Source: Caulobacter sp. UNC358MFTsu5.1 (GTDB lineage: Bacteria; Pseudomonadota; Alphaproteobacteria; Caulobacterales; Caulobacteraceae). Taken from it: a DNA stretch of 64,000 nucleotides. The stretch is from contig NZ_JONW01000010.1 in assembly GCF_000712075.1 (NCBI RefSeq), forward strand, positions 248,092 through 312,091. Reading direction: 5' to 3'. Position 1 is the stretch's first letter. Every line of letters begins with the position of its first letter. Shown piece by piece: positions 1 through 64,000 of this stretch. A program made the position numbers and the translations under genes. Under the pieces are notes generated by a model. The model was not told the origin of the DNA and searched no databases. It saw nothing but the letters and a program-made list of their open reading frames with translations.

Positions 1-702
1 ACCTCGCGCGGCGTCGGCGGCTCGGTCCACGCCACCTATGTGAACGTGCCCGACTACGAGCTGCGTTCGGCGGGGGTGACCCTGGGCCTGTTCGACCGGG
101 TGGAGCTGTCGCTGGCCCGCCAGGACTTCGACACCGGGGCCACCGGCGCCAAGCTGGGGCTGGGGCAGGGCTTCACCTTCAAGCAGACCGTCGCGGGCGT
201 GAAGGTCCGGCTGATCGGCGACGCGGTCTACGACCAGGACACCTGGCTGCCCCAGGTGGCGGTGGGCGCCCAGTTCAAGCAGAACGACCAGCCGGCCATC
301 GTCCGCGCCGTCGGCGCCCAGGACGACACCGGGATCGACTACTACGCGGCGGCGACCAAGGTGCTGCTGGACCGGAGCCTGGTCGTCAGCGGCGCAGTGC
401 GCCTGACCAAGGCCAACCAGACCGGCCTGCTGGGTTTCGGCGGCGACAAGCACGACCGCTACGGCGCGCAGTTCGAGGGCTCGGCCGGCTGGCTGGTCTC
501 CAAGCGCCTGCTGGTCGGGGCCGAGTATCGGACCAAGCCCGACAACCTGGGCTTCGCCAAGGAGGACGACTGGGCCGACGTCTTCGTGGCCTACGCCTTC
601 AGCAAGACCCTGTCGGTGACGGCGGCCTATGCAGACCTGGGCGACATCGCCACCTTCAGGAACCAGCGGGGGCTCTACGTCTCGCTGCAGGCCGGCTTCT
701 AG
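1..702 (+). CDS. DUF3034-family outer-membrane-like protein (5' partial)
   Basis: The reading frame is open from the first base, so the true start lies upstream of the window; a GTG at 40 is internal. The 233 visible residues alternate short polar and aromatic strands with Gly-rich turns and end in a terminal Phe, as in outer-membrane beta-barrels. The overall pattern resembles the DUF3034 family, whose function is unknown. The stop is followed after 14 bases by an exported truncated haemoglobin, so the two are probably one transcription unit. The family call rests on recognition of the sequence style and could be replaced by another small barrel family. Confidence 0.6.
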   Translation, partial: TSRGVGGSVHATYVNVPDYELRSAGVTLGLFDRVELSLARQDFDTGATGAKLGLGQGFTFKQTVAGVKVRLIGDAVYDQDTWLPQVAVGAQFKQNDQPAIVRAVGAQDDTGIDYYAAATKVLLDRSLVVSGAVRLTKANQTGLLGFGGDKHDRYGAQFEGSAGWLVSKRLLVGAEYRTKPDNLGFAKEDDWADVFVAYAFSKTLSVTAAYADLGDIATFRNQRGLYVSLQAGF

Positions 703-716
703 GGAAAGACACGAGC

Positions 717-1232
717 ATGCGCCTCATCCTGGCCGCCACGGCCCTTTCCCTGACCTTCGCGGGCGTCGCCTTCGCCCAGCAGCCCGTTCCGCCCGGCGAG
801 CAGCCGGTCGAGCCCTACGTCCAGTCCAACGCCAACGCCGGCGCCACGCCGATGAGGGACAAGGCCGTGCTGGAGGCCTTCCACGGCAAGGAAGGGATCG
901 CGCGGATCACCAGCGATCTCGTCGACCGCAACATCGCCGACCCGCGCATCAAGGACATCTTCGCCACGGCTGACGTCGTGCGGCTGAAGCGGACCCTATC
1001 GGAGCAGTTCTGCTACATCCTGGCCGGCCCGGCCTCGGACGGCGGCTGCGACTATACCGGCAAGGACATGAGCGCCACCCACCAGTACCAGGGGATCACG
1101 CCGCGCGACTTCAACATCCTGGTCGAGAACCTGCAGAAGGCGATGGACAAGGAAGGCGTGCCCTTCGCCGCCCAGAACAAGCTGCTGGCCAAGCTGGCGC
1201 CGATGAGCCGCCAGGTGATCGAGCGGCGCTGA
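717..1232 (+). CDS. Exported group 1 truncated haemoglobin
   Basis: 171 residues: a signal peptide (about residues 1-20, ending AFAQQ), a short Pro-rich linker, then a 2-on-2 globin domain from about residue 45. The proximal-His region is visible as SATHQYQGIT followed by the F-helix-like PRDFNILVENL. At helix B the usual Phe-Tyr pair appears as Leu-Val (TSDLVDRNIADPR), so the distal Tyr that normally stabilises bound O2 or NO seems absent. Group 1 truncated haemoglobins bind O2/NO with haem; an exported form would act in the periplasm. It follows the DUF3034 gene after 14 bases and its stop abuts the convergent hflC stop. Confidence 0.8.
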   Translation: MRLILAATALSLTFAGVAFAQQPVPPGEQPVEPYVQSNANAGATPMRDKAVLEAFHGKEGIARITSDLVDRNIADPRIKDIFATADVVRLKRTLSEQFCYILAGPASDGGCDYTGKDMSATHQYQGITPRDFNILVENLQKAMDKEGVPFAAQNKLLAKLAPMSRQVIERR

Positions 1233-2081
1233 TCAGCCCGCCGGGCCCTTCTCGAAGTACTTGAAGAACGCGCTGTCGGGCGAGAGCACCAGGGTGGTGT
1301 CGCCCTGGCCCAGCGACTTCTCGTACGCCTGCATCGACCGGTAGAAGGCGGCGAAGCCCGGATCGCGGCCGAAGCTCTCGGCGAACAGCTGGGCGCGCTG
1401 GGCGTCCGCGTCGCCGCGGATCTTCTCGGCTTCCTCGTAGGCGGTGGCGACGATCTCGCGGCGCTTCTGCTCGCCGATGGCCCGAAGCTCGGCGGCCTCC
1501 TGCTTGCGGGCCGTCTGCATGCGCTCGAACACCGCCTGTTCGTTGGTGGGCGGCAGGTCTGCGCGCTTGATCCGCACGTCGATGATCTGGACGCCCAGGT
1601 TCGAGGCGGCCACCTGGCGGGCGACGCGGGCGCGGATGGCGGCCATCACCTGGGCGCGCTTGCCGGCGATCACCTCTTCCGAGGTCGAACGGCCGATTTC
1701 CTCGCGCAGGGCGGCGTTGACGATGCGGTCCAGGCGGTCGGCGGCGACCGTTTCCTGGCCCAGGGCGCGGTAGAACTGGCGCGGGTCGGTGATGCGGTAG
1801 CGGACGAAGGCGTCGACCACCAGGCGCTCCTGGTCGGCGGCGGTGACTTCCTCCGGCTGGGCGTTCTTCATCTCGATGTTGCGCTTGTCGAACCGGATGA
1901 CGGTGTCGAACGGGCTTTTCACGTGGAGGCCGGGCTCGCGCACGGTGCGGACCGGATCGCCCAGGCGGACGATCAGGGCCTGCTGGCGCTGGTCCACCTT
2001 GAACAGGGTGAAGTTGGCCAGGATCAGCAGGAACAGGGCGCCGACGCCGGTGGCCAGGACGGGCGGGTTGAGGCGGTTCAT
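1233..2081 (-). CDS. hflC: HflC, membrane protease modulator
   Basis: 282 residues: one N-terminal membrane helix (about residues 8-27) followed by an SPFH/band-7 domain (VDQRQQALIVRLGDP...) and a long charged helical region (KRREIVATAYEEAEKIRGDADAQ). With HflK it forms a membrane-anchored complex that surrounds and modulates the FtsH protease. The ATG at 2081 overlaps the hflK stop (ATGA), which fixes the start and implies translational coupling; upstream sequence in this frame is only hflK read out of frame. Confidence 0.95.
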   Translation of the reverse strand: MNRLNPPVLATGVGALFLLILANFTLFKVDQRQQALIVRLGDPVRTVREPGLHVKSPFDTVIRFDKRNIEMKNAQPEEVTAADQERLVVDAFVRYRITDPRQFYRALGQETVAADRLDRIVNAALREEIGRSTSEEVIAGKRAQVMAAIRARVARQVAASNLGVQIIDVRIKRADLPPTNEQAVFERMQTARKQEAAELRAIGEQKRREIVATAYEEAEKIRGDADAQRAQLFAESFGRDPGFAAFYRSMQAYEKSLGQGDTTLVLSPDSAFFKYFEKGPAG

Positions 2082-3187
2082 CGGACGGTCCCCTCGGCGG
2101 CGGCGGTGCTGGCGGCGACGGAGTTCCTGGGGCGGAACGCGTCGGGCGGCAGGATCACCGGGGCGGTCGCGCCCTTGTTGTCGATGATGACCTTGTTGGA
2201 CCGCTCCAGCACCCGCTGCATGGTCTCGATATAGAGGCGCTCGCGGGTGACGGCGGGGGCCAGCTTGTACTGGGCGTAGACCTGGTTGAAACGGTCGGCG
2301 TCGCCGGCGGCCTCGCGCACGACCTGTTCGCGATAACCCAGCGCCGCCTGCTTGATCTGGGCGGCTTCGCCCCGGGCGTTGTTGGCGGCGGATTCGGCGT
2401 TCTGGGCGGCGCGCTGCACGTCGCGATAGGCTTCCAGCACCGGGCCCGGCGTGGTGGCGGCCTGGATGTTGACGCTCTGGATCGAGACCCCGACGTCGTA
2501 GCGGTCGAGGATGCGCTGCATCAGCGCCTCGGTCTGGTCCTGCACCTGGCCGCGGCCGGTGGTCAGGATCGGGGTGAGGGCGGTGCGGCCGATCACCTCG
2601 CGCATGGCGCTCTCGGCGACGTCCTTGATCACGGTGTCGGGCTCGCGGACGTTGAACGCGTATTTGGGCGCGTCCGAGACCTTCCATTGCACGGTGAAGC
2701 TCAGGTCGACGATGTTCTCGTCGCCGGTTAGCATCAGGCGCTCGTCCGATACCGGCTGGCTGACCGTGCCGCCGATGTCCAGGGTCTGGATCGAGGTGAA
2801 GGGCACCAGCTCGGCGTGCTCGACCGGCCAGGGCAGGTGGTAGCGCAGGCCCGGCTGGGCGGTGCGGCTGTAGGCGCCGAAGGTGGTGACCACCGCCTGC
2901 TCCTTGGGCTGGACCACGTAGCAGCCCGAGATCCCCCACAGCACCGCCAGGCCGGCGGCCGAGGCGAGGATGGCCCGGCCGCGGCTGGGACCGCCGAACG
3001 TCTGGCGCATCCGGTCGGACAGGCGCTCGATCAGGGCGTTGAAGTCGACGGGCGGCGGCGGCTCGCCGGGAGCCCTGGGGCCCCCGCCGCGCGGCTCCTC
3101 GCCTCTGTTGCGATCAGCGTCCTTCTTGCCGTCGTTCGGCGGCGGGGCGCCCCAGGGTCCGGGGCCGGCGTTGTCGTTCCAGGGCAT
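2078..3187 (-). CDS. hflK: HflK, membrane protease modulator
   Basis: 369 residues: a Gly/Pro-rich cytoplasmic N-terminus (PWNDNAGPGPWG, PPPPVDFNALIERLSDRMR), one membrane helix (ILASAAGLAVLWGISGCYVV) and an SPFH domain starting VVQPKEQAVVTTFGAYSRTAQPG. It partners HflC in the FtsH-regulating complex. The ATG at 3187 gives the canonical HflK N-terminus MPWNDN; the longer upstream frame has no family resemblance. It is the first gene of hflK-hflC and lies divergent from mrp with 121 bases between the starts, which must hold both promoters. Confidence 0.95.
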   Translation of the reverse strand: MPWNDNAGPGPWGAPPPNDGKKDADRNRGEEPRGGGPRAPGEPPPPVDFNALIERLSDRMRQTFGGPSRGRAILASAAGLAVLWGISGCYVVQPKEQAVVTTFGAYSRTAQPGLRYHLPWPVEHAELVPFTSIQTLDIGGTVSQPVSDERLMLTGDENIVDLSFTVQWKVSDAPKYAFNVREPDTVIKDVAESAMREVIGRTALTPILTTGRGQVQDQTEALMQRILDRYDVGVSIQSVNIQAATTPGPVLEAYRDVQRAAQNAESAANNARGEAAQIKQAALGYREQVVREAAGDADRFNQVYAQYKLAPAVTRERLYIETMQRVLERSNKVIIDNKGATAPVILPPDAFRPRNSVAASTAAAEGTVR

Positions 3188-3308
3188 GGGCGGTCTGGTC
3201 TTCCCGTCGCGGCGAATGGCGGGCCAATGGTGGGCCAAATGGCGGGGTTGTAAAACGACCCCCGCACGCGGATATGAAAGCCCCTGCAGAACAAGGCAAG
3301 ACAATCCC

Positions 3309-4418
3309 GTGACCCCAGTTTCCCCCGCCACCCTCGATGACGCCCGCGCGGCGCTGGACCGGGTCGTCGATCCGGTCTCCGGCGAAGGCCTGGTCGCGGC
3401 CGGTCTCGTGCAGGGGCTGGTCGTGCGGAGCGGACGCGCGGGCTTCATGCTGGAGGTCCCGGCGTCGCAGGCGGCGACCTACGCCCCGGTCCGCGAGGCG
3501 GCCGAGAAGGCCCTGGCGGCCCTGCCGGGGATCGACGTCGCCCAGGTGGTCCTGACCGCCCAGGCGGCCGAGGGCGCGACCCGCGTGCGCAAGGGCGCCA
3601 AGGTCTCGGAAGACGGCCAGGCCAAGCTGGTCCCGCCGCCGGAAGCCGAGAAGCCGGCCCATGTGAAGCACGTGATCGCCGTGGCCTCGGGCAAGGGCGG
3701 GGTGGGCAAGTCCACCGTCGCCACCAACCTGGCCTGCGCCTTCGCCGCCCAGGGCCTGCGGGTGGGCCTGCTGGACGCCGACGTCTACGGCCCCTCAGCC
3801 CCGCGCATGATGGGCGTCGACGGCGAGCCCAGCTTCGAGGACGGCAAGCTGCAGCCGCTGGAGGCCCACGGGATCAGGCTGATGTCGATCGGCTTCCTGG
3901 TCGACGAGGGCAAGGCGATGATCTGGCGCGGCCCGATGGCCTCGTCGGCCGTGCGCCAGATGATCCACGACGTGGCCTGGGGCAGCGAGGCCGCGCCGCT
4001 GGACGTGCTCGTGGTCGACCTGCCGCCCGGCACCGGCGACATCCAGCTGACCCTGGTCCAGAAGCTGCGGATCGACGGGGCGGTGCTGGTCACCACCCCG
4101 CAGGAGATCGCCCTGATCGACGCCCGGCGCGCCGCGGCGATGTTCGGCAAGACCGCCACCCCGATCCTAGGCCTGATCGAGAACATGGCCTTCTTCGCCG
4201 ACCCGGCCACCGGCGCCCCGATCCCGATCTTCGGAGCCGGCGGCGGCGTGGCGGAAGCCAAGACCCTGGGCGTGCCGGTCCTGGCCCAGGTGCCGATCGA
4301 GATCGCCGTCCGCGAGGCGAGCGACGCGGGGACGCCCGTGGTGCTGCGCACGCCGGACAGCGCGGCGGCCAAGGCGTTCGCGGGGGCGGCGACGGCTCTC
4401 TGGACCAGCATCCAATAA
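3309..4418 (+). CDS. mrp: Mrp/ApbC iron-sulfur cluster carrier ATPase
   Basis: 369 residues from a GTG start. It has an N-terminal DUF59/MIP18-like domain (about residues 5-80, DDARAALDRVVDPVSGEGLV) and a ParA/MinD-type P-loop domain with deviant Walker A GKGGVGKST (about residues 121-129), a LDADVYGPSAPRMMG loop and VVDLPPGTGD. Such proteins bind and transfer Fe-S clusters to apo-proteins. The usual C-terminal CxxC is not obvious, as in many two-domain alphaproteobacterial forms. The start was placed at the GTG that gives a normal DUF59 N-terminus; a much longer upstream frame overlaps hflK antisense and is not credible. Confidence 0.92.
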   Translation: MTPVSPATLDDARAALDRVVDPVSGEGLVAAGLVQGLVVRSGRAGFMLEVPASQAATYAPVREAAEKALAALPGIDVAQVVLTAQAAEGATRVRKGAKVSEDGQAKLVPPPEAEKPAHVKHVIAVASGKGGVGKSTVATNLACAFAAQGLRVGLLDADVYGPSAPRMMGVDGEPSFEDGKLQPLEAHGIRLMSIGFLVDEGKAMIWRGPMASSAVRQMIHDVAWGSEAAPLDVLVVDLPPGTGDIQLTLVQKLRIDGAVLVTTPQEIALIDARRAAAMFGKTATPILGLIENMAFFADPATGAPIPIFGAGGGVAEAKTLGVPVLAQVPIEIAVREASDAGTPVVLRTPDSAAAKAFAGAATALWTSIQ

Positions 4419-4419
4419 T

Positions 4420-4547
4420 CCGCTCATCCCGGCGAATGCCGGGACCCAGATCCCATAACGGGGTCGGAGGGTTGGAGGGGCTCAGTGTTCCTGGCGTCAG
4501 CCCCAAAGCCATCCCATCTGGGTCCCGGCATTCGCCGGGATGAGCGG
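4420..4547. repeat. Palindromic intergenic element, family A copy 1
   Basis: Perfect 32-base inverted arms at 4420-4451 and 4516-4547 (arm begins CCGCTCATCCCGGCGAATGC) around a 64-base spacer. It lies between the convergent ends of mrp and the fadL-type gene. A second copy with related spacer sequence lies at 18862-18990, so this is a dispersed element and not a chance hairpin. Its RNA would fold strongly from either strand. Confidence 0.9.
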
Positions 4548-4562
4548 AAGTTGGTTTGAAAG

Positions 4563-4593
4563 AAAAAGGCCGCCCGGGTTTCCCCGGACGGCC
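4563..4593 (-). terminator. Rho-independent terminator of the fadL-type gene
   Basis: On the minus strand an 11-bp GC-rich stem (GGCCGTCCGGG / CCCGGGCGGCC, one mismatch) with a GAAA loop is followed by TTTTTCTTTC. It starts 27 bases after the stop codon of the gene at 4620-5930. Confidence 0.85.
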
Positions 4594-4619
4594 TCGTTCC
4601 GTTCAGCTCACGTCGAAGC

Positions 4620-5930
4620 CTAGAAGCTCCAGCGGACGCCCGTCGACAGGACCACCGCCGAGCCGCCGACGTCGCCCTTGAGGTTCAGGGCCGTCGCCGC
4701 CGCGGTGCCGGCGTAGATCGTCTCGGTGCGGTTGATCGTCGTGTCGTCGAAGTTGATGTACGACACGGCCGCGTCCCACGAGATGCTGTCGGTGGCCTTC
4801 CAGGTCGAGCCGATCGCGTACAGCATGCGGTCGCCGTCCGGCACGCGGGCGGTGCGGCCAATGTCCGGCGTCGGGGTCGGGTCGAACTGCACGCCGCCGC
4901 GCAGGGTCAGCTTGTCGTTGACCACGTAGTCCACGCCGACGGCGTAGGTCGTGGTGTCCTTGTAGTTCTGCTCGCTGATCTGGGTGCGGCCGGCGTACTG
5001 GATGACGATCTGGTCGAACTCGCCCCAGCCGATGCGCGAGACCGAGGCGTTCAGCGTGGTCTTGTCGTTGACCTGCCAGCGGGCGCCCAGGTTGGCCATC
5101 CACGGGGTGGTGATGTTGGCGACGCCGTCGGTGCTGACGTTGTTGGGGGCCAGCGGGCCGAGCAGGCCCGAGACGACGACCTTGCCGTCCAGGTCGTGCT
5201 TGATCTTCGAGCGGTACGACGCGCCGATCGTCAGGGTCGGCGTGGCGTGGAACTGGGCGCCCACGTTCCAGCCGTAGTCCCAGTTGCCTTCGCCCTTCAG
5301 CGAGGACGAGCCGTCGGGCAGCAGGGGCGACAGGTTCGGCAGGGCCGAGCTGAGCTCGGCGTCGGTGTACTGGGCCGAAACGCCCACGCCCAGGTCGAGC
5401 ATGTCGTTGACGCGGTAGGCCACCACGCCGTTGACGTCGATGGTCGTCAGGTTCGACTTCAGGGCGTCGTACCGGGTCCAGCTGTTGCTGTTGTAGTCGG
5501 TGGTGAAGTTGTAGGGCGCGGCGACCGACAGGCCCAGGGCCAGCTTGTCGTTGACGCGGAAGGCGCCCGCGAAGTTCGGCACGATGCCGTTGTTGATCGG
5601 ACCGCCGGCGATGCGGTCGCCGCCGACCGGGGTGGTCAGGCCGGCCGGGGGGATCGGACGGGTCAGGGTCGAGCCGCGGTCGTTGACCTGGGAGTCGACC
5701 TGGACGAGGTGCAGGCCGCCGTAGATCTCGTTCTTGTCGAGGCCGGCGATCGAGGCGGGGTTCCACCACAGGCTGGCGGCGCCGCGGTCGGCCACTTCGC
5801 CCGAATAGGCGCGGCCGGCGCCGCGGACGGATTGCTCTTGCAGATAGAACGCCGCGGCCGAGGCCTGCGAAGCGGCCGCCAGGACGGCCAGCGCCACGCC
5901 GGCGGCGAGGGAGGTACGCGAAATAGACAT
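4620..5930 (-). CDS. FadL/OmpP1/TodX-family outer-membrane transporter
   Basis: 436 residues: a signal peptide (about residues 1-26, ending ASAA) and a mature N-terminus FYLQEQSVRGAGRAYSG, the hallmark of the FadL N-terminal hatch, followed by WWNPAS and alternating beta-strands to a terminal Phe (VRWSF). The family moves hydrophobic molecules such as long-chain fatty acids or aromatic hydrocarbons across the outer membrane. The following gene upstream on the same strand is a multifunctional-enzyme-type SDR, compatible with lipid or sterol-like substrates, although the two are separated by 275 bases with their own regulatory sequence. The substrate cannot be told from sequence. Confidence 0.9.
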   Translation of the reverse strand: MSISRTSLAAGVALAVLAAASQASAAAFYLQEQSVRGAGRAYSGEVADRGAASLWWNPASIAGLDKNEIYGGLHLVQVDSQVNDRGSTLTRPIPPAGLTTPVGGDRIAGGPINNGIVPNFAGAFRVNDKLALGLSVAAPYNFTTDYNSNSWTRYDALKSNLTTIDVNGVVAYRVNDMLDLGVGVSAQYTDAELSSALPNLSPLLPDGSSSLKGEGNWDYGWNVGAQFHATPTLTIGASYRSKIKHDLDGKVVVSGLLGPLAPNNVSTDGVANITTPWMANLGARWQVNDKTTLNASVSRIGWGEFDQIVIQYAGRTQISEQNYKDTTTYAVGVDYVVNDKLTLRGGVQFDPTPTPDIGRTARVPDGDRMLYAIGSTWKATDSISWDAAVSYINFDDTTINRTETIYAGTAAATALNLKGDVGGSAVVLSTGVRWSF

Positions 5931-6205
5931 GAGAGACGACCTTCTGGGGAGGAAGCTCCGGCGCCCTTGATGGCGCCGGTTGCCGTCGCTCTAACGCATT
6001 AAGTCAAAAAACGTTGCTTTTTATTCGCAAAGCGGTGAATTTTGTACCTGATGTCAAATAACCAAGATCGGTATTCGATGTCTATATTTCGCCGTTACGT
6101 CAGAAGTGCTTCTCGTTGCCTAAAAACAGCGCGGTTGAGCTGACGTAAGGGAAGTCTACGTCGGCCCAATCCGCGCTGCAATTCAGAATCGTCGGGGTGA
6201 ACGAC
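5931..6205. promoter_or_regulatory. AT-rich regulatory region of the fadL-type gene with inverted repeat
   Basis: The 275-base gap is markedly AT-richer than its surroundings (stretches such as AAGTCAAAAAACGTTGC). It contains a perfect 9-base inverted repeat TTACGTCAG (6095-6103) / CTGACGTAA (6140-6148) with a 36-base spacer, and a GC-rich hairpin near 5957-5979. It must carry the promoter of the fadL-type gene and the 3' end of the SDR transcript. The separated half-sites could be an operator bound by a looping or tetrameric regulator; that is inference. Confidence 0.5.
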
Positions 6206-7114
6206 TTAGCCGCCGGCCAGCTTGCGGAAGAACTTCGCGCCCTGTTCGCCGCCGTTGAAATAGGCCTTCTGGCCGGGCTCGGCGGTGATCTTGTCCCAGT
6301 TGTCGCGGACTTCCTCGGCCGACAGGCCGCCTTCGCCCAGATAGACGCCCTCGGTCTCGTAGATGCGCGACAGGGCGAAGGCCCCGGCGCCGGCGGTCAG
6401 GATCGCGCCGGTCGGGGCGTCTTCCGAGACCAGGTAGACCACGCCGGGGGTCACGTATTCCGGCTTCAGCTTCTCCAGCACTTCCGGCGGCATCAGGCCC
6501 TCGGTCATGCGGGTGGCGGCCACCGGGCTGATGGCGTTGATCTTGACGTTGTTCTTGGCGCCTTCGAGCTTCAGCGTGTTCATCAGGCCCAGCACCGCCA
6601 TCTTGGCCGCGCCGTAGTTGGACTGGCCGAAGTTGCCGTACATGCCCGAGGACGAGGTGGTGACGACGATGCGGCCGTAGTTCTGGGCCTTCATGATGTC
6701 CCAGACCGCCTTGATCGGCTTGAACGTGCCGAAGACGTGGACCTGCAGGACCAGCTCGAAGTCGGCCAGCTCCATCTTGGTCAGGGTCTTGTCGCGCAGG
6801 ATGCCGGCGTTGGCGATCAGGATGTCGATCCGGCCCCACTTGTCCATCGTGGTCTTGACCAGGTCGGCGACGCCGGCGTCGTCGGTCACCGAGGCGCCGT
6901 GGGCGATGGCCTGGCCGCCCAGGGCCTCGATCTCGGCCACGACCGCCTTGGCCGCTTCGGACGAACCGCCCGAGCCGTCGACGCTGCCGCCCAGGTCGTT
7001 GACCACCACCTTGGCCCCGCGCCGCGCCAGCTCCAGCGCATGCTGCCGGCCCAGGCCGCCGCCGGCCCCCGTGACGATCGCCACCTGACCGTCGAACCGG
7101 ATATCGTCCGCCAT
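6206..7114 (-). CDS. SDR-family dehydrogenase, multifunctional-enzyme type-2 like
   Basis: 302 residues with the Rossmann motif TGAGGGLGRQHAL (about residues 15-27), NDLGGS, NAG (about residue 100) and the catalytic pair YGAAK. The sequence (FDGQVAIVTGAGGGLGRQHALELARRGAKVVVNDLGG split over the first 45 residues) and the C-terminal extension match the 3-hydroxyacyl-CoA/17-beta-hydroxysteroid dehydrogenase domain of peroxisomal MFE-2. It probably oxidises a 3-hydroxyacyl-CoA or related hydroxy substrate with NAD+. A GGGAG ribosome-binding site precedes the ATG. The neighbouring fadL-type gene suggests fatty-acid or sterol metabolism. Confidence 0.85.
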   Translation of the reverse strand: MADDIRFDGQVAIVTGAGGGLGRQHALELARRGAKVVVNDLGGSVDGSGGSSEAAKAVVAEIEALGGQAIAHGASVTDDAGVADLVKTTMDKWGRIDILIANAGILRDKTLTKMELADFELVLQVHVFGTFKPIKAVWDIMKAQNYGRIVVTTSSSGMYGNFGQSNYGAAKMAVLGLMNTLKLEGAKNNVKINAISPVAATRMTEGLMPPEVLEKLKPEYVTPGVVYLVSEDAPTGAILTAGAGAFALSRIYETEGVYLGEGGLSAEEVRDNWDKITAEPGQKAYFNGGEQGAKFFRKLAGG

Positions 7115-7188
7115 GCTCGTATCTCCCTCAAACGCGTGTTTGGTTTGGCGCGTTTGTGCGGCGCGGGAGAGGGGGCGTCAAGATGGAG

Positions 7189-7310
7189 CCTCTTCCCCCT
7201 CCGGGGGAGGAGGTCGCGCAGCGACCGGAGGGGGCAAGGGCTAGGTGCAGAGCGGGCGAACACTTGCCCCCTCCGCGCCTGCGGCGCTCCTCCCCCGGAG
7301 GGGGAAGAGG
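7189..7310. repeat. Palindromic intergenic element, family C copy 1
   Basis: Outer arms of 24 bases are perfect (7189-7212 and 7287-7310), with nested 13-base arms (7226-7238 and 7263-7275). The core is a CCCTCCGGGGGAGG hairpin followed by a second hairpin GGTCGCGCAGCGACC and GGAGGGGG. It sits between the SDR start and the end of the export-system operon. Related cores occur at 12793, 13521, 20159 and 29877. Confidence 0.85.
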
Positions 7311-7317
7311 ACCCCGA

Positions 7318-8325
7318 CTAAGCCTTCTTCTTCTTCTCGCCCCCGGCCACCGGCGGCTTGGGCTGGTCGCGCTTCACGCCGGCCTTCTGGCCGGGCTTCA
7401 TGAACTTGACCAGCACGCGCTGGCCCACCAGGACCGGGGCGCCGTCGGCGCTGACCACCACCTCGACGACGCGCTCGTCGCTGCGCTGGCTGGGGTCGTC
7501 CGAGGCCAGCTTGCGGGCCCCGAACACGGCGGCGCGGCGCAGCACCTTGCCGACATAGGTCTTGGTCGGGTCGGCTTCCGGCTGGATCTCGACCTCCTGG
7601 CCGATCGTGACGTTGGGGATGTCGGCCTCGACGATCTCGGCGCGGACGATGCGGGCGGTCTGGGGCTCGAGGTCGAACATCGGGGTGACGTTCAGGGTCG
7701 AGGCGCCCGAGCCCGGATTGGCGTAGCGACGGGCGATGCGGCCGTTGGCCGGGGCGCGGATCACCGTCAGTTCCTGGTTGTAGCGGGCCTGGGCCAGCTG
7801 GGCGGTCGCGACCTGGATCGCGGCCTGCTGGGCCTGGATGTTGGCGTTGGCCGACGAGATCTGGTCCTGGGCGGCGTCCAGGCGCTGGCCGGCCACGAAG
7901 TTGGAGGCCGACAGGTTCTGCAGGCGCTTGTACTCGCGCTGGCCGGTGCGCAGCTGCACCTGGTAGACCGCGATCTGGGCGCGGGCCGAGGCGAGGCTGG
8001 CCGAGGCGGTGTCGGCGGCCAGGCGGGCGTCGTCGTCCTCCTGCTTGGCCAGGGGCTGGCCGGCGACCACGTCCTGGCCTTCCTGCACATAGACCTCGCG
8101 CACGATGCCCTGGCGGCGCGCGGCCACCTGGATGATGCCGCCCTCGACGTCGGCCTTGCCGTTGGCGATGGCCGCGTAGGGGGAGGGCTCCTCCGCCACG
8201 GCGGCGGCCTCGAGCTTCTTCTTCTTCTCGGCCGCCTGGCCCTTCATGAAGAAGAACCCGCCGCCGCCCAGCACGATGAGGGCGATGACGATCCAGAAGG
8301 CGGGACGGCGCAGGAACGCGGGCAT
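7318..8325 (-). CDS. HlyD/MacA-type membrane fusion protein
   Basis: 335 residues: an N-terminal membrane anchor (about residues 9-27), a biotinyl-lipoyl-like half motif, a long coiled coil rich in Ala/Gln (SASLASARAQIAVYQVQL and QAAIQVATAQLAQARYNQ) and beta-barrel segments (VIRAPANGRIARRYANPG). It should span the periplasm and link an inner-membrane ABC exporter to an outer-membrane channel. It is the third gene after permease and ATPase, 18 bases behind the ATPase stop. No TolC-like gene is adjacent. The Lys-rich tail (GGEKKKKA) is unusual. Confidence 0.88.
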   Translation of the reverse strand: MPAFLRRPAFWIVIALIVLGGGGFFFMKGQAAEKKKKLEAAAVAEEPSPYAAIANGKADVEGGIIQVAARRQGIVREVYVQEGQDVVAGQPLAKQEDDDARLAADTASASLASARAQIAVYQVQLRTGQREYKRLQNLSASNFVAGQRLDAAQDQISSANANIQAQQAAIQVATAQLAQARYNQELTVIRAPANGRIARRYANPGSGASTLNVTPMFDLEPQTARIVRAEIVEADIPNVTIGQEVEIQPEADPTKTYVGKVLRRAAVFGARKLASDDPSQRSDERVVEVVVSADGAPVLVGQRVLVKFMKPGQKAGVKRDQPKPPVAGGEKKKKA

Positions 8326-8343
8326 TGAGAGATTCCCCAGAGA

Positions 8344-9089
<746 letters not shown>

Positions 9090-9093
<4 letters not shown>

Positions 9094-10286
9094 CGCAAAA
9101 GGTCCGCGGGCTGGCTGTTCTTGAGGATGCCCAGCGACAGGAAGCCGGACAGCATGGCGATGACGATCAGGAAGACCGAGACCAGCGCCACCAGGGCGGG
9201 CGGGAAGGCCATCGGCACGCCGTTGGCCGTGGCGATCAGCCAGACCAGCCAGGTCAGCAGGCCCGAGGCCAGGACCCCGACCACCCCGACCCAGAAGCTC
9301 AGCTCCATGACGATGTTGCGCAGGTCGCCCATCGACACGCCCAGGGCGCGCAGGCTGGCGAACTCCTTGATGTTGGCCATGATCGCCTGGCGCAGGGTCT
9401 GCCAGGTGATCACCACCCCGATGAACAGGCCCAGGAACGCCGAGAAGCCCAGGATGATGCCGATGATCTGGTCCTCGAACATCGCGCCGGAATTGGCGTC
9501 GGCTAGTTCCTGACGGGTCCAGGCGCGAAATTTGCCGTCGCCCTTCTTGTTCAGCTGTGCCGCGACGATCTCGGCGCGGGCCGGGTCGCGGATCTGCACC
9601 ATCAACGGGCCGACGCGCTGGCCGGTGTCGGCCTCGCCCAGCATCCTCAGGGTGTCGCGCGACATCACCAGGGTGGGCTGGATGATGTTGGGATAGCCGT
9701 CGGTGACCACGCCGATGGTGATGGTCTTGCCGTTGTACAGCGCCTTGTCGCCCTTCTTGACGCCCAGGCGGGGCAGGGCGGTGCGGTCCACCGCCACCGC
9801 GTAGGGCTGGCGCAGGGCCTCGACCATGCCCGGCGTGTAGTCGGTGGGCACGGTGACGTAGCCGGGGATGGCGTCGATGACGGTGACGTTGACGAACTCG
9901 CTCTTGCGTCCGCCCCCGCCGCCGCCCTTTCCGCCCTTCTTGGCGCGGGCCTCGGCCTTGGCCTGCTGCTCGGGCGACAGGATGTTCTGGAAGCGTCCGC
10001 CGGACCCGTCCAGCGGGGCCACCTGAACCACTTCGGGGTGGGTGTAGACCAGCGGAATCATCCGGCGCGGCAGGCCGGACGGGCCGCCGTTGAACAGCGC
10101 CTTGGCGCCCGGGCCCAGGACCATGATGTCCGCGCGGGCCCGATCGATCTGGGCGGTGAAGCCTTTGCCGATGCCGACGAAGATGCCGACCTGCGCCAGC
10201 ACGAGCAGGCCCGAGAAGGCCAGGGCGACGACCGCCGCCATGTATCTACGCCACTCGTACAACAGTGTGGCCAAGGCCAACGACAT
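9090..10286 (-). CDS. FtsX/MacB-type ABC permease (DevC-like)
   Basis: 398 residues with one N-terminal membrane helix (about residues 16-38), a large periplasmic domain and three C-terminal helices, the usual layout for MacB/FtsX/DevC permeases. Two starts are possible: a GTG at 10304 and the ATG at 10286. The ATG has GGGGAG 10 bases upstream and gives a conventional N-terminus ([14 protein letters not shown]), so it is preferred. It is the first gene of permease-ATPase-fusion protein. A Gly/Lys-rich insert ([17 protein letters not shown]) lies in the periplasmic domain. The transported substrate is unknown. Confidence 0.88.
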
Positions 10287-10598
10287 GCTTGAAACGCTCC
10301 CCACATCTAGGGTTGCAGCAATGACCGGTGAACTTCAAGCGGCCAAGTTAAATCGGGTTAAGGCGTGTCGGGCGGGCCATGGAAGCGGCGCCTTGCGCGT
10401 TTCGGCGGCGCGGACGCCGGCGCGCGCCGCCTGGCGAAGCGCGCCGATCCCCTCCCGCCGTATCGATGGCCGGGCCATTGTAGCGTTCCCGTAACAACTT
10501 GAAATGGGGCACGTTTTTCGCACCTCGCCGACCGCGTCGAGCCTTCGGCGCGGGCGCCCGGCGCAGGGACCGGCGCTCCTTCGTCAAAGGAGAGACAG
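10287..10598. promoter_or_regulatory. Divergent intergenic region (312 bases)
   Basis: No gene is evident. The region separates the divergent exporter operon and the EF-hand gene and must hold both promoters. Visible features are TTAA-N6-TTAA at 10348-10361 (one base short of the CtrA spacing), a GC-rich inverted tract near 10410-10445, an AT-richer stretch around 10480-10520 and a strong AAAGGAGAG ribosome-binding site just before 10599. Confidence 0.4.
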
Positions 10599-11354
10599 AT
10601 GACCATATCCAGTGTCGGGTCCTCATCGCTTCTGCAGCAGTTGATGCAGGCCAGGGCGACGACCGCGACCCAGACCGACTCCACGTCCAGCGAGGCGCTG
10701 TCGTCGATCGGGCAAAACCTGCAGACCGGCGGCAAGAACGGTCCGCCGCCGCCGATGCAGGGCTGGTCCTCGTCGGGCCAAGGTTTCGGGGCCGATACAT
10801 TGGCCTCGCTGCTGTCGACCCAGCAGACCGACCAGAGCGACCGCGCCGCCGCGATGTTCGCCGACGCCGACGCGGACGGCGACGGCTCGGTGACCAGCGA
10901 CGAGCTGGCCACGGCCATGGCGGCCCACGCCCCCGAGGACCTGCCGTCCGACGCGCCCAGCGCCACGGACATGGCGTCGAACATGATCTCCAGCGGCGAC
11001 AGCGACGGCGACGGCAAGCTGTCGGCCAGCGAGTTCCAGGCGATGAAGCCGCAGCACGGCGGACCGCACGGGGCCGGCGGACCGCCGCCTGGACCGCCGC
11101 CCTCCGGCGGGACCGACGAGAGCGGCTCGTCGACGTCCGACTCGACCGACCCGGCCGACCTGAACGGCGACGGCGTGGTCTCGGCGGCCGAACTGGCCCA
11201 GACCCTGAGCGCGTCGGTCGATCAGCTGGGTTCGGACGTCTCCAGCGACGCCTCGGACCTGATGCAGAAGCTCCTGGCCCAGCTGACCGCCAACCTCACC
11301 AGCACGACGACGTCCACCAGCTCGACCTCGTCCTCGGTCGACGTCGCGGCCTGA
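10599..11354 (+). CDS. EF-hand calcium-binding protein, low-complexity
   Basis: 251 residues with three canonical EF-hand loops: DADADGDGSVTSDEL (about residue 90), DSDGDGKLSASEF (about residue 133) and DLNGDGVVSAAEL (about residue 190), joined by Pro/Gly-rich and Ser/Thr-rich linkers. The C-terminus is almost pure Ser/Thr (TSTTTSTSSTSSSVDVAA). No signal peptide or membrane segment is visible. Related EF-hand proteins of xanthomonads and Caulobacter are poorly characterised. An AAAGGAGAG site 7 bases before the ATG supports the start. Calcium binding is a strong prediction; the role is unknown. Confidence 0.85.
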   Translation: MTISSVGSSSLLQQLMQARATTATQTDSTSSEALSSIGQNLQTGGKNGPPPPMQGWSSSGQGFGADTLASLLSTQQTDQSDRAAAMFADADADGDGSVTSDELATAMAAHAPEDLPSDAPSATDMASNMISSGDSDGDGKLSASEFQAMKPQHGGPHGAGGPPPGPPPSGGTDESGSSTSDSTDPADLNGDGVVSAAELAQTLSASVDQLGSDVSSDASDLMQKLLAQLTANLTSTTTSTSSTSSSVDVAA

Positions 11355-11376
11355 CGGCGGCCTGTTCCCGGGGCGC

Positions 11377-11407
11377 GCGAGGGTCGGGCAGTTCGCCCGG
11401 CCCTCGC
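11377..11407 (+). terminator. GC-rich hairpin after the EF-hand gene
   Basis: 13-base arms GCGAGGGTCGGGC (11377-11389) and GCCCGGCCCTCGC (11395-11407) pair with one T-G wobble around a 5-base loop, followed by GGTTTCG. The U tract is poor, so termination may be weak. Confidence 0.5.
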
Positions 11408-11507
11408 GGTTTCGCGCGCATACCGCTTGCGCGCCGCACCCCATTCATAGTCATTTGGGCCCTTGGCCGCGTCGCGGGGGCGCGTCGCTCATCTAGGATC
11501 CTTCGTC

Positions 11508-12791
11508 TTGATCTTCCTTCCCGAGAACGTCCAGGCCCTGGCGGGCGTGGCGCTGATCCTCGGCCTTTGCTGGCTCGTCTCCGAGAACCGCAAGCGCTTT
11601 CCGCTGGTTCTGGCCGTCTGCGCGATCGCCATCCAGCTGGTCCTGGTCTTCGTGCTGTTCCGCCTGCCGGCCACGCGCGACGCCCTGCAGGGCGTGAACG
11701 GCGCGGTCGAGGGCCTGGCCTCGTCGACTCAAGCCGGGACCAACTTCGTGTTCGGCTACCTGTCGGGCACCACGCCGCCCTATACCGAGACCAATCCGGG
11801 GGCCGGCTTCCTGTTCGCCTTCCGCGTCATGCCGGTGATCCTGGTGGTCTGCGCCCTGTCGGCCCTGCTGTGGCACTGGGGCATCCTGAAGTGGCTGGCC
11901 AAGGGGCTGGGCTTCCTGTTCCAGAAGACCCTGGGCCTGCGCGGCCCGCCGGCCCTGGCCACCGCCGCCACCATCTTCATGGGCCAGATCGAGGGGCCGA
12001 TCTTCATCCGCGCCTATCTGGAGCGCCTGACCCGTTCGGAGCTGTTCATGCTGATCGCGGTCGGCATGGCCTGCGTCAGCGGCTCGACCATGGTCGCCTA
12101 CGCCACCATCCTGCACGACGTCCTGCCCAACGCCGCCGCCCACGTGCTGGCCGCCTCGCTGATCTCGGCCCCGGCCGGGGTCCTGCTGGCCCGGATCATG
12201 GTGCCCGGCGACCCCAGCGAGAAGTCCGACGACCTGGACCTGGCCGAGGAGGACAAGACCTACGGCAGCTCGATCGACGCGGTCATGAAGGGCACCACCG
12301 ACGGTCTGCAGATCGCCCTGAACGTCGGCGCCACCCTGATCGTCTTCATCGCCCTGGCCACCATGGTCGACAAGATCCTGCTGGCCCTGCCGATGGTGGG
12401 CGGCGAGCACCTGAGCATCGCCCGCATCCTGGGCGTGATCTTCGCGCCCCTGGCCTGGGCCATGGGCATCCCGTGGAAGGAGGCCGGCGCGGCCGGCGGC
12501 CTGCTGGGCGTCAAGCTGATCCTGACCGAGTTCACCGCCTTCATCCAGCTGGCCAAGGTGGGCCCGGAGATGCTGGACCCGCGCACCCGGATGATCATGA
12601 CCTACGCCCTGTGCGGCTTCGCCAACATCGGCTCGGTGGGCATGAACGTCGCCGGCTTCTCGGTGCTGGTGCCCACGCGCCGGCAGGAGGTGCTGGGCCT
12701 GGTCTGGAAGGCGATGATGGCCGGCTTCCTGGCCACCTGCCTGACGGGCTCGCTGATCGGCCTGATGCCGCGCGGCTGGTTCGGCCTCTAG
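11508..12791 (+). CDS. Concentrative nucleoside transporter (NupC/CNT family)
   Basis: 427 residues with about ten membrane segments. It has the CNT-family GQIEGPIFIRAYL motif, which corresponds to the conserved G-x-T/E-E substrate-site region, and NIGSVGMNVAGFSVLVPTRRQEV near the C-terminus. It should import nucleosides with H+ or Na+. Two TTG starts are possible (11463 and 11508). The second follows TAGGATC and gives the usual short N-terminus before the first helix and the SENRK motif, so it is chosen. A family C repeat and a terminator hairpin follow. Confidence 0.9.
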   Translation: MIFLPENVQALAGVALILGLCWLVSENRKRFPLVLAVCAIAIQLVLVFVLFRLPATRDALQGVNGAVEGLASSTQAGTNFVFGYLSGTTPPYTETNPGAGFLFAFRVMPVILVVCALSALLWHWGILKWLAKGLGFLFQKTLGLRGPPALATAATIFMGQIEGPIFIRAYLERLTRSELFMLIAVGMACVSGSTMVAYATILHDVLPNAAAHVLAASLISAPAGVLLARIMVPGDPSEKSDDLDLAEEDKTYGSSIDAVMKGTTDGLQIALNVGATLIVFIALATMVDKILLALPMVGGEHLSIARILGVIFAPLAWAMGIPWKEAGAAGGLLGVKLILTEFTAFIQLAKVGPEMLDPRTRMIMTYALCGFANIGSVGMNVAGFSVLVPTRRQEVLGLVWKAMMAGFLATCLTGSLIGLMPRGWFGL

Positions 12792-12792
12792 A

Positions 12793-12842
12793 TCCTCCCC
12801 CCCCCCCCCCCCCGGGGAGGTGTCCCGAAGGGACTGAGGGGG
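12793..12842. repeat. Family C repeat with 17-base poly-C tract
   Basis: CCT followed by 17 consecutive C (12797-12813), then GGGGAGG, TGTCCCGAAGGGACT and GAGGGGGT. This is the family C core in which the usual CCCCCTCCGGGGG loop has become a homopolymer. It begins just after the nucleoside transporter stop. The exact run length is uncertain because such tracts slip both in cells and in sequencing. Confidence 0.75.
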
Positions 12843-12867
12843 TTTCCTTCCCTCACGGAACCGAAGC

Positions 12868-12898
12868 ATCCTCCCGGTCAAAAGCCGGGAGGATTTTT
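12868..12898 (+). terminator. Hairpin with U tract that also covers the GST ribosome-binding site
   Basis: Perfect arms ATCCTCCCGG (12868-12877) and CCGGGAGGAT (12885-12894) with TTTTT at 12894-12898. By form it is a rho-independent terminator for the nucleoside transporter. The 3' arm contains GGGAGGA, the only plausible Shine-Dalgarno for the TTG start at 12901, so the same hairpin would hide that site in any read-through mRNA. Confidence 0.8.
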
Positions 12899-12900
12899 CG

Positions 12901-13518
12901 TTGAAGCTCTACGACAGCCGCCGTGCTCCCAATCCCCGCCGCGTGCGGTGGTTCATGGCCGAGAAGGGCATCGACGACATCGAGATCGTCGACGTCGACA
13001 TCTTCGGCGGCCAGCACCGCACCCCCGAATACCTGGCCAAGGCCGGCCTGCCCAACGTTCCGGCGCTGGAGATGGACAACGGCCAGACGATCACCGAGTC
13101 GGTGGCCATCTGCCGCTTCCTGGAAAGCCGCTATCCGCAGCCCAACCTGTTCGGCGAGGACGCCTGCGAGGCGGCGGTGATCGAGATGTGGTCGCGCCGG
13201 GCCGAGATGATGGTGGCCACGCCGTTGATGATGCTGGTCCGGCACACCCATCCGGCCCTGGCGGCCATCGAGACCCAGGTCCCCGAGATCGCGGCCGGCA
13301 ATCGCACCATCGCGGAGCGGGGGCTGAAGATGCTGGACCGCCACCTGGCCGAAAGCGAATTCATCGCCTGCGAGCGCGTGACCATGGCCGACATCCTGGC
13401 CGCCACCGGCCTCGACTTCGCCCGCATGGCCCGGTTCCGACCCGACCCGGAGCTGGCCAACGTCAAGCGTTGGCTGGACGGCATGATGGCCCGGCCGGCC
13501 GCGAAGGCGGGGGTCTGA
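12901..13518 (+). CDS. Glutathione S-transferase family protein
   Basis: 205 residues from a TTG start. It has an N-terminal thioredoxin-like domain (MKLYDSRRAPNPRRVRWFMAEKG, NVPALEMDNGQTITESVAICRFLE, with cis-Pro in VPAL and the ESVAI glutathione-binding turn) and an all-helical C-terminal domain. It probably conjugates or reduces electrophiles with glutathione in the cytoplasm. GGGAGGA lies 8 bases before the TTG inside a terminator-like hairpin, which suggests structure-dependent expression. A family C repeat follows the stop. Confidence 0.88.
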   Translation: MKLYDSRRAPNPRRVRWFMAEKGIDDIEIVDVDIFGGQHRTPEYLAKAGLPNVPALEMDNGQTITESVAICRFLESRYPQPNLFGEDACEAAVIEMWSRRAEMMVATPLMMLVRHTHPALAAIETQVPEIAAGNRTIAERGLKMLDRHLAESEFIACERVTMADILAATGLDFARMARFRPDPELANVKRWLDGMMARPAAKAGV

Positions 13519-13520
13519 TC

Positions 13521-13560
13521 CTCCCCCTCCGGGGGAGGTGGCCCGAAGGGCCGGAGGGGG
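13521..13560. repeat. Family C repeat, short copy
   Basis: CCTCCCCCTCCGGGGGAGG hairpin followed by TGGCCCGAAGGGCC and GGAGGGGGTC, filling the whole gap between the convergent GST and thioesterase stops. It probably works as a bidirectional 3'-end hairpin here. Confidence 0.8.
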
Positions 13561-14010
13561 TCAGCGCGGCCGGATCTTCTTGATCACGCCCGAGAAGTTC
13601 AGCATTGGCGCGCCGCCGGTCGAGATCAGGCCGCGCACGAACAGCAGCGAGCCGCCGGCCTTGGTGACCTCGCCGGTCGATTCCACCAGGTCGCCGGCCT
13701 TGGCCGGGCCCAGGAACTCGCCGTTCAGGCTGACGGTCACGGCGCGGACGTCCTTCAGGTGCGCCCACGAGATCGAGAACAGCGAATAGTCGGCGAAGGT
13801 CATCATGCAGCCGCCGTGCATGAAGCCGCCGCCGTTCATGTGGCGGGCCTCGGCGCGGAAGGCGCTGCGGACGACGCCGTTCTCCTCCTTGAAGTAGAAC
13901 GGCCCGGTCTGGTCCTCGAAGGCGTCCATGCCGGCCCAGGTGCGCCAGCCGGCCCACTCGCCGTCCGTCACCAGCTTGGGTCCGTCCCAGATCTCGTTGC
14001 CGCCGTCCAT
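13561..14010 (-). CDS. PaaI-family hotdog thioesterase
   Basis: 149 residues with a hotdog fold signature: HMNGGGFMHGGCMMTFADYSLF carries the PaaI HGG motif, followed by AVTVSLNGEFLGPAKAGDLV and a terminal strand block. Such enzymes hydrolyse acyl-CoA thioesters, often aromatic acyl-CoA. The start is the ATG at 14010 (MDGGNEIWDGPKL); the frame continues much further upstream but only as antisense of the next gene. It is a single gene, convergent with the GST. Confidence 0.88.
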   Translation of the reverse strand: MDGGNEIWDGPKLVTDGEWAGWRTWAGMDAFEDQTGPFYFKEENGVVRSAFRAEARHMNGGGFMHGGCMMTFADYSLFSISWAHLKDVRAVTVSLNGEFLGPAKAGDLVESTGEVTKAGGSLLFVRGLISTGGAPMLNFSGVIKKIRPR

Positions 14011-14169
14011 CCGTCCCTTGCCCCGTTTTTCCTTGGGTTGTCTTTGAGGACCTAAGGCCCGGCGGCCAGGCGCGCAAGTCGGCCCATGCCATAGGGTGTC
14101 AGCAACAATCGGCGTGACGGCCCCCGGTCGCGCCGTGCACAGTCCGGGCGACTCGGCGGGGAGGGGCTC

Positions 14170-15027
14170 ATGACGGTCGGAAAGCGGATGGCGTGGATCG
14201 CGGCGGGGATCGCCGCGGTGATGCTGGCGGGCCCGGCCTGGGCCGGCGTGATGTCGCCGTTCGAGTTCCGGCTGGAGCTGCGCGACGCCATCCACCGGTT
14301 GTCGCCGAAGGCCAAGATCGAAATGGTGGGCGACGACGCCCTGCGCGTCGTGCCGCCGGGATCCAAGCCCGACGACGGGGTCTCGCTGTTCATCGGCAAC
14401 GCCTATCAGCGCTATCTGAACAAGCCCGAGCTGCTGGAGACCATCGTCGGCCAGATGGCGCGGTCGGCGCTGGGCGACAGCGATCAGGCCGCGGTCACCC
14501 CGGAAAGCCTGGTCGTGCTGATCCGGCCCAAGGACTACGTGACCGCGCCCGGCGCCGAGACGGTCAAGATGCTGACGCGGCCGTTCGCGGGGGACTTCAT
14601 CGAGATCATCGCCGTCGACGGGGAGGAGACCTTCACCATGCCCCCCGCCGACAAGGTCACGCCGCTGTTCCCCGACGTGGCGGCGGCCTGGGCGCGGGCC
14701 GACGCCAACACCCGCGCCAAGATGGGGCGCATGGAGATCGACACCCTGGAGCCCGGGGTCTGGACCATCACCAACCAGAGCAGCCTGGCCCTGAACTTCG
14801 TCGACCAGCCCGACACCTGGGCGGTCCACGGCGTGACCATGACCGGCGACCCCGTCGCGGTCTTCTCGCAGCGCAATCTCTTGCTGCTGGTCGACGGGGG
14901 GGATAAGGAGCGGCTGGAACGCGTCGCGATGTTCGTCGATCAAATCGCCGGCGACCCCGAAATCATCTCCACGACCATGTTCACGCGTCACAACGGCGTC
15001 TGGTCCGTGCTCGAGCGAAAACCATGA
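14170..15027 (+). CDS. Exported DUF1444-family protein
   Basis: 285 residues: a signal peptide (about residues 1-25, LAGPAWAG) and one DUF1444 (YtpQ-like) domain covering the rest, with the typical LFIGNAYQRYL and AVDGEETFTMPPADKV segments and a C-terminal NGVWSVLERKP. The function of the family is unknown. An export signal is a little unusual for it. The GGGGAGGGGCTC before the ATG is a good ribosome-binding site. The stop overlaps the start of the DUF3253 gene by 4 bases. Confidence 0.75.
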   Translation: MTVGKRMAWIAAGIAAVMLAGPAWAGVMSPFEFRLELRDAIHRLSPKAKIEMVGDDALRVVPPGSKPDDGVSLFIGNAYQRYLNKPELLETIVGQMARSALGDSDQAAVTPESLVVLIRPKDYVTAPGAETVKMLTRPFAGDFIEIIAVDGEETFTMPPADKVTPLFPDVAAAWARADANTRAKMGRMEIDTLEPGVWTITNQSSLALNFVDQPDTWAVHGVTMTGDPVAVFSQRNLLLLVDGGDKERLERVAMFVDQIAGDPEIISTTMFTRHNGVWSVLERKP

Positions 15028-15317
15028 CCACCCCGATCCAAGACACCATCCTTTCGCAGCTGGCCGCCGTGGCGCCGGGCAAGTCCATCGATCCGATGTC
15101 GGTGGCCAAGGCGATCCAGCCCGAGCGCTGGCAGCGCCTGCTGGGCCATATCCGCACCGACGCCATCGAGCTGGCGCGCCAGGGCCAGATCGTCATCCTG
15201 CGCCACAACAAGCCCGCCGACCCCGAGACCTTCCGCGGCGTTTACCGCCTGCGCCTGCGCCAGGACGGCGACCCGACCAGCTTCGAGAAGGTCGCGGACG
15301 AGGGCGGCGAGGACTGA
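15024..15317 (+). CDS. DUF3253-domain protein
   Basis: 97 residues covering a winged-helix-like DUF3253 domain (KSIDPMSVAKAIQPERWQRLLGHIRTDAIELARQGQIVILRHNKPADP). The ATG overlaps the upstream stop (ATGA), so it is translationally coupled to the DUF1444 gene. The family is small and uncharacterised; the fold hints at DNA or protein binding, not catalysis. Confidence 0.8.
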   Translation: MTTPIQDTILSQLAAVAPGKSIDPMSVAKAIQPERWQRLLGHIRTDAIELARQGQIVILRHNKPADPETFRGVYRLRLRQDGDPTSFEKVADEGGED

Positions 15318-15348
15318 TCGCACCTAAGTCTTGATTCAAAACGCGATC

Positions 15349-15387
15349 GGTGGACCTATGAGTTGAACTCATAAGGGAGGGTCCACC
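15349..15387 (+). promoter_or_regulatory. Nested palindromes enclosing the GST ribosome-binding site
   Basis: A perfect palindrome TATGAGTT-G-AACTCATA (15357-15373) sits inside a second inverted repeat GGTGGACC (15349-15356) / GGTCCACC (15380-15387). The outer repeat abuts the ATG at 15388 and the AGGGAGG Shine-Dalgarno lies between the inner palindrome and the outer 3' arm. As DNA, the inner palindrome is a good operator for a dimeric repressor; as RNA, the whole would trap the ribosome-binding site. Confidence 0.7.
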
Positions 15388-16029
15388 ATGATCGTCTACG
15401 GCTCGTCTCTGTCGCCCTATGTGCGCAAGACCCTGGCCTTCGGGGCCGAGAAGGGGCTGACGCTGGAGAACAAGGTCCCGCGGCCCGGCGAACCCGACGC
15501 CGAGTTCCTGGCCTGCAGCCCGTTCAAGAAGATCCCGGGCTTCAAGGACGGCGATTTCCAGATCTCCGACTCCTCGGCGATCATCACCTATCTGGAAGCC
15601 CTGCATCCCGAGCCGAACCTGATCCCGACCGACCCGCGCAACCGCGCCCGGGCGATCTGGTTCGAGGAATTCGCCGACACCATCGTGGTCGCCGCCGCCG
15701 GGCCGCTGTTCTTCAACCGCATCGTGGGCCCCAAGTTCATGGGCGTGACCGGCGACGAGGGCGCCTGCGTCAAGGCCGAGCGCGAGACGATCCCGCCGCT
15801 GCTCGACTATCTGGAACGCATCGTGCCCGACGCCGGCGGCTTCCTGCTGGAGGATCGGATCACCCTGGCGGACCTCGCCGTGGCCAGCCCGTTCGCCAAT
15901 CTCGATCATCTCAGCTTCGACCTGTCGGCCTGGCCCCGGACCAAGGCCTATGTCGAGGCGATCCTGGCCCGGCCCTCGTTCGCCGAGCGGGTCGCCAAGG
16001 AAAAGCGCCTGCTGGGCGCGGTGGCCTAG
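15388..16029 (+). CDS. Glutathione S-transferase family protein
   Basis: 213 residues: thioredoxin-like N-terminal domain (MIVYGSSLSPYVRKTLAFGAEKG with Ser at the active position, IPGFKDGDFQISDSSAIITYLE) and a helical C-terminal domain with the N-capping box LADLAVASPF. It probably conjugates electrophiles to glutathione. It is preceded by a striking palindromic leader and its stop overlaps that of the convergent amidase by the shared CTAG. Confidence 0.88.
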   Translation: MIVYGSSLSPYVRKTLAFGAEKGLTLENKVPRPGEPDAEFLACSPFKKIPGFKDGDFQISDSSAIITYLEALHPEPNLIPTDPRNRARAIWFEEFADTIVVAAAGPLFFNRIVGPKFMGVTGDEGACVKAERETIPPLLDYLERIVPDAGGFLLEDRITLADLAVASPFANLDHLSFDLSAWPRTKAYVEAILARPSFAERVAKEKRLLGAVA

Positions 16030-17093
16030 GAGCCGGACAGGCCCAGGAACTTGAACGGCGTCGCCGGCTTGAAGTCGGCGGTCGCGTCGCCCGAATAGGT
16101 GTGGTCCTGGTCCTTGCCCAGGTCGAGCCGCTTCACCGGCGCCTTCTCCGAGAAGTCGATCTTCTTGAGGTCCACCCAGAAGGTGTTGGGCGTCAGGGCG
16201 GACTCGAAGAAGTAGAGCTTGCGCTTGTGGTCGAACACAGTGCGCCAGCGGGTCGATGAGATGTTCGGCTCGTCGGGGGTGGTGATCCCGTAGGGCACCG
16301 AGGCGTTTCGGATCACGCTGAACACGCTGGCCAGGGCGCGGTTGGGGTCCTCGTCCTTGGGAATGGCGTCGACGTAGAACGCGGCGCGGGCGAAGCGGTC
16401 AGAGGCCCGGTTCGTGCCGGGCAGCATCACCGTGCCGCCGATCTGCTTCCAGTAGGCGACCAGGGCCAGCTGCTGGTCGAAGGTCGGCGAGTTGGTCATC
16501 ACCTGGTACTGCCGGCCGTGGTGGATCACCTGCTTGCCGCCGACATATTCGACGATGGCGCTGTCGCCGGTGGCGTCCGACATCGACAGGTGCAGGGTGG
16601 CCAGGCGCTGCTCGCCGGGCACGGCGTCGGTGACGATGGTGAAGGGCTCCTTCTCCAGCGCCGCCACGGCCTCGGCGACGGTGGCGTAGTTGTCCAGCAC
16701 GTACTGGGCCCAGGCGGCGATGGTCAGGCCCGGCTTGCTGTCCTTGCCGAACGGCGGGTACTGCGACTCCACCAGCCACAGCACGTTGGCCATCAGGCCC
16801 TTCTCGTTGACGCCGTCGGTGGTCGAGATCTCGTAGCCGGTGGCGATCACGCTGCCGTATTTCGAGGTCCACTTGATCGAGTTGGAGCCGGCCTGGCCGT
16901 CGCGGGCCATGCCGCGCGGGAAGATCCAGAGGTTGGTCTGGACGTCCACCTTCCAGTCCATCGACCGGGCGGTGATGATGTTGTCGTTCGGGCCCAGATA
17001 GACCACGCGGGTGCAGGCCTGGGCGATGGGCGCGGCCAGGGTGACGGCGATGGCCAGGGCGACGACGATCCAGGCGGCGAGCGTCTGCGGCAT
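16026..17093 (-). CDS. Exported Ntn-type linear amide C-N hydrolase (choloylglycine hydrolase family)
   Basis: 355 residues with a signal peptide ending PIAQA and then CTRVVYLGPNDNIITARSMDW. Removal of the signal would expose the N-terminal Cys nucleophile typical of choloylglycine/penicillin V acylase-type Ntn hydrolases. DGVNEKGL and the YQVMTNSPTFDQQL Asn segment also fit. It should hydrolyse linear amides in the periplasm (bile-salt, acyl-homoserine-lactone or N-acyl amino acid type). The ATG at 17093 has GGAGGAAA 5-8 bases upstream; a longer start at 17120 lacks one. Confidence 0.85.
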   Translation of the reverse strand: MPQTLAAWIVVALAIAVTLAAPIAQACTRVVYLGPNDNIITARSMDWKVDVQTNLWIFPRGMARDGQAGSNSIKWTSKYGSVIATGYEISTTDGVNEKGLMANVLWLVESQYPPFGKDSKPGLTIAAWAQYVLDNYATVAEAVAALEKEPFTIVTDAVPGEQRLATLHLSMSDATGDSAIVEYVGGKQVIHHGRQYQVMTNSPTFDQQLALVAYWKQIGGTVMLPGTNRASDRFARAAFYVDAIPKDEDPNRALASVFSVIRNASVPYGITTPDEPNISSTRWRTVFDHKRKLYFFESALTPNTFWVDLKKIDFSEKAPVKRLDLGKDQDHTYSGDATADFKPATPFKFLGLSGS

Positions 17094-17242
17094 GACGGTT
17101 TCCTCCGTGTGGAAGGCCATTGATGGGGTGTCCGCCCGAGACCGGACAATCGGGGATCGCCTCTAGCCGGCCTCCTGCGATTTCCCGATCCGCGACGCCG
17201 CGCCCCGCTTGCCATCCGGGGCGCAGGGCCTAAGTCAGCGGC

Positions 17243-17830
17243 ATGCCGCTGGACGCCATCCTCGCCGACATCGCCGCCTGCCGCGCCTGCGCGCCGTACC
17301 TGCCGCACACGCCCCGACCGGTGGTGCGGGTGGGGGAGGGCACGCGCCTGCTGATCTGCGGCCAGGCGCCGGGGCGGCTGGTGCACGAGACCGGCCTGCC
17401 GTTCAACGATCCGTCGGGAAAGCGCCTGCGCGATTGGATGGGCGTCGATCGCGAGACCTTCTACGGCCGCGAGGAGATCGGGGTGGCGGCCATGGCTTTC
17501 TGCTTCCCGGGCAGCAATCCCAAGGGCGGCGACTATCCGCCGCCGGCCCGCTGCGCCGCCCTGTGGCGCAAGCCGCTGCTGGCGGCCCTGCCGAACGTCG
17601 AGCTGACCCTGCTGGTCGGGAGCCATGCCCAAGCCTGGGCGTTGGACTCCAGGATGAAGGGAAGCATGACCGACACCGTCGCCGCCTGGCGCGACTACAT
17701 CGACCAAGGGGTCCTGCCGCTGCCGCACCCGTCCTGGCGCAACACCGCCTGGCTCAAGCGCAACCCGTGGTTCGACGCCGAGGTCGCGCCCTATCTTCGC
17801 CGCCGAGTGGCGGGCATCCTGGCGTCATGA
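17243..17830 (+). CDS. Uracil-DNA glycosylase superfamily protein
   Basis: 195 residues. CGQAPGRLVHETGLPFNDPSG (about residues 35-54) is the UDG motif I region with the water-activating loop, and LPLPHPSWRNTAWL (about residues 155-168) is motif II. The N-terminal CRAC pair is reminiscent of family 4 UDG cluster ligands but a four-Cys set is not obvious. Members of this subgroup are annotated only as UDG-like; uracil excision is plausible, not proven. The stop overlaps the next start (ATGA). Confidence 0.82.
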   Translation: MPLDAILADIAACRACAPYLPHTPRPVVRVGEGTRLLICGQAPGRLVHETGLPFNDPSGKRLRDWMGVDRETFYGREEIGVAAMAFCFPGSNPKGGDYPPPARCAALWRKPLLAALPNVELTLLVGSHAQAWALDSRMKGSMTDTVAAWRDYIDQGVLPLPHPSWRNTAWLKRNPWFDAEVAPYLRRRVAGILAS

Positions 17831-18858
17831 ACCGTCGGATTCTCCTCCTCGGGGCCGCCTGCACGGCCGGCCTGGCCGCCTGCACCCCGGTGACCCAGCG
17901 TCCGGGACCGGGGCAGCTGGGCTATCGCGGTCCGCGCCTGGACGACGACGGCCTGTTCAGCTTCGACGGCAAGAAACTGGGCCTGACGAAGTGGCTGCCG
18001 CCCGAAGGGACGCCCATCACCCAGGTGATCGTCGCCCTGCACGGCATGAACGACTATTCCAACGCCTTCCACCTGGCGGGGCCGTTCTGGGCCCGGCAGG
18101 GGATCGCCACCTACGCCCTCGACATCCGGGGCTTCGGCCGCTCGCCCGACCGGGGGGTCTGGGCGCCGCCGGAGCTGGTGGTCGAGGACATCCGCACCGC
18201 CGTCGCCCTGGTCCGCGAGGCCCATCCCGAGGCCAAGGTGGCCCTGGCCGGCGAGAGCATGGGCGGGGCCCTGGCCATCGTCGCCATGGCGTCCGAGCGG
18301 CCGCCGGCCGTCGACCGCCTCCTGCTGTTCGCCCCGGCCGTCTGGGGCTGGTCGAACCAGCCTCTGCCCTACAAGACCAGCCTTTGGATCACCGCCCACA
18401 CCACGCGCAGCTGGGTGGTCAAGCCGCCCGAGTGGCTGGTCAGGAACGTCCAGCCGACCGACAACATCGAGGAGCTGCGGCGCATGGGCCGCGATCCGTT
18501 GATGATCTGGGGCGCGCGGTCCGACACGCTCTACGGCCTGGTCGGGCTGATGGAGAAGGCCTGGGCCTCGCTGGGCAAGGTCCAGGTGCCGGTGGCCTAT
18601 TTCTACGGGGCCAACGACCACATCATCCCCAAGGAGCCGACCATGGAGGCGGCCCGGCGGCTCAAGCCCGACGACCGCTCGGCCTTCTACGCCGACGGCT
18701 GGCACCTGCTGCTGGTCGACAAGCAGGCCCAGGTGGTGTGGACCGACGCGGCGGCGTTCCTGAAGGACCCGCTGGCCGACCTGCCGTCCGGCGCCCCGCC
18801 GATCCCGGGCGCGCCGACCGCGCCGAACGTGGTGCGCAGTCAGCTTTCCAAGCAATAA
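17827..18858 (+). CDS. Lipoprotein alpha/beta hydrolase (monoacylglycerol-lipase like)
   Basis: 343 residues: a lipoprotein signal with lipobox LAAC (Cys at about residue 19) and an alpha/beta-hydrolase domain with oxyanion motif LHGMNDYS, nucleophile elbow GESMGG (about residue 143), acid in YGANDHIIP and His in DGWHLLLVD. It should be a membrane-anchored serine lipase or lysophospholipase. The start codon overlaps the UDG-like stop by 4 bases, though a functional link between the two is not evident. A family A repeat follows. Confidence 0.87.
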   Translation: MNRRILLLGAACTAGLAACTPVTQRPGPGQLGYRGPRLDDDGLFSFDGKKLGLTKWLPPEGTPITQVIVALHGMNDYSNAFHLAGPFWARQGIATYALDIRGFGRSPDRGVWAPPELVVEDIRTAVALVREAHPEAKVALAGESMGGALAIVAMASERPPAVDRLLLFAPAVWGWSNQPLPYKTSLWITAHTTRSWVVKPPEWLVRNVQPTDNIEELRRMGRDPLMIWGARSDTLYGLVGLMEKAWASLGKVQVPVAYFYGANDHIIPKEPTMEAARRLKPDDRSAFYADGWHLLLVDKQAQVVWTDAAAFLKDPLADLPSGAPPIPGAPTAPNVVRSQLSKQ

Positions 18859-18861
18859 AGC

Positions 18862-18990
18862 TCCGCTCATCCCGGCGAATGCCGGGACCCAGATCCTAAA
18901 GCCGGGTGGCGGATTGGAAGGGCTCGGCGCTCTTGGCGTCAGCCACACCGCCATTCCATCTGGGTCCCGGCGTTCGCCGGGATGAGCGGA
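18862..18990. repeat. Palindromic intergenic element, family A copy 2
   Basis: 33-base arms at 18862-18894 and 18958-18990 with one mismatch, and a 63-base spacer clearly related to that of the copy at 4420-4547 (shared GGCGTCAGCC and the flanking GG.TTGGA.GGGCTC). It begins 3 bases after the lipase stop. Confidence 0.9.
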
Positions 18991-19095
18991 TGTTGGAGGA
19001 TGTGGCGATAAGCCATGTGGCCAAGGGCTTGTTCACACCACCTGGCCAGCGTACACCCGCGCGCAAACTTTCTGACCTAGGGCAGGACTCACGGC

Positions 19096-20154
19096 ATGAC
19101 TTTGTTCGATTCCCCGGATTTCGAGGGACACGAAGGCGTACACGCGTTCTTTGACGAAAAAACCGGCCTGAAGTCGATCATCGCCCTCCATTCCACCGCG
19201 CGCGGCCCGGCCGCCGGTGGTTGCCGCATGTGGGACTATTCCAGCGCCGACGCCGCCGTGACCGACGCCCTGCGGCTGTCGAAAGGCATGTCGTACAAGA
19301 ACGCCATGGCCGACCTCGAGTTCGGCGGCGGCAAGGCCGTGATCATCGGCGACGCCCGCAGCCAGAAGACGCCGGAGCTGTTCGAGGCCTTCGGCCGCGC
19401 CGTCGACAGCCTGGCCGGCAAGTACTGGACCGCCGAGGACGTCGGCGTCTCGCCCGCCGACCTGGTCGCCACCCGCCGCACCACCCAATACGTCGCCGGT
19501 CTGGAAGGCCATGCGGCCGCTTCGGGCGACCCGTCGCCGGTCACCGCCGAAGGCGTGTTCCGGGGCGTGCGCCTGTGCGTCCAGCGGGCCCTGAACCGCG
19601 ACCTGAACGGCGTCACCGTCGCCATCCAGGGCGTCGGCCATGTCGGCGCCTATCTGGCCGAGAAGCTGCACGCCGCCGGCGCCCGGCTGATCATCGCCGA
19701 CGTCAACCAGAAGGCCCTGGACGAGGTGGCGGCCAAGACCGGCGCCAGGATCGTCTCGACCGACGCCATCTTCGACGTCGACGCCGACGTCTTCGCCCCG
19801 TGCGCCCTGGGCGGCGCGATCTCGGCCACCACCCTGCCGCGCCTGAAGGTCAAGGTGATCGCCGGCGGGGCCAACAACCAGCTGGCCGACAAGACGATCG
19901 GCCAGGCGGTCTATGACCGCGGCATCCTCTACGCCCCCGACTACGTGATCAACGGCGGCGGCATCATCAACGTGGCCGGCGAGATCCGCGCCCTGGAGGC
20001 TGGGACGGCCTTCGATCCCGCGTGGGTGGCCGCCAAGCTGGACCGCCTGGCCCAGACCCTGGGCGAGGTGCTGGACCACTCGCTGGTCGACAAGCGCCCG
20101 GCCAACCTGGTCGCCGACGAGATCGCTCGCGCGCGCATCGCGGCGGCGAAATAA
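19096..20154 (+). CDS. Glu/Leu/Phe/Val dehydrogenase (leucine dehydrogenase like)
   Basis: 352 residues, the size of Leu/Val dehydrogenases. The N-terminal catalytic domain has GPAAGGCRMW, GMSYKNAMADLEFGGGKAVI (two catalytic Lys) and the Rossmann domain has GVGHVGAYLAEKL and DVNQKALDEV. AGGANNQLAD and PDYVINGGGIINVAGE are signature segments. It oxidatively deaminates branched-chain amino acids with NAD+, or runs in reverse. It stands alone, downstream of a family A repeat and followed by a family C repeat. Confidence 0.93.
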   Translation: MTLFDSPDFEGHEGVHAFFDEKTGLKSIIALHSTARGPAAGGCRMWDYSSADAAVTDALRLSKGMSYKNAMADLEFGGGKAVIIGDARSQKTPELFEAFGRAVDSLAGKYWTAEDVGVSPADLVATRRTTQYVAGLEGHAAASGDPSPVTAEGVFRGVRLCVQRALNRDLNGVTVAIQGVGHVGAYLAEKLHAAGARLIIADVNQKALDEVAAKTGARIVSTDAIFDVDADVFAPCALGGAISATTLPRLKVKVIAGGANNQLADKTIGQAVYDRGILYAPDYVINGGGIINVAGEIRALEAGTAFDPAWVAAKLDRLAQTLGEVLDHSLVDKRPANLVADEIARARIAAAK

Positions 20155-20158
20155 GAAA

Positions 20159-20330
20159 CCCTCTCCCAGAGGGAGAGGGCAGGGCCCGCGCTCGAAGAGC
20201 GTGGGAGGGTGAGGGGTTACACCCTCACCGATTTCTCACGAGCGCCCTGCCGGCACGCCGTCAGCCGTTCCTAACCCCTCACCCTCCCACCGCTAGGCGG
20301 CGGGTCCCTCCCTCTCCCTCTGGGAGAGGG
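20159..20330. repeat. Long palindromic element, family C type
   Basis: Outer arms of 21 bases (20159-20179 and 20310-20330) and inner arms of 19 bases (20201-20219 and 20272-20290) are both perfect. It lies between the convergent dehydrogenase and DHA2 efflux pump; its right 38 bases overlap the pump's coding sequence and encode its last residues. The folded RNA would be a long double hairpin on either strand. Confidence 0.88.
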
Positions 20331-21753
20331 CGTCTACGCGCACCCTTCCCGAAATCTCCGCCCCCGCGTCGCGGTCCAGCCGCAGGTAGACCGGCAGGGC
20401 CGCCAGGGTCACCAGGCCGATGGCCACGAACGGCCAGGTGAAGCGGTCCGGCGTCAGGTGGGCGCCGTGGCCGCGCGCCAGGTGCAGCATCAGGCCGCCG
20501 AAGCTGACCCCCAGGGCCAGGCCGACCTGCTGGGTCACAGCCGCCAGGGTCGAGGCGGCGGCCACCCGGGGCTGGGGCACGTCGGCGTAGGCGATGGTGT
20601 TGGCGGCGATGAACTGGTTGGACCGCGCGAAGCCGGCCAGGAACAGGGTGGCGGTCATCACGACCATGGGCGTGGCCGGCGTGAAGAAGCCCGGCATGGC
20701 CGTCAGGATCGCCGTGGCCACCACGAACACCGCCAGCGAGGTGCGGAAGCCGAAGCGCTTCAGCCCCGCCGCCGCGAAGGGCCGGGCGATCAGGGTGCCG
20801 ACCCCGGTGCCCAGGGTCACGGCGCTGGCCTTCAGCGGGCTCCAGCCCAGGGCCACCTGCAGCAGCAGCGGCAGCAGGAAGGGGCTGGCCCCGATGCCCA
20901 GCCGCACGAACGACCCGCCCAGCAGGCTGGCGCGATAGGTGCGGTACTTGAGCAGGCCCAGGTCCAGGATCGGCCGGGGCGTGATCTTGGACTTGCGCAG
21001 ATAGAGCCAGCCGGACGCCAGGGCGATCGACAGCACGGTCGCCTGGCCCCACGGCGGCAGCAGCGACAGGCCCGCCGTCTCGGCCACCACGACCAGGCCG
21101 CTGATCGCCACGGCCGACAGCAGGAAGCCCAGGGTGTCGAACCGGCCCATCTCCTGGGGCTGGCTCTTGGGGACGAAGCGCATCACCGCCGTCATGCCCA
21201 GCAGGCCGATCGGCAGGTTCAGGTAGAAGATCCACGGCCAGTCGGCGACGGCCAGGACCAGGCCGGCCAGGGGCGGGCCGATCAGCGGACCGATCAGGGC
21301 GGGCATGGTGAACCAGCCCATGGCCCGGATCAGCTTGTCCTTGGGCGTGGAGCCCACGACGATCAGCCGCGCCACCGGCGTCATCATCGCCCCGCCGATC
21401 CCCTGCAGGATGCGCGAGGCCACCAGCGCCTCCAGGTTCCGCGACAGGCCGCACAGGGCCGAGCCGGCCAGGAACACGACCATGGCCGTCATGAACACCC
21501 GCCGGGCGCCGAACCGTTCCGCCGCCCAGCCGCTGGCCGGGGTGAACACCGCCAGGGCCAGGATGTAGGAGGTCAGGGCCAGCTTCAGGTGGATGGGATC
21601 GACGCTGAAGGCCCGGGCCAGGGTGGGCAGGGCGGTCGACAGGGCGGTGGAGTCGATGAACTCCATCAGCAGGGCGCTGGCCACGGCCAGCGAGATCAGC
21701 CGGGTTCCGAGAACCGAGTTGTCCGGGGAAGGGGAAAGCGGATCGGTCGACAC
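20293..21753 (-). CDS. MFS multidrug transporter, DHA2 (EmrB/QacA) family
   Basis: 486 residues with 14 predicted membrane segments. It carries MEFIDSTALSTALPTLARAF (motif D1-like in helix 1), GWAAERFGARRVF (motif A), SRILQGIGGAMMTPVARL (motif B) and GPLIGPPLAG (motif C), diagnostic of H+-driven drug exporters. A TTG at 21789 and a GTG at 21753 are possible starts; the GTG (MSTDPLSPSP) is preferred as the shorter, conventional N-terminus, but neither has a strong ribosome-binding site. The last dozen residues (ALSQREREGPAA) come from a palindromic repeat. Confidence 0.88.
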   Translation of the reverse strand: MSTDPLSPSPDNSVLGTRLISLAVASALLMEFIDSTALSTALPTLARAFSVDPIHLKLALTSYILALAVFTPASGWAAERFGARRVFMTAMVVFLAGSALCGLSRNLEALVASRILQGIGGAMMTPVARLIVVGSTPKDKLIRAMGWFTMPALIGPLIGPPLAGLVLAVADWPWIFYLNLPIGLLGMTAVMRFVPKSQPQEMGRFDTLGFLLSAVAISGLVVVAETAGLSLLPPWGQATVLSIALASGWLYLRKSKITPRPILDLGLLKYRTYRASLLGGSFVRLGIGASPFLLPLLLQVALGWSPLKASAVTLGTGVGTLIARPFAAAGLKRFGFRTSLAVFVVATAILTAMPGFFTPATPMVVMTATLFLAGFARSNQFIAANTIAYADVPQPRVAAASTLAAVTQQVGLALGVSFGGLMLHLARGHGAHLTPDRFTWPFVAIGLVTLAALPVYLRLDRDAGAEISGRVRVDALSQREREGPAA

Positions 21754-21868
21754 GACGGGCGGCTTACGCCTGCCGGGGCGCGATCTCAAGTCGCCCGATC
21801 CAAAGTGGGATGGCCGACCGATCCGACATTTCGCGCGTTATCTTCCGTGCACACGCCGGGAGCCCGCG

Positions 21869-22078
21869 ATGACCCAGGAAACCCATCTGTCGGAACTGGA
21901 GGAGGAGATGGCCCAGGCCGTCGCCGCCGAGGACTTCGAAACGGCCGCCCTGCTGCGCGGCCAGATCGACCAGATTCGCCGCGACCAGCGGGTCCTGGAA
22001 CAGCCCGGCGCGAACGGCCCCCAGGCCGCCTATTTCAAGAACCGCGAGACGGGCAAGGCCGGCTTCCGCCTGCAATAG
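21869..22078 (+). CDS. Small UVR-motif (UvrB/UvrC-type) protein
   Basis: 69 residues. HLSELEEEMAQAVAAEDFETAALLRGQI is a UVR helical hairpin, the UvrB-UvrC contact module, followed by a short Arg-rich tail (DQIRRDQRVLEQ) and AAYFKNRETGKAGFRLQ. It lacks any nuclease or helicase domain, so it may act as a small interaction partner. The start is the ATG at 21869, divergent from the DHA2 pump; its stop is 2 bases from the convergent kinase stop. Confidence 0.82.
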   Translation: MTQETHLSELEEEMAQAVAAEDFETAALLRGQIDQIRRDQRVLEQPGANGPQAAYFKNRETGKAGFRLQ

Positions 22079-22080
22079 GC

Positions 22081-23946
22081 CTACTGCCCGGAGAGGGCGT
22101 CGCGCAGTTCCCGGTCCAGTTGCTCCAGCGTGAACGGCTTGGTCAGCAGGCGGGTGCCCGCGTCCAGCGTGCCGTTGTGGACGATGGCGTTGCGGGTGTA
22201 GCCGGTCATGTAGACCACCTTCAGGTCCGGCCGCAGGGCCAGGGTGGCCTCCACCAGCTGGCGGCCGTTGGAGCCGGGCATGACCACGTCGGTCAGCAGC
22301 AGGTTGATCTCCGGACGCTGGGCCAGGCGCTCCAGCGCCACCGCCGCACCGTCGGCCTCGATGACCTTGTAGCCCAGCTCGCGGGCGGCGCTGACGGTGA
22401 AGCTGCGCACGCCCGGATCGTCCTCGGCGACCAGCACGGTGAAGGCCTCGCCGCGGGCCACGACCGGGGCGGGGACCACCGGCTCGTCAAGCGGCAGGCC
22501 CTGGGTGTCGCGCGGCAGGTACAGCTTGACCGTCGTGCCCACGCCTAGCTCGCTGTAGAGCTTGATGTGGCCGCGCGACTGCTTGAGGAAGCCGTGCACC
22601 TGGGACAGGCCCAGGCCGGTGCCTTCGCCCAGGCGCTTGGTGGTGAAGAACGGGTCGAAGGCGCGCTCCATCACCTCAGGCGTCATGCCGCCGCCGGTGT
22701 CGGTGATCGCCACCAGCACGAACTGGCCGGCCTCGACTTCGTCGTGGGCGTCGGCATAGGCCTTGTCGAGGAAGGCGTTCGAGGTCTCGATCGTCAGGCG
22801 GCCGCCGCCGAGGTTGGCCTCGCTCATGGCGTCGCGGGCGTTGACCGCCAGGTTCAGGATGGCGCTTTCCAGCTGCGGCGGATCGACGAAGGCGCGCCAC
22901 AGGCCGCCGGCCAGCACGGTCTCGACGGCGATGTGCTCGCCCAGGGCCCGGCGCAGCAGTTCCGACATGTCGGCCACGCACTTGTTGACGTCGGTGGGCT
23001 TGGGATCCAGCGGCTGCTGGCGCGAGAAGGCCAGCAGGCCCTTGGTCAGGGCGGCCGCGCGGTTGGCGCCCGACAGGGCGTTCTCGGCCAGGCTCAGCAG
23101 CTTCTCCTGCCCCGACAACCGGCGGATCAGCATGTCCAGATTGCCGACGATGATCGCCAGCATGTTGTTGAAGTCGTGGGCGACGCCGCCGGTCAGCTGA
23201 CCCAGCGCCTCCATCTTCTGGGCCTGGCGCAGCTGGGCCTCGGCTCGTTCGCGCTGGGCGATCTCGGTCTTGAGGGCTAGGTTGTGGCCGCTCAGTTCGC
23301 GGGCGTGGTCGCGGGTCTCGCGGGTGACCGCATAGGCCAGCACCGCGGCGGCGACCAGGGCCAGGACGATCACCCCGATCAGCAGCGACCGCTGGTCGGC
23401 GACGGCCGCCTGGCGCTGGACCAGCAGGTTCGCCTCGTAGGTCTCGAAGTCCTGGCTGAGCGCGCGGACGCGGTCCATCTGGGCCTTGCCCAGATTGGTC
23501 TTGAGACGGGCGATGGCGGCGTCGGCGCGGCCGTCGCGGGCCATGGCCACGGTGAGGTCTAGCTCGGCCATCTTGGTGTCGATGGCCTGGATCAGGTCGG
23601 CGACGCGCCGGCGCTGCGCCGGATTGTCGGCCACCAGGGCGCGCAGTTGGGCCTTCAGGGCCGGAAGCCGGTCGTGGGTCTGGTTGTAGGGCTGCAGGTA
23701 GGCGGGATCGTGGGTCAGCAGGTAGCCGCGCTGGGCGGTCTCGGCGTCCTGCAAGGCGCTGAAGGTCACCGTCTGGACCCGGCGCACCTCCACGGAGTGC
23801 GACGCCCAGCGCTCGGCCGCCGCCCCGCTGATGGCGACGACCATGGCCGCGACCGCGGCGCAGACCAGCAGCAGGAAGCCCACGACGAGGCTCAGACGCA
23901 CGCCCCGTCCGTGGGGCTGGGCGTCGCTCGACAGATCACGCGCCAA
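22081..23946 (-). CDS. Hybrid histidine kinase with CHASE3 sensor domain
   Basis: 621 residues from a TTG start (GGGGAG upstream). Order: membrane helix (18-40), periplasmic CHASE3 domain (about 45-180; ALQDAETAQRGYLLTHDPAYL), membrane helix (187-207), coiled linker, HisKA with phospho-acceptor His257 (GGVAHDFNNMLAII), HATPase (NLAVNARDAM, DTGGGM, PFFTTKRLGEGTGLGLS) and a C-terminal receiver (VLVAEDDPGVR, Asp in LLTDVVMPG, Lys in LTKPF). It senses an extracytoplasmic signal and passes phosphate internally to its receiver; an HPt and output regulator are not adjacent. Divergent from the tetR at 24182. Confidence 0.93.
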   Translation of the reverse strand: MARDLSSDAQPHGRGVRLSLVVGFLLLVCAAVAAMVVAISGAAAERWASHSVEVRRVQTVTFSALQDAETAQRGYLLTHDPAYLQPYNQTHDRLPALKAQLRALVADNPAQRRRVADLIQAIDTKMAELDLTVAMARDGRADAAIARLKTNLGKAQMDRVRALSQDFETYEANLLVQRQAAVADQRSLLIGVIVLALVAAAVLAYAVTRETRDHARELSGHNLALKTEIAQRERAEAQLRQAQKMEALGQLTGGVAHDFNNMLAIIVGNLDMLIRRLSGQEKLLSLAENALSGANRAAALTKGLLAFSRQQPLDPKPTDVNKCVADMSELLRRALGEHIAVETVLAGGLWRAFVDPPQLESAILNLAVNARDAMSEANLGGGRLTIETSNAFLDKAYADAHDEVEAGQFVLVAITDTGGGMTPEVMERAFDPFFTTKRLGEGTGLGLSQVHGFLKQSRGHIKLYSELGVGTTVKLYLPRDTQGLPLDEPVVPAPVVARGEAFTVLVAEDDPGVRSFTVSAARELGYKVIEADGAAVALERLAQRPEINLLLTDVVMPGSNGRQLVEATLALRPDLKVVYMTGYTRNAIVHNGTLDAGTRLLTKPFTLEQLDRELRDALSGQ

Positions 23947-24051
23947 ACTCGACTACTCCCCGATGGGTGTCCCGTCCCCTTCGAACCCAGGTTTGATACG
24001 TGGAATCGAGGAGGGCGACAAACGGGGCGATGCGCCGTGGCCGCCGAAACG

Positions 24052-24090
24052 GCGGCGCCCAGCGCCATGGGGGCGCCTCGCTGGCGCCGC
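24052..24090. promoter_or_regulatory. GC-rich inverted repeat between kinase and tetR genes
   Basis: GCGGCGCCCAGCG (24052-24064) and CGCTGGCGCCGC (24079-24090) pair with one bulged base. It lies in the 235-base divergent region that must hold both promoters. It could be an operator or a leader hairpin of either gene. Confidence 0.4.
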
Positions 24091-24181
24091 TTTCAGAATT
24101 CCTCCGTCCGCGTTCCATCTTGACGCTTGCGCCAATTTCGAACGGCCGTAAGACTTCCCCGCAGGTAAAGGGGATACCGTA

Positions 24182-24865
24182 GTGAGTCCGAAGAGCGACG
24201 GCGCGACCGTCACCACCGCGCCTGAAACCGACGTCGAGGGCGTCGACAACGAAGCCGTCACCAAGAACCTGGTGTTCGTCGCCGCCGAACGTCTGTTCGC
24301 GCTGCACGGCTTCCAGAACGTCTCGGTGCGCGACATCACCGCCGCGGCGGGCGTCAACCTGGCCTCGGTGAACTATCACTTCGGCTCCAAGGACGCCCTG
24401 CTGTACGAAATCTTCCGCCGGCGCACGGTGGAGCTGAACCGCGAGCGGGCCAAGAAGCTGCACGAGGCGATCGATCGCCACGCGGGCAATCCGCCCGTGC
24501 GCGAGATCCTGGCCGCCCTGCTGACCCCGCCGCTGAAGTGGCTGGCCCCCGACCACGAGCGCCGCATCTCGCTGCAGTTCCTGATCCGGGCCCGCAGCGA
24601 GGGCACCGACGAGATCCGCAAGGTGCTGCAGACCGACGTCACCCACCTGCGCCGCTTCTCCGACGCCCTGCTCAAGGCCCGTCCGGACCTGCCGGCCGAG
24701 GAGATCTACTGGCGGCTGCACTTCACCCTGGGCATGCTGCACAACAACCGCTTCGCCGAGTTCGACCGCCTGAACGTCCTGTCGGAAGGCACGACCAGCG
24801 AGGCCGACGTCGAGGCGCTGCTGGGGCGGATGCTGAACTTCGCCGAGGCGGGCTTCTCGGCCTAG
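24182..24865 (+). CDS. TetR/AcrR-family transcriptional regulator
   Basis: 227 residues from a GTG start. The TetR helix-turn-helix covers about residues 30-80 (AAERLFALHGFQNVSVRDITAAAGVNLASVNYHFGSKDALLYEIF). The C-terminal ligand domain resembles the AcrR-type group with a conserved LHFTLGMLHN segment. A rho-independent terminator follows at 24890, separating it from the siderophore receptor gene, which has its own regulatory palindrome. Target genes may include the divergent kinase or the downstream receptor, but sequence does not show this. Confidence 0.88.
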   Translation: MSPKSDGATVTTAPETDVEGVDNEAVTKNLVFVAAERLFALHGFQNVSVRDITAAAGVNLASVNYHFGSKDALLYEIFRRRTVELNRERAKKLHEAIDRHAGNPPVREILAALLTPPLKWLAPDHERRISLQFLIRARSEGTDEIRKVLQTDVTHLRRFSDALLKARPDLPAEEIYWRLHFTLGMLHNNRFAEFDRLNVLSEGTTSEADVEALLGRMLNFAEAGFSA

Positions 24866-24889
24866 CAACAGGTCCACGCCATCGAGATC

Positions 24890-24920
24890 GGCCGCGTTCC
24901 GCAAAGGGCGCGGCCTTTTT
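24890..24920 (+). terminator. Rho-independent terminator of the tetR gene
   Basis: GGCCGCG (24890-24896) and CGCGGCC (24909-24915) flank a 12-base loop, followed by TTTTTCTT. Confidence 0.88.
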
Positions 24921-25028
24921 CTTGGGCGTTTGCCCGTGGTGGTCGCGCCACACCGCTGCCGTTTATCCGACAATTGAGGGGCCAGGCCGCGCTCGGTTTG
25001 ACAGGGGAGGGCGCTACCCCTTATTGCA

Positions 25029-25053
25029 TTTGCGACTCATTCTTGATCGCAAA
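25029..25053 (+). promoter_or_regulatory. Inverted repeat (Fur-like candidate) before the siderophore receptor
   Basis: TTTGCGA (25029-25035) and TCGCAAA (25047-25053) are perfect 7-base arms around CTCATTCTTGA. The site ends 12 bases before the receptor ATG. Its TGCGA/TCGCA half-sites and AT-rich centre fit a Fur-type iron operator in form, and the location would block transcription or translation start. Fur binding is inference. Confidence 0.55.
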
Positions 25054-25065
25054 CGAGCCCCACCC

Positions 25066-27216
25066 ATGATCTCCTCCCTGCGCGCCTTCCTGCTGGCCGG
25101 CGCCGCCGTCGCGACCGTATCGACGGCGACCGTCGCCCATGCCGAGGACGCGCCCGCCGCCGTCGACGCCAATGCGGCCGAGAACCAGGTGGACGGGGTG
25201 GTGGTGACCGGGGCGCGCGCCCGCACCTCGGCGGTGGCGGGCCTGGACTTGAGCCTGCGCGAGACGCCGCAGTCGGTGACCGTGATCGGCCGCCAGCAGA
25301 TCGAGACCTTCGCCCTCAACGACGTCAACCGCCTGCTGGCCAACGTGGTGGGCGTGAACGTCGAGCGGGTCGAGACCGACCGCACCTATTACAACTCGCG
25401 CGGCTTCGACATCACCAACTTCCAGGTCGACGGCGTGGGCCTGCCGATGATCTGGGGCATCCAGTTCGGCGACCTGGACACCGCCATCTTCGACCGGGTC
25501 GAGGTGGTGCGCGGCGCCAACGGCATGCTGACCGGGACGGGCAATCCGTCGGCGACGGTCAACTACGTGCGCAAGCGGCCCACCCAGGATTTTCAGGCCC
25601 AGGCCTCGGCCTCGTACGGTTCGTGGAACGACATGCGGCTGGAGGCCGACGCCTCGGGTCCGCTCAACGCCTCGGGCACGGTCACCGGCCGCCTCGTCTA
25701 CGCCAACGAGGATAAGGACAGCTACCTCGACTACAACAAGGTCAACCGGAACGTCTATTACGGCGTGCTGTCGTGGGACGTGACGCCGAAGCTCAACGCC
25801 ACGGTCGGCTATTCGCGTCAGGACAACCTGTCCAGCGGCGTGCTCTGGGGCGCCCTGCCGCTGGAATATTCGGACGGCACGCGGATCGACTATCCGCGCT
25901 CGGCCAGCACCTCGGCGGACTGGACCTATTGGGACACCAAGGACGAGAACGCCTTCGCCGAGTTGACCTACCAGATCGGCGCGGGCTGGACCGCCAAGGG
26001 GACCTACAGCCATAAGACCTTCGAGGAGAACGCCAAGCTGCTCTACGCCTTCGGCAACCCCGATCCGGTCACCGGCCTGGGCGTGCAGGGCATGGCCGGC
26101 CGCTATCCCTCCACCTACAAGCAGGACCTCTGGCAAATCGAGGTCACCGGCCCCGTCGAGCTGTTCGGCCGCCAACACGACCTGGTGTTCGGCGCCAGCA
26201 CCGCCAAGCAGCACGGCGTGGAGTGGGAGGACTTCTCCGACACCTATGTCGACTATCCCGCACTGCAGGACTGGGGCGGCCAGCAGCCGACCGAACCGAC
26301 CTATCCCGGCGCCTATCTGGCCGCCGACACCCGGGACCGCCTGAACCGCTTCTATGGCGCGGCGCACCTGAACTTCAGCGATCGCCTGAAGGGCGTGGTC
26401 GGCTTCAACGCCATCGACCTGAAGTCGTCCGGCGATTCCTACGGAACCGACCAGGCGCGCTCGGCCTCGAAGGTCAGCCCCTATGCGGGCCTGGTCTTCG
26501 ACCTCACGGCCAACGTCTCGCTGTACGGCAGCTACACCGACATCTTCAATCCGCAGTCGGAAGTCGACATCACCAACCACAAGCTCGATCCGGCCAAGGG
26601 GTCGAGCTACGAGGGCGGGCTCAAGAGCGAATGGTTCGGCGGCAAGCTCTACGCCGCCGCCGCGGTGTTCCGCTCCAAGCAGGCCGGGCTGGCCTCGTAC
26701 GCCGGTACGTTCAACGACGGCGAGAACGACGACAACGAGGCGGACGGCCACGGCGACTACTACAGCGGCGTCGACACGACCGCGAAGGGCTACGAGCTGG
26801 AGATCGCCGGCGCGCTCACCGAACAATGGACGATCAGCGGCGGCTGGACCCAGCTGTCGATCAAGGACGACGCCGGCGCGGCGACCCGCACCTTCCTGCC
26901 GCGCAAGACCTTGAAGCTGGCCACCACCTACAGCTTCCCGGAGGTCCGCAACCTGACCCTGGGCGCCCAGCTGCGCTGGCAGGACGACGTCTCGATGGTC
27001 GACTACGTGGCGGCCAGCGACACCAGTGTGGAGATCGTCCAGAAGGCCTACACGGTCGTCGACCTGAGCGCCGCGGTCGACCTGACCGACAAGGTCCGCG
27101 CCTCGGTCAACGTCAACAACGTGTTCGACAAGACCTACCTGACCAGCCTGCTGTGGAACCAGTCGTTCTACGCCGCGCCGCGCGCGGCCTATGTGCGCCT
27201 GGCCTACAGGTTCTAG
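25066..27216 (+). CDS. TonB-dependent siderophore receptor
   Basis: 716 residues: signal peptide (about 1-26, TVAHAED), a plug domain from about residue 55 (ETPQSVTVIGRQQIETF, YYNSRGFDITNFQVDGVG, FDRVEVVRGANGMLTGTGNPSATVNYVRKRP) and a 22-strand barrel ending in Phe. The plug phrases are those of FpvA/FhuE-type ferric-siderophore receptors. The start is the ATG at 25066, after an operator-like palindrome. The PepSY-membrane gene follows after 8 bases, a pairing common for ferric-siderophore reduction. Confidence 0.92.
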   Translation: MISSLRAFLLAGAAVATVSTATVAHAEDAPAAVDANAAENQVDGVVVTGARARTSAVAGLDLSLRETPQSVTVIGRQQIETFALNDVNRLLANVVGVNVERVETDRTYYNSRGFDITNFQVDGVGLPMIWGIQFGDLDTAIFDRVEVVRGANGMLTGTGNPSATVNYVRKRPTQDFQAQASASYGSWNDMRLEADASGPLNASGTVTGRLVYANEDKDSYLDYNKVNRNVYYGVLSWDVTPKLNATVGYSRQDNLSSGVLWGALPLEYSDGTRIDYPRSASTSADWTYWDTKDENAFAELTYQIGAGWTAKGTYSHKTFEENAKLLYAFGNPDPVTGLGVQGMAGRYPSTYKQDLWQIEVTGPVELFGRQHDLVFGASTAKQHGVEWEDFSDTYVDYPALQDWGGQQPTEPTYPGAYLAADTRDRLNRFYGAAHLNFSDRLKGVVGFNAIDLKSSGDSYGTDQARSASKVSPYAGLVFDLTANVSLYGSYTDIFNPQSEVDITNHKLDPAKGSSYEGGLKSEWFGGKLYAAAAVFRSKQAGLASYAGTFNDGENDDNEADGHGDYYSGVDTTAKGYELEIAGALTEQWTISGGWTQLSIKDDAGAATRTFLPRKTLKLATTYSFPEVRNLTLGAQLRWQDDVSMVDYVAASDTSVEIVQKAYTVVDLSAAVDLTDKVRASVNVNNVFDKTYLTSLLWNQSFYAAPRAAYVRLAYRF

Positions 27217-27224
27217 GGGCGGGC

Positions 27225-28577
27225 ATGGACGCGCGAACCCAGGACCTGGCCTCCGCCGCGCCCGACGCCGGGGCCGCGCCCGCGCGGTCGGGCGCGATGC
27301 GGTTCGCGCCGCCGGGGCTGCGGCCGGCCCTGACGTTCCTCCATCGCTGGGTCGGGCTGTTCATCGCCGGGTTCCTGTTCGTCTCGGGCGTGACCGGCGC
27401 GGTCATCTCGTGGGACCACGAGCTGGACGACGTGCTCAATCCGCACCTGATGTTCGCCCAATCCAGCAAGGGAGGGGGCAAGGACGGCCCGCCCCTGGCG
27501 CCGCTGGACCTGGCGCGCCAGATCGAGGCCCGCGACCCGCGCGTGCAGGTGACCTACCTGCCCCTGGCGCCCGAGCCCGGCGGCACGCTGGCCTTCGGGG
27601 TCGAGCCCAAACGCGATCCCGCCACCGGCAAGCTGTTCGAGCCGCACTACAACCAGGTGTTCATCGACCCGGCGACCGGCGCCGAACAGGGGCGGCGCGA
27701 GTGGGGCGCGGTCTGGCCGATCACCAGCGAGACCTTCGTCTCGTTCCTCTACGTGCTGCACTACAGCCTGCACATTCCCGAGATGTGGGGGATCGACCGC
27801 TGGGGGATCTGGCTGCTGGGCGGGGTGGCGATCCTGTGGACGCTGGACTGCTTCGTCGGCTTCTACCTGACCCTGCCGCCGCGCCAGAAGAGCGCGGCCA
27901 GGCCAGGGCGCGGCTTCTGGGCGCGCTGGAAGCCGGCCTGGGTGATCAAGACCTCGGCCAGCGCCTACCGGATCAATTTCGACATCCACCGGGCCTTCGG
28001 CCTGTGGCTGTGGGGCGTGCTGTTCACCGTGGCCTTCACGGCCTTCTCGCTGAACCTCTACACCGAGGTGTTCTATCCGGTGATGTCGAAGGTCTCGAAG
28101 GTGACGCCCAGCCCCTTCGACCTGCGCACGCCGGCCGACCACCACTCGCCGATCGTCGCCACCCGCACCTACGCCCAGGTGCTGGCCGGCGCGCGGGCCG
28201 AGGCGACCAAGCGGGGCTGGGAAGCCCCGGCCGGCGGGGCCTTCTATTCGCCCGAATACGGCATCTACGGGGTGGCCTTCCACGAGCCGGGCGGCGACCA
28301 CGGCGCGGCCGGGGTGGGACCGCCCTACCTCTATTACGACGGCAGGACCGGAGCCTTGCTGGGCGACTCCCAACCCTGGAAGGGGACGGCGGCCGACATC
28401 TTCGTCCAGGCCCAGTTCCCGCTGCACTCGGGCCGGATCCTGGGGATTCCCGGGCGCATCCTGATCTCGCTGACCGGCGTCGTGGTGGCGGCGCTCAGCG
28501 TGACCGGGGTGGTGATCTGGCTGAAGAAGCGCAAGGCGCGGGCAGGGCGTCGGGCGAAGCTGGCGAGGGGCGGCTAA
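27225..28577 (+). CDS. PepSY-associated membrane protein (putative ferric-siderophore reductase)
   Basis: 450 residues with four clear membrane segments (about 38-60, 195-215, 250-275 and 420-442) and PepSY-like periplasmic regions. FLHRWVGLFIAGFLFVSGVTGAVISWDHELD and DIHRAFGLWLWGVLFTVAFTAF contain the conserved HRW/HR residues thought to bind haem in this group. Family members beside siderophore receptors are linked to reductive iron release at the inner membrane. It is cotranscribed with the receptor. Its C-terminus is basic (KKRKARAGRRAKLARGG). Confidence 0.87.
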   Translation: MDARTQDLASAAPDAGAAPARSGAMRFAPPGLRPALTFLHRWVGLFIAGFLFVSGVTGAVISWDHELDDVLNPHLMFAQSSKGGGKDGPPLAPLDLARQIEARDPRVQVTYLPLAPEPGGTLAFGVEPKRDPATGKLFEPHYNQVFIDPATGAEQGRREWGAVWPITSETFVSFLYVLHYSLHIPEMWGIDRWGIWLLGGVAILWTLDCFVGFYLTLPPRQKSAARPGRGFWARWKPAWVIKTSASAYRINFDIHRAFGLWLWGVLFTVAFTAFSLNLYTEVFYPVMSKVSKVTPSPFDLRTPADHHSPIVATRTYAQVLAGARAEATKRGWEAPAGGAFYSPEYGIYGVAFHEPGGDHGAAGVGPPYLYYDGRTGALLGDSQPWKGTAADIFVQAQFPLHSGRILGIPGRILISLTGVVVAALSVTGVVIWLKKRKARAGRRAKLARGG

Positions 28578-28579
28578 CG

Positions 28580-28612
28580 GCCGGGGACACGCACAAGTGC
28601 ATGTCCCCCGGC
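28580..28612. terminator. Family D hairpin between convergent genes
   Basis: GCCGGGGACA (28580-28589) and TGTCCCCCGGC (28602-28612) pair with one bulge; the loop contains a further small palindrome GCACAAGTGC. It fills the gap between the PepSY gene stop and the udgX stop at 28613 and can serve both directions. A related element lies at 33642-33723. Confidence 0.7.
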
Positions 28613-30136
28613 TTAGCCCGCCAGCTTCCATGCCAGGCGCAGGTCCGCGACCAGCTCCGCATAGGCGCGGTCCTTCGCCTCCGGGTCCGGTATCCGCAGC
28701 ATGAAGGACGGGTGCCAGCTGACGAGACCCTGGGCGTCGCCGTCCAGGACCTGGCGCTGGCCCCGTGTCTTGCCGATGGGCAGGGCCTTGCCGAACACCG
28801 CCTGCACCGCCGTCGCGCCCAGGGCCAGGATCACCTTGGGCCGCACCAGCCGCCGCTCGGCGTCCAGCCACCAGCGGCAGGCCTGGACCTCGCCCCGGTC
28901 CGGGGTCTTGTGCAGGCGGCGCTTGCCGCGCGGCTCGTGCTTGAAGTGCTTGACCGCGTTGGTGACGAACACCCGGCCGCGATCCACGCCGGCCTCGGCC
29001 ATCGCGCGGTCCAGGAGCTGACCGGCCGGGCCGACGAAGGGCACGCCCCGCAGGTCCTCCTGGTCGCCGGGCTGCTCGCCGACAATCATGAGCGCCGCTT
29101 TGGCCGGACCTAGCCCCGGCACCCCCTGGGTGGCGTCGCGCCAGAGGTCGCAGCGGCGGCAGACCTGGATCCCGGCCGCCACCTCCTCGAGATTGACCAG
29201 GTTGCTCTCGCCGAACGACCCGTCACGGGCGTGCTTCAGCGCGGCCTTGAGGACGCGGTCCGACGGCTTGGTGGGCTGGGCGGCGACCATGGTTTCGGTC
29301 CGGCTCTGGGCTTTCTCGATCAACTCCGGAATGAGCGCCGCCTCGGGCAGGTTCCGCCAATAGCGCTTGGGCATCTCCTGTTTCATCATCGCCGGGTTTA
29401 GCCGGGCCGGATTGAAGATCGAGGCGTAGTAGGTGCGCCACATCTCCTCCTGGGCGTCCTGCGAGGGCGCGTCGGCGGGATCGGCGCCGGGCGACATCGT
29501 CAGGAGGCTTCCGTCCCAGTGGACGCAGGCGTCGGGCGTCAGGATCGACCAGTTCATGTTGGCGAACCGCCGCGCGAAGAACGGGGCGGCGGCTTCGGTG
29601 ACGCGGTGGGCCGGCTCGAACCAGGCCACGTAAGTTTCCGGTGTCACGTCCTCCACCAGGCGGAAGCGGACGAAGGCGTGCATCTTGTGGATCGCCCGGC
29701 CCACGCCCTTGGCCATGTCGCGCGCCTTGGCGACGTCGGCGTCGGCGGGGTTGTCGAGCAGGCGGGGCTGGCGTTCGAGGCGGTGGAGGATGCGGTACAG
29801 CAGGGCGAGACGCTCGGGCGAGCGATGCAGGATCACGGTCTCGGCCAGGTCGACGAAGGCCTTGGGGACACTAAAACTCTTTCCCTCCCCCTCGTGGGGA
29901 GGGTGGCCCCGAAGGGGTCGGGTGGGGTTTGATGAGTCTTGCGACGGCGAGACCCCACCCACCAGCTTCGCTGATCCCCCCCCCCCACAAGGGGGAGGGA
30001 AGAGGTCCTCTCCGAACAGCTCCCGCTGCACCGTCCAGACCACCGCCTCCGGCGCCACGCCCTCCGCCCGCAGCGCCCGGGCGGCGAGGCGCCAGCCGTT
30101 GAAGTCGATCTCGGACTCCAGTCGCGCCACCCGCAT
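28613..30136 (-). CDS. udgX: UdgX-type uracil-DNA binding protein fused to DUF4130
   Basis: 507 residues. The N-terminal half (about 90-300) is the DUF4130 domain (TIGR03915) that accompanies this radical SAM system; the C-terminal half (about 325-507) is a family 4-like UDG domain (TIGR03914) with CRRC, GEQPGDQED (from residue 353), the UdgX R-loop KRRLHK (405-410) and HPS (475-477). In mycobacterial UdgX the His of this loop attacks the abasic sugar and leaves the protein covalently bound to DNA. Residues about 46-88 (Gly-rich, ending HEGEGKSF) are encoded by an inserted palindromic repeat. The start overlaps the radical SAM stop (TGATG). Confidence 0.9.
   Translation of the reverse strand: MRVARLESEIDFNGWRLAARALRAEGVAPEAVVWTVQRELFGEDLFPPPCGGGGSAKLVGGVSPSQDSSNPTRPLRGHPPHEGEGKSFSVPKAFVDLAETVILHRSPERLALLYRILHRLERQPRLLDNPADADVAKARDMAKGVGRAIHKMHAFVRFRLVEDVTPETYVAWFEPAHRVTEAAAPFFARRFANMNWSILTPDACVHWDGSLLTMSPGADPADAPSQDAQEEMWRTYYASIFNPARLNPAMMKQEMPKRYWRNLPEAALIPELIEKAQSRTETMVAAQPTKPSDRVLKAALKHARDGSFGESNLVNLEEVAAGIQVCRRCDLWRDATQGVPGLGPAKAALMIVGEQPGDQEDLRGVPFVGPAGQLLDRAMAEAGVDRGRVFVTNAVKHFKHEPRGKRRLHKTPDRGEVQACRWWLDAERRLVRPKVILALGATAVQAVFGKALPIGKTRGQRQVLDGDAQGLVSWHPSFMLRIPDPEAKDRAYAELVADLRLAWKLAG
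29877..30004. repeat. Family C palindromic element inside udgX
   Basis: Imperfect terminal arms at 29877-29899 and 29983-30004 (read as CTCTTTCCCTCCCCCTCGTG and its complement with one indel) enclose GTGGCCCCGAAGGGGTCGGG and an inner pair GTCGGGTGGGGT / ACCCCACCCACC. The layout matches the intergenic family C copies. The element is translated in frame within udgX on the minus strand. It carries an 11-base C run (29976-29986), read as G11 in the coding strand. Confidence 0.85.
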
Positions 30137-31356
30137 CAGAACAGGCTCAGCTGCTGCGGCGCGACCAGCGAGGCGCGCAGGTCGTCGCTGTCGACGGCCG
30201 CGCCCGGCGTCCAGTCGGCGGTGACGATGAACGGCTTGGCGCGCTTGACCGAACCGCAGACGCGCTTGACGTCGTCCAGGGTCAGGCGGGTCTGGGTCCG
30301 GGCCTGCAGGATGCGGTCGACGCCCCGCGCGCCCAGTCCCGGCGTGCGCAGCAAGGTCTCGCGGTCGGCGGTGTTGACGTCGACGGGGAAATCGCCCCGA
30401 TGGCGCAGGGCCCAGGCGGTCTTGGGATCGACGGCCAGGTCCAGGTCCTGGCCCGGCGCGACGATCTCGCCCTGGCCGAAGCCGTAGAACCGCATCAGCC
30501 AGTCGGCCTGGTAGAGGCGATGTTCGCGCACCAGGGGCGGGCGGCTCAAGGGCAGGCGGGCGCTGCCGTCGGGAATGGGGCTGAAGGCCGAGTAGTAGAC
30601 CCGCTTGAGCTGGTAGGAGCCGTACAGCGCCGCGCTGCGGGCCAGGATGTCGCCGTCCTTGGCCGCGTCGGCGCCCACGATCAACTGGGTCGACTGGCCG
30701 GTGGCGAACTTGCGGCGGCCGGTCTTCCGCGCCGGCTCGGCGTGGTCCTCGATCCGCAGGCGCATCCGGCCCATGGCCCTCTTGATCCCTGCCGCGTCCT
30801 TCTCCGGCGCCAGCACCGCCAGGCTCTCGTCGGCCGGCAGTTCGACATTGATCGACACCCGGTCGGCGTAGAGCCCGGCCTCGGCGGCCAGTTCAGGCGA
30901 GGCCTCGGGGATCAGCTTCAGATGGATGTAGCCGCGGAAGTCGTGGTCCAGCCGCAGGCTCCGGGCCACCCGGACCATCTCCTCCATCGTGTAGTCGCCG
31001 GTGCGGATCACGCCCGACGACAGGAACAGGCCTTCGATATAGTTGCGCTTGTAGAAGTTCAGCGTCAGGTCGACGACCTCCCTCACGCTGAACCGGGCCC
31101 GCTGGACGTTGGACGACACGCGGTTCACGCAATAGGCGCAGTCGTAGATGCAGAAGTTGGTCAGCAGGATCTTCAGCAGGCTGATGCAACGGCCGTCCGG
31201 CGCGTAGGCATGGCAGATGCCCATGCCCTCGGTCGAGCCGACCCCCTTGCCGCCCAGGGAGTCGCGCTTCTCCGCGCCCGAGGAGGCGCACGAGGCGTCG
31301 TACTTGGCGGCGTCGGAGAGGATGGCGAGCTTGTGTTTCAGATCGAGGATGGCCAT
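30136..31356 (-). CDS. Putative DNA modification/repair radical SAM protein (UDG-linked)
   Basis: 406 residues. The radical SAM CxxxCxxC is at Cys69, Cys73 and Cys76 (FCIYDCAYC); upstream Cys48/Cys57 and ISLLKILLTNF are typical of the group TIGR03916. The C-terminus has a helix-hairpin-helix DNA-binding segment (VDVNTADRETLLRTPGLGARGVDRILQA). It should use SAM-derived radical chemistry on DNA or a DNA adduct, in partnership with the downstream UdgX/DUF4130 protein. A perfect alphaproteobacterial LexA box lies 15 bases before the ATG, so the operon is probably SOS-induced. Confidence 0.9.
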   Translation of the reverse strand: MAILDLKHKLAILSDAAKYDASCASSGAEKRDSLGGKGVGSTEGMGICHAYAPDGRCISLLKILLTNFCIYDCAYCVNRVSSNVQRARFSVREVVDLTLNFYKRNYIEGLFLSSGVIRTGDYTMEEMVRVARSLRLDHDFRGYIHLKLIPEASPELAAEAGLYADRVSINVELPADESLAVLAPEKDAAGIKRAMGRMRLRIEDHAEPARKTGRRKFATGQSTQLIVGADAAKDGDILARSAALYGSYQLKRVYYSAFSPIPDGSARLPLSRPPLVREHRLYQADWLMRFYGFGQGEIVAPGQDLDLAVDPKTAWALRHRGDFPVDVNTADRETLLRTPGLGARGVDRILQARTQTRLTLDDVKRVCGSVKRAKPFIVTADWTPGAAVDSDDLRASLVAPQQLSLF

Positions 31357-31370
31357 CCATCCAACCTATT

Positions 31371-31385
31371 GTTCTTATTTTGTTC
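31371..31385 (-). promoter_or_regulatory. LexA (SOS) box GTTC-N7-GTTC
   Basis: GTTCTTATTTTGTTC is an exact match to the alphaproteobacterial LexA consensus GTTC-N7-GTTC. It lies 15 bases upstream of the radical SAM start and 64 bases upstream of the divergent transglutaminase gene. A sole repressor at this position would cover the promoter or leader of the repair operon. Confidence 0.85.
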
Positions 31386-31448
31386 CGTCCATGCCGATCA
31401 CCCGCCTGTGACGGAACGAAGCAGGGCCGGCGGGGTTATGCAGAGCCT

Positions 31449-32327
31449 ATGGCGCGGCTCAGCATCCTTCATGAGACCCGGTACAGCTACGCCCGGCCGG
31501 TCGGCTTCGGGGCGCATCGGCTGCTGATCCGACCGCGCGACAGCCACGCCATCCGGATCGTCGAAGCCTCGCTCCAGACGTCTCTTCCCGGCCAGACCCG
31601 CTGGACCTATGACGCGGCGGGCAATTGCGTCTGCTGGTTCACGCCGCAGGGCGAGGCCGACAGCTTCACCATCACCAGCCGCCTGGTCATCGATCGCTAT
31701 CCCGCGCCCCTGATCAGCCTGCAGATCGACGACCCGCACACCATCTCGCCGATCGTCTATTCGCGCGAGGACCGAGCGGTGCTGAACCCGTTCATCACCC
31801 CCGCCACCGACGACGACGACCGGGTGCTGCTGCGCTGGCTGCGCCAGCAGATGGAGCGTCCCGACGAACCGGCGATCGACTTCCTGCTGCGGATGAACGC
31901 CACCATCCACGACAGCTTCGTCTACAAGGCCCGGCCCGAGGCCGGCACCCAGACCCCGGCCCAGACCATCGCCTCGGGGGAGGGCACCTGCCGCGACTTC
32001 GCCTGGCTGATGGTCGAGGCCCTGCGGCGGCTGGGTTACGCGGCGGTGTTTGCCACGGGCTACATCTACAGCGGCCCGGCCTCGGCCCTGCGCGGCGCCG
32101 GCGCCACCCACGCCTGGTGCGAGGTCTTCCTGCCGGGCCTGGGCTGGACCGAGTTCGATCCGACCAACGGCCTGGCGGAATCGCCGGACCTGATCCTGGT
32201 CGCCCATACCCGCACGCCGAACGAGGCCAAGCCGATCTCGGGCACCATCCTGGATGATCCGGGCGAGGCGCACCTCGGCGTCAAGGTCGAGGTGCGGCTG
32301 CTGGACGCGCTCGAAGCGGCGGCGTGA
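31449..32327 (+). CDS. Transglutaminase-like cysteine protease family protein
   Basis: 292 residues: an N-terminal beta domain (MARLSILHETRYSYARPVGFGAHRLLIRPRD) and a transglutaminase core with catalytic Cys in GEGTCRDFAW (about residue 182), His in ATHAWCE (about 221) and Asp in FDPTNG (about 238). Such bacterial proteins are thought to be amidases or peptidases. No signal peptide is seen, so it acts in the cytoplasm. The ATG at 31449 is chosen because it gives the family's usual N-terminus. Confidence 0.88.
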   Translation: MARLSILHETRYSYARPVGFGAHRLLIRPRDSHAIRIVEASLQTSLPGQTRWTYDAAGNCVCWFTPQGEADSFTITSRLVIDRYPAPLISLQIDDPHTISPIVYSREDRAVLNPFITPATDDDDRVLLRWLRQQMERPDEPAIDFLLRMNATIHDSFVYKARPEAGTQTPAQTIASGEGTCRDFAWLMVEALRRLGYAAVFATGYIYSGPASALRGAGATHAWCEVFLPGLGWTEFDPTNGLAESPDLILVAHTRTPNEAKPISGTILDDPGEAHLGVKVEVRLLDALEAAA

Positions 32328-32361
32328 TGAAAACGACACGAAAAATCGGGAGGATAAGGCC

Positions 32362-32508
32362 ATGATGAAGCCCTTCCAGCAGCAAGCTCCCCTCGGCGGC
32401 GGCCACCTGCCGCATCCCGAGCCCAAGCCCCAGCACGGCCAGAAGCCGGACGCCGAGTGCCTGAAGGTCCCGGAGAAGCGGTCGTTCGAGCCGCGCCCGG
32501 CCCACTAG
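32362..32508 (+). CDS. Small Pro/His-rich hypothetical protein
   Basis: 48 residues (MMKPFQQQAPLGGG... ending FEPRPAH), strongly Pro-, His- and Lys-rich and likely disordered. GGGAGGATAAGG 5-14 bases before the ATG is an excellent ribosome-binding site, and the gene lies 34 bases behind the transglutaminase on the same strand, so it is likely expressed. I do not recognise a family. Confidence 0.6.
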   Translation: MMKPFQQQAPLGGGHLPHPEPKPQHGQKPDAECLKVPEKRSFEPRPAH

Positions 32509-32622
32509 CCAAGGCGCGGCGCTGAGCGCCGGTTGAGCGGATCGCGCCGCTCGCGACGTTTGGAATTGCGGTCTCGGCGATCTTCCCCGAGGCTCATGTT
32601 CGACGTCGCTCCGAGAGGCTTG

Positions 32623-33636
32623 ATGATCCCGTCGCGTCCCGCCCGTTCGGTTCGAGGCATGGCCCTCGTCGCCGCCCTGGCCCTCTTCCTTCCCGCCGCC
32701 GCACTCGCCCAGGGCGCCAAGGCCACCTCGGCCGTCGATCTGGCCCACCGGGCCGATGCCCTCCAGCCCGGACAGTGGGTCTGGGCCCCGCAGATCGCGC
32801 CCAAGGGGCCGGTGACCGTCTATGTCGACCTGTCGCGCCAGCTGGCCACGGTCTACCGCAACGGCGTGCGCATCGGCGTCTCCACCGTGTCGAGCGGCAA
32901 GGACGGCTACGAGACCCCGACGGGGGTGTTCACGATCCTGCAGAAGGACGCCGACCACCGGTCCAACAAGTACAACAGCGCGCCCATGCCCTATCAGCAG
33001 CGGCTGACGTGGGACGGGGTGGCGCTGCACGCCGGCGGCCTGCCGGGCTATCCCGAGAGCCACGGCTGCGTGCACCTGCCGATGGGCTTCGCCAAGGCGC
33101 TGTTCGCCGTCACCCCGATGGGCGGCACGGTGATCGTGGCCGGGACGGCGGGGCAGGGGGCGACCATGACCGAGGCCGCGGGGGTGCTGGGCCCCAAGCC
33201 GGACGCGCCCGACCATAGGCCCCTGGCGCCGGACGAGGACTTCCGCTGGACGCCCGAGGTCTCGCCGACCGGGCCGCTGACCATCATCGCCTCGCGCACC
33301 GACGGTCGGGCCATCGTGCTGCGCAACGGCAAGGAGATCGGCCGCGCCCGCGTGACCCTGCCGGTGACCGACTTCCAGACCCACGTCCTGACCTATGCCG
33401 GCAAGGCCCCGGACGGCGAGGACCGCTGGATCTATGTCGGCGTGCCCGGCCATGCGGGCGAGGACGGCAAGCTGCTGGACGCCAAGGTCATGGCCCAGGC
33501 GGTGATGCCCGCCGCCTTCGAGGCCGACGTCCGCGCGATCCTGGTGCAGGGCGCGACGATCCTGGTCACCCAGGACCCCGTGCTGCCCGAGGAGACCGGC
33601 AAGTCGATGACCGTGATGACCAGCGAGGCGCCTTAG
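32623..33636 (+). CDS. L,D-transpeptidase (YkuD family)
   Basis: 337 residues: a signal peptide (about 1-32, ending ALAQG), a YkuD domain (about 60-200) with TGVFTILQ, HAGGLPGYPESHGCVHLP (catalytic His and Cys), then a long second domain of unknown role with another strand-rich segment. It cross-links or anchors peptidoglycan in the periplasm. The ATG at 32623 has GAGAGG upstream; starts further upstream add an Arg-rich tail. The C-terminal half may be a degenerate second YkuD-like repeat (RAIVLRNGKEIGRARVTLP), but lacks a Cys. Confidence 0.86.
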   Translation: MIPSRPARSVRGMALVAALALFLPAAALAQGAKATSAVDLAHRADALQPGQWVWAPQIAPKGPVTVYVDLSRQLATVYRNGVRIGVSTVSSGKDGYETPTGVFTILQKDADHRSNKYNSAPMPYQQRLTWDGVALHAGGLPGYPESHGCVHLPMGFAKALFAVTPMGGTVIVAGTAGQGATMTEAAGVLGPKPDAPDHRPLAPDEDFRWTPEVSPTGPLTIIASRTDGRAIVLRNGKEIGRARVTLPVTDFQTHVLTYAGKAPDGEDRWIYVGVPGHAGEDGKLLDAKVMAQAVMPAAFEADVRAILVQGATILVTQDPVLPEETGKSMTVMTSEAP

Positions 33637-33641
33637 GGGCC

Positions 33642-33723
33642 GGGGACATACCCTCGGGCGTGTCCCCACAAGTCCTGGCTCCGTGGGTGCCGATGGGGAC
33701 ACGCGCGAGCGCATGTCACCGGC
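33642..33723. repeat. Family D palindromic element, convergent 3' ends
   Basis: GGGGACA (33642-33648) / TGTCCCC (33661-33667) form one hairpin and a second, degenerate GGGGACACGCGCGAGCGCATGT (33695-33716) follows. It fills the gap between the L,D-transpeptidase stop and the VWA gene stop at 33727. The second half is close to the hairpin at 28580-28612 (GGGGACACGCACAAGTGCATGT). Confidence 0.65.
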
Positions 33724-33726
33724 CGG

Positions 33727-34905
33727 TCAGCCCCGCACCAGTTCCCGCATGGCCTTGTCCAGGCCTTCCAGGGTCAGGGGGAACATCCGGTCGTTCATCA
33801 GCTGCTTCATCACGCCGATCGACTGGGTGTAGTCCCAGTGCCGCTCGGGCGTGGGGTTCAGCCAGACGGCGCTCTGGTAGATGTCGGTGACCCGGCTCAT
33901 CCAGATGGCGCCCGGCTCCTCGTTCCAGTGCTCGACGCTGCCGCCCGGATAGGTGATCTCGTAGGGGCTCATGGTCGCGTCGCCCACGAAGATCACCTTG
34001 TAGTCGTGCGGGAACTTGTGGAGCACGTCCCAGGTCGGGATCTTCTCGACCTGGCGGCGGCGGTTGTCCTTCCACACGGCCTCGTACAGGCAGTTGTGGA
34101 AGTAGAAGAACTCCAGGTGCTTGAACTCGGTCTTGGCGGCGCTGAACAGCTCCTCGCAGAGCTTGATGTGGCCGTCCATCGAGCCGCCGATGTCGAAGAA
34201 CAGCAGCACCTTGATGGTGTTGCGCCGCTCGGGACGCATCTGGATGTCCAGATAGCCCTTCTCGGCCGTGCCGCGGATCGTGCCGTTCAGGTCCAGCTCG
34301 TCCAGCGCCCCCTGGCGGGCGAACTTGCGCAGGCGCCGCAGGGCGACCTTGATGTTGCGTGTGCCCAGCTCGACCGAGTCGTCGAGGTTCTTGTACTCGC
34401 GCTTGTCCCAGACCTTCACGGCGCGGCCGTGGCGGCTCTTGTCCTGGCCGATGCGCACGCCTTCGGGATTGTAGCCGTTGTTGCCGAACGGCGAGGTGCC
34501 GCCCGAGCCGATCCACTTGTTGCCGCCCTCGTGGCGCTCCTTCTGCTCCTTCAGGCGCTCCTGCAGGGTCTCCATCAGCTTCTCGAAGCCGCCCATGGCC
34601 TCGATCTGCGCCTTCTCCTCGTCGGTCAGGAACTTCTCGGTCAGGGCCTTGAGCCACTCGGCCGGGATGTCGGCCGTGATGCCGTCCTCGACGGTCTCCA
34701 GCCCCTTGAACACGTGGCCGAACACCCGGTCGAACTTGTCGAGGTTCTTCTCGTCCTTCACCAGGCTGGCGCGCGACAGGAAGTAGAAGTCCTCGATCCG
34801 CCGGTCGATGACGTCCTTGTCCAGCGCCTCCATCAGCTGGAGGTACTCGCGCAGGGACACCGGGATCTTGGCGGCGCGGAGCTCGGAGAAGAAGCGCAGG
34901 AACAT
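33727..34905 (-). CDS. VWA-domain protein, CoxE-like
   Basis: 392 residues. The N-terminus (FLRFFSELRAAKIPVSLREYLQLMEAL) and the C-terminal VWA domain with FFDIGGSMDGHIKLCEELF match CoxE-like proteins that work with MoxR AAA+ ATPases in maturation of metal enzymes or envelope stress. The MIDAS reads DIGGS, as usual in this subgroup. A Gly-rich linker (GGNKWIGSGGTSPFGNNGYN) sits at about 160-180. The ATG at 34905 is the conventional start; a far longer frame upstream overlaps the next gene out of frame. No moxR is adjacent in this window. Confidence 0.88.
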   Translation of the reverse strand: MFLRFFSELRAAKIPVSLREYLQLMEALDKDVIDRRIEDFYFLSRASLVKDEKNLDKFDRVFGHVFKGLETVEDGITADIPAEWLKALTEKFLTDEEKAQIEAMGGFEKLMETLQERLKEQKERHEGGNKWIGSGGTSPFGNNGYNPEGVRIGQDKSRHGRAVKVWDKREYKNLDDSVELGTRNIKVALRRLRKFARQGALDELDLNGTIRGTAEKGYLDIQMRPERRNTIKVLLFFDIGGSMDGHIKLCEELFSAAKTEFKHLEFFYFHNCLYEAVWKDNRRRQVEKIPTWDVLHKFPHDYKVIFVGDATMSPYEITYPGGSVEHWNEEPGAIWMSRVTDIYQSAVWLNPTPERHWDYTQSIGVMKQLMNDRMFPLTLEGLDKAMRELVRG

Positions 34906-34958
34906 GCCACGGACCTTGGGGCGGACTTTCGAACGGTTGTTCGAGCCCAGGATGGCGG

Positions 34959-35669
34959 TCAGGAGGCGGGCTGTCCAGCCGCAGGCGCCGGCGGGTGGTG
35001 ATAGGTGTCGGCCTTGAGGACGTAGAACAGCCAGCCGATGCCGTCGCCGGCGTCGGCCAGGAACTTGGCCATGCCAGCGTCGCCGCTGAGGCGGTACTTG
35101 ATCGCCCAGCCGTCGATCACCGTGACCGACACGCTTTCGTAGTTCCCCCCGACCAGGAAACGCTCCGTGCGGCTGGCCGGAATCTTGTCCGAGGCCAGGA
35201 TCTTGGCGATCATCGGATTGACGGTCGCCTTGTAGGGCTTGGCCTTCGGATACTTGGCCTTCAGGGCCATGACCGCCGCCGCGATCTCCTGGTCCAGGGT
35301 CAGGGTCGTGCGGGTGGCGTAGACCGTCCGGCTGTCGAAGCTGGTCACGCTGTGGCAGCCGACGTCGTCGCCGTTGGGATTGAACAGCACGACCTCGCTT
35401 TCGGTCCGGCCCGGATTGAACAGGCAGTAGAGGCCCGAGCCCTTGTGCTGCAGGATCACCGCGCCGTCCTGGTCGGGCTGGTCGCTGAGGTTGTTGAACA
35501 GGGCCGCGGCGCCGGCCTTGGCCAGGATCGCGTCGCCCTCGGCCTTGGCCGCGGCGCGCTTGGCCGGCGCGTCCGGGCTCGTCCCGGGCGCCGGAGTCTG
35601 GGCGGAGGCCGCGCCCGTCAACGCCAAGGCCGCCAGCGCGGCGCCGCAACCCGTCAGGAACCGTCGCAT
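34959..35669 (-). CDS. Hypothetical exported protein
   Basis: 236 residues with a signal peptide (about 1-24, GAASAQ), an Ala-rich helical segment (KRAAAKAEGDAILAKAGAAALFNNL) and a mixed alpha/beta domain with two Cys (GLYCLF, VGCHS) that could pair. GGGGGAGGATACG precedes the ATG at 35669. It is 53 bases upstream of the VWA gene on the same strand. I do not recognise a family; a role in the envelope is all the signal peptide supports. Confidence 0.6.
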   Translation of the reverse strand: MRRFLTGCGAALAALALTGAASAQTPAPGTSPDAPAKRAAAKAEGDAILAKAGAAALFNNLSDQPDQDGAVILQHKGSGLYCLFNPGRTESEVVLFNPNGDDVGCHSVTSFDSRTVYATRTTLTLDQEIAAAVMALKAKYPKAKPYKATVNPMIAKILASDKIPASRTERFLVGGNYESVSVTVIDGWAIKYRLSGDAGMAKFLADAGDGIGWLFYVLKADTYHHPPAPAAGQPAS

Positions 35670-35722
35670 CGTATCCTCCCCCAAGAGCTTTGCGGGAGAT
35701 TGCAGCCGCAGGTCGAGCTTGG

Positions 35723-36274
35723 CTAGCCCCGCCGCAGGATGAACTCCAGGTCGCGCGTCTCGCCGACCGGGAAGTGGTATTCCCCGACCTTCTCGAAGCC
35801 CTTGGATTCATAGAGCTTCTGGGCGCCGAAGTTCTCGGACCAGACGCCGATCCACAGGGGGCGGGGGCCGTCCTTCTCCAGCCAGTCCAGCGCGGTCTTC
35901 AGCAGCAGCGAGCCGCGCCCGCCGCCCTGGAAGGCCTTGAGCACGTAGATGCGGTGCAGTTCGCCGTCGCCGGGCTTCACGTCGTCGTGGGGCAGGCCGC
36001 ACGGGCCGGCCGTGGCGTAGCCGATCGCCTCGTCGTCCAGCTCCAGCAGCCAGGTGGCCTTCTCGGGATCGGCCAGGTCGCGCTTCGTCCGCTCCAGGCC
36101 GTAGGCGTAGGCCAGGAAGGTCTCCAGGTCCTCGGTCGGATACAGGTGGGCGAAGGTGTCGCTGAAAGTCCGGGCGCCGAGGCTGGAAACGACGTCGGCG
36201 TCGTCGATGGTGGCCCTTCTTATGGAATGGGGGCGGATGGTCGCGGCGGTGGTCAAGAGGTAGGGTCCTCGCAT
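35723..36274 (-). CDS. GNAT-family N-acetyltransferase
   Basis: 183 residues with the GNAT acetyl-CoA site GELHRIYVLKAFQGGGRGSLLLKTALDWL (motif A, Q/R-x-x-G-x-G/A as FQGGGRGS) and a final strand FEKVGEYHFPVG. It acetylates an unknown amine. The ATG at 36274 overlaps the start codon of the divergent deacetylase gene; a TTG at 36256 (MTTAATIRPH), with GAGGA upstream, is an alternative that would separate the genes. Confidence 0.85.
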   Translation of the reverse strand: MRGPYLLTTAATIRPHSIRRATIDDADVVSSLGARTFSDTFAHLYPTEDLETFLAYAYGLERTKRDLADPEKATWLLELDDEAIGYATAGPCGLPHDDVKPGDGELHRIYVLKAFQGGGRGSLLLKTALDWLEKDGPRPLWIGVWSENFGAQKLYESKGFEKVGEYHFPVGETRDLEFILRRG

Positions 36275-37193
36275 GGATGTCGCGCTCTATACGCACCTGG
36301 ATATGCTCGACCACCGCCCCGGCGACAACCACGTCGAGCGGCCCGAGCGCCTGCGGGCGGTGATCGACGCGCTGGACGACGACGGCCGCCTGGACCTGGA
36401 GAGCCTGGAAGCGCCGCTGGTCGACTTCGCCGACCTGGCCCGCGTGCATCCGCAAGGCTTCATCGACGACGTGGTCGCCGCCGCGCCCCGCAGCGGCCGC
36501 CGGGCGCTGGACCCCGACACCGTGCTGTCGACCGGCAGCCTGGCCGCCGCCCGCCGGGCCGCCGGGGCGGTGGTCGCCGCGACCCGCGCCGTGGCGACGG
36601 GGCAGGGGACCCGGGCCTTCTGCGCCGTCCGCCCGCCCGGCCACCACGCCGAGCCCGACACGGCGATGGGCTTCTGCGTGTTCTCCAACATCGCGGTGGC
36701 CGCCCGCGTGGCCCAGGCTTCGGGGCTGGGCCGGGTGGCGATCGTCGATTTCGACGTCCACCACGGCAACGGCACCCAGGCGGCGTTCGAGAACGATCCG
36801 ACGGTGTTCTTCGCCTCGATCCACCAGTCGCCGCTGTATCCGGGCACCGGCGATCCGTCCGAGACCGGGGTCGGCAACGTCGCCAACGCCACGGTGGCGC
36901 CCCACGCCCCGCGCGAGCTCTGGCGCAAGCGCTTCGAGGGGCTGATGGACAAGGTCGACGGATTCGCGCCGCAGCTGATCCTGGTCTCGGCCGGCTTCGA
37001 CGCCCATGTCCGCGATCCCCTGGCCGCCCAGAGCCTGGAAGCCGAGGATTTCGCCTGGGCGACGCGGGCGATCGCCTCGGTCGCCAACCGACGTTGCGGC
37101 GGGCGTATTGTTTCCTCGCTCGAGGGCGGTTACGACCTAGAAGCGCTCGGCCGTTCGGCGGCGGCGCATGTCAAAGCGTTGCAGGAGGGGTGA
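36273..37193 (+). CDS. Histone deacetylase family protein (AcuC/HDAH like)
   Basis: 306 residues with all deacetylase motifs: HPERPERL-like start (DNHVERPERLRAV), RPPGHHAE (charge-relay His pair), DFDVHHGNGT (Zn ligands Asp and His), SAGFDAH (Zn-ligand Asp) and SLEGGYD (Gly-Tyr transition-state residue). It is a Zn-dependent deacetylase of acetyl-lysine, acetyl-polyamines or similar. AGAGGTAGGG before the ATG supports the start. It is divergent from a GNAT acetyltransferase, a suggestive pairing of writer and eraser chemistry. Confidence 0.9.
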   Translation: MDVALYTHLDMLDHRPGDNHVERPERLRAVIDALDDDGRLDLESLEAPLVDFADLARVHPQGFIDDVVAAAPRSGRRALDPDTVLSTGSLAAARRAAGAVVAATRAVATGQGTRAFCAVRPPGHHAEPDTAMGFCVFSNIAVAARVAQASGLGRVAIVDFDVHHGNGTQAAFENDPTVFFASIHQSPLYPGTGDPSETGVGNVANATVAPHAPRELWRKRFEGLMDKVDGFAPQLILVSAGFDAHVRDPLAAQSLEAEDFAWATRAIASVANRRCGGRIVSSLEGGYDLEALGRSAAAHVKALQEG

Positions 37194-37242
37194 GAGGTCC
37201 GAAATCAGGTCGCCGGTGGCGATGAAGGGACCTCCAAGATCT

Positions 37243-37857
37243 ATGGCCGACGAATCCGCCGACCACCTTTCCGCTCCGCCCGTCCGCCCCGGCGCGATCA
37301 CCCTGGCCCGCCACGGCGAGCCGGCCCTGTCGCGCAAGGTCCGCTTCAACGCCCCCGCCTACGGCGACTGGTGGGCGCGCTACGAGGAGGGCGGGCTGCT
37401 GCCCGGCCAGACCCCGCCGGATTCGCTGAAGGCCACGGCCAGGCGGGCCGGGGTGATGATCGCCTCGACGCGCCGCCGCTCGATCGAGACCGCCCAGGCG
37501 GTCGCCGACGGCAAGGCCTTCGCCACCGACCCGCTGTTCATCGAGGCGCCGCTGCCGCCGCCGCCCTGGCCGCGCTGGATCAAGATGTCGCCAAAGAACT
37601 GGGGGTTCTTCGCCCGCTTCTGGTGGTGGTTCTTCGATCACCACGCCGGCCAGGAAAGCCGGGCCCAGGCCGAGGTCCGCGCCGACCAGGCCGCTGACCT
37701 GCTGATCGACCTGTCCAAGAACGGCCAGGAGGTGCTGCTGGTCGCCCACGGCTTCTTCAACACCATGATCGGCCTGGCGCTGCAGAAGCGCGGCCTGAAG
37801 AAGACGCAGGACCAGGGTTTCAAATACTGGTGCGTGAAGCGCTTCGAGCGGCCCTAG
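37243..37857 (+). CDS. Histidine phosphatase family protein
   Basis: 204 residues with LARHGEP (catalytic RHG), STRRRSIETAQAV, and VAHGFFNTMIG (second His). The Trp-rich insert (RFWWWFFDHH) is conserved in a Caulobacter-like subgroup annotated only as histidine phosphatase. Starts at 37222 and 37168 are also in frame; the ATG at 37243 gives the shortest sensible N-terminus, but no ribosome-binding site is decisive. It lies 49 bases behind the deacetylase gene. Confidence 0.82.
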   Translation: MADESADHLSAPPVRPGAITLARHGEPALSRKVRFNAPAYGDWWARYEEGGLLPGQTPPDSLKATARRAGVMIASTRRRSIETAQAVADGKAFATDPLFIEAPLPPPPWPRWIKMSPKNWGFFARFWWWFFDHHAGQESRAQAEVRADQAADLLIDLSKNGQEVLLVAHGFFNTMIGLALQKRGLKKTQDQGFKYWCVKRFERP

Positions 37858-37977
37858 GCGCCTCTTCGGACCGCAGGGACGCCCAGGCCCTGAACCTCGT
37901 TCACCAAAAGCCCCGCCAACGGCGTTGCCCGCGCGGCGACCCGCCACTAGGGTGCCCCTGTTCGCCCCGGAGTAGAA

Positions 37978-38220
37978 ATGATCAGTCCGCAAGATCTTGA
38001 AGGCATGAGCTTCGAGCAGGCCCTGCAGCGCCTCGAGCAGATCGTCGGCGAGCTCGAGTCCGGCAAGGCCGAGCTCGAGCGCTCGATCGAGATCTACGAG
38101 GACGGCGCGGCCCTCAAGGCCCACTGCGAGAAGAAGCTCGAGGCGGCCCGGCTGAAGGTCGAGAAGATCGTGCTGGGCCAAGACGGCTCCGTGACCGCCG
38201 AGCCGGCCGAGTTCAACTGA
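37978..38220 (+). CDS. xseB: Exodeoxyribonuclease VII small subunit
   Basis: 80 residues: [44 protein letters not shown] is the XseB helical hairpin. It binds several copies per XseA to degrade single-stranded DNA. It opens the xseB-csaA-ispA-dxs operon, with the stop sharing one base with the next ATG (TGATG). CCGGAGTAGAA precedes the ATG. Confidence 0.93.
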
Positions 38221-38570
38221 TGGGTCAGGCGTCGCCGCAGATCGGCTACGAGGACTTCGAACGGGTCGATATCCGTATCGGCACGATCATCGAGGCCACG
38301 CCGTTCCCGGAGGCGCGCACCCCGGCCTACAAGCTGACCATCGATTTTGGCCCCAAGATCGGCGTCAAGAAATCGTCGGCCCAGGTGACCAAGCACTACG
38401 CCCTGGACGAGCTGGTCGGGCGCCGCGTGGCCGCCGTGGTCAATTTTCCGCCGCGCCAGATCGGTCCTATCCAGTCCGAGGTCCTGTGCCTGGGCTTCCC
38501 GGACGCCGAGGGCGGCGTCGTACTGGTCGACGTGGACCGTGACGTTCCCAACGGGGGTAAGCTGTTTTGA
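38220..38570 (+). CDS. csaA: tRNA-binding-domain protein (CsaA like)
   Basis: 116 residues covering one OB-fold tRNA-binding domain ([57 protein letters not shown]). CsaA homologues bind tRNA or act as export chaperones. It is translationally coupled on both sides: it starts in the xseB stop and its stop overlaps the ispA TTG start. Its insertion between xseB and ispA is a notable operon variation. Confidence 0.88.
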
Positions 38571-39451
38571 TCGACCTCGAAAAGCGCATCGTCCAGGCGG
38601 CCGACATCGTCACCGTGGCGCTCGACGAGCTGCTGCCGCGCGCCGACGGTCCGGAGAGCCGCCTGACCGAGGCCATGCGCTACGCGGCCCTGGGCCCAGG
38701 CAAGCGGCTGCGGCCGTTCTTCGCCCTGGAGACGGGCAAGATGTTCGACCTGCCCGAGCGGCCGGTCCTGCGCGCCGCCTGCGCCCTGGAGTGCATCCAC
38801 GCCTACAGCCTGGTGCACGACGACCTGCCGGCCATGGACGACGACGACATGCGCCGCGGCCGTCCCACCGTGCACGTGCAGTACGACGAAGCCACCGCCA
38901 TCCTGGCCGGCGACGCCCTGCAGACCGCCGCCTTCGAGATCATGGCCCACCCCGACACCCACGACGACGGCAACGTCCGCTCGGAACTGGTGCGCAAGCT
39001 GGCCATCGCCTCGGGCGCCAAGGGCATGTGCGGCGGCCAGATGATCGACCTGCTGGGCGTCCGCGACGACCTGGGGGCCGTGGCCCGCATGCAGCGCCTG
39101 AAGACCGGGGCCCTGATCGCCTTCGCCTTCGAGATACCGCTGATCATCGCCCGCGCGAAGGCCGAGGAGCGCGCCGCCCTGATGGGTTTCGCCCAGGACC
39201 TGGGCCTGGCCTACCAGATCGTCGACGACATCCTGGACGCCGAGGGCGACGAAGCGGTGCTGGGCAAGGCCGCCGGCGGCAAGGACGCGGCCAAGGGCAA
39301 GGCCAACTACGTCACCCTGCTGGGCCTCGAGGCCGCCAAGGAACGAGTCAATCTTTTGGCCGCTCAAACCAAGTCACATCTCGATATTTTCGGCGAACGG
39401 GCTGAACATCTGCGCTGTAGCGTGGATTTCGTGCTGGACCGCCGCAACTGA
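38567..39451 (+). CDS. ispA: Polyprenyl (farnesyl/geranyl) diphosphate synthase
   Basis: 294 residues from a TTG start overlapping the csaA stop. First Asp-rich motif [14 protein letters not shown] (about residues 85-98) and second DDILD (about 222-226), with [10 protein letters not shown] near the N-terminus, are diagnostic of trans-isoprenyl diphosphate synthases. It condenses IPP with DMAPP/GPP to FPP or GGPP for quinones, hopanoids and cell-wall carriers. The next gene makes the first MEP-pathway intermediate, so supply and use of isoprenoid precursors are encoded together. Confidence 0.94.
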
Positions 39452-39468
39452 CCGCGCTTTCTTCGGAC

Positions 39469-41385
39469 ATGCCTGCTTTGACCCCTCTCCTCGACACCAT
39501 CTCGTCCCCGGCCGACACCCGCGGCCTCAGCGTGCCCGAACTGAAGCAGCTGGCGAGCGAGGTGCGGGCCGAAACCATCGACGCCGTCTCGGTGACCGGC
39601 GGCCACCTGGGCGCGGGCCTGGGCGTGGTCGAGCTGACCGTCGCCCTGCACCACGTGTTCGAGACGCCCAAGGACATCGTCATCTGGGACGTCGGCCACC
39701 AGGCCTATCCGCACAAGATCCTGACCGGCCGCCGCGACCGCATCCGCACCCTGCGCCAGGGCGGCGGCCTGTCGGGCTTCACCAAGCGCGCCGAGAGCGA
39801 ATACGACCCGTTCGGCGCGGCCCACGCGGCCACCTCGATCTCGGCGGCCCTGGGCTTCTGCGCCGCGCGCGACGCGAAGGGCGAGAACAACAACGTCATC
39901 GCCGTGATCGGCGACGGCTCGATGAGCGCGGGCATGGCCTACGAGGCGATGAACGCGGCGGTCGACACCACCAAGCGCCTGATCGTCATCCTCAACGACA
40001 ACGACATGTCGATCGCCCCGCCGGTGGGCGGCATGAGCGCCTATCTGGCCAACCTCGTCTCGGGCGGCGCCTATCGCAAGGCGCGCAAGCTGGGCAAGAC
40101 GGTGGTCGAGAAGCTGCCCACCCCGATCCGCGACGCGGCCCGCAAGGCCGAGGAATACGCCCGCGGCATGGTCACCGGCGGCACCTTCTTCGAGGAACTG
40201 GGCTTCCACTACATCGGCCCGATCGACGGCCACGACATGGACGCCTTGGTCTCGGTGCTGAAGAACGCCAAGGAATTCGACGAGAAGCCGGTCCTGGTCC
40301 ACGTCGTCACCCAGAAGGGCAAGGGCTACGCCCCGGCCGAGGGCGCCGCCGACAAGCTGCACGCGGTGGTCAAGTTCGACGTGGTCACCGGTCAGCAGCA
40401 GAAGGCCGCCGCCGGCCCGCCCAGCTACACCAAGGTCTTCGCCCAGGAACTGATCAAGCACGCCGAGATCGATCCGAAGATCGTGGCCATCACCGCCGCC
40501 ATGCCCTCGGGCACGGGGCTGGACCTGTTCGGCAAGGCCTTCCCCGACCGTACCTTCGACGTCGGCATCGCCGAGCAGCACGCGGTGACCTTCGCCGCCG
40601 GCCTGGCCGCCGACGGCATGAAGCCGTTCGCGGCGATCTATTCGACCTTCCTGCAGCGCGGCTACGACCAGGTGGTCCACGACGTGGCCATCCAGCGCCT
40701 GCCGGTGCGCTTCGCCATGGACCGCGCCGGCCTGGTCGGCGCCGACGGCCCCACCCACGCGGGGACCTTCGACCTCGGCTTCATGGGGGCGCTGCCCGGC
40801 ATGGTGCTGATGGCCGCCGCCGACGAGGTCGAACTGGCCCACATGGTCTCGACCGCCGTGGCCATCGACGACCGCCCCAGCGCCTTCCGCTATCCGCGCG
40901 GCGAGGGCCTGGGCCTGACCATCCCCGACCTGGCCGCCCCCCTGGAGATCGGCAAGGGCCGCATCGTCCGCGAGGGGACCAGCGTCGCCATCGTGTCGCT
41001 GGGCACGCGCCTGGCCGAGTGCCTGAAGGCCGCCGACCTGCTGGCCGCGCGCGGTCTCTCCGCCACGGTCGCCGACGCCCGCTTCGCCAAGCCGCTGGAC
41101 GTCGACATGCTGCTGCGCCTGGCGCGCGAGCACGAGGCGATCATCACGGTGGAGGAGGGGGCTGTCGGCGGCTTCGGAGCCTTCGTGCTGCAGGCCCTGG
41201 CCGAGCACGGCGCCCTGGACCGCGGCCTGAAGATCCGCACCCTGGTGCTGCCCGACGTCTTCCAGGACCAGGACAAGCCCGACGCCATGTACGCCCAGGC
41301 CGGCCTCGACGCCGAAGGCATCCTGCGCGGCTGCCTGGCGGCGCTGGGCGTGGACAACATCAGCGCGGCGGGACGGCGGGCCTAG
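39469..41385 (+). CDS. dxs: 1-deoxy-D-xylulose-5-phosphate synthase
   Basis: 638 residues, the normal DXS length. It has [21 protein letters not shown], the thiamine-diphosphate motif [15 protein letters not shown]...ND, and the transketolase middle domain with [17 protein letters not shown]. It condenses pyruvate and glyceraldehyde-3-phosphate, the first and rate-setting step of the MEP isoprenoid pathway. It follows ispA by 17 bases and ends the operon. The ATG at 39469 gives the conventional N-terminus. Confidence 0.97.
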
Positions 41386-41567
41386 CGCCCGATCGTTCCG
41401 CGCCATCGCCGGCCCGGACAGCTGATTTTACGCGCGTCGGGATGTGGGCAACCTTCAGTTGACACCCTTCCTCGCCATACCCTAGCTTGAGCTCAAGGCG
41501 TGGCTGGGGGGCCGCCTGCCTGCCATCCCTCGCTCACGCCGTGCTCTTTCATCGAAGGGAAGCCCAC

Positions 41568-42050
41568 GTGCGTCTGTCTCGCAAATTCTGGACCGTTCTC
41601 CTGCCGCTCGCCGTTTCGGCCTGCGCCACCTGGTCGACCACGACCGTCAAGCCGGCCAAATCCGCGGAACTGGTGCAGGAGGCGCCCGCCGCCGCCCCGC
41701 AGGCGACGCCGGATCCCGCGGCCGCGCCGGCCCCGGCGCCGGTCCCGGCGACCGAACCCGCCCCCGCCGCCGCGCCCGCCGCATCGACGATCGTCGACGG
41801 CGTGCTGGTCAGCGAAAACGACATCACCGACAAGCCCTACAAGGTCCTGGGCGACATCAAGGTCACCGTCCGCAAGACGACGATCTTCAATGCCGATCCC
41901 ACCCGCGCCCAGGTCGACGAAAAGCTGCGCAAGCAGGCCAAGAAGATGGGCGCCGACGCCGTGGTCCTGGTGCGCTACGGCACCGTGGGCATCGGCCTGA
42001 CCAGCTGGGGCGTCCTCGACGGACAAGGCCGCGCGGTCAAGTTTGACTAG
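41568..42050 (+). CDS. Ala/Pro-rich lipoprotein
   Basis: 160 residues from a GTG start with AAGGGAAG 7 bases upstream. The lipobox is LAVSAC (Cys at about residue 18), then an Ala/Pro-rich tether (about 30-70) that would extend from the membrane, and a compact domain (YKVLGDIKVTVRKTTIFNADPTRAQVDEKLRKQAKKMGADAVVLVRYG) with the 'GADAVV' style of YbjQ/Rcs-stress-like lipoproteins. Function unknown. The next gene starts within its last codons. Confidence 0.7.
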   Translation: MRLSRKFWTVLLPLAVSACATWSTTTVKPAKSAELVQEAPAAAPQATPDPAAAPAPAPVPATEPAPAAAPAASTIVDGVLVSENDITDKPYKVLGDIKVTVRKTTIFNADPTRAQVDEKLRKQAKKMGADAVVLVRYGTVGIGLTSWGVLDGQGRAVKFD

Positions 42051-42417
42051 GTCCGTCCTGGTCCTGGCGACGGCGGCGCTGCTGGCGGGTTGCGCCCGCC
42101 CCGCGCCGCCGCTGCCGTCCGCCGGCGGCCTTGCCCTGACCGCCACGCCCCAGGCAGAGCGGCCGGCGCGTTGCGCGGCCCTGCAGTCACGGGTCACCAC
42201 CCTGCGCGGCGAGATGAAGGTCATCGAGGACGTGATCGCTGGACGCCGGACCTCCGACCAGGTCGCCGGCTATCTGTCCGCCGTGCTGTTCCCGCCTCTG
42301 GCCCTGGTCATGCTGACCGATCCCGGCGCGGCGCGGAAGCGTGAGCTGGACCTGCGGCAGGGCCAGATCGACGAGGCCTTGGCCGAACAGAAGGCCCTGG
42401 CCTGCACGACCGCCTGA
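42043..42417 (+). CDS. Small lipoprotein, hypothetical
   Basis: 124 residues from a TTG start that overlaps the previous stop by 8 bases. Lipobox LLAGC (Cys at about residue 17), a middle helical region (CAALQSRVTTLRGEMKVIEDVIAG) and a hydrophobic stretch (VAGYLSAVLFPPLALVMLT) followed by a charged coil. It is probably coupled to the upstream lipoprotein. I do not recognise a family. The TTG start is inferred from the signal peptide. Confidence 0.6.
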   Translation: MTRSVLVLATAALLAGCARPAPPLPSAGGLALTATPQAERPARCAALQSRVTTLRGEMKVIEDVIAGRRTSDQVAGYLSAVLFPPLALVMLTDPGAARKRELDLRQGQIDEALAEQKALACTTA

Positions 42418-42433
42418 CCGGGTCGGCCGGCGC

Positions 42434-42925
42434 CTAGGCCGTGCACGCCTTGAAGAACGCCTTCACGTCGTGGCGGTCGGCCGGGGCGGCGTCCAGGCTG
42501 TGGCGTTCGTCGGCGATCAGCAGGTCCAGGTCGCCCGTGCGGCGGAAGGCGCTCAGCGCCGCGGCGTCGACCGAGGTCCGCGCCTCCAGGACGCCGCCGA
42601 CCACCTCCGACGCGACGACCCGGGCCTTCAGGCGGGTGATCGTGTCGTTGGAGGCCAGGGCGATCTCGTTCCCGCTCAGGTCGGTCGCCGTCAGGGTCAC
42701 GGCGGCGGCGCCGGGCGCGCAGGCCATCATCATCAGCACCTCGTCGCTGTCGGGCCGGCCATAGGCCAGCTTGGGCCCCTCGTCGCCCGGCTCCATGTAG
42801 CGCCAGGCGTAGCCGGGCGGCGACGGGTGCTCGTAGGCGCAGGCGCCCAGCGTCAGCCCGCCCAGGGTCAGCACCAGGAGCAGGGCGTTGGGAAGCAGGC
42901 GGCTGGACAGGATGCGGCGGGGCAT
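42434..42925 (-). CDS. Hypothetical lipoprotein
   Basis: 163 residues: N-terminal signal with a lipobox-like LTLGAC (Cys at about residue 29), then a beta-rich domain (LMMMACAPGAAAVTLTATDLSGNEIALAS) and a C-terminal VKAFFKACTA. Two or three Cys could form a disulfide after export. It converges with the lipoprotein pair at 41568-42417. No family recognised. Confidence 0.6.
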   Translation of the reverse strand: MPRRILSSRLLPNALLLVLTLGGLTLGACAYEHPSPPGYAWRYMEPGDEGPKLAYGRPDSDEVLMMMACAPGAAAVTLTATDLSGNEIALASNDTITRLKARVVASEVVGGVLEARTSVDAAALSAFRRTGDLDLLIADERHSLDAAPADRHDVKAFFKACTA

Positions 42926-42970
42926 GGACGGGTTCCTTCGCCGGAGGAACGCCGCGAGGGCTCCAGAGGT

Positions 42971-44464
42971 TCAGAGCCGCCAGTCCACCACCCCGTCGTC
43001 GCCCGCGGTGAGGGTTCCCGTCCGGCCGATCGCGAAGGCGTCGGGATCGGTCAGGGCCGCCAGGGTGTCGGTATCGGCGGCCGGAACCCGCGCCAGGGCC
43101 CGCGCCCCGTCGCCCGTCCGCACGATGGCCACGCCGTGGGTCGGCGCGCCGTCGCGGTCGTAGAGCACGGTGGCGGTCTCCAGCACGGCCGACCCTGTCG
43201 CGGCCTCCACGAAGGCCGGAACCGCGCCGCGCCGGGCGTCGGCGGCGGCCTGGACGCTGATCTCCTCCAGCGGCCTGCCGCCCTCGGGCGCGGGGCGGTC
43301 GGCCAGGACCAGGCCGTGATGCTTGGTCACGAACTCGCCCTGGCCGTACAGCAGGCCGGTCCCGCCCTCCCGCAGCCGGCGGGTCATGGCGACCGCCGCG
43401 TGGGTCATGTAGTCGTTCATCGGGGCCCCGAAGAAGGTCAGGCCGCCGGTCACGGTGGGCGTGACGCCACCCTCGAATGGCGCCGGGAGGCCCAGGGTCC
43501 GCCGGGCCATCTTCGGCACGCAGGGGAAGCAGCTGTAGAGCTCCAGGGCGTCGAAGCCGCCCGCCATGCCGCTCACCGTCTCCAGCACGGCGTCCTGCGC
43601 CACCGAGCCGTGATAGTGGTCGCGCTGCAGGTAGTCGCCGGGCTCGCGCGCCGCCGCCCCGCCCCAGACGAAGACCAGCCGCTCGTCGGCGATCCCGGCC
43701 GCCCGGGCGGCGGCCAGGCTGGTCACGATCACCGCCGCGCCCTGGTTCACCTGCATGTTGGCCACCATCAGCTTGGTGTAGGGCCAGGCGATCGGGCGGT
43801 TGTCGGGGCGCGGGGTAGTGATCTGCTCGGGCGTGAAGGCCGTCTTGATCCAGGCGTTGGGCTGGCGCGCCGCCACCGCCGCATAGGCCGACCACAGGGC
43901 GCCGGACTCGGCCAGGGCCTGGCGCGGCGTCTGGCCCCAGTGGCGGGCGGCGGCGTTCTCGTAGAACGGATAGACGCTGACCGGCAGGAACACGCCCAGC
44001 TTCAGGGCCAGCGGATGGACCTCGATGCGCGGCCCGCGCCCGTCGGCCGGCGGCTTGGGCGTCCAGGGCAGGTCCACCCCGGCCGAGCGGGCCTTGTTGA
44101 CGCTCCACTGCGCCTCGGCCCCGACCACGGCGCAGACCTCGGCCTCGCCCCGGGCGATGCGGACGGCGGCCTCGTGCAGGTAGCGCACCGGGCTTTCGCC
44201 GCCGACCGGGCCGTAGACCGCGCGGGCCGGGGCGATGCCGAGCCGGGCGCACAGTTGGCCCGCCGCGTCGGCGTAGCGCCAGCTCAGCTGGTTGATGACG
44301 TCCAGCGAGCCGATCCTGGCCAGGAAGCCGCCGCCCGCGTCGGCGTCGGCCTCGCGCAGGGCCGCCTCCATCAGGGCCAGGGGCTCCAGGGCCTTGGAGA
44401 GGTCGCCGGGGCGGTCGAGGGCCTCGCCGACGCCGACGATGACGGGAATGCGCTCAGCGTTCAC
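42971..44464 (-). CDS. Thiolase-superfamily protein (SCP2/acetyl-CoA acetyltransferase like)
   Basis: 497 residues from a GTG start that overlaps the GST stop by 4 bases. The thiolase fold is shown by PVIVGVGEAL, ARGEAEVCAVVGAEAQWS, LMVANMQVNQGAAVIVTSLAAARA and the C-terminal TGLLYGQGEFVTKHHG. At the position of the usual nucleophilic Cys (normally CxSG before the AGE turn) I see GGESPVRYLHEA, with no Cys, so classical thiolase chemistry is doubtful. Similar mycobacterial and Caulobacter proteins are annotated acetyl-CoA acetyltransferase. It may act on CoA esters from lipid or sterol side chains. Confidence 0.8.
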   Translation of the reverse strand: MNAERIPVIVGVGEALDRPGDLSKALEPLALMEAALREADADAGGGFLARIGSLDVINQLSWRYADAAGQLCARLGIAPARAVYGPVGGESPVRYLHEAAVRIARGEAEVCAVVGAEAQWSVNKARSAGVDLPWTPKPPADGRGPRIEVHPLALKLGVFLPVSVYPFYENAAARHWGQTPRQALAESGALWSAYAAVAARQPNAWIKTAFTPEQITTPRPDNRPIAWPYTKLMVANMQVNQGAAVIVTSLAAARAAGIADERLVFVWGGAAAREPGDYLQRDHYHGSVAQDAVLETVSGMAGGFDALELYSCFPCVPKMARRTLGLPAPFEGGVTPTVTGGLTFFGAPMNDYMTHAAVAMTRRLREGGTGLLYGQGEFVTKHHGLVLADRPAPEGGRPLEEISVQAAADARRGAVPAFVEAATGSAVLETATVLYDRDGAPTHGVAIVRTGDGARALARVPAADTDTLAALTDPDAFAIGRTGTLTAGDDGVVDWRL

Positions 44465-45093
44465 AGCACGGGTTCTCCGGCGCTCTCGGCGGCCAGGGCG
44501 CGCTGGTAGGCGGGACGGGCCTTCATCCGCGCCAGATGCGCCTTGAAGGTCTCGGGGAAGGCGTCGGCGAAGCCCAGCTGCTCGCCCAGCTTCAGGGCGT
44601 AGGCCACCGAGATGTCGGCCATGGTGAAGCGGCGGGCGGCGACATAGCCGCTGTCGTCCAGCAGCCTGGCCGCCGCCTTCAGCCGCGACAGGAACCACTG
44701 CACATAGTCGGCGGCGGCCTGGGGCAGGCGGCGCTCCTCGGGTTCGAACACCGCGTAGCGCAGGTGGATGGTCTGCGGGAAGGTGAGGGTGGCCTCGCCC
44801 ATGTGCAGGAAGTTCAGATAGGCGCCGAAGCCGGGCTCGTCCGGCGCCACGGTCAGGTCGCTGGGGCCATGGCGGCGGGCCAGGTATTCGCCGATGGCCG
44901 CCGACTCGCTCATCAGGACGTCGCCGTCGATCAGGGTGGGCGTGGTGCCCAGCGGATTGATCTCCAGATAGCCCGGCTCGCGGAACCGGGGCGGGAAGGG
45001 CGTCAGCTTCAGGTCATAGGGCAGGCCCAGCTCCTCCAGGGCCCACAGGGCCCGGAACGAGCGCGCGCCGACGCAGTGATAGAGGGTGATCAT
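44461..45093 (-). CDS. Glutathione S-transferase family protein
   Basis: 210 residues: thioredoxin-like domain (MITLYHCVGARSFRALWALEELGLPYDL with a Cys/Ser active-site turn, TTPTLIDGDVLMSESAAIGEYLA) and helical C-terminal domain (FTMADISVAYAL). The start at 45093 is set by the conserved N-terminal strand; the frame runs further upstream without family resemblance. Coupled to the thiolase-like gene by a 4-base overlap, so the two may act on the same substrate, e.g. thioester or epoxide handling. Confidence 0.88.
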   Translation of the reverse strand: MITLYHCVGARSFRALWALEELGLPYDLKLTPFPPRFREPGYLEINPLGTTPTLIDGDVLMSESAAIGEYLARRHGPSDLTVAPDEPGFGAYLNFLHMGEATLTFPQTIHLRYAVFEPEERRLPQAAADYVQWFLSRLKAAARLLDDSGYVAARRFTMADISVAYALKLGEQLGFADAFPETFKAHLARMKARPAYQRALAAESAGEPVL

Positions 45094-45433
45094 CCTGGCC
45101 GCCTCCCGCCTTCCGTTGACCCGAGCATCCGACGGATTCCGGCGCCAGGCCATCGTGCCCTTACGTCCGCCGGGTCCGGAAGGGCCGGGACGAGCGGTCA
45201 AGCCGCAACGCTTTTGGCGGCTCCTTGTGCGCGGTGGATCAAGTTTCTTGACCTTCGCCGTGCGGAAAGGGGCGGGGACTGAGCAAGAAGCGAGCGCCGG
45301 GGACATTTCGTTCAAAATGTCAGAGGTGGTTCCGGCCGGGCGGCGGCGGCTGGGTGATGCTGGTTCTCAAGAGGCGTCGTCCTGGGGATAATCACCGCGG
45401 GTGATGGGCGCGACGACCTCGAACGAGGACGTC
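45094..45433. promoter_or_regulatory. 340-base regulatory region of the catabolic cluster
   Basis: No gene is convincing here. Three palindromes stand out: TCAAG-TTT-CTTGA (45239-45251), GACATTT-CGTTCA-AAATGTC (45302-45321) and ATCACC-GCG-GGTGAT (45391-45405), the last ending 28 bases before the TonB receptor ATG. They have different sequences and are probably sites for different regulators. The divergent GST promoter must lie here as well. Confidence 0.5.
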
Positions 45434-47908
45434 ATGTCGAACCAACGGCTTTTGATGGCGGGTTCTTCCGCCGCTGTTCTGCTCGCTCTGTCCGTCGCCG
45501 CGTCGCCCGGTCACGCCTTCGCCGCCGATACGCCGGCCGCCGATCCGGCCGACGCCTCGACCGCGGTGGACGAGATCGTGGTCAAGGCGCGGGACAAGGC
45601 GGGTCTGATCGAGACCCGACCCAACAACACGGTGTTCGGCATCGACAAGCCGCTGCTGGAGACGCCGCGCTCGGCCAGCTTCGTCAGCGACACCACCCTG
45701 CAGCGCTACGGGATCGAGACCATCGACGGCCTGACCGCCGTCTCGCCCGGCACCTACACCGCCAGCTTCTACGGCGTGCCCGGCGCGCTGAACATCCGGG
45801 GCACCCTGGCCGAGAACTACTTCCGCGGCTTCAAGCGCATCGAGAACCGCGGCACCTACTCCACGCCCATCGGCGCGGCCGACCAGATCCAGATCGTGCG
45901 CGGTCCGCCGACCCCGATCTACGGCTCGGGCAAGGTGGGCGGCATGCTCAACTTCATCCCGAAGTCCGGGAAGAACGAGGGCGGCTACCTCAGCGAACCG
46001 ACCGGCGAGGTCACGGCCACCTTCGGCTCATACAACAGGAAGAACGCCACGGCCCAGCTGGGCCTGCCCGTGAACCTCGGCCCCGTGACCGGCGGCGTCT
46101 ACGCCTATGGCGAGGTCGAGGACAGCCACAGCTTCTACAAGGGCATCTATCCGCGTCGCCAGACCGGCGAGATCTCGGCCGACTTCGACCTGGGCAACGG
46201 CTGGTCGACGGCCTTCGGCGGCATGAAGTACCACTCGGACGGCGACGTGCAGACGCCCGGCTGGAACCGCCTGACCCAGAGCCTGATCGACAACGGGACC
46301 TACACCACCGGCCGCGACACCACCCTGGTCGACAGCGACCACAACGGCCGCATGACCCTGAACGAGATCAGCGGCAACAGCGCCAACCCGTACTATTACG
46401 ACCCGGCGTTCAACCCGCTCTACATCCCGTACTACGGGTTCTACAACACCAACGCCGCCCACATCCTTGACACCGGCGTGGGCACGACCAAGCTGTCGCC
46501 GCGCACGGTCTATATCAGCCCGGCCGACTTCTCGAAGACCGACACCAACACCCTGTACTTCGACCTGGCCAAGGCCCTGTCGCCGACCAGCACGATCAAG
46601 GCGCAGTTCTTCTACGACGACCAGGAGAACAAGCGCTTCGTCAGCTACGGCTATCCGGCCTGGTTCGACAGCTCGGTCTGGGAAGGCCGCCTGACCTACA
46701 ACTTCGAGAACACGTTCGCGGACGGCGCGGTCACGGCCAAGTCGTTCGTCGGCGCCTCGTACCGCGACTTCTCGGGCCGCCGGCGCGAAAGCTACAACAG
46801 CGGCGTGATCGCCCTGGACCGCCGCGACATCAGCTTCGGCGCCACGGCCACCGACATCATCGACAGCCCCTTCACCACCGAGACCGGCGCCGGCGTGCTC
46901 GGGCTCGCTTGGGAAAACGACAACAAGTCCGACTGGAGCCAGAAGGGCGTGTTCTTCATGACCGACGTCATGATCGCCGAGAAGCTGAACCTGATGCTGG
47001 GCGGCCGCTGGGACGACTACGACGTCACCTCGCACGACACCGGCGTGCTCAGCTACCAGGTCTCGGGCGAGCAGAAGGCGGGCAAGGACAAGTTCACCTA
47101 CAGCGCCAGCGCCACCTACAAGGCCCCGGGCGGCGTGATGCCCTACATCACCTACGCCAAGGCCTCGGCCCTGGAGATGAGCCAGGCCGGCGACGTGGCC
47201 GCCAGCCTGGTGGCCGATCCCAGCGGCGCCTGGCTGTCCGACAGCGACCTGGCCGAGGCCGGGGTCAAGTTCCAGTGGCTGAAGGGCACCCTGGTCGGCT
47301 CGCTGGCCGGCTACCGCCAGAACCGCACCCAGCTGACCGGCATCACCGGCACGCCCACCGGCACCCGCGCCAAGGGCGTGGAGCTGGAAGTGCGCTGGCT
47401 GGCCAGCGAGAACTTCAGCTTCACCTTCTCGGGCAACAGCCAGCACACCACGGTCAAGGGCCCCGACACCTCGTTCCAGTACATCCCGGCCTACACCGCC
47501 GGCGTGCCCGGTTCGCAGGCCTTCGGCGGCACCTATGTGGTCTGGGCGTTCAACAGCCTGCCCGGCCGCGCGGGCGACTACGACTACACCCTGATCCCCA
47601 AGTCGGTGGTCAGCCTGTACGGCGCCTACACCAGCGACGACTACAGCTGGGGCAAGGTCGGCGGCACGCTGGGCGTCACCCACGTGACCAAGACCTCGGG
47701 GACCGTGCAGAACGCCGTGACCTATCCGGCCTACTACGTGGCCAACGCCTCGGCCTACTACGAGTACGGGCCGTACACGGTGACGGCCAACATCGATAAC
47801 CTGTTCGACAAGCTCTACTTCACGCCCGACGCCGACAGCTACGCCAACCTCGGCGCGCTGCCCAGCAAGGGCCGCGAGTGGCGCGTGACCCTGTCGCGCA
47901 AGTTCTAG
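45434..47908 (+). CDS. TonB-dependent receptor of the catabolic cluster
   Basis: 824 residues: a signal peptide (about 1-30, GHAFAAD), plug domain (TPRSASFVSDTTLQRYGIETIDGL, IQIVRGPPTPIYGSGKVGGMLNFIPKSGK) and a long barrel ending RVTLSRKF with terminal Phe. The plug differs from the siderophore receptor at 25066, lacking the PQSVTVI phrase, so an organic nutrient is more likely than iron. It should import the cluster's substrate through the outer membrane with TonB energy. It is followed, after 60 bases, by an MFS permease, forming an uptake pair. Confidence 0.88.
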   Translation: MSNQRLLMAGSSAAVLLALSVAASPGHAFAADTPAADPADASTAVDEIVVKARDKAGLIETRPNNTVFGIDKPLLETPRSASFVSDTTLQRYGIETIDGLTAVSPGTYTASFYGVPGALNIRGTLAENYFRGFKRIENRGTYSTPIGAADQIQIVRGPPTPIYGSGKVGGMLNFIPKSGKNEGGYLSEPTGEVTATFGSYNRKNATAQLGLPVNLGPVTGGVYAYGEVEDSHSFYKGIYPRRQTGEISADFDLGNGWSTAFGGMKYHSDGDVQTPGWNRLTQSLIDNGTYTTGRDTTLVDSDHNGRMTLNEISGNSANPYYYDPAFNPLYIPYYGFYNTNAAHILDTGVGTTKLSPRTVYISPADFSKTDTNTLYFDLAKALSPTSTIKAQFFYDDQENKRFVSYGYPAWFDSSVWEGRLTYNFENTFADGAVTAKSFVGASYRDFSGRRRESYNSGVIALDRRDISFGATATDIIDSPFTTETGAGVLGLAWENDNKSDWSQKGVFFMTDVMIAEKLNLMLGGRWDDYDVTSHDTGVLSYQVSGEQKAGKDKFTYSASATYKAPGGVMPYITYAKASALEMSQAGDVAASLVADPSGAWLSDSDLAEAGVKFQWLKGTLVGSLAGYRQNRTQLTGITGTPTGTRAKGVELEVRWLASENFSFTFSGNSQHTTVKGPDTSFQYIPAYTAGVPGSQAFGGTYVVWAFNSLPGRAGDYDYTLIPKSVVSLYGAYTSDDYSWGKVGGTLGVTHVTKTSGTVQNAVTYPAYYVANASAYYEYGPYTVTANIDNLFDKLYFTPDADSYANLGALPSKGREWRVTLSRKF

Positions 47909-47968
47909 TTCCCCCTGTCCCGCGCTCCGGACAGGGGCGCGGGACATCGCTTTGACGGAGGCATGCCC

Positions 47969-49267
47969 ATGTCGTCGACGATCCCGTGGAGATCCTGGCT
48001 GCTGCTCGGCGCGCTGAGCCTGCTGCTGTTCCTGATCACCGCCTCGACCTTCTCGTCGCTGGGCGTGGTGCTGCCGGCGATGATCAAGGAGAACGGCTGG
48101 AGCTTCTTCAACGGCTTCCTGGGCTTCACCCTGCTGGGCGCGTTTTGCGGCGCATCCTCCAAGTTCCCCGCCATCCTGATCCGCAAGATCGGGGTGCGCG
48201 GCGCCATCCTGGCCGGCTCGGCGGTGATGGTGGCGGGCTTCGCGTGCCTGGCGGCCTCGCCGGGCCTGTTGGTCTACTGGCTGGGCACGGCGCTGCTGGG
48301 CGCGGGCTATCAGATGATGGCCCTGATCCCCGGCACCCACGTGCTGTCGATGCTGTTCAAAAAGCGCGCCCTGCCGTTCGGTATCTATTTCACCATCGGT
48401 TCGCTGGGCGGCGTGGCCGGGCCGTGGATGGCGGTGACGGGCATGGCCGCGGCCCATGGCGGCTGGCGGCCCTACTGGTGGGCCCAGGCGGTCGCGTCGG
48501 TCGTGGTCGGCGTCCTGTGCGCGACCCTGGTCGGCGGCCGCGCGTGGCTGGAAGCCGCCGCCGTCGAGACCGACAAGGCCGTTGCCGAGGACATCCAGGC
48601 CGCGCCCGCCGACAGCAAGGTCTATCGCACCGCCGTCGACTGGACGGTCAAGGAAGCGGTCGCCACCCCGCAGTTCTGGGTGATCCTGGCCGCCTATTTC
48701 GCCCACCTGCTGGGCGGGGTCACGGCCGTCAGCCTGGCGCCGAGCCATCTGAGCGAGCTGGGCGTGGTCTCGGCCGTGGCGATCGCCGCCATCAGCTTCG
48801 AGTCGCTGATGCAGGTGGCGGCCCGGATGGGGGGCGGCCTGCTGGGCGACCGCATCGACCCGCGCTGGCTGCTGGCCGGGGCGCAGGGGATGATGGCCGT
48901 CGGCCTGCTGGCCCTGGCCTACGCCACCACCTGGCCGCTGCTGGTGCTGTTCGCCGTGGGCGTCGGCGTCGGGTTCGGCCTGACGGTGCTGGCGGTCAGC
49001 ATCCTTCTGCTCAACTACTATGGCCGGAAGAACAACCTGGAGATCTTCTCCCTGGTCTGCCTGGTGGGCGCGGTCTCGGCCCTGGGGCCGGTGGTCGGCG
49101 GCGAGATGCGCGACCGCCTGGGCAGTTTCGTCCCGACCTTCCAGGCGTGCGCGGTCATAATCGGCCTGATCTTCGTGGCCGCCTGCTTCATGCGACCGCC
49201 GCGCAAGGCCACCCAAATAGAGCCGGTCGCCGAACCGGTCCCTGATATGCTTCAAGACGCCGCGTAA
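47969..49267 (+). CDS. MFS transporter of the catabolic cluster
   Basis: 432 residues with about 12 membrane segments, a central loop near residues 185-215, and LLGDRIDPRWLLAG between helices 8 and 9 (motif A). The N-terminal FSSLGVVLPAMIKENGWS resembles oxalate/monocarboxylate (OFA/MCP)-type MFS proteins. It probably carries the substrate across the inner membrane. ATGs occur at 47963 and 47969; GGAGG (47957-47961) is correctly spaced only for 47969. Confidence 0.88.
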   Translation: MSSTIPWRSWLLLGALSLLLFLITASTFSSLGVVLPAMIKENGWSFFNGFLGFTLLGAFCGASSKFPAILIRKIGVRGAILAGSAVMVAGFACLAASPGLLVYWLGTALLGAGYQMMALIPGTHVLSMLFKKRALPFGIYFTIGSLGGVAGPWMAVTGMAAAHGGWRPYWWAQAVASVVVGVLCATLVGGRAWLEAAAVETDKAVAEDIQAAPADSKVYRTAVDWTVKEAVATPQFWVILAAYFAHLLGGVTAVSLAPSHLSELGVVSAVAIAAISFESLMQVAARMGGGLLGDRIDPRWLLAGAQGMMAVGLLALAYATTWPLLVLFAVGVGVGFGLTVLAVSILLLNYYGRKNNLEIFSLVCLVGAVSALGPVVGGEMRDRLGSFVPTFQACAVIIGLIFVAACFMRPPRKATQIEPVAEPVPDMLQDAA

Positions 49268-49279
49268 GGAGGAGCCGCC

Positions 49280-50344
49280 ATGTTCCACAGCCCATCCAAG
49301 CACAAGGACTTCGGGGTCTTCCTCCCGGTCGCCAACGGCGGCTGGATCATCTCCAAGACCACCCCGGTCCTCGACGGCCTCTACCAGCAGAACAAGGCCG
49401 CGGCGGTGAAGGCCGACGAGGTCGGCATGGACTTCGTGATGTCCATGGGCAAGTTCCGCGGCTTCGGCGGCGAGACCGACCACTGGGGCACGGCCCTGGA
49501 GTCGGTGACCATGATGGCCGGCATCGCCGAGGCCACCAAGAACGTCCGCATCTGGGCCACCATCCACCCGCTGCTGCAGAACCCGGCCGTGGCGGCCAAG
49601 ATGATCGCCACCCTGGACCACATCAGCGGCGGCCGGGCGGGCCTGAACATCGTGGCCGGCGCCTACAAGGGCGAGTTCGACCAGATGGGGGCCTGGGACG
49701 ACAGCCTGTCCCACGACGACCGCTACGCCCTGACCGAGGAATGGACGACGATCGTCAAGCGCCTGTGGTCCGAGGACAGCGTCGACTTCGCCGGCAAGTT
49801 CTTCACGATGAAGGACTGCCAGTCCAAGCCCAAGCCGCTGGCCAAGCCGCGTCCCGAGATCGTTTGCGCCGGCATGTCCGACCGCGGCTTCCAGTTCTCG
49901 GTGCGCGAGGCCGACGTCTGCTTCATCGGCGGCCGCACCCCCGACGAGCGCCGCGACGCCTCGCTGCGCGCCAAGGCGGTGGCCGAGACCATGGGCAAGA
50001 CCATCAAGACCTACGCCATGTGCACGGTCGTCCACGGCGACACCGACGCCGAGGCCGCCGCGATGGTCGAGCACTACAAGGACGGGGCCGACATCGGCGC
50101 GATCCTGGCCATGCTGGCCAGCTGGGGCGTGCCGGCCGACAAGCTGGACTCCGTGGCCAAGCAGCAGGGCGCCTTCATGACCCACACCGTGGTCGGCTCG
50201 CCCAAGACCTGCGGCGAGCAGATCCAGGAGTATATCGACTACTGCCAGCTGGACGGGCTGATGCTGATCTTCCCGGACTATGTCGAAGGCCTGACCATGT
50301 TCGGCGCCGACATCCTGCCGGGCCTGCGGGCGGTCTATTCGTGA
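49280..50344 (+). CDS. RutA-like flavin-dependent monooxygenase (LLM class)
   Basis: 354 residues, a bacterial-luciferase TIM barrel. FGVFLPVANGGWIIS, SMGKFRGFGGETDHW, LESVTMMAGIA, VAAKMIATLDHISGGRAGLNIVAG and FFTMKDCQSKPKP parallel E. coli RutA closely. RutA uses reduced FMN and O2 to cleave the uracil N3-C4 amide bond. Here the partners are a RutB-like hydrolase (4-base overlap), an M20 hydrolase and a flavin reductase, but no RutC, RutD, RutE or RutG, so the ring opened is probably not uracil. AAGGAGGAG before the ATG is a strong ribosome-binding site. Confidence 0.88.
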   Translation: MFHSPSKHKDFGVFLPVANGGWIISKTTPVLDGLYQQNKAAAVKADEVGMDFVMSMGKFRGFGGETDHWGTALESVTMMAGIAEATKNVRIWATIHPLLQNPAVAAKMIATLDHISGGRAGLNIVAGAYKGEFDQMGAWDDSLSHDDRYALTEEWTTIVKRLWSEDSVDFAGKFFTMKDCQSKPKPLAKPRPEIVCAGMSDRGFQFSVREADVCFIGGRTPDERRDASLRAKAVAETMGKTIKTYAMCTVVHGDTDAEAAAMVEHYKDGADIGAILAMLASWGVPADKLDSVAKQQGAFMTHTVVGSPKTCGEQIQEYIDYCQLDGLMLIFPDYVEGLTMFGADILPGLRAVYS

Positions 50345-50982
50345 GCGAGGCCGCTGACGGCCTGGCGGCCTGGATCGCGCCGAAGCGCACGGCGGTGCTG
50401 GTGATCGACATGCAGGTCGACTTCGCCTCGCCGGACGGGGTGCTGGGCGGCTTCGTCGATATGAGCGTGGTGAAGCCCGCCCTGGCGGCCGCCGAGACCC
50501 TGGTGGCCGAGGCCCGCGCGGCCGGCGTGCCGGTGGTGTTCGTGGGCCTGTGGACGACACCCGAGACCGACAGCGCGGCCTGGAACGAGCGCATGCGCCG
50601 GCGCGGGGGCGACCCCGACGTCGACGCGGCCCTGTGCCGGGCCGGGCAGGTGGGCTCCGAGTTCTACGGGCCCCAGCCGGCGCCGGGCGAGCTGGTGGTG
50701 CACAAGACCCGCTACAGCGGCTTCGTGGGCACGGATCTGGACATGCGGCTCACGGGGATGGGCGTCGATACCCTGGTGGTGGCCGGCGTCACCACCGAGT
50801 GCTGCGTCGACAGCACCGTCCGCGACGCCTTCGACCTGGACTACCACGTGTTCGTCGCCGCCGACGCCTGCGCCGCCTACGAGGCGGACATCCACGAGGC
50901 GTCGCTGAAGGTGATGGAGTTGAACAGCGCGATCCTGACCGACACGGCGGCGATCGCGAACGCTTGGAAAGGGGCTGCCTGA
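50341..50982 (+). CDS. RutB-like isochorismatase-family amidohydrolase
   Basis: 213 residues from a GTG start overlapping the RutA-like stop (GTGA). The catalytic triad is visible: Asp23 (VIDMQVDF), Lys122 (HKTRYSGF) and Cys155 (TTECCVDST). RutB of the Rut pathway hydrolyses ureidoacrylate and releases carbamate; the KxRYSGF segment is shared. It should hydrolyse the linear amide or ureide made by the RutA-like enzyme. Confidence 0.88.
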   Translation: MSEAADGLAAWIAPKRTAVLVIDMQVDFASPDGVLGGFVDMSVVKPALAAAETLVAEARAAGVPVVFVGLWTTPETDSAAWNERMRRRGGDPDVDAALCRAGQVGSEFYGPQPAPGELVVHKTRYSGFVGTDLDMRLTGMGVDTLVVAGVTTECCVDSTVRDAFDLDYHVFVAADACAAYEADIHEASLKVMELNSAILTDTAAIANAWKGAA

Positions 50983-50984
50983 GT

Positions 50985-52370
50985 ATGGCCGACGGATTTC
51001 CGCCACTGGGCGCCTCGGCGCCGTACCAGGTCACCGACGAGGACCGCGCCGCGATCGCCGCCGCGATCGACGAGGCCGAGATCGTCGAACTGGCCCTGAC
51101 CCTGGGCAACATCCCCGCGCCGTCGGGCAAGGAGCTGGAGGTCGCCACCTACGTCCACGACTGGATGGCGCGCGAGGGCTTCTCGCCGCGCAAGGTCGGG
51201 GCCACGCCCGAGCGGCCCAACATCATCGGCACGCACGGCGGCAAGGGTGTCGGCAAGAACCTGCTGTTCACCGCCCACCTCGACACCGAGGCGCCGACCT
51301 GGAACCCGGACCTGGACGCCTACAAGTACAGCCCCGACACCCTGGCCAATCCCGAATGGGAGAAGTGCTGGCTGGAGGACGGCAAGCTGTATGGCTATCC
51401 GATCGCCAACGATCGCGGCCCGATGAGCTGCTTCCTGATCGCCGCCAAGGCGCTGAAGAAGGCCGGCTACGAGCTGGCGGGCAAGATGTACCTGACCGCC
51501 TGTCCCGGCGAGATCGGCCCCGAGCCGATCGAGGAGCACCGGGGCGTGGCCTACATGGGCAAGGACATCGGGGCCCACTACCTGTTCCACCACGGCGGCG
51601 TCGCCCCTGACTACGCCATCGCCGCCGAGGGCTGCGACTTCGGCCTGACCTGGGTCGGCTGCGGCTATGCGGTGTTCCGCTTCCAGGTGTGGGGCGAGGG
51701 GGTCTTCACCCCGCTGCTCGAGCATCCGGCGACGGCGGCCGCGCATCCCAACCCGATCTACAAGATCGGCAAGCTGACCGAGGCGATCCACGCCTGGAGC
51801 GGTGAGTACGAGAAGAAGAGCCGCTACGACAGTCCCGGCGGCGTGGCCCAGCCCAAGTCGCAGATCGCCTCGATCCGCGGCGGCATCCCCTACGCCTTCG
51901 GGGCGGGGACCGAACTGGTGAACCTCTATCTGGAGGTAGGTCTGACGCCCAAGCAGCGCGTGGCCGACGTCCAGCATTCGCTGGAGGCCATGGTGCGCGA
52001 AGCCGGCCTGGGCCGGATCGACATCGAGCCGGTGGTCGTGCGCCACGGCTTCGAGGCCGACGCCCGCGAGGTGGCCCCGCTGGTCGCCGCCGTGGACGAG
52101 GCCACCAAGCTCAGCCTCGGCCATCCCGTGGCCCTGGCCAATCCGGTCTATTCCAGCATGTGGCGCGACCACAACGTGTTCAACATGCAGCGCATCCCGG
52201 CCATCACCACCGGCTTCCGCCGCTGGCGGCCGACGCCGAAGGATCTGGTCGACAGCGCCCTGGTCTACGCCCTGACCGCCCTGGCGGTCTGCGGCCGGGC
52301 CAGCCCGGACGAGAGCGCCAAGCGCCCGGCCTCGGCGGTCTATCCCGACAATCCGTTCGGGAACGAGTGA
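50985..52370 (+). CDS. M20-family metallohydrolase
   Basis: 461 residues. The dinuclear metal site is visible as AHLDTE (about residue 98), ANDRGP (about 143), CPGEIGPEPIEE (general base Glu and metal Glu, about 175) and AAEGCD; the C-terminal RDHNVFNMQRIPAITTG supplies the last His. It resembles M20 amidohydrolases (carbamoylase, acylase, nitroanthranilate aminohydrolase groups) more than true peptidases. In the cluster it probably hydrolyses an amide, carbamoyl or aromatic amine intermediate. GAAAGGGG precedes the ATG and its stop shares a base with the flavin reductase start. Confidence 0.85.
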   Translation: MADGFPPLGASAPYQVTDEDRAAIAAAIDEAEIVELALTLGNIPAPSGKELEVATYVHDWMAREGFSPRKVGATPERPNIIGTHGGKGVGKNLLFTAHLDTEAPTWNPDLDAYKYSPDTLANPEWEKCWLEDGKLYGYPIANDRGPMSCFLIAAKALKKAGYELAGKMYLTACPGEIGPEPIEEHRGVAYMGKDIGAHYLFHHGGVAPDYAIAAEGCDFGLTWVGCGYAVFRFQVWGEGVFTPLLEHPATAAAHPNPIYKIGKLTEAIHAWSGEYEKKSRYDSPGGVAQPKSQIASIRGGIPYAFGAGTELVNLYLEVGLTPKQRVADVQHSLEAMVREAGLGRIDIEPVVVRHGFEADAREVAPLVAAVDEATKLSLGHPVALANPVYSSMWRDHNVFNMQRIPAITTGFRRWRPTPKDLVDSALVYALTALAVCGRASPDESAKRPASAVYPDNPFGNE

Positions 52371-52864
52371 TGTCGGCGGCTCTCAAGGAAATGGCCCCGG
52401 AGCCGCACGACTTCCGCAAGGCGATGGGCAGCTTCGCGGCGGGGGTGACCGTGGTCACCGTCTGTCACGAAGGGCGCCTGGTCGGCACCACGGTCAGCGC
52501 CTTCAGCTCGGTGTCGATGGACCCGCCGCTGGTCATGGTCTGCCTCAAGCGCGACAGCCGCACCCTGGCGGCGCTGGGCCAGGCCGGGAGCTTCTGCGTC
52601 AACATCCTGGCCAGCGACCAGGGCGACCTGGCCTATCGCTTCGCCAAGAGCGGGGCCGACGACCGCTTCGCCCTGACCGTCGTCGAGGCCGGAGTGGGCG
52701 GCCACCCGCTGCTGGCCGGCGCGGTCGCGGCGGTCGAATGCGACCTGCACGCCGCCCACGACGGCGGCGATCACGAGATCCTGGTCGGCCGCGTCCTGCG
52801 CGTGGCGGTCGACGACGCCAAGGCCCCGCTCGTCTATGTGCGCGGCGGCTTTCTGAACGCTTAG
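52370..52864 (+). CDS. Flavin reductase (RutF/HpaC like)
   Basis: 164 residues with FRKAMGSFAAGVTVVTV, GTTVSAFSSVSMDPPLVMVCLKRDS, FCVNILASDQ and a C-terminal LVYVRGGFLNA, the pattern of short-chain FMN reductases of two-component monooxygenases. It should feed reduced FMN to the RutA-like enzyme; supply to the Rieske oxygenase is possible but less likely. The ATG overlaps the M20 stop (TGATG). Confidence 0.92.
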   Translation: MSAALKEMAPEPHDFRKAMGSFAAGVTVVTVCHEGRLVGTTVSAFSSVSMDPPLVMVCLKRDSRTLAALGQAGSFCVNILASDQGDLAYRFAKSGADDRFALTVVEAGVGGHPLLAGAVAAVECDLHAAHDGGDHEILVGRVLRVAVDDAKAPLVYVRGGFLNA

Positions 52865-52876
52865 GGGAGCGGTTCC

Positions 52877-53689
52877 ATGACCTACGACGTCCTCGACGTG
52901 AAGCCGATGACCCGCCGGATCGGCGCCGAGATCTTCGGCGTCGACCTGGGAAAACCGCTCTCGAACCGCCAGTTCGAGGAGATCCACCAGGCCCTGACCC
53001 AGCACCAGGTGATCTTCTTCCGCGACCAGGAGATGGACCACGACGCCCACAAGGCCCTGGGCCGCAAGTTCGGCGACCTGGCCATCCATTCGGGCGTGCC
53101 GGGCCTGGCCGACCATCCGGAGATCGTGGCCATCCATGCCGACGCCAACTCCAAGTTCGTGGCGGGCGAGAACTGGCACTCGGACCTGACCTGCGATCCG
53201 GAACCGCCCCTGGGCAGCATCCTCTACATGAAGGTCCTGCCCGACGACGGCGGCGATACCTGCTTCGCCAGCATGTACGCGGCCTACGAAACGCTGTCGG
53301 ACCGGATGAAGGCCTATCTGGAAGGTCTTTCGGCCGAGCACGACGCCAATCCGGTCTACAAGGCGATCTTCCCGGACATCGACCGCAAGTACAATTGCTC
53401 GGTCCACCCGATCGTCCGCACCCATCCCGTGAGCGGCAAGAAGAGCCTGTTCGTCAATCCGTCCTACACGACCCGGATCATGGGCCTGTCCAAGGCCGAG
53501 AGCACGGCGATCCTGAACTTCCTCTACCAGCACGCCAGCAACCCCGACTTCCAGGTGCGCTTCCGCTGGAAGAAGAACTCGGTGGCCTTCTGGGACAACC
53601 GCTGCACCTGGCACCAGGCGATCTGGGACTATTTCCCCGACACGCGCACGGGCTACCGGGTGACGGTGGCGGGCGACAAGCCGGTTTGA
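52877..53689 (+). CDS. TauD/TfdA-family Fe(II)/2-oxoglutarate dioxygenase 1
   Basis: 270 residues with the metal site His101-x-Asp103 (ENWHSDLT), a distal His in WDNRCTWHQ (about residue 247) and the 2-oxoglutarate-binding Arg in TRTGYRVT. TauD-type enzymes hydroxylate next to S, O or N and release an aldehyde or cleave an ether or amide side chain. It ends the RutA-like operon (12 bases after the flavin reductase). A family B repeat begins 12 bases after its stop. Confidence 0.9.
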   Translation: MTYDVLDVKPMTRRIGAEIFGVDLGKPLSNRQFEEIHQALTQHQVIFFRDQEMDHDAHKALGRKFGDLAIHSGVPGLADHPEIVAIHADANSKFVAGENWHSDLTCDPEPPLGSILYMKVLPDDGGDTCFASMYAAYETLSDRMKAYLEGLSAEHDANPVYKAIFPDIDRKYNCSVHPIVRTHPVSGKKSLFVNPSYTTRIMGLSKAESTAILNFLYQHASNPDFQVRFRWKKNSVAFWDNRCTWHQAIWDYFPDTRTGYRVTVAGDKPV

Positions 53690-53700
53690 ACCCAACCACC

Positions 53701-53811
53701 GTTGTCATCCCGGTCGAAGCGAAGCGTGGAGCCGGGACCCAGGTGAACCGCACCGCCTCGCCCAGTCCCCTGGGGCCCGGACAGCCTCTGCGAGGCTTCC
53801 GGTGTGACAAC
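53701..53811. repeat. Palindromic element, family B copy 1
   Basis: Terminal arms GTTGTCATCCCGG (53701-53713) and CCGGTGTGACAAC (53799-53811), two mismatches. The interior shares CCGGGACCCAGGTGAACCGC and CCCAGTCCCCTGGG with the copy at 57292-57397 in the same orientation. It lies between TauD1 and the epimerase gene and leaves only 17 bases before the epimerase ATG. Confidence 0.88.
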
Positions 53812-53828
53812 CTTTGTCGAGCTGCAAG

Positions 53829-54650
53829 ATGAGCTTAGCCGACCGCCGCATCCTCCTTCTCGGCGCGGCCGGCGGCATCGGTTCCGCCATCCGCGAAGGT
53901 CTGGCCGGCCGCTACGGCCTGATGCGCCTGGCTGACATCGCGCCGATGACCCCGGCTGGGCGCGGCGAGGAAATCGCCCACGCCGACCTGCTCGACATCC
54001 CCTCCCTGACCGCCGCCATGGCCGGGATCGACTGCGTGGTCCACATGGCCGGCGTGCCGGTCGAGCCCGAGACGAACGCCTGGGAGCAGGTGCTGCCGGC
54101 CAACATCGTCGGCGTCCACAACCTGTTCGAGGCGGCCCGGCGGGCGGCTGTGAAGCGGGTGCTGTTCGCCTCGTCGCACCACGCGGCCGGCTTCCATCGG
54201 CGGGAGGCGCCGACGCCCCAGACCCTGGTCCCGCGGCCCGACAGCTACTACGGCGTCAGCAAGGTGTTCGGCGAGGCCATGGGCCGGATGTACGCCGACA
54301 AGTTCGGCCTGCAGGTGCTCGCCTTACGGATCGGCGCCTATCGCGAGCGGCCGTCCGACCCGCGCCAGCTGGCGGTCTGGATCAGCCCGCGCGACATGGT
54401 CGAGCTGGTGCGCTGCGGGATCGAGGCGCCGGATTTCGGCTATGCCACGGTCTGCGGAGTCTCGGCCAACACGCGGAACTTCTGGGACAATTCGGCCGTC
54501 GCCTTCCTCGGCTATGCGCCGCGCGACAATGCCGAGGCCTGGGCGGCCGAGGTGCTGGCCGGAGCGCCCGAGGACCCGGTCGCCTTGCCGTTCCAGGGCG
54601 GCTGGTACTGCGCCAAGGATTTCGTCGGCGACCCCTCGCGGGTCGACTAG
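53829..54650 (+). CDS. NAD-dependent epimerase/dehydratase (uronate dehydrogenase like)
   Basis: 273 residues: Rossmann motif GAAGGIGSAIREGL (about 13-26), DLLDIPSLTAAM, SS-HH active-site segment (FASSHHAAGFH) and the catalytic YYGVSKVFGE. The short size and the LRIGAYRERPSDPRQLAVWISPRDMVELVRCGIEAP region match uronate (Udh-type) dehydrogenases that oxidise uronic acids to lactones. The ATG at 53829 has a poor ribosome-binding site and follows directly on a family B repeat, so expression may depend on read-through. Confidence 0.85.
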   Translation: MSLADRRILLLGAAGGIGSAIREGLAGRYGLMRLADIAPMTPAGRGEEIAHADLLDIPSLTAAMAGIDCVVHMAGVPVEPETNAWEQVLPANIVGVHNLFEAARRAAVKRVLFASSHHAAGFHRREAPTPQTLVPRPDSYYGVSKVFGEAMGRMYADKFGLQVLALRIGAYRERPSDPRQLAVWISPRDMVELVRCGIEAPDFGYATVCGVSANTRNFWDNSAVAFLGYAPRDNAEAWAAEVLAGAPEDPVALPFQGGWYCAKDFVGDPSRVD

Positions 54651-55255
54651 GCGCCCAGGCGGTCGACCAGATAGAGCCGCGCCATCGACCGGAACTCGGC
54701 GATCGCCTGGGCCGGGGCGGGTTCGGCCTCGAGCATGGCGACCATCTTCATGCTGCCCAGGAAGGCGATGGCCACGTCGCGGACGGCCTGGGCGGGCTTG
54801 TCCGGCGCGCGCCTGGCCAGGAGGGCGGCGATCCGGTCGCGCATCATGTCGCGCAGGGCGGCCGAGCGGGTGTTGCGGTCCGGCCGGCTGTCGACCAGGG
54901 CCAGGGCCGCGTCGCGCTCGTGGCGGCGGCTGGGGAACAGGTCCAGCAGGGCGTCGGCCAGGGCGGCGGTCGACAGGCCGGGTAGGGCGGCCTCCAGCGC
55001 GTCCAGCGCCTCGCCCAGCTGGCCCGCGTAGCGGTCGATCAGGGCGTCGGCCAGCACGTCCTTGTTCGGGAAGAACTGGTACAGCGATCCGATGGGCGCG
55101 CCCGCCCGGGCGGCGATCTGGGTCATGGTCGCCGCCTCGAAGCCCTTCTCCGCGAACACCGCCAGGGCCGCGTCCTGCAGGGCGGCCACGCGCAGTTCGC
55201 CCCGTTTGCGCTGGGGCGCACGGGCGGCGGTTGACTTAGATGAGGGCATCCTCAT
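54647..55255 (-). CDS. TetR-family regulator, divergent from the YecD-like gene
   Basis: 202 residues with a TetR helix-turn-helix at about 28-75 (AVFAEKGFEAATMTQIAARAGAPIGSLYQFFPNKDVLADALI) and a helical ligand domain. Starts at 55255 and 55249 are both possible; both fall inside the first of two tandem operator-like repeats, implying autorepression. The stop overlaps the convergent epimerase stop by CTAG bases. It most likely represses itself and the hydrolase at 55348. Confidence 0.88.
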   Translation of the reverse strand: MRMPSSKSTAARAPQRKRGELRVAALQDAALAVFAEKGFEAATMTQIAARAGAPIGSLYQFFPNKDVLADALIDRYAGQLGEALDALEAALPGLSTAALADALLDLFPSRRHERDAALALVDSRPDRNTRSAALRDMMRDRIAALLARRAPDKPAQAVRDVAIAFLGSMKMVAMLEAEPAPAQAIAEFRSMARLYLVDRLGA

Positions 55256-55284
55256 ATATCCATAGGTGAGCTCATCCTCATATA
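55241..55284. promoter_or_regulatory. Tandem operator-like repeats between tetR and the YecD-like gene
   Basis: TGAGGGCATCCTCATATA (55241-55258) and TGAGCTCATCCTCATATA (55267-55284) are direct repeats with a 26-base period. Each has the partly palindromic form TGAG-N6-CTCA. Two sites spaced 2.5 helical turns apart between divergent genes are typical of a TetR-family autoregulated switch. Confidence 0.75.
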
Positions 55285-55347
55285 ACGAGCCGACGCGTCG
55301 CGGGCTAGCGGCGTGCGCGCCGGCGCTTGCCCGAAAGGCGACTTCCC

Positions 55348-55917
55348 ATGATCAAGCTCGATCCCAAGACCACGGCCCTGGTGCTGATCGACCTGCAGAA
55401 CGGCATCCTGGCCATGCCCGTCGCGCCCCGCACGGGCCCCCAGGCCCTGGCGGCCGGCAAGGCCCTGGCCGAGCGCTTCCGCGCCGCCGGCGCCCCCGTG
55501 GTGTTGGTCAATGTGGCCTTCGCCGCCGACGACGGCGACCGGGTCAAGACGCCCGTCGACCAGCCGATGGCCCTGCCGCCCGGCGGCTTCCCGGCCGGCT
55601 GGGGCGACCTGGCCGACGGCCTGGCCCAGCCCGGCGACATCCGCGTGACAAAGCGCCAGTGGAACGCCTTCCACCAGACAGGGCTGGACCTGGAACTGCG
55701 CCGGCGGGGGATCACCACGGTGGTCCTGGCCGGGGTGGCGACCAATCTGGGCGTCGAGTCGACCGCGCGGGCCGGCTACGAGCACGGCTACGCCATGGTG
55801 CTGGTCGAGGACGCGATGACCACCTTCTCGCCCGAGATGCACGCCTTCGCGGTCGAGCGCATCTTCCCGCGCATCGGCCGGGTGAGCACGGCGTCGGATC
55901 TGGCCCTGGAGGCCTGA
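55348..55917 (+). CDS. YecD-like isochorismatase-family protein
   Basis: 189 residues. MIKLDPKTTALVLIDLQNGIL, VTKRQWNAFHQTGLDLELRRRGI and GVATNLGVESTARAGYE follow E. coli YecD closely. Asp15 and the Lys of TKRQW are present, but the nucleophile Cys of the family is Gly (NLGVEST), as in YecD itself, so hydrolase activity by the standard mechanism is not expected. The ATG at 55348 gives the YecD N-terminus. It is controlled by the divergent TetR gene through the tandem repeats. Confidence 0.88.
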   Translation: MIKLDPKTTALVLIDLQNGILAMPVAPRTGPQALAAGKALAERFRAAGAPVVLVNVAFAADDGDRVKTPVDQPMALPPGGFPAGWGDLADGLAQPGDIRVTKRQWNAFHQTGLDLELRRRGITTVVLAGVATNLGVESTARAGYEHGYAMVLVEDAMTTFSPEMHAFAVERIFPRIGRVSTASDLALEA

Positions 55918-55924
55918 CGGACGG

Positions 55925-55953
55925 CGCGCCGCGTTCGCGGACGCGGCGCGTTT
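55925..55953. terminator. Bidirectional terminator between convergent genes
   Basis: CGCGCCGCG (55925-55933) and CGCGGCGCG (55942-55950), perfect arms with an 8-base loop, then TTT. It lies in the 41-base gap between the YecD-like stop and the VOC stop. Confidence 0.75.
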
Positions 55954-55958
55954 CCCGG

Positions 55959-56444
55959 CTACTCGCGGGTGAAGTCGGCCGGGATCTCCGGGTTCGCGCC
56001 CGCCTTGCCCCACAGGACGATCTCGTTGCCCCACGGGTCGCGGAAGGCGTGGTTGTAGCCGTTGAACTCGGCCCAGTAATGGTCGCGCCACAGCAGGGTC
56101 GCGCCCAGCTCCTGGGCCTTGCCCAGGATGCGGTCGGCGCTGTCGTCGTCGCCGATCAGCACCCAGACGCGGGGTTTGCGGCCGTCGGTCGACAGGTGGC
56201 GGGGCTCGACGCCGGCGGGCTCGGGGTGGGGACGGGCGTTGGCGGCCTTGAAGATCCCCAGGTGCAGGTTGCCGATCTCGCTGTCGGTCCCGTCGCTCTT
56301 CTTGAAGAAGCCGCCGGGCACCATGCGATGGTACTCGCCCTGCGGCCGGGCGTCGTTCTGCCAGCCGAAGACCTCCGCATAGAAGTTGCCGGCGGCGTCC
56401 GGGTCTTCCGAGGCCAGGTCGACGAAGATCAGGGTGTTGGTCAC
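55959..56444 (-). CDS. VOC-superfamily (glyoxalase/bleomycin resistance like) protein
   Basis: 161 residues from a GTG start overlapping the SDR stop (GTGA). Two beta-alpha-beta modules are visible: TLIFVDLASEDPDAAGNFYAEVFGW and VWVLIGDDDSADRILGKAQELGATLLW...FRDPWGNEIVLWGK. Metal ligands are plausible at His/Glu positions in strand 1 and DPWGNE. Such proteins act as lyases, dioxygenases or binding proteins; the role here is unknown. Confidence 0.83.
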   Translation of the reverse strand: MTNTLIFVDLASEDPDAAGNFYAEVFGWQNDARPQGEYHRMVPGGFFKKSDGTDSEIGNLHLGIFKAANARPHPEPAGVEPRHLSTDGRKPRVWVLIGDDDSADRILGKAQELGATLLWRDHYWAEFNGYNHAFRDPWGNEIVLWGKAGANPEIPADFTRE

Positions 56445-57268
56445 GGGCGGTCCTCAAAACCGATGGAAAGGGTCAGGTCCTTCCAGGCGTCGATGTCGGC
56501 CTGGAGGCCGGCGGCGGCGTAGCCGGCGTATTTCAGGGCGTCCTCGCCCAGCAGCAGGTGCAGGGGCGGGGCCTCCTCGTCGGCGATGCGCAGGACCGCC
56601 TGGGCGGCCTTGGCCGGGTCGCCCGGCTCGTGGCCGGCGTGGTCGGCCATGATCCGTTCGGCGTCGCGGGCCAGGCCGTCGTAGTCGGCGATCTTGCTGG
56701 CCACGATCGTCTTGGAGCCGCCGGCGAAATTGGTGCGCAGGCCGCCGGGGGCGACGTTGGTGACCTTGATGCCTAGCTCGGCCACCTCGGCGGCCAGGGT
56801 CTGGGTCAGGCCCTCCAGCGCCCACTTGCTGGCGCAGTAGACGCCGGTGCCGGCCCAGACGGCCAGGCCCGAGACCGAGGTGACGTTGATGATCCGCCCG
56901 GTCCGGCGGGCGCGCATGGCCGGCAGAACGGCCTTCAGCATCGCCAGCGGGCCGACGACGTTGGTCTCGAACTGGGCGCGGAGTTCGTCCAGCGAGGCTT
57001 CCTCCACCGCGCCCACGAGGCCGTAGCCGGCGTTGTTGACCAGGACGTCGATCTTACCGACGGCCTCCACCTCGGCGACGCCCTTACGGACCGCCGCCTC
57101 GTCGGTGACGTCCAGCACCAGGGCATGGCCGCCCAGCAGCTCGAAGGCGTCGGCGTCCTTGGCCTTGCGCACCGTGCCGAAGACGGTGTCGCCGCGCGCG
57201 ATGGCCGCCAGGGCGATCTCGCGGCCCAGTCCGCCGGACACGCCGGTGATCAGCCAGGTCTTGGTCAT
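56441..57268 (-). CDS. SDR-family oxidoreductase
   Basis: 275 residues with TGVSGGLGREIA (cofactor loop), NNAGYG, the Ser of VTSVSG and catalytic YCASK. The C-terminal region follows the classical SDR group often annotated oxidoreductase/SDR near TetR regulators. It is translationally coupled to the VOC gene. NADP(H) use is likely from the Arg in the second strand (TVRKAKD). A family B repeat starts 24 bases upstream of its start codon. Confidence 0.9.
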   Translation of the reverse strand: MTKTWLITGVSGGLGREIALAAIARGDTVFGTVRKAKDADAFELLGGHALVLDVTDEAAVRKGVAEVEAVGKIDVLVNNAGYGLVGAVEEASLDELRAQFETNVVGPLAMLKAVLPAMRARRTGRIINVTSVSGLAVWAGTGVYCASKWALEGLTQTLAAEVAELGIKVTNVAPGGLRTNFAGGSKTIVASKIADYDGLARDAERIMADHAGHEPGDPAKAAQAVLRIADEEAPPLHLLLGEDALKYAGYAAAGLQADIDAWKDLTLSIGFEDRP

Positions 57269-57291
57269 CGACTTCTCAACTCATCAAAGGG

Positions 57292-57397
57292 TGTCATCCC
57301 GGAAGCGCGTAGCGCTGTCCGGGACCCAGGTGAACCGCACCGCATCCGCCCAGTCCCCTGGGTCCCGGACAGCCTCTGCGAGGCTTCCGGGATGACA
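57292..57397. repeat. Palindromic element, family B copy 2
   Basis: Perfect 15-base terminal arms TGTCATCCCGGAAGC (57292-57306) and GCTTCCGGGATGACA (57383-57397). The interior matches copy 1 at 53701-53811 in the same orientation. It lies between the start of the SDR gene and the stop of TauD2 (18 bases away). Confidence 0.9.
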
Positions 57398-57415
57398 ACG
57401 GAAGGTGCGGCGAAA

Positions 57416-58294
57416 CTAGTACGGCTTGTCGCCCTTCACCCACAGCCGGTGCATGGTCCGGAAGTACTTGGTGTCGTCGTACAGCGTGCCGGTGTGCAGG
57501 GTGCAGCGGTTGTCCCACATCAGCAGGTCGCCCTTGGACCACTTGTGGCGGTAGACGAAGTCGTCGCCGGTCATGAACGCCACCAGCTCCTCGATCAGGG
57601 CCAGGCCCTCGGGGCCGGGCTTGCCGATCACCTCGGTCACCGTGCCGGTCGAGGGCCACAGGGCCTTGCGGCCGTCGGCCGGGTGGGTGCGGATCAGCGG
57701 GTGCTCGACGTCGGGATTGGCCGCCTCCAGCTCGGGCGACAGGTTCTGCTGCTGGCCGAACTGGCGGGTGGCCATGAAGTGCTTGTAGCTGTGGTGCAGG
57801 CTCAGCGGCAGCAGCTCGGCCTGCTTCTCGGGCGAGAGGGCGTTCCAGGCGGCGCAGCCGTCGGCCAGCAGGGTGTCGGAGCCCTCGTCGGGCACCTCGA
57901 CCGCATAGAGCATGGTCAGCATCACCGGCTCGGGCTTGTAGCTGTAGTCGGTGTGCCAGCCGACGCCGTCGTTGTGGGCGCCGATCGGCTTGCCGTCCAC
58001 GACCCGGTTGCTGAGGATGAAGATCTTCGGATAGCCGGGCAGGGTGAAGCGGGTCTGGGTGTGGTCCTCGGCCTCGCCGAACCGGCCGATGAAGCGCATC
58101 AAGTCGTCCGGCGTCATCGACTGGCCAGGGATCACCACGGCGCCGTGGCGATGGAAGGCGGCCACCACCTTGTCGATCTCGGCGTCGGGCGCGGTCGACA
58201 GGTCCAGGTCGTGGATGCGGGCGCCGAAGCCGGGCTTCAGTTCCGAGATCGTCAGGTCGTCGGCGAGCGTCATGTCCACGGGCGCGGTCCTCAT
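57416..58294 (-). CDS. TauD/TfdA-family Fe(II)/2-oxoglutarate dioxygenase 2
   Basis: 292 residues with His114-x-Asp116 (VGWHTDYSY), distal His in WDNRCTLHTG and Arg in RTMHRLWVKGD. The WHTD..YKPEP form is typical of the TfdA/SdpA-like branch; it is only distantly like TauD1. GTG and ATG starts at 58279 and 58273 are alternatives with better-placed GAGGA, so the N-terminus is uncertain by seven residues. It is divergent from the Rieske operon. Confidence 0.88.
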   Translation of the reverse strand: MRTAPVDMTLADDLTISELKPGFGARIHDLDLSTAPDAEIDKVVAAFHRHGAVVIPGQSMTPDDLMRFIGRFGEAEDHTQTRFTLPGYPKIFILSNRVVDGKPIGAHNDGVGWHTDYSYKPEPVMLTMLYAVEVPDEGSDTLLADGCAAWNALSPEKQAELLPLSLHHSYKHFMATRQFGQQQNLSPELEAANPDVEHPLIRTHPADGRKALWPSTGTVTEVIGKPGPEGLALIEELVAFMTGDDFVYRHKWSKGDLLMWDNRCTLHTGTLYDDTKYFRTMHRLWVKGDKPY

Positions 58295-58549
58295 CGAAGC
58301 TTTGTGAGCTCAACCTAGGCCCCGTCCAAGGCCACGTCTTGCCGGTACGCGCACGACGGCTTTGCGTGCGCGTCCGGCAAAGTCATCCGGCGCCGCAAGC
58401 TTGCGCGCCTTTTGCTCATTTCCGCCCGAGAACCCGGCGACGCCGCCCGCTGGCCAGGCGACGGCCAACTTATCGTGCGCGCTGGTGCAAGACCGGTGGG
58501 CGCGCCCCGCCTAGCCTTCGTATCGATCTTGCGAAGGAGCGCAGCCGCC
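58295..58549. promoter_or_regulatory. Divergent control region of TauD2 and the Rieske operon
   Basis: The 255-base region holds a long inverted repeat TTGCCGGTACGCGCACG (58339-58355) / CGTGCGCGTCCGGCAA (58365-58380), complementary except for one bulged T. A perfect 12-base palindrome CGCAAGCTTGCG (58394-58405) and a TGAGCTCA palindrome near 58305 follow the pattern. These are the best candidates for AraC-regulator sites of the cluster. AAGGAGC precedes the Rieske ATG. Confidence 0.55.
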
Positions 58550-59758
58550 ATGGGCCTCTCGCCCGCACCCAATCTCGACGACGCCTTCTTCGACGGCCTG
58601 TCGCGCTCGATGCGCGACGTCGACGCGGCCGAGACCCTGCCGCCCGCCTGCTACACCGACGCGGCCTTCTACGACTTCGAGAAGGAGGCGCTGTTCAATC
58701 ACGAATGGCTGTGCGTGGGCCGCGTGGACTGGGTGAAGGAGGCCGGCGACTACTTCACCACCACGATCATCGGCGAGCCGATCATCGTCACCCGCAACCG
58801 CTCCAACGAGATCAAGGCGATGTCGGCGGTGTGCCAGCACCGCGCCATGCTGGTGGCCGAGGGCCGGGGCAACACCCGGGGCTTCGTCTGCCCCTATCAC
58901 CACTGGGTCTATTCGCTGAACGGCGACCTGGTGAACGCCCCGGCCATGGAGCGGGCCTGCGACTTCGACAAGAAGGCCGTCAAGCTGCCGACCTTCAAGG
59001 TCGAGGTCTGGCTGGGTTTCATCTTCATCAATTTCGACGCCGACGCGCCGCCCCTGGCCCCGCGCCTGACGGCGGTCGAGGCGGCGGTGGCTAACTACGA
59101 CCTCGCCAACGCCGAGGGCCTGACCCCGCCGATGACCGGCCAGTTCGCCTGGAACTGGAAGGTGATGTTCGAGAACAACAACGACGGCTACCACGCCAAC
59201 AAGCTGCATCGCGGCCCGCTGCACGACTTCATCCCCAGCGAGCTCTGCAGCTTCCCCGAGGCGGGCGCGGACGACGCCGGCTTCCTGCGCTTCAACGGCA
59301 CCACTCATCCGGACGTCAGCTTCAACCCGACCCAGAAGGCCGTGCTGCCGGTCTTCCCGAAGCTGACCGACCAGGACCGCAACCGCGCCACCTTCGCCAA
59401 CATCCCGCCGACCCTGTCGCTGGTGATGACCAGCGACATGGTCATCTACCTGATCCTGCGGCCCACGGGTCCCGAGACCATGGAGCAGGACACCGGCCTG
59501 CTGGTCGCGCCGGGCGCCACCGAGGTCAACGGCTTCGAGGAGCGGCTGGAGATGATCATGACCTCGGCGGGCAAGATCATCGCCCAGGACATGCACGTCG
59601 ACGAACTGGTCCAGGTGGGCCTGCGCTCGCGGTTCGCGGTGCGCGGCCGGTACTCCTGGCAGGAGGGGGCGCAGGTGCAGTTCAACCGCTGGCTCACGCC
59701 GCGCTACCAGAAGGCCTGGGCGGCGCTGAAAGGCCCGAAGGCGGAGGTCGCCGCATGA
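58550..59758 (+). CDS. Rieske non-haem iron oxygenase, alpha subunit
   Basis: 402 residues. The Rieske [2Fe-2S] site is Cys95-x-His97 and Cys114-x2-His117 (CQHRAM, CPYHHWVY). The mononuclear Fe site is in the C-terminal domain: FENNNDGYHANKLH with Asp212, His215 and His220. Such oxygenases hydroxylate or demethylate aromatic and N-methyl compounds. No ferredoxin or reductase gene is adjacent, so electrons must come from elsewhere. The stop overlaps the dioxygenase start by 4 bases. Confidence 0.92.
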   Translation: MGLSPAPNLDDAFFDGLSRSMRDVDAAETLPPACYTDAAFYDFEKEALFNHEWLCVGRVDWVKEAGDYFTTTIIGEPIIVTRNRSNEIKAMSAVCQHRAMLVAEGRGNTRGFVCPYHHWVYSLNGDLVNAPAMERACDFDKKAVKLPTFKVEVWLGFIFINFDADAPPLAPRLTAVEAAVANYDLANAEGLTPPMTGQFAWNWKVMFENNNDGYHANKLHRGPLHDFIPSELCSFPEAGADDAGFLRFNGTTHPDVSFNPTQKAVLPVFPKLTDQDRNRATFANIPPTLSLVMTSDMVIYLILRPTGPETMEQDTGLLVAPGATEVNGFEERLEMIMTSAGKIIAQDMHVDELVQVGLRSRFAVRGRYSWQEGAQVQFNRWLTPRYQKAWAALKGPKAEVAA

Positions 59759-60546
59759 GCCGCCTGCCCGTCGCCTTCTTCGGTCACGGCAGCCCGATGA
59801 TCGCCCTGGAAACCAACGACACCACCCAGACGTGGAAGGCGATGGGCGAGGCGTTCGGCAAGCCCAAGGCCATCCTCTGCATCTCGGCCCACTGGCTGAC
59901 CAAGGGCGTCGGCGTCACCGCCATGGCCGCCCCGCGCACCATCCACGACTTCGGGGCCTCGTTCCCGCAGGCGCTGTTCGACGTTCAGTACCCCGCGCCC
60001 GGCTCGCCCGAGCTGGCGGCGCGGGTGCGCGACCTGCTGGCGCCGCTGCCGGTGACCCTGGACCAGCAGGCCTGGGGCCTGGACCACGGGACCTGGTCGG
60101 TGCTGTGCAAGGCCTATCCCGAGGCCGACGTGCCGGTGGTGCAGCTCAGCATGGACGCCTCCAAGCCGCCGGCGTGGCACTTCGAGCTGGCCCGGCGCCT
60201 GGCGCCCCTGCGCGACGAGGGCGTGCTGATCGTCGGCACCGGCAACATCGTCCACAACCTGCCGGCCATGAACTGGGGCGAGCGCCACTGCGCGCCCTAC
60301 GACTGGTCGCTGCGGTTCAACGACTACATCAAGCAGGCCATCGTCGACGACGCGCCCCAGCGGGTGGTGGACTTCGCCTCGCGCGGCGACGACGCCAGCC
60401 GCTCGGTCCCGACGCCCGACCACTTCTGGCCGCTGCTGTACGTGCTGGGCGCGCGCCTGCCCGGCGACGTCGCCGTCTTCGCCCCCGACCACATCGAGCA
60501 CGGCTCGCTGAGCATGACGTCCGTCACGCTCGCGCCGGCGGCCTGA
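59755..60546 (+). CDS. Class III extradiol dioxygenase (4,5-DOPA dioxygenase/YgiD like)
   Basis: 263 residues with metal ligands in FGHGSPM (His), ISAHWL (His), and the PTPDHFWPLLYV segment (His), plus LDHGTWS. This is the LigB/DODA family, which opens catechols next to the hydroxyls with O2. The ATG overlaps the Rieske stop, so hydroxylation and ring opening may be consecutive steps. The true substrate is unknown. Confidence 0.9.
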   Translation: MSRLPVAFFGHGSPMIALETNDTTQTWKAMGEAFGKPKAILCISAHWLTKGVGVTAMAAPRTIHDFGASFPQALFDVQYPAPGSPELAARVRDLLAPLPVTLDQQAWGLDHGTWSVLCKAYPEADVPVVQLSMDASKPPAWHFELARRLAPLRDEGVLIVGTGNIVHNLPAMNWGERHCAPYDWSLRFNDYIKQAIVDDAPQRVVDFASRGDDASRSVPTPDHFWPLLYVLGARLPGDVAVFAPDHIEHGSLSMTSVTLAPAA

Positions 60547-60563
60547 ACCCGAGAGACCCTGAG

Positions 60564-61640
60564 ATGCCCTTCATCTGCGAACCCGGCCAGACCCGCCCGG
60601 ACGTCCTGCCCGGCGCCCTGCACACCCTGAAGGCCACGCCGGCCACCGTGCACTGGGGCTATTTCGATCCGTCGATCAAGCCGGCCCTGCGCATCAAGTC
60701 CGGCGACCTGGTCAGCGCCGAGGCCATCACCCACCACGCCGGCGACGCCCCCGACCTGATGATGGACGAGGCGGTCACCCGCATCTTCACCGAGATCCCC
60801 GAGGACGACCGCAATCCCGGCGTCCACATCATGACCGGCCCGATCTTCGTCGAGGACGCCAAGCCCGGCGACGTGCTGGAGGTGCGCTACCTGCGCATGG
60901 TCCCGCGCAACAACTACGGCTCCAACCTCGCGGCCAACTGGGGCTACCTCTACAAGGAGTTCGGCGAGAAGGAGCGGGTGACGATCTACGAGCTGGATCA
61001 GAACACCAACACCGCCAGCGCCCTCTACGCCTACGACTTCGAAGGCAAGTACCTGATCCCCGGCACGATCACCAACTGCCCCGAGTGCGACCGCCAGCCG
61101 GCCCTGGGCGGCGTGCGCGTGGCGGCCCGGCCGCACCTGGGCACGGCGGGCGTGGCGCCGGCCATCGACGGCCGCGTCAGCACCATCCCGCCCGGCGCCC
61201 ACGGCGGCAACATCGACAACTGGCGGATCGGGGCGGGGGCGACGATGTACTACCCCGTCCAGGTCGAGGGCGGGCTGTTCTCGATCGGCGATCCGCACGT
61301 CAGCCAGGGCGACGGCGAGATCTCCGGCACGGCCATCGAAAGCTCGCTGAACGTCCTGATGCAGATCGTGCTGCGCAAGGACTTCGTCTCGCCCGGGCCC
61401 CTGCTGGAAACGCCGAAGTGGTGGATCGTCCACGGCTTCGACGAAAGCCTGGACGTGGCCATGAAGGACGCGTCGCTGAACATGCTGACCCTGCTCAGCG
61501 ATCACGTCGGCCTGTCGAAGAACGACGCCTATTCGCTGATGAGCGTGGCCTCGGACTTCGGGGTCACCCAGGTGGTCGACGGCAAGCAGGGCTGCCACGT
61601 GCGCATCCCGCGCGACATCTTCCCCCGAATGAAAGGTTAG
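60564..61640 (+). CDS. Acetamidase/formamidase family protein
   Basis: 358 residues of the FmdA/AmdA group: AEAITHHAGD, GVHIMTGPIFVEDAKPGD, NNYGSNLAANWGYL, a Cys pair in NCPECDRQP, and PPGAHGGNIDNWRIGAGATMYYPVQVEGGLFSIGDPHVSQGDGEISGTAIE split across residues 210-260. Metal-dependent formamidases release ammonia from formamide or small amides. In this operon it could remove a formamide or short amide left by ring cleavage. It follows the dioxygenase by 17 bases. Confidence 0.92.
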   Translation: MPFICEPGQTRPDVLPGALHTLKATPATVHWGYFDPSIKPALRIKSGDLVSAEAITHHAGDAPDLMMDEAVTRIFTEIPEDDRNPGVHIMTGPIFVEDAKPGDVLEVRYLRMVPRNNYGSNLAANWGYLYKEFGEKERVTIYELDQNTNTASALYAYDFEGKYLIPGTITNCPECDRQPALGGVRVAARPHLGTAGVAPAIDGRVSTIPPGAHGGNIDNWRIGAGATMYYPVQVEGGLFSIGDPHVSQGDGEISGTAIESSLNVLMQIVLRKDFVSPGPLLETPKWWIVHGFDESLDVAMKDASLNMLTLLSDHVGLSKNDAYSLMSVASDFGVTQVVDGKQGCHVRIPRDIFPRMKG

Positions 61641-61650
61641 GAGCGCCCCG

Positions 61651-62601
61651 ATGAAGGCCTGGTCGTTCAGCACCGACAGCCACCCCCGCGCCGAACGGGC
61701 GCAGGCCTGGCGCGAGGCGATGAGCCGGCTGGGCCTGCCGATCGAGGGGTTGCCCGACGCCGAGCCGGCCAGCGCCTCGGTGGTGTGCCTGACCTCGCCC
61801 CTGGGCATCGAGTTCGCCCTGGTCGAGGCCGGGGCCCAGGCGATCTCCGGACGCCTGTCGGGCCAGCCGGCGGCCGTCTGGCTTGCGGTGCTGCTGAACG
61901 GCGAGGGGACCCTCGTCACCGACGACCTGGCCGAGGCGCTGGAGCCCGGCGACATCGCCTACGGCCCCACCGGCCAGGCCGCGGCCCTGCGGCTGGAGAC
62001 CCGGTGCCGGCTGATGTTCGTCCGCGCCCCCAGGGTGGCCCTGGACCACCGGCTGATCACTCCCGTCAGCCTCCGCGTCGGGCGGCTGCAGGCGGCCACC
62101 GGCGTGGCCCACATCCTGTCGGGCCTGCTGCGGGCCACGGCCGACGGGCTGGAGGACCTGACGGTCGACCAGCTGCGGCCGGTCGAGCTGGCCCTCACCG
62201 AGTTCCTGGCCATCTGCCTGGCCGAGGGCGGGGCGGCGGCCGACGTGCTGGGCGTGGGGGCGGCCGCGCCCACCGCCCACCTCCAGCGCCTGTGCCAGAC
62301 CATCGAGACCCTGCTGCCCGATCCGGACCTGTCGCTGCGCCGGGTGGCCGACGAGGAGGGCGTCTCGCCCCGCTACGTCCAGAAGCTGTTCGCCAGCGCC
62401 GACGAGACCTTCAGCCACTATTTGCGCACGCGCCGGCTGGAGCGCTGCCGCACCGACCTGGCCAGTCCGCAGCACGCGCGGCTGTCGATTTCGGAGATCT
62501 GCTTCCGCTGGGGGTTCAACGGCTCGGCCCATTTCAGCCGGGCCTTCCGCGACCAGTACGGCGTCTCGCCGCGCGAGTTCCGCCAGCGCGCCGCGGCCTA
62601 G
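61651..62601 (+). CDS. AraC-family transcriptional regulator
   Basis: 316 residues: an N-terminal ligand-sensing domain of the AraC-binding-2 type (WREAMSRLGLPIEG..., LLNGEGTLVTDDLAEALEPGD) and a C-terminal double helix-turn-helix (LSLRRVADEEGVSPRYVQKLFASADETFSHYLRTRRLERC, ISEICFRWGFNGSAHFSRAFRDQYGVSPREFRQ split by a linker). It is the last gene of the Rieske operon (10 bases behind the formamidase) and probably activates this operon and others in the cluster in response to substrate. Confidence 0.92.
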   Translation: MKAWSFSTDSHPRAERAQAWREAMSRLGLPIEGLPDAEPASASVVCLTSPLGIEFALVEAGAQAISGRLSGQPAAVWLAVLLNGEGTLVTDDLAEALEPGDIAYGPTGQAAALRLETRCRLMFVRAPRVALDHRLITPVSLRVGRLQAATGVAHILSGLLRATADGLEDLTVDQLRPVELALTEFLAICLAEGGAAADVLGVGAAAPTAHLQRLCQTIETLLPDPDLSLRRVADEEGVSPRYVQKLFASADETFSHYLRTRRLERCRTDLASPQHARLSISEICFRWGFNGSAHFSRAFRDQYGVSPREFRQRAAA

Positions 62602-62716
62602 CCGAGCAGACCCGCGGGCGAGCCCGAGGCCGTCACTTCAGCGATCCGAACAACAAAGTTTCCTGCCCCCGGGAGGGGAGATACTCTTCGCGTTCTCTAA
62701 TTTTTAGGAGAAAGAA

Positions 62717-62792
<76 letters not shown>

Positions 62793-62873
62793 GCTCGGCC
62801 CGAAGCAGTGAAGTGCCTCGGCGGCGAGGCGCGGAACATACTCAAAGAATCTTGGAACGCAAGGGACTATTTT

Positions 62874-63212
62874 TTGGCCAGACGAGATATCAGCGGAGCC
62901 GTGGATTTCGCCTATCTGGAAGGGTTCGCGATGGACGATTCCACGGTGATCGACGAGGTCTTGGCGCTGTTCCGCGAGCAGGCCGCGCTGTGGACGCCGA
63001 TGCTCGATCCGGGCCATCCCGGCTGGCGTGACGCGGTCCACACGGTCAAGGGCGCGGCGCGCGGCGTGGGCGCCTTCCAGCTGGGCGACGTCTGCGCCGA
63101 GGCCGAGGCGGGGACCGCCAGCCTGGACCAGGTGCGCGACGCCCTCGACGCCGCCCTGATGGACATCGCCGCCTACGCCCACGAGCGGGCGCTGCGGTCG
63201 CTGAAGGGGTAG
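62874..63212 (+). CDS. Orphan HPt-domain phosphotransfer protein
   Basis: 112 residues from a TTG start with AAGGGA 8 bases upstream. VDFAYLEGFAMDDSTVIDEVLALFREQ and the phospho-His motif AVHTVKGAARGVGAFQLGDVC (His at about residue 60) show a monodomain HPt. It would relay phosphate between hybrid kinases and response regulators. No kinase is adjacent; the hybrid kinase at 22081 ends in a receiver and needs such a partner, but this link is inference. An ATG at 62931 lies within the first helix and is unlikely to be the start. Confidence 0.85.
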   Translation: MARRDISGAVDFAYLEGFAMDDSTVIDEVLALFREQAALWTPMLDPGHPGWRDAVHTVKGAARGVGAFQLGDVCAEAEAGTASLDQVRDALDAALMDIAAYAHERALRSLKG

Positions 63213-63338
63213 GGGGAAGAGCCGCTGACTCTCAATCAGCTGCTCCAAGGCGTCACGGCCCAGCTTACCGATGCGTAATTGGCGTCGTCCCGCGAGCTTG
63301 CCTAAGGTGCGGCGAGTTCAACGGGAGCCCCCAACGCC

Positions 63339-64000
63339 ATGACGAACGGTCCCTGGTCGCATCACCGCAGCGCCGCCGTCGCCGACGACATCGACTTCGA
63401 GATCAAGGGTCAGGAGCTGCAGTTCCTGGAGATCGAGCTGGACCCGGGCGAGAGCGCCGTGGCCGAGGCCGGGGCGTTCGTCTGGAAGGACGCCAGCGTC
63501 CAGATGACCACGGTGTTCGGCGACGGTTCGGGCGACAACGGCGGCGGCTTCATGGGCAAGCTGCTGGGGGCGGGCAAGCGCCTGGTCACCGGCGAGAGCC
63601 TGTTCACCACCGTCTTCACCCACACCGGCTCGGGCAAGGCGCGGGTCGCCTTCGCGGCGCCGACCCCGGGCAACATCCTGCCGCTGAACCTGGGCCAGCT
63701 GGGCGGGTCGCTGATCTGCCAGAAGGACAGCTTCCTGGCCGCCGCGCGCGGCGTGTCGATCGGCATCCACTTCCAGAAGCGGGTGATGACCGGCCTGTTC
63801 GGCGGCGAGGGCTTCATCATGCAGAAGCTGGACGGCGACGGCTGGGTTTTCGTCCAGATGGGCGGGGCCCTTGTCGAGCGCGAGCTGAAGGCCGGCGAGG
63901 AGCTGCACGTCGATACGGGCTGCCTGGCCGCCTACACGCCGGGCGTCGACTTCGACCTGGTCATGGCCGGCGGTGTGCGCAGCGTGCTGTTCGGCGGCGA
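63339..64000 (+). CDS. TIGR00266/AIM24-family protein (3' partial)
   Basis: The frame is open from the ATG at 63339 to the window end (220 codons seen). FEIKGQELQFLEIELDPGESAVAEAGAFVW and the Gly-rich loop GDGSGDNGGGFMGKLLGAGKRLVTGESLF are characteristic of TIGR00266 (DUF124/AIM24-like) beta-helical proteins. The function in bacteria is unknown. CGGGAGC precedes the ATG. Confidence 0.88.
   Translation, partial: MTNGPWSHHRSAAVADDIDFEIKGQELQFLEIELDPGESAVAEAGAFVWKDASVQMTTVFGDGSGDNGGGFMGKLLGAGKRLVTGESLFTTVFTHTGSGKARVAFAAPTPGNILPLNLGQLGGSLICQKDSFLAAARGVSIGIHFQKRVMTGLFGGEGFIMQKLDGDGWVFVQMGGALVERELKAGEELHVDTGCLAAYTPGVDFDLVMAGGVRSVLFGG

Follow-up and report, generated by a model that had tools for sequence, protein, structure and literature searches.

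A Rut-like but distinct gene cluster in Caulobacter as a candidate module for breaking down riboflavin or another aromatic-fused uracil

Results

Gene content of the cluster

The window, the whole stretch of DNA that we analysed, comprises 64,000 nt of Caulobacter sp. UNC358MFTsu5.1 (GCF_000712075.1, NZ_JONW01000010.1, 248,092-312,091, forward strand), and contains a gene cluster of ~17 kb at window positions 45434..62601. The cluster opens with a TonB-dependent outer-membrane receptor (45434..47908, +; PF00593/PF07715), which resembles siderophore receptors below the cut-off and would serve in uptake, and an MFS permease (47963..49267, +; PF07690) with a weak likeness to monocarboxylate/oxalate-formate carriers (SfMCT 71 bits, cut-off 320). 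These precede a core encoding a RutA-like two-component flavin monooxygenase, here termed LLM (49280..50344, +), a cysteine amidase resembling RutB and biuret hydrolase, IsoC1 (50341..50982, +), an M20-fold aminohydrolase related to 5-nitroanthranilate aminohydrolase (50985..52370, +) and a flavin reductase, FR (52367..52864, +), of FerA/HpaC type by family score and the presumed partner of LLM. The Fe(II)/2-oxoglutarate dioxygenase TauD1 follows (52877..53689, +; PF02668, TauD 280 bits, cut-off 313), then an NAD epimerase-like protein (53832..54650, +), a TetR regulator (54647..55255, −) and a second isochorismatase-family hydrolase (55351..55917, +), the latter two assigned by family score. 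The remaining genes, assigned by family matches unless scores are given below, encode a VOC/glyoxalase-fold protein (55959..56444, −), a short-chain dehydrogenase (SDR; 56441..57268, −) proposed to act as a dihydrodiol dehydrogenase, a second Fe(II)/2-oxoglutarate dioxygenase, TauD2 (57416..58294, −), the oxygenase component of a Rieske oxygenase (58550..59758, +), a LigB/DODA-type extradiol dioxygenase (59755..60546, +), an FmdA/AmdA-family amidase (60564..61640, +) and an AraC-family regulator (61651..62601, +).

The genes that a sequence-only reading of this DNA had named are all present as intact open reading frames of the families it gave, with the epimerase, TetR, second isochorismatase, VOC and SDR genes, which its list omitted, lying among them on both strands. 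Its description of the junctions as mostly 4-base overlaps was overstated. Such overlaps occur at LLM/IsoC1, M20/FR and Rieske/DODA on the plus strand, at SDR/VOC on the minus strand and where the epimerase and TetR genes converge and end, but at five other plus-strand junctions the genes are 2-17 bases apart, and TonB and MFS are separated by 54. The products carry a Rieske CxH..CxxH motif (at 95), HxD motifs in TauD1 (at 101) and TauD2 (at 107/114), D23 and an ECC motif in the isochorismatase protein, and the His motifs of DODA-type enzymes. The TonB gene heads the operon at most Caulobacteraceae loci, and the MFS gene adjoins LLM at most loci.

Gene labels were compared at 67 loci of at least 9 kb, with one label kept per place and 24 shorter loci left out. 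The TetR regulator and the second isochorismatase were the best label at 0/67 of these loci and are therefore probably local insertions outside the pathway. A weak TetR match (52 bits) was seen in L112. The epimerase-like protein, found at only part of the Caulobacter loci, is probably accessory.

Core enzymes related to RutA, RutB and a nitroanthranilate aminohydrolase

The best PDB match of LLM is RutA (231 bits), with riboflavin lyase (5w48) reaching only 57 bits, and in a tree of 36 sequences selected from the residue-comparison set LLM forms a clade separate from RutA with support of 100/96. Among 67 distinct LLM orthologues of at least 46% identity, Thr86 and Asn115 of RutA, which we take to be its catalytic residues, are kept in every one (67/67), and the position of Trp120, presumably part of the uracil pocket, is occupied by Ala in 53 and Ser in 14. 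A canonical RutA (676 bits, G000:C8:225961) is encoded elsewhere in the same genome. Plain uracil thus appears disfavoured as the substrate of LLM, given this true RutA and the replaced pocket Trp.

IsoC1 (predicted mass ~23 kDa) scores 99 bits against a RutB cut-off of 378 and about equally, 96 bits, with BiuH; in the PDB, an uncharacterised family member (85 bits) and RutB (82 bits) are its relatives. The enzyme previously called RutF-like is a flavin reductase, as claimed, although the FerA/HpaC type scores higher than RutF (145 vs 98 bits, RutF cut-off 255). The M20-fold protein (~50 kDa predicted) has a narrower kinship than the family name implies: it has no Pfam-A match at E 0.001, and its sole solved relatives at that level are structures of 5-nitroanthranilate aminohydrolase, NaaA (5k8m/5k8p, 284-286 bits), the match to 5k8p running near whole-length at 286 bits. 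Across 72 distinct M20 orthologues, the Asp position that we take to be the metal-bridging site is Asn in 71, and an SMWRD motif is present in all 72. Both features are common to the M20 protein and NaaA and absent from two ordinary M20 enzymes compared.

LLM, IsoC1 and the M20 protein are thus kin to enzymes that act on uracil (RutA), ureidoacrylate (RutB) and an electron-poor anthranilate (NaaA), and we infer that these known substrates may be analogues of successive pathway intermediates.

Ribokinase linkage and the nature of the substrate

In 6/6 non-Caulobacter relatives with FmdA, a ribokinase gene is present at a distance of 0.08-5.9 kb from a gene of the cluster, and in one of them (G144) it sits inside the operon with 4-base overlaps. 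Further copies occur at L063, L065, L068, L075, L088, L080, L091 and L096, and one at L066 is truncated where the contig stops. All seven copies tested have ribokinase as their best family, with scores under its curated cut-off (216-283 vs 300). The chance estimate for this linkage, ~2e-12, treats the six genomes as independent, though two of them (G101 and G113) share a genus; ribokinase is common in general, being present in 116/199 relatives. Within the genus Caulobacter the gene is near the cluster in 0/31 genomes with FmdA: in 30 it is on a different contig or separated by 0.4 Mb or more, and G038 has none; the copy in the genome of the window adjoins FliP. Within the limited flanks, ribokinase was not found at L074, at the tabulated Alteromonadaceae loci, or at the Variovorax, Komagataeibacter and Kozakia loci.

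Gene content was tabulated for 32 clusters, with limited flanks. A gamma-butyrobetaine-hydroxylase-like dioxygenase occurs in 5/32 and TauD2 in 14/32, never both; 13/32 have neither, seven of these being core-only. The ribokinase linkage and these alternating Fe/2OG subfamilies point to a ribityl compound, and to riboflavin in particular. We put at just under even the chance that the substrate is an aromatic-fused uracil bearing a group that yields ribose, ribityl or another, with riboflavin or a closely related flavin as the likeliest compound. The earlier proposal that a distinct ring is imported is supported in kind as regards a fused pyrimidine, and lumichrome had already been named; the aminohydrolase kinship, the ribokinase link and riboflavin had not been foreseen.

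The same fused-uracil logic could apply to another substrate, such as lumichrome, the deazaflavin FO, ribityllumazine, a pterin or quinazolinedione, with the ribokinase incidental or serving a related ribityl compound. The core LLM-IsoC1-M20-FR, which stands alone in several genera, would suit any fused uracil, and the Caulobacter cluster has no ribokinase of its own; the available text of one paper calls lumichrome ubiquitous in the rhizosphere (PMC12746152). However, the ribokinase linked to the cluster in several lineages calls for a substrate that yields ribose, and lumichrome, pterins and quinazolinedione yield none; in pteridines the extradiol enzyme would also lack a carbocycle to act on. 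We regard this alternative as unlikely, though with appreciable weight.

Two halves that belong together

Of 199 genomes of relatives, 34 have orthologues of both M20 and FmdA and 9 have only one of them, with Fisher values computed without phylogenetic correction, and rearranged versions at a single locus are found in Komagataeibacter, Kozakia (on a plasmid), Sphingomonas and Alteromonadaceae. The two halves therefore belong together, in agreement with the sequence-only reading of a single joint catabolic cluster, and rare co-occurrence of the two operons was looked for and not seen.

This pattern, together with the rearranged clusters that unite both halves in distant orders and on the Kozakia plasmid, makes it rather improbable that two independent pathways, one a Rut-like operon for scavenging nitrogen and the other an operon for an aromatic acid, are simply neighbours, a reading favoured by the ~19-41 kb between M20 and Rieske genes in seven Caulobacter genomes and by genomes that carry either half without the other. 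The core lacks nearby ring-cleavage genes in P. syringae, Pseudoduganella, Paraburkholderia graminis and an A. baumannii plasmid. M20 is absent from 14/54 genomes with LLM; G102 and G113 have FmdA and Rieske genes with no M20 and, at E 1e-100, no LLM, and G112 and L096 likewise gave no M20. In a wider draw of 398 genomes of the phylum, only two hold full-length M20 orthologues, both of the genus of the window (its own genome included), so occurrence is patchy; 17 other genomes gave weak partial matches.

Ring-cleavage enzymes and transport

The DODA-type enzyme exceeds the YgiD NCBIfam cut-off (347 vs 233 bits), whereas FmdA, a PF03069 member, misses that for true formamidase (77 vs 500 bits). 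Conservation of the VOC protein is high across extended clusters (63-81% outside the genus Caulobacter), and no relative of it was found in the PDB. The window cluster holds no Rieske reductase gene; a ferredoxin-reductase-type gene occurs in several other clusters. Tsx-type channel genes lie near the core at L076, L081, L092 and L093, the L092 protein scoring only 19 bits with the Tsx model. No nucleosidase was found among the labelled genes of the relatives' clusters. Neither the window nor 13 relative loci contained a flavin riboswitch; the only RNA elements seen at the latter were a tmRNA, a C4 RNA and, outside the cluster, a c-di-GMP riboswitch.

The MFS permeases look like monocarboxylate carriers and would suit an organic acid, such as a quinoline- or pyridine-type carboxylate of the kynurenate/xanthurenate kind, on whose benzenoid ring the Rieske, SDR and DODA enzymes would act first, LLM and the hydrolases then opening the pyridone. 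The classical kynurenate route indeed needs Rieske-, SDR- and extradiol-type steps. Such a substrate has a single ring nitrogen, yet there are three C-N hydrolases; it gives no reason for the ribokinase or a Tsx channel and leaves the kinship of M20 and IsoC1 unexplained, and no kynurenate gene cluster of this kind was found in the literature searched. We consider it quite improbable. Pyridine opening of the homarine/trigonelline type was rejected: the literature searched gave betaine use by Vibrio only, and the M20 kinship does not fit.

A desulfonating role for TauD1, within a route that scavenges a sulfonated or amide-linked substrate, might be suggested by its 280 bits with taurine dioxygenase but is very improbable, as TauD-family enzymes act on many substrates and no other sulfur pointer was seen in the conserved gene set.

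Discussion

A proposed route for riboflavin breakdown

We tentatively propose, at a probability of roughly 0.4, that the cluster holds the genes hitherto lacking for riboflavin breakdown as in Pseudomonas RF and is distributed across alpha-, beta- and gammaproteobacteria. In this reading LLM would open riboflavin's own uracil ring with the help of reduced flavin, and Fe/2OG dioxygenases would remove the sugar as free ribose. The TonB and MFS proteins would import the substrate, and LLM with the flavin reductase would cleave the fused uracil at its N3-C4 amide, in the manner of RutA on uracil. IsoC1 would convert the ureido group to ammonia and CO2, and the M20 aminohydrolase would exchange the remaining ring amine or imine for oxygen, releasing ammonia. 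At this stage plain uracil would give aminoacrylate, the substrate of RutC/D/E, and a fused ring an anthranilate-like aryl amine, which would explain why RutC/D/E are missing and an anthranilate-type aminohydrolase is present. The two Fe/2OG dioxygenases may perform an oxidative decarboxylation and an N-deribosylation that frees ribose, the order of the TauD steps being guessed, and ribokinase would capture the ribose. The Rieske oxygenase and SDR would then form a catechol for cleavage by the DODA-type dioxygenase, and the FmdA amidase would release nitrogen from the oxamide/oxamate part.

For Pseudomonas RF, the available text of a 2025 paper gives ribityl-dimethylquinoxalinedione, dimethylquinoxalinedione and dimethyl-carboxypyrone as proposed intermediates, places the freeing of ribose after C-ring degradation, and describes the enzymes as never reconstituted and the strain as lost (PMC12746152). 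The enzyme set would fit these intermediates. Counted against riboflavin were the urea and oxamide of RF, the carrier-like MFS, the core-only clusters, the genomes with LLM or FmdA but no M20, the lack of a flavin riboswitch and, for ribokinase, its general frequency, its scores under the cut-off and its off-cluster position in the genus Caulobacter.

In the available texts, genes for aerobic vitamin B2 breakdown have so far comprised only RcaE (riboflavin to lumichrome; Microbacterium, Devosia) and one Nocardioides lumichrome pathway (PMC12746152, PMC12752717, PMC12934955). If the proposal is true, a pathway that since 1958 has been known from its chemistry alone would gain candidate genes, oxygenase-based opening of fused uracils would join the known routes, and the natural role of a DODA-type enzyme would become testable; a wide but patchy proteobacterial module would also shift the expected sites of flavin turnover (rhizosphere, fermented food, sea, fresh water). 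The LLM/amidase/aminohydrolase triad offers a reusable annotation rule even with another fused uracil as substrate.

Comparison with known systems

No description of this gene cluster was found in the literature searched. As in the Rut pathway, a flavin enzyme of the RutA kind is accompanied by a reductase and immediately followed by a RutB-like amidase. It departs from Rut in that RutA, RutB and RutF all fall under their curated cut-offs (274 vs 498, 99 vs 378 and 98 vs 255), LLM belongs to another clade with Trp120 replaced, and the genome encodes a true RutA at another site. As the earlier reading had noted, RutC, RutD, RutE and RutG are missing, none being detected among the 19 window proteins scanned against NCBIfam and Pfam; the aminohydrolase stands in place of RutC/D/E and MFS/TonB in place of RutG.

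The earlier reading knew of no described pathway with this combination; the lum pathway of Nocardioides simplex is similar in logic, but several of its enzyme types are absent here. As far as the available text describes it, lum employs a ureido hydrolase and then an amino-to-oxo hydrolase of similar sizes, compared by size only, and later Rieske and extradiol dioxygenases, compared by enzyme class only (PMC12746152). The hydrolytic LumH described there (PMC12746152) is replaced by LLM, and the cluster adds 2OG dioxygenases, the FmdA amidase and, in relatives, ribokinase. The P450, thiamin-dependent decarboxylase and xanthine oxidase types of lum were not found among the 19 window proteins scanned, and lumichrome breakdown by the identical Nocardioides route was rejected.

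According to the same source (PMC12746152), Pseudomonas RF gave urea and oxamide, but the products expected of a RutB-like step are ammonia and CO2. The riboflavin monooxygenase RcaE of Microbacterium and Devosia shares the LLM fold and flavin dependence but is not the closest relative of LLM (riboflavin lyase 5w48 57 bits, RutA 231). The likeness of the M20 protein to NaaA (5k8p) is near whole-length, with the same metal-site change and SMWRD motif, and the two differ in gene context and presumably in substrate. The DODA-type enzyme likewise resembles YgiD (347 bits, over the cut-off), and its context suggests a substrate other than DOPA.

Results

All genes that the sequence-only reading had named in the cluster at 45434–62601 were confirmed, with a plus-strand first block encoding a TonB receptor, an MFS protein, a RutA-like flavin monooxygenase (LLM), a RutB-like amidase (IsoC1), an M20-type enzyme (M20), a flavin reductase and the Fe/2OG dioxygenase TauD1, a mixed-strand middle block encoding an epimerase, TetR, a second isochorismatase, VOC, SDR and a further Fe/2OG dioxygenase, TauD2, and a plus-strand last block encoding Rieske, DODA, an FmdA/AmdA-family amidase (FmdA) and AraC. 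Because TetR and the second isochorismatase were the best label at 0 of the 67 printed loci, they were excluded from the pathway. A Rieske reductase gene is absent from the window cluster, and a gene of this type lies inside the clusters of Kozakia, Komagataeibacter, Marisediminitalea, Alteromonas and the relative G102. ARAGORN called a tRNA-Ala at 52912–53004 (minus) within the TauD1 gene, where Rfam was silent at its gathering score, probably a false call, while a tRNA-Lys (CTT) at 62717–62792 (minus), directly downstream of AraC, is a possible integration landmark.

In a co-occurrence survey of 199 relatives (G-numbers; counts uncorrected for phylogeny), LLM was present in 54 genomes, M20 in 40 (omitting 4 of 44 matching genomes, with weak partial matches only), Rieske in 38 and FmdA in 37. 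M20 and FmdA occurred together in 34 genomes versus 9 with one only (M20 alone in 6, FmdA alone in 3; neither in 156), FmdA and Rieske in 37 (FmdA alone in 0, Rieske alone in 1), and LLM occurred without M20 in 14 genomes, M20 without LLM in 0. Rieske, DODA or FmdA shared a locus with M20 at 33 of the 47 named loci of at least 9 kb (51 named in all), as counted from the printed loci. The cluster is rare across the phylum in a draw of 398 genomes. Rearranged yet joint gene sets occur in Komagataeibacter, Sphingomonas, Marisediminitalea, Alteromonas, Aliiglaciecola and Paraglaciecola (in the last two with no Rieske gene on the stretch examined), in an alphaproteobacterial MAG, and on a Kozakia plasmid, within an island flanked on both sides by IS elements. 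Against one joint pathway, certain genomes retain just one half; in seven Caulobacter genomes (G005, G010, G020, G022, G055, G062 and G073) the halves seem apart, yet M20 and Rieske lie ~19–41 kb from each other on one contig, and in G004 and G071, whose assemblies are fragmented, they are on separate contigs. The joint counts, and the rearranged sets still together in distant bacteria, uphold the earlier proposal of a single cluster, and that its genes act together is well supported by association.

At four sites the core (LLM, IsoC1, M20 and flavin reductase) stands without nearby ring-cleavage genes: in P. syringae GR12-2, in Pseudoduganella, and on Paraburkholderia graminis and A. baumannii plasmids. 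Three of the four also carry a gene for a Tsx-like channel. On the A. baumannii plasmid, p2DB053 (L093; L-numbers are loci in other genomes), which is typed mobilizable, the LLM-amidase-M20-reductase core is surrounded by IS elements and the MFS gene annotation is shorter than at other loci.

By sequence, the window LLM is distinct from RutA, since it scored 274 bits against a RutA cut-off of 498 and a separate RutA (676 bits) lies elsewhere in the genome. Of 36 sequences selected for a tree, the 28 cluster LLMs branched together (100/96), while four RutA (100/100) and four further RutA-like enzymes (96/97) made up groups of their own. The cluster LLMs share with RutA of the Rut pathway an invariant Thr and Asn, presumably the oxygen-activating residues (67 of 67 distinct sequences), whereas the RutA Trp, which we take to line the uracil pocket, is replaced by Ala or Ser, with Tyr or Phe adjacent. 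Second LLM copies are frequent across the Caulobacter genus, and L114 (G055:C29) has a second TonB-MFS-LLM trio, with an LLM at 70% and neither amidase nor aminohydrolase. Another RutA-like clade (40–44%; L097–L100) lies with Rid/RidA proteins, alpha/beta hydrolases and ABC transporters, and near TenA/thiaminase-II-type genes in L098 and L099; we regard it as a separate heterocycle pathway.

The nearest relative of M20 is 5-nitroanthranilate aminohydrolase, with which it shares an Asn replacing the metal-bridging Asp (71 of 72 distinct orthologues) and an SMWRD motif (72 of 72), both lacking in two ordinary M20 enzymes. Three genomes from the same taxonomic order (L021, L022 and L023) have two M20 aminohydrolase types (63–66% and 56–58%) around a single LLM; in L021 the second adjoins two aminotransferases and an AAA_26 protein, presumably bioA/bioF/bioD-like, with homologues in L022.

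Of the 32 tabulated clusters, 14 have a TauD2 orthologue (at least 59%), 5 have a dioxygenase resembling gamma-butyrobetaine hydroxylase (at least 74%) and 0 have both; of the 13 with neither, 7 are core-only, and in one of the 13, G112, a third dioxygenase type adjoins LLM. Since these types alternate, an Fe/2OG step seems to be required in extended clusters.

An AraC-FmdA/AmdA fusion of ~770–810 aa, often adjoining a free FmdA, occurs at L024, L077, L080, L083, L086, L091, L095, L096, L103 and L105; the domains (PF14525+HTH_18+PF03069) were shown for L091 (11455–13800), the other loci being assigned from their matches and the length of the ORF or gene. The amidase fold in the fusion may have turned sensor. 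On Paraburkholderia aromaticivorans pBN1 (L095), FmdA (71%) and the fusion adjoin a dihydropyrimidinase with no LLM or M20 within 31 kb, so this pair may also serve other pathways. L104 (G113:C74) comprises ribokinase, FmdA, SDR, DODA and Rieske without LLM or M20; next to these are a TonB receptor and an amidase whose C-terminal domain is of the allophanate-hydrolase type, with a P450 several kb off.

A ribokinase gene lies at most 5.9 kb from a cluster gene in all six non-Caulobacter relatives with FmdA (G101, G102, G105, G112, G113 and G144), and in G144 the ribokinase ORF, when begun at the first start codon, shares 4 bases with the gene on either side. It follows AraC at L063, L065, L068, L075, L088 and L066 (there cut by the contig end), the L072 sequence stopping where it would follow; L074 lacks it altogether, and L080, L091 and L096 have it inside the locus. 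Ribokinase was the best family for 7 of 7 copies tested, with scores of 216–283 bits that fall short of the family's curated threshold (300). Among the ORFs scanned, a part of the total, no nucleosidase was seen in ribokinase-bearing clusters.

Discussion

RutA converts uracil to ureidoacrylate, which RutB then converts to aminoacrylate. On a uracil fused to an aromatic ring, RutA-like and RutB-like steps would yield an anthranilate-like amine or amidine, so that a nitroanthranilate-type aminohydrolase would be expected next. The N-heterocyclic or amide-bearing aromatic of the sequence-only reading, for example a fused pyrimidine, can thus be narrowed to a fused uracil, which the kinship of LLM, IsoC1 and M20 makes likely. 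The best single candidate is riboflavin, at a little under even odds, from which oxidative N-dealkylation of the ribityl group by an Fe/2OG dioxygenase would release ribose. In its favour are the ribokinase genes in or near the clusters of relatives and the Fe/2OG step that extended clusters seem to require. Against riboflavin, ribokinase is common anyway (116 of 199 relatives), is far off or absent (G038) in 31 of 31 Caulobacter-genus genomes with FmdA, and is missing at the tabulated Alteromonadaceae and acetic-acid-bacterial loci; in addition, the MFS proteins resemble monocarboxylate carriers, the RutB-like step leaves urea unaccounted for, and the Rieske oxygenase of the window cluster comes without a reductase gene.

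The calculated sizes of IsoC1 (~23 kDa) and M20 (~50 kDa) are, compared by size alone, close to those of Nocardioides LumI (24 kDa) and LumM (52 kDa), given in PMC12746152, where ureido and amino hydrolyses of a lumichrome-derived ring are demonstrated and a decarboxylase and a xanthine-oxidase-type enzyme, then Rieske and extradiol dioxygenases, act later. The same paper describes a riboflavin route of Pseudomonas RF that degrades the C-ring first, removes ribose and passes through a quinoxalinedione and a pyrone to urea and oxamide, with none of its enzymes reconstituted (PMC12746152). The step order reported for Pseudomonas RF fits the order proposed here.
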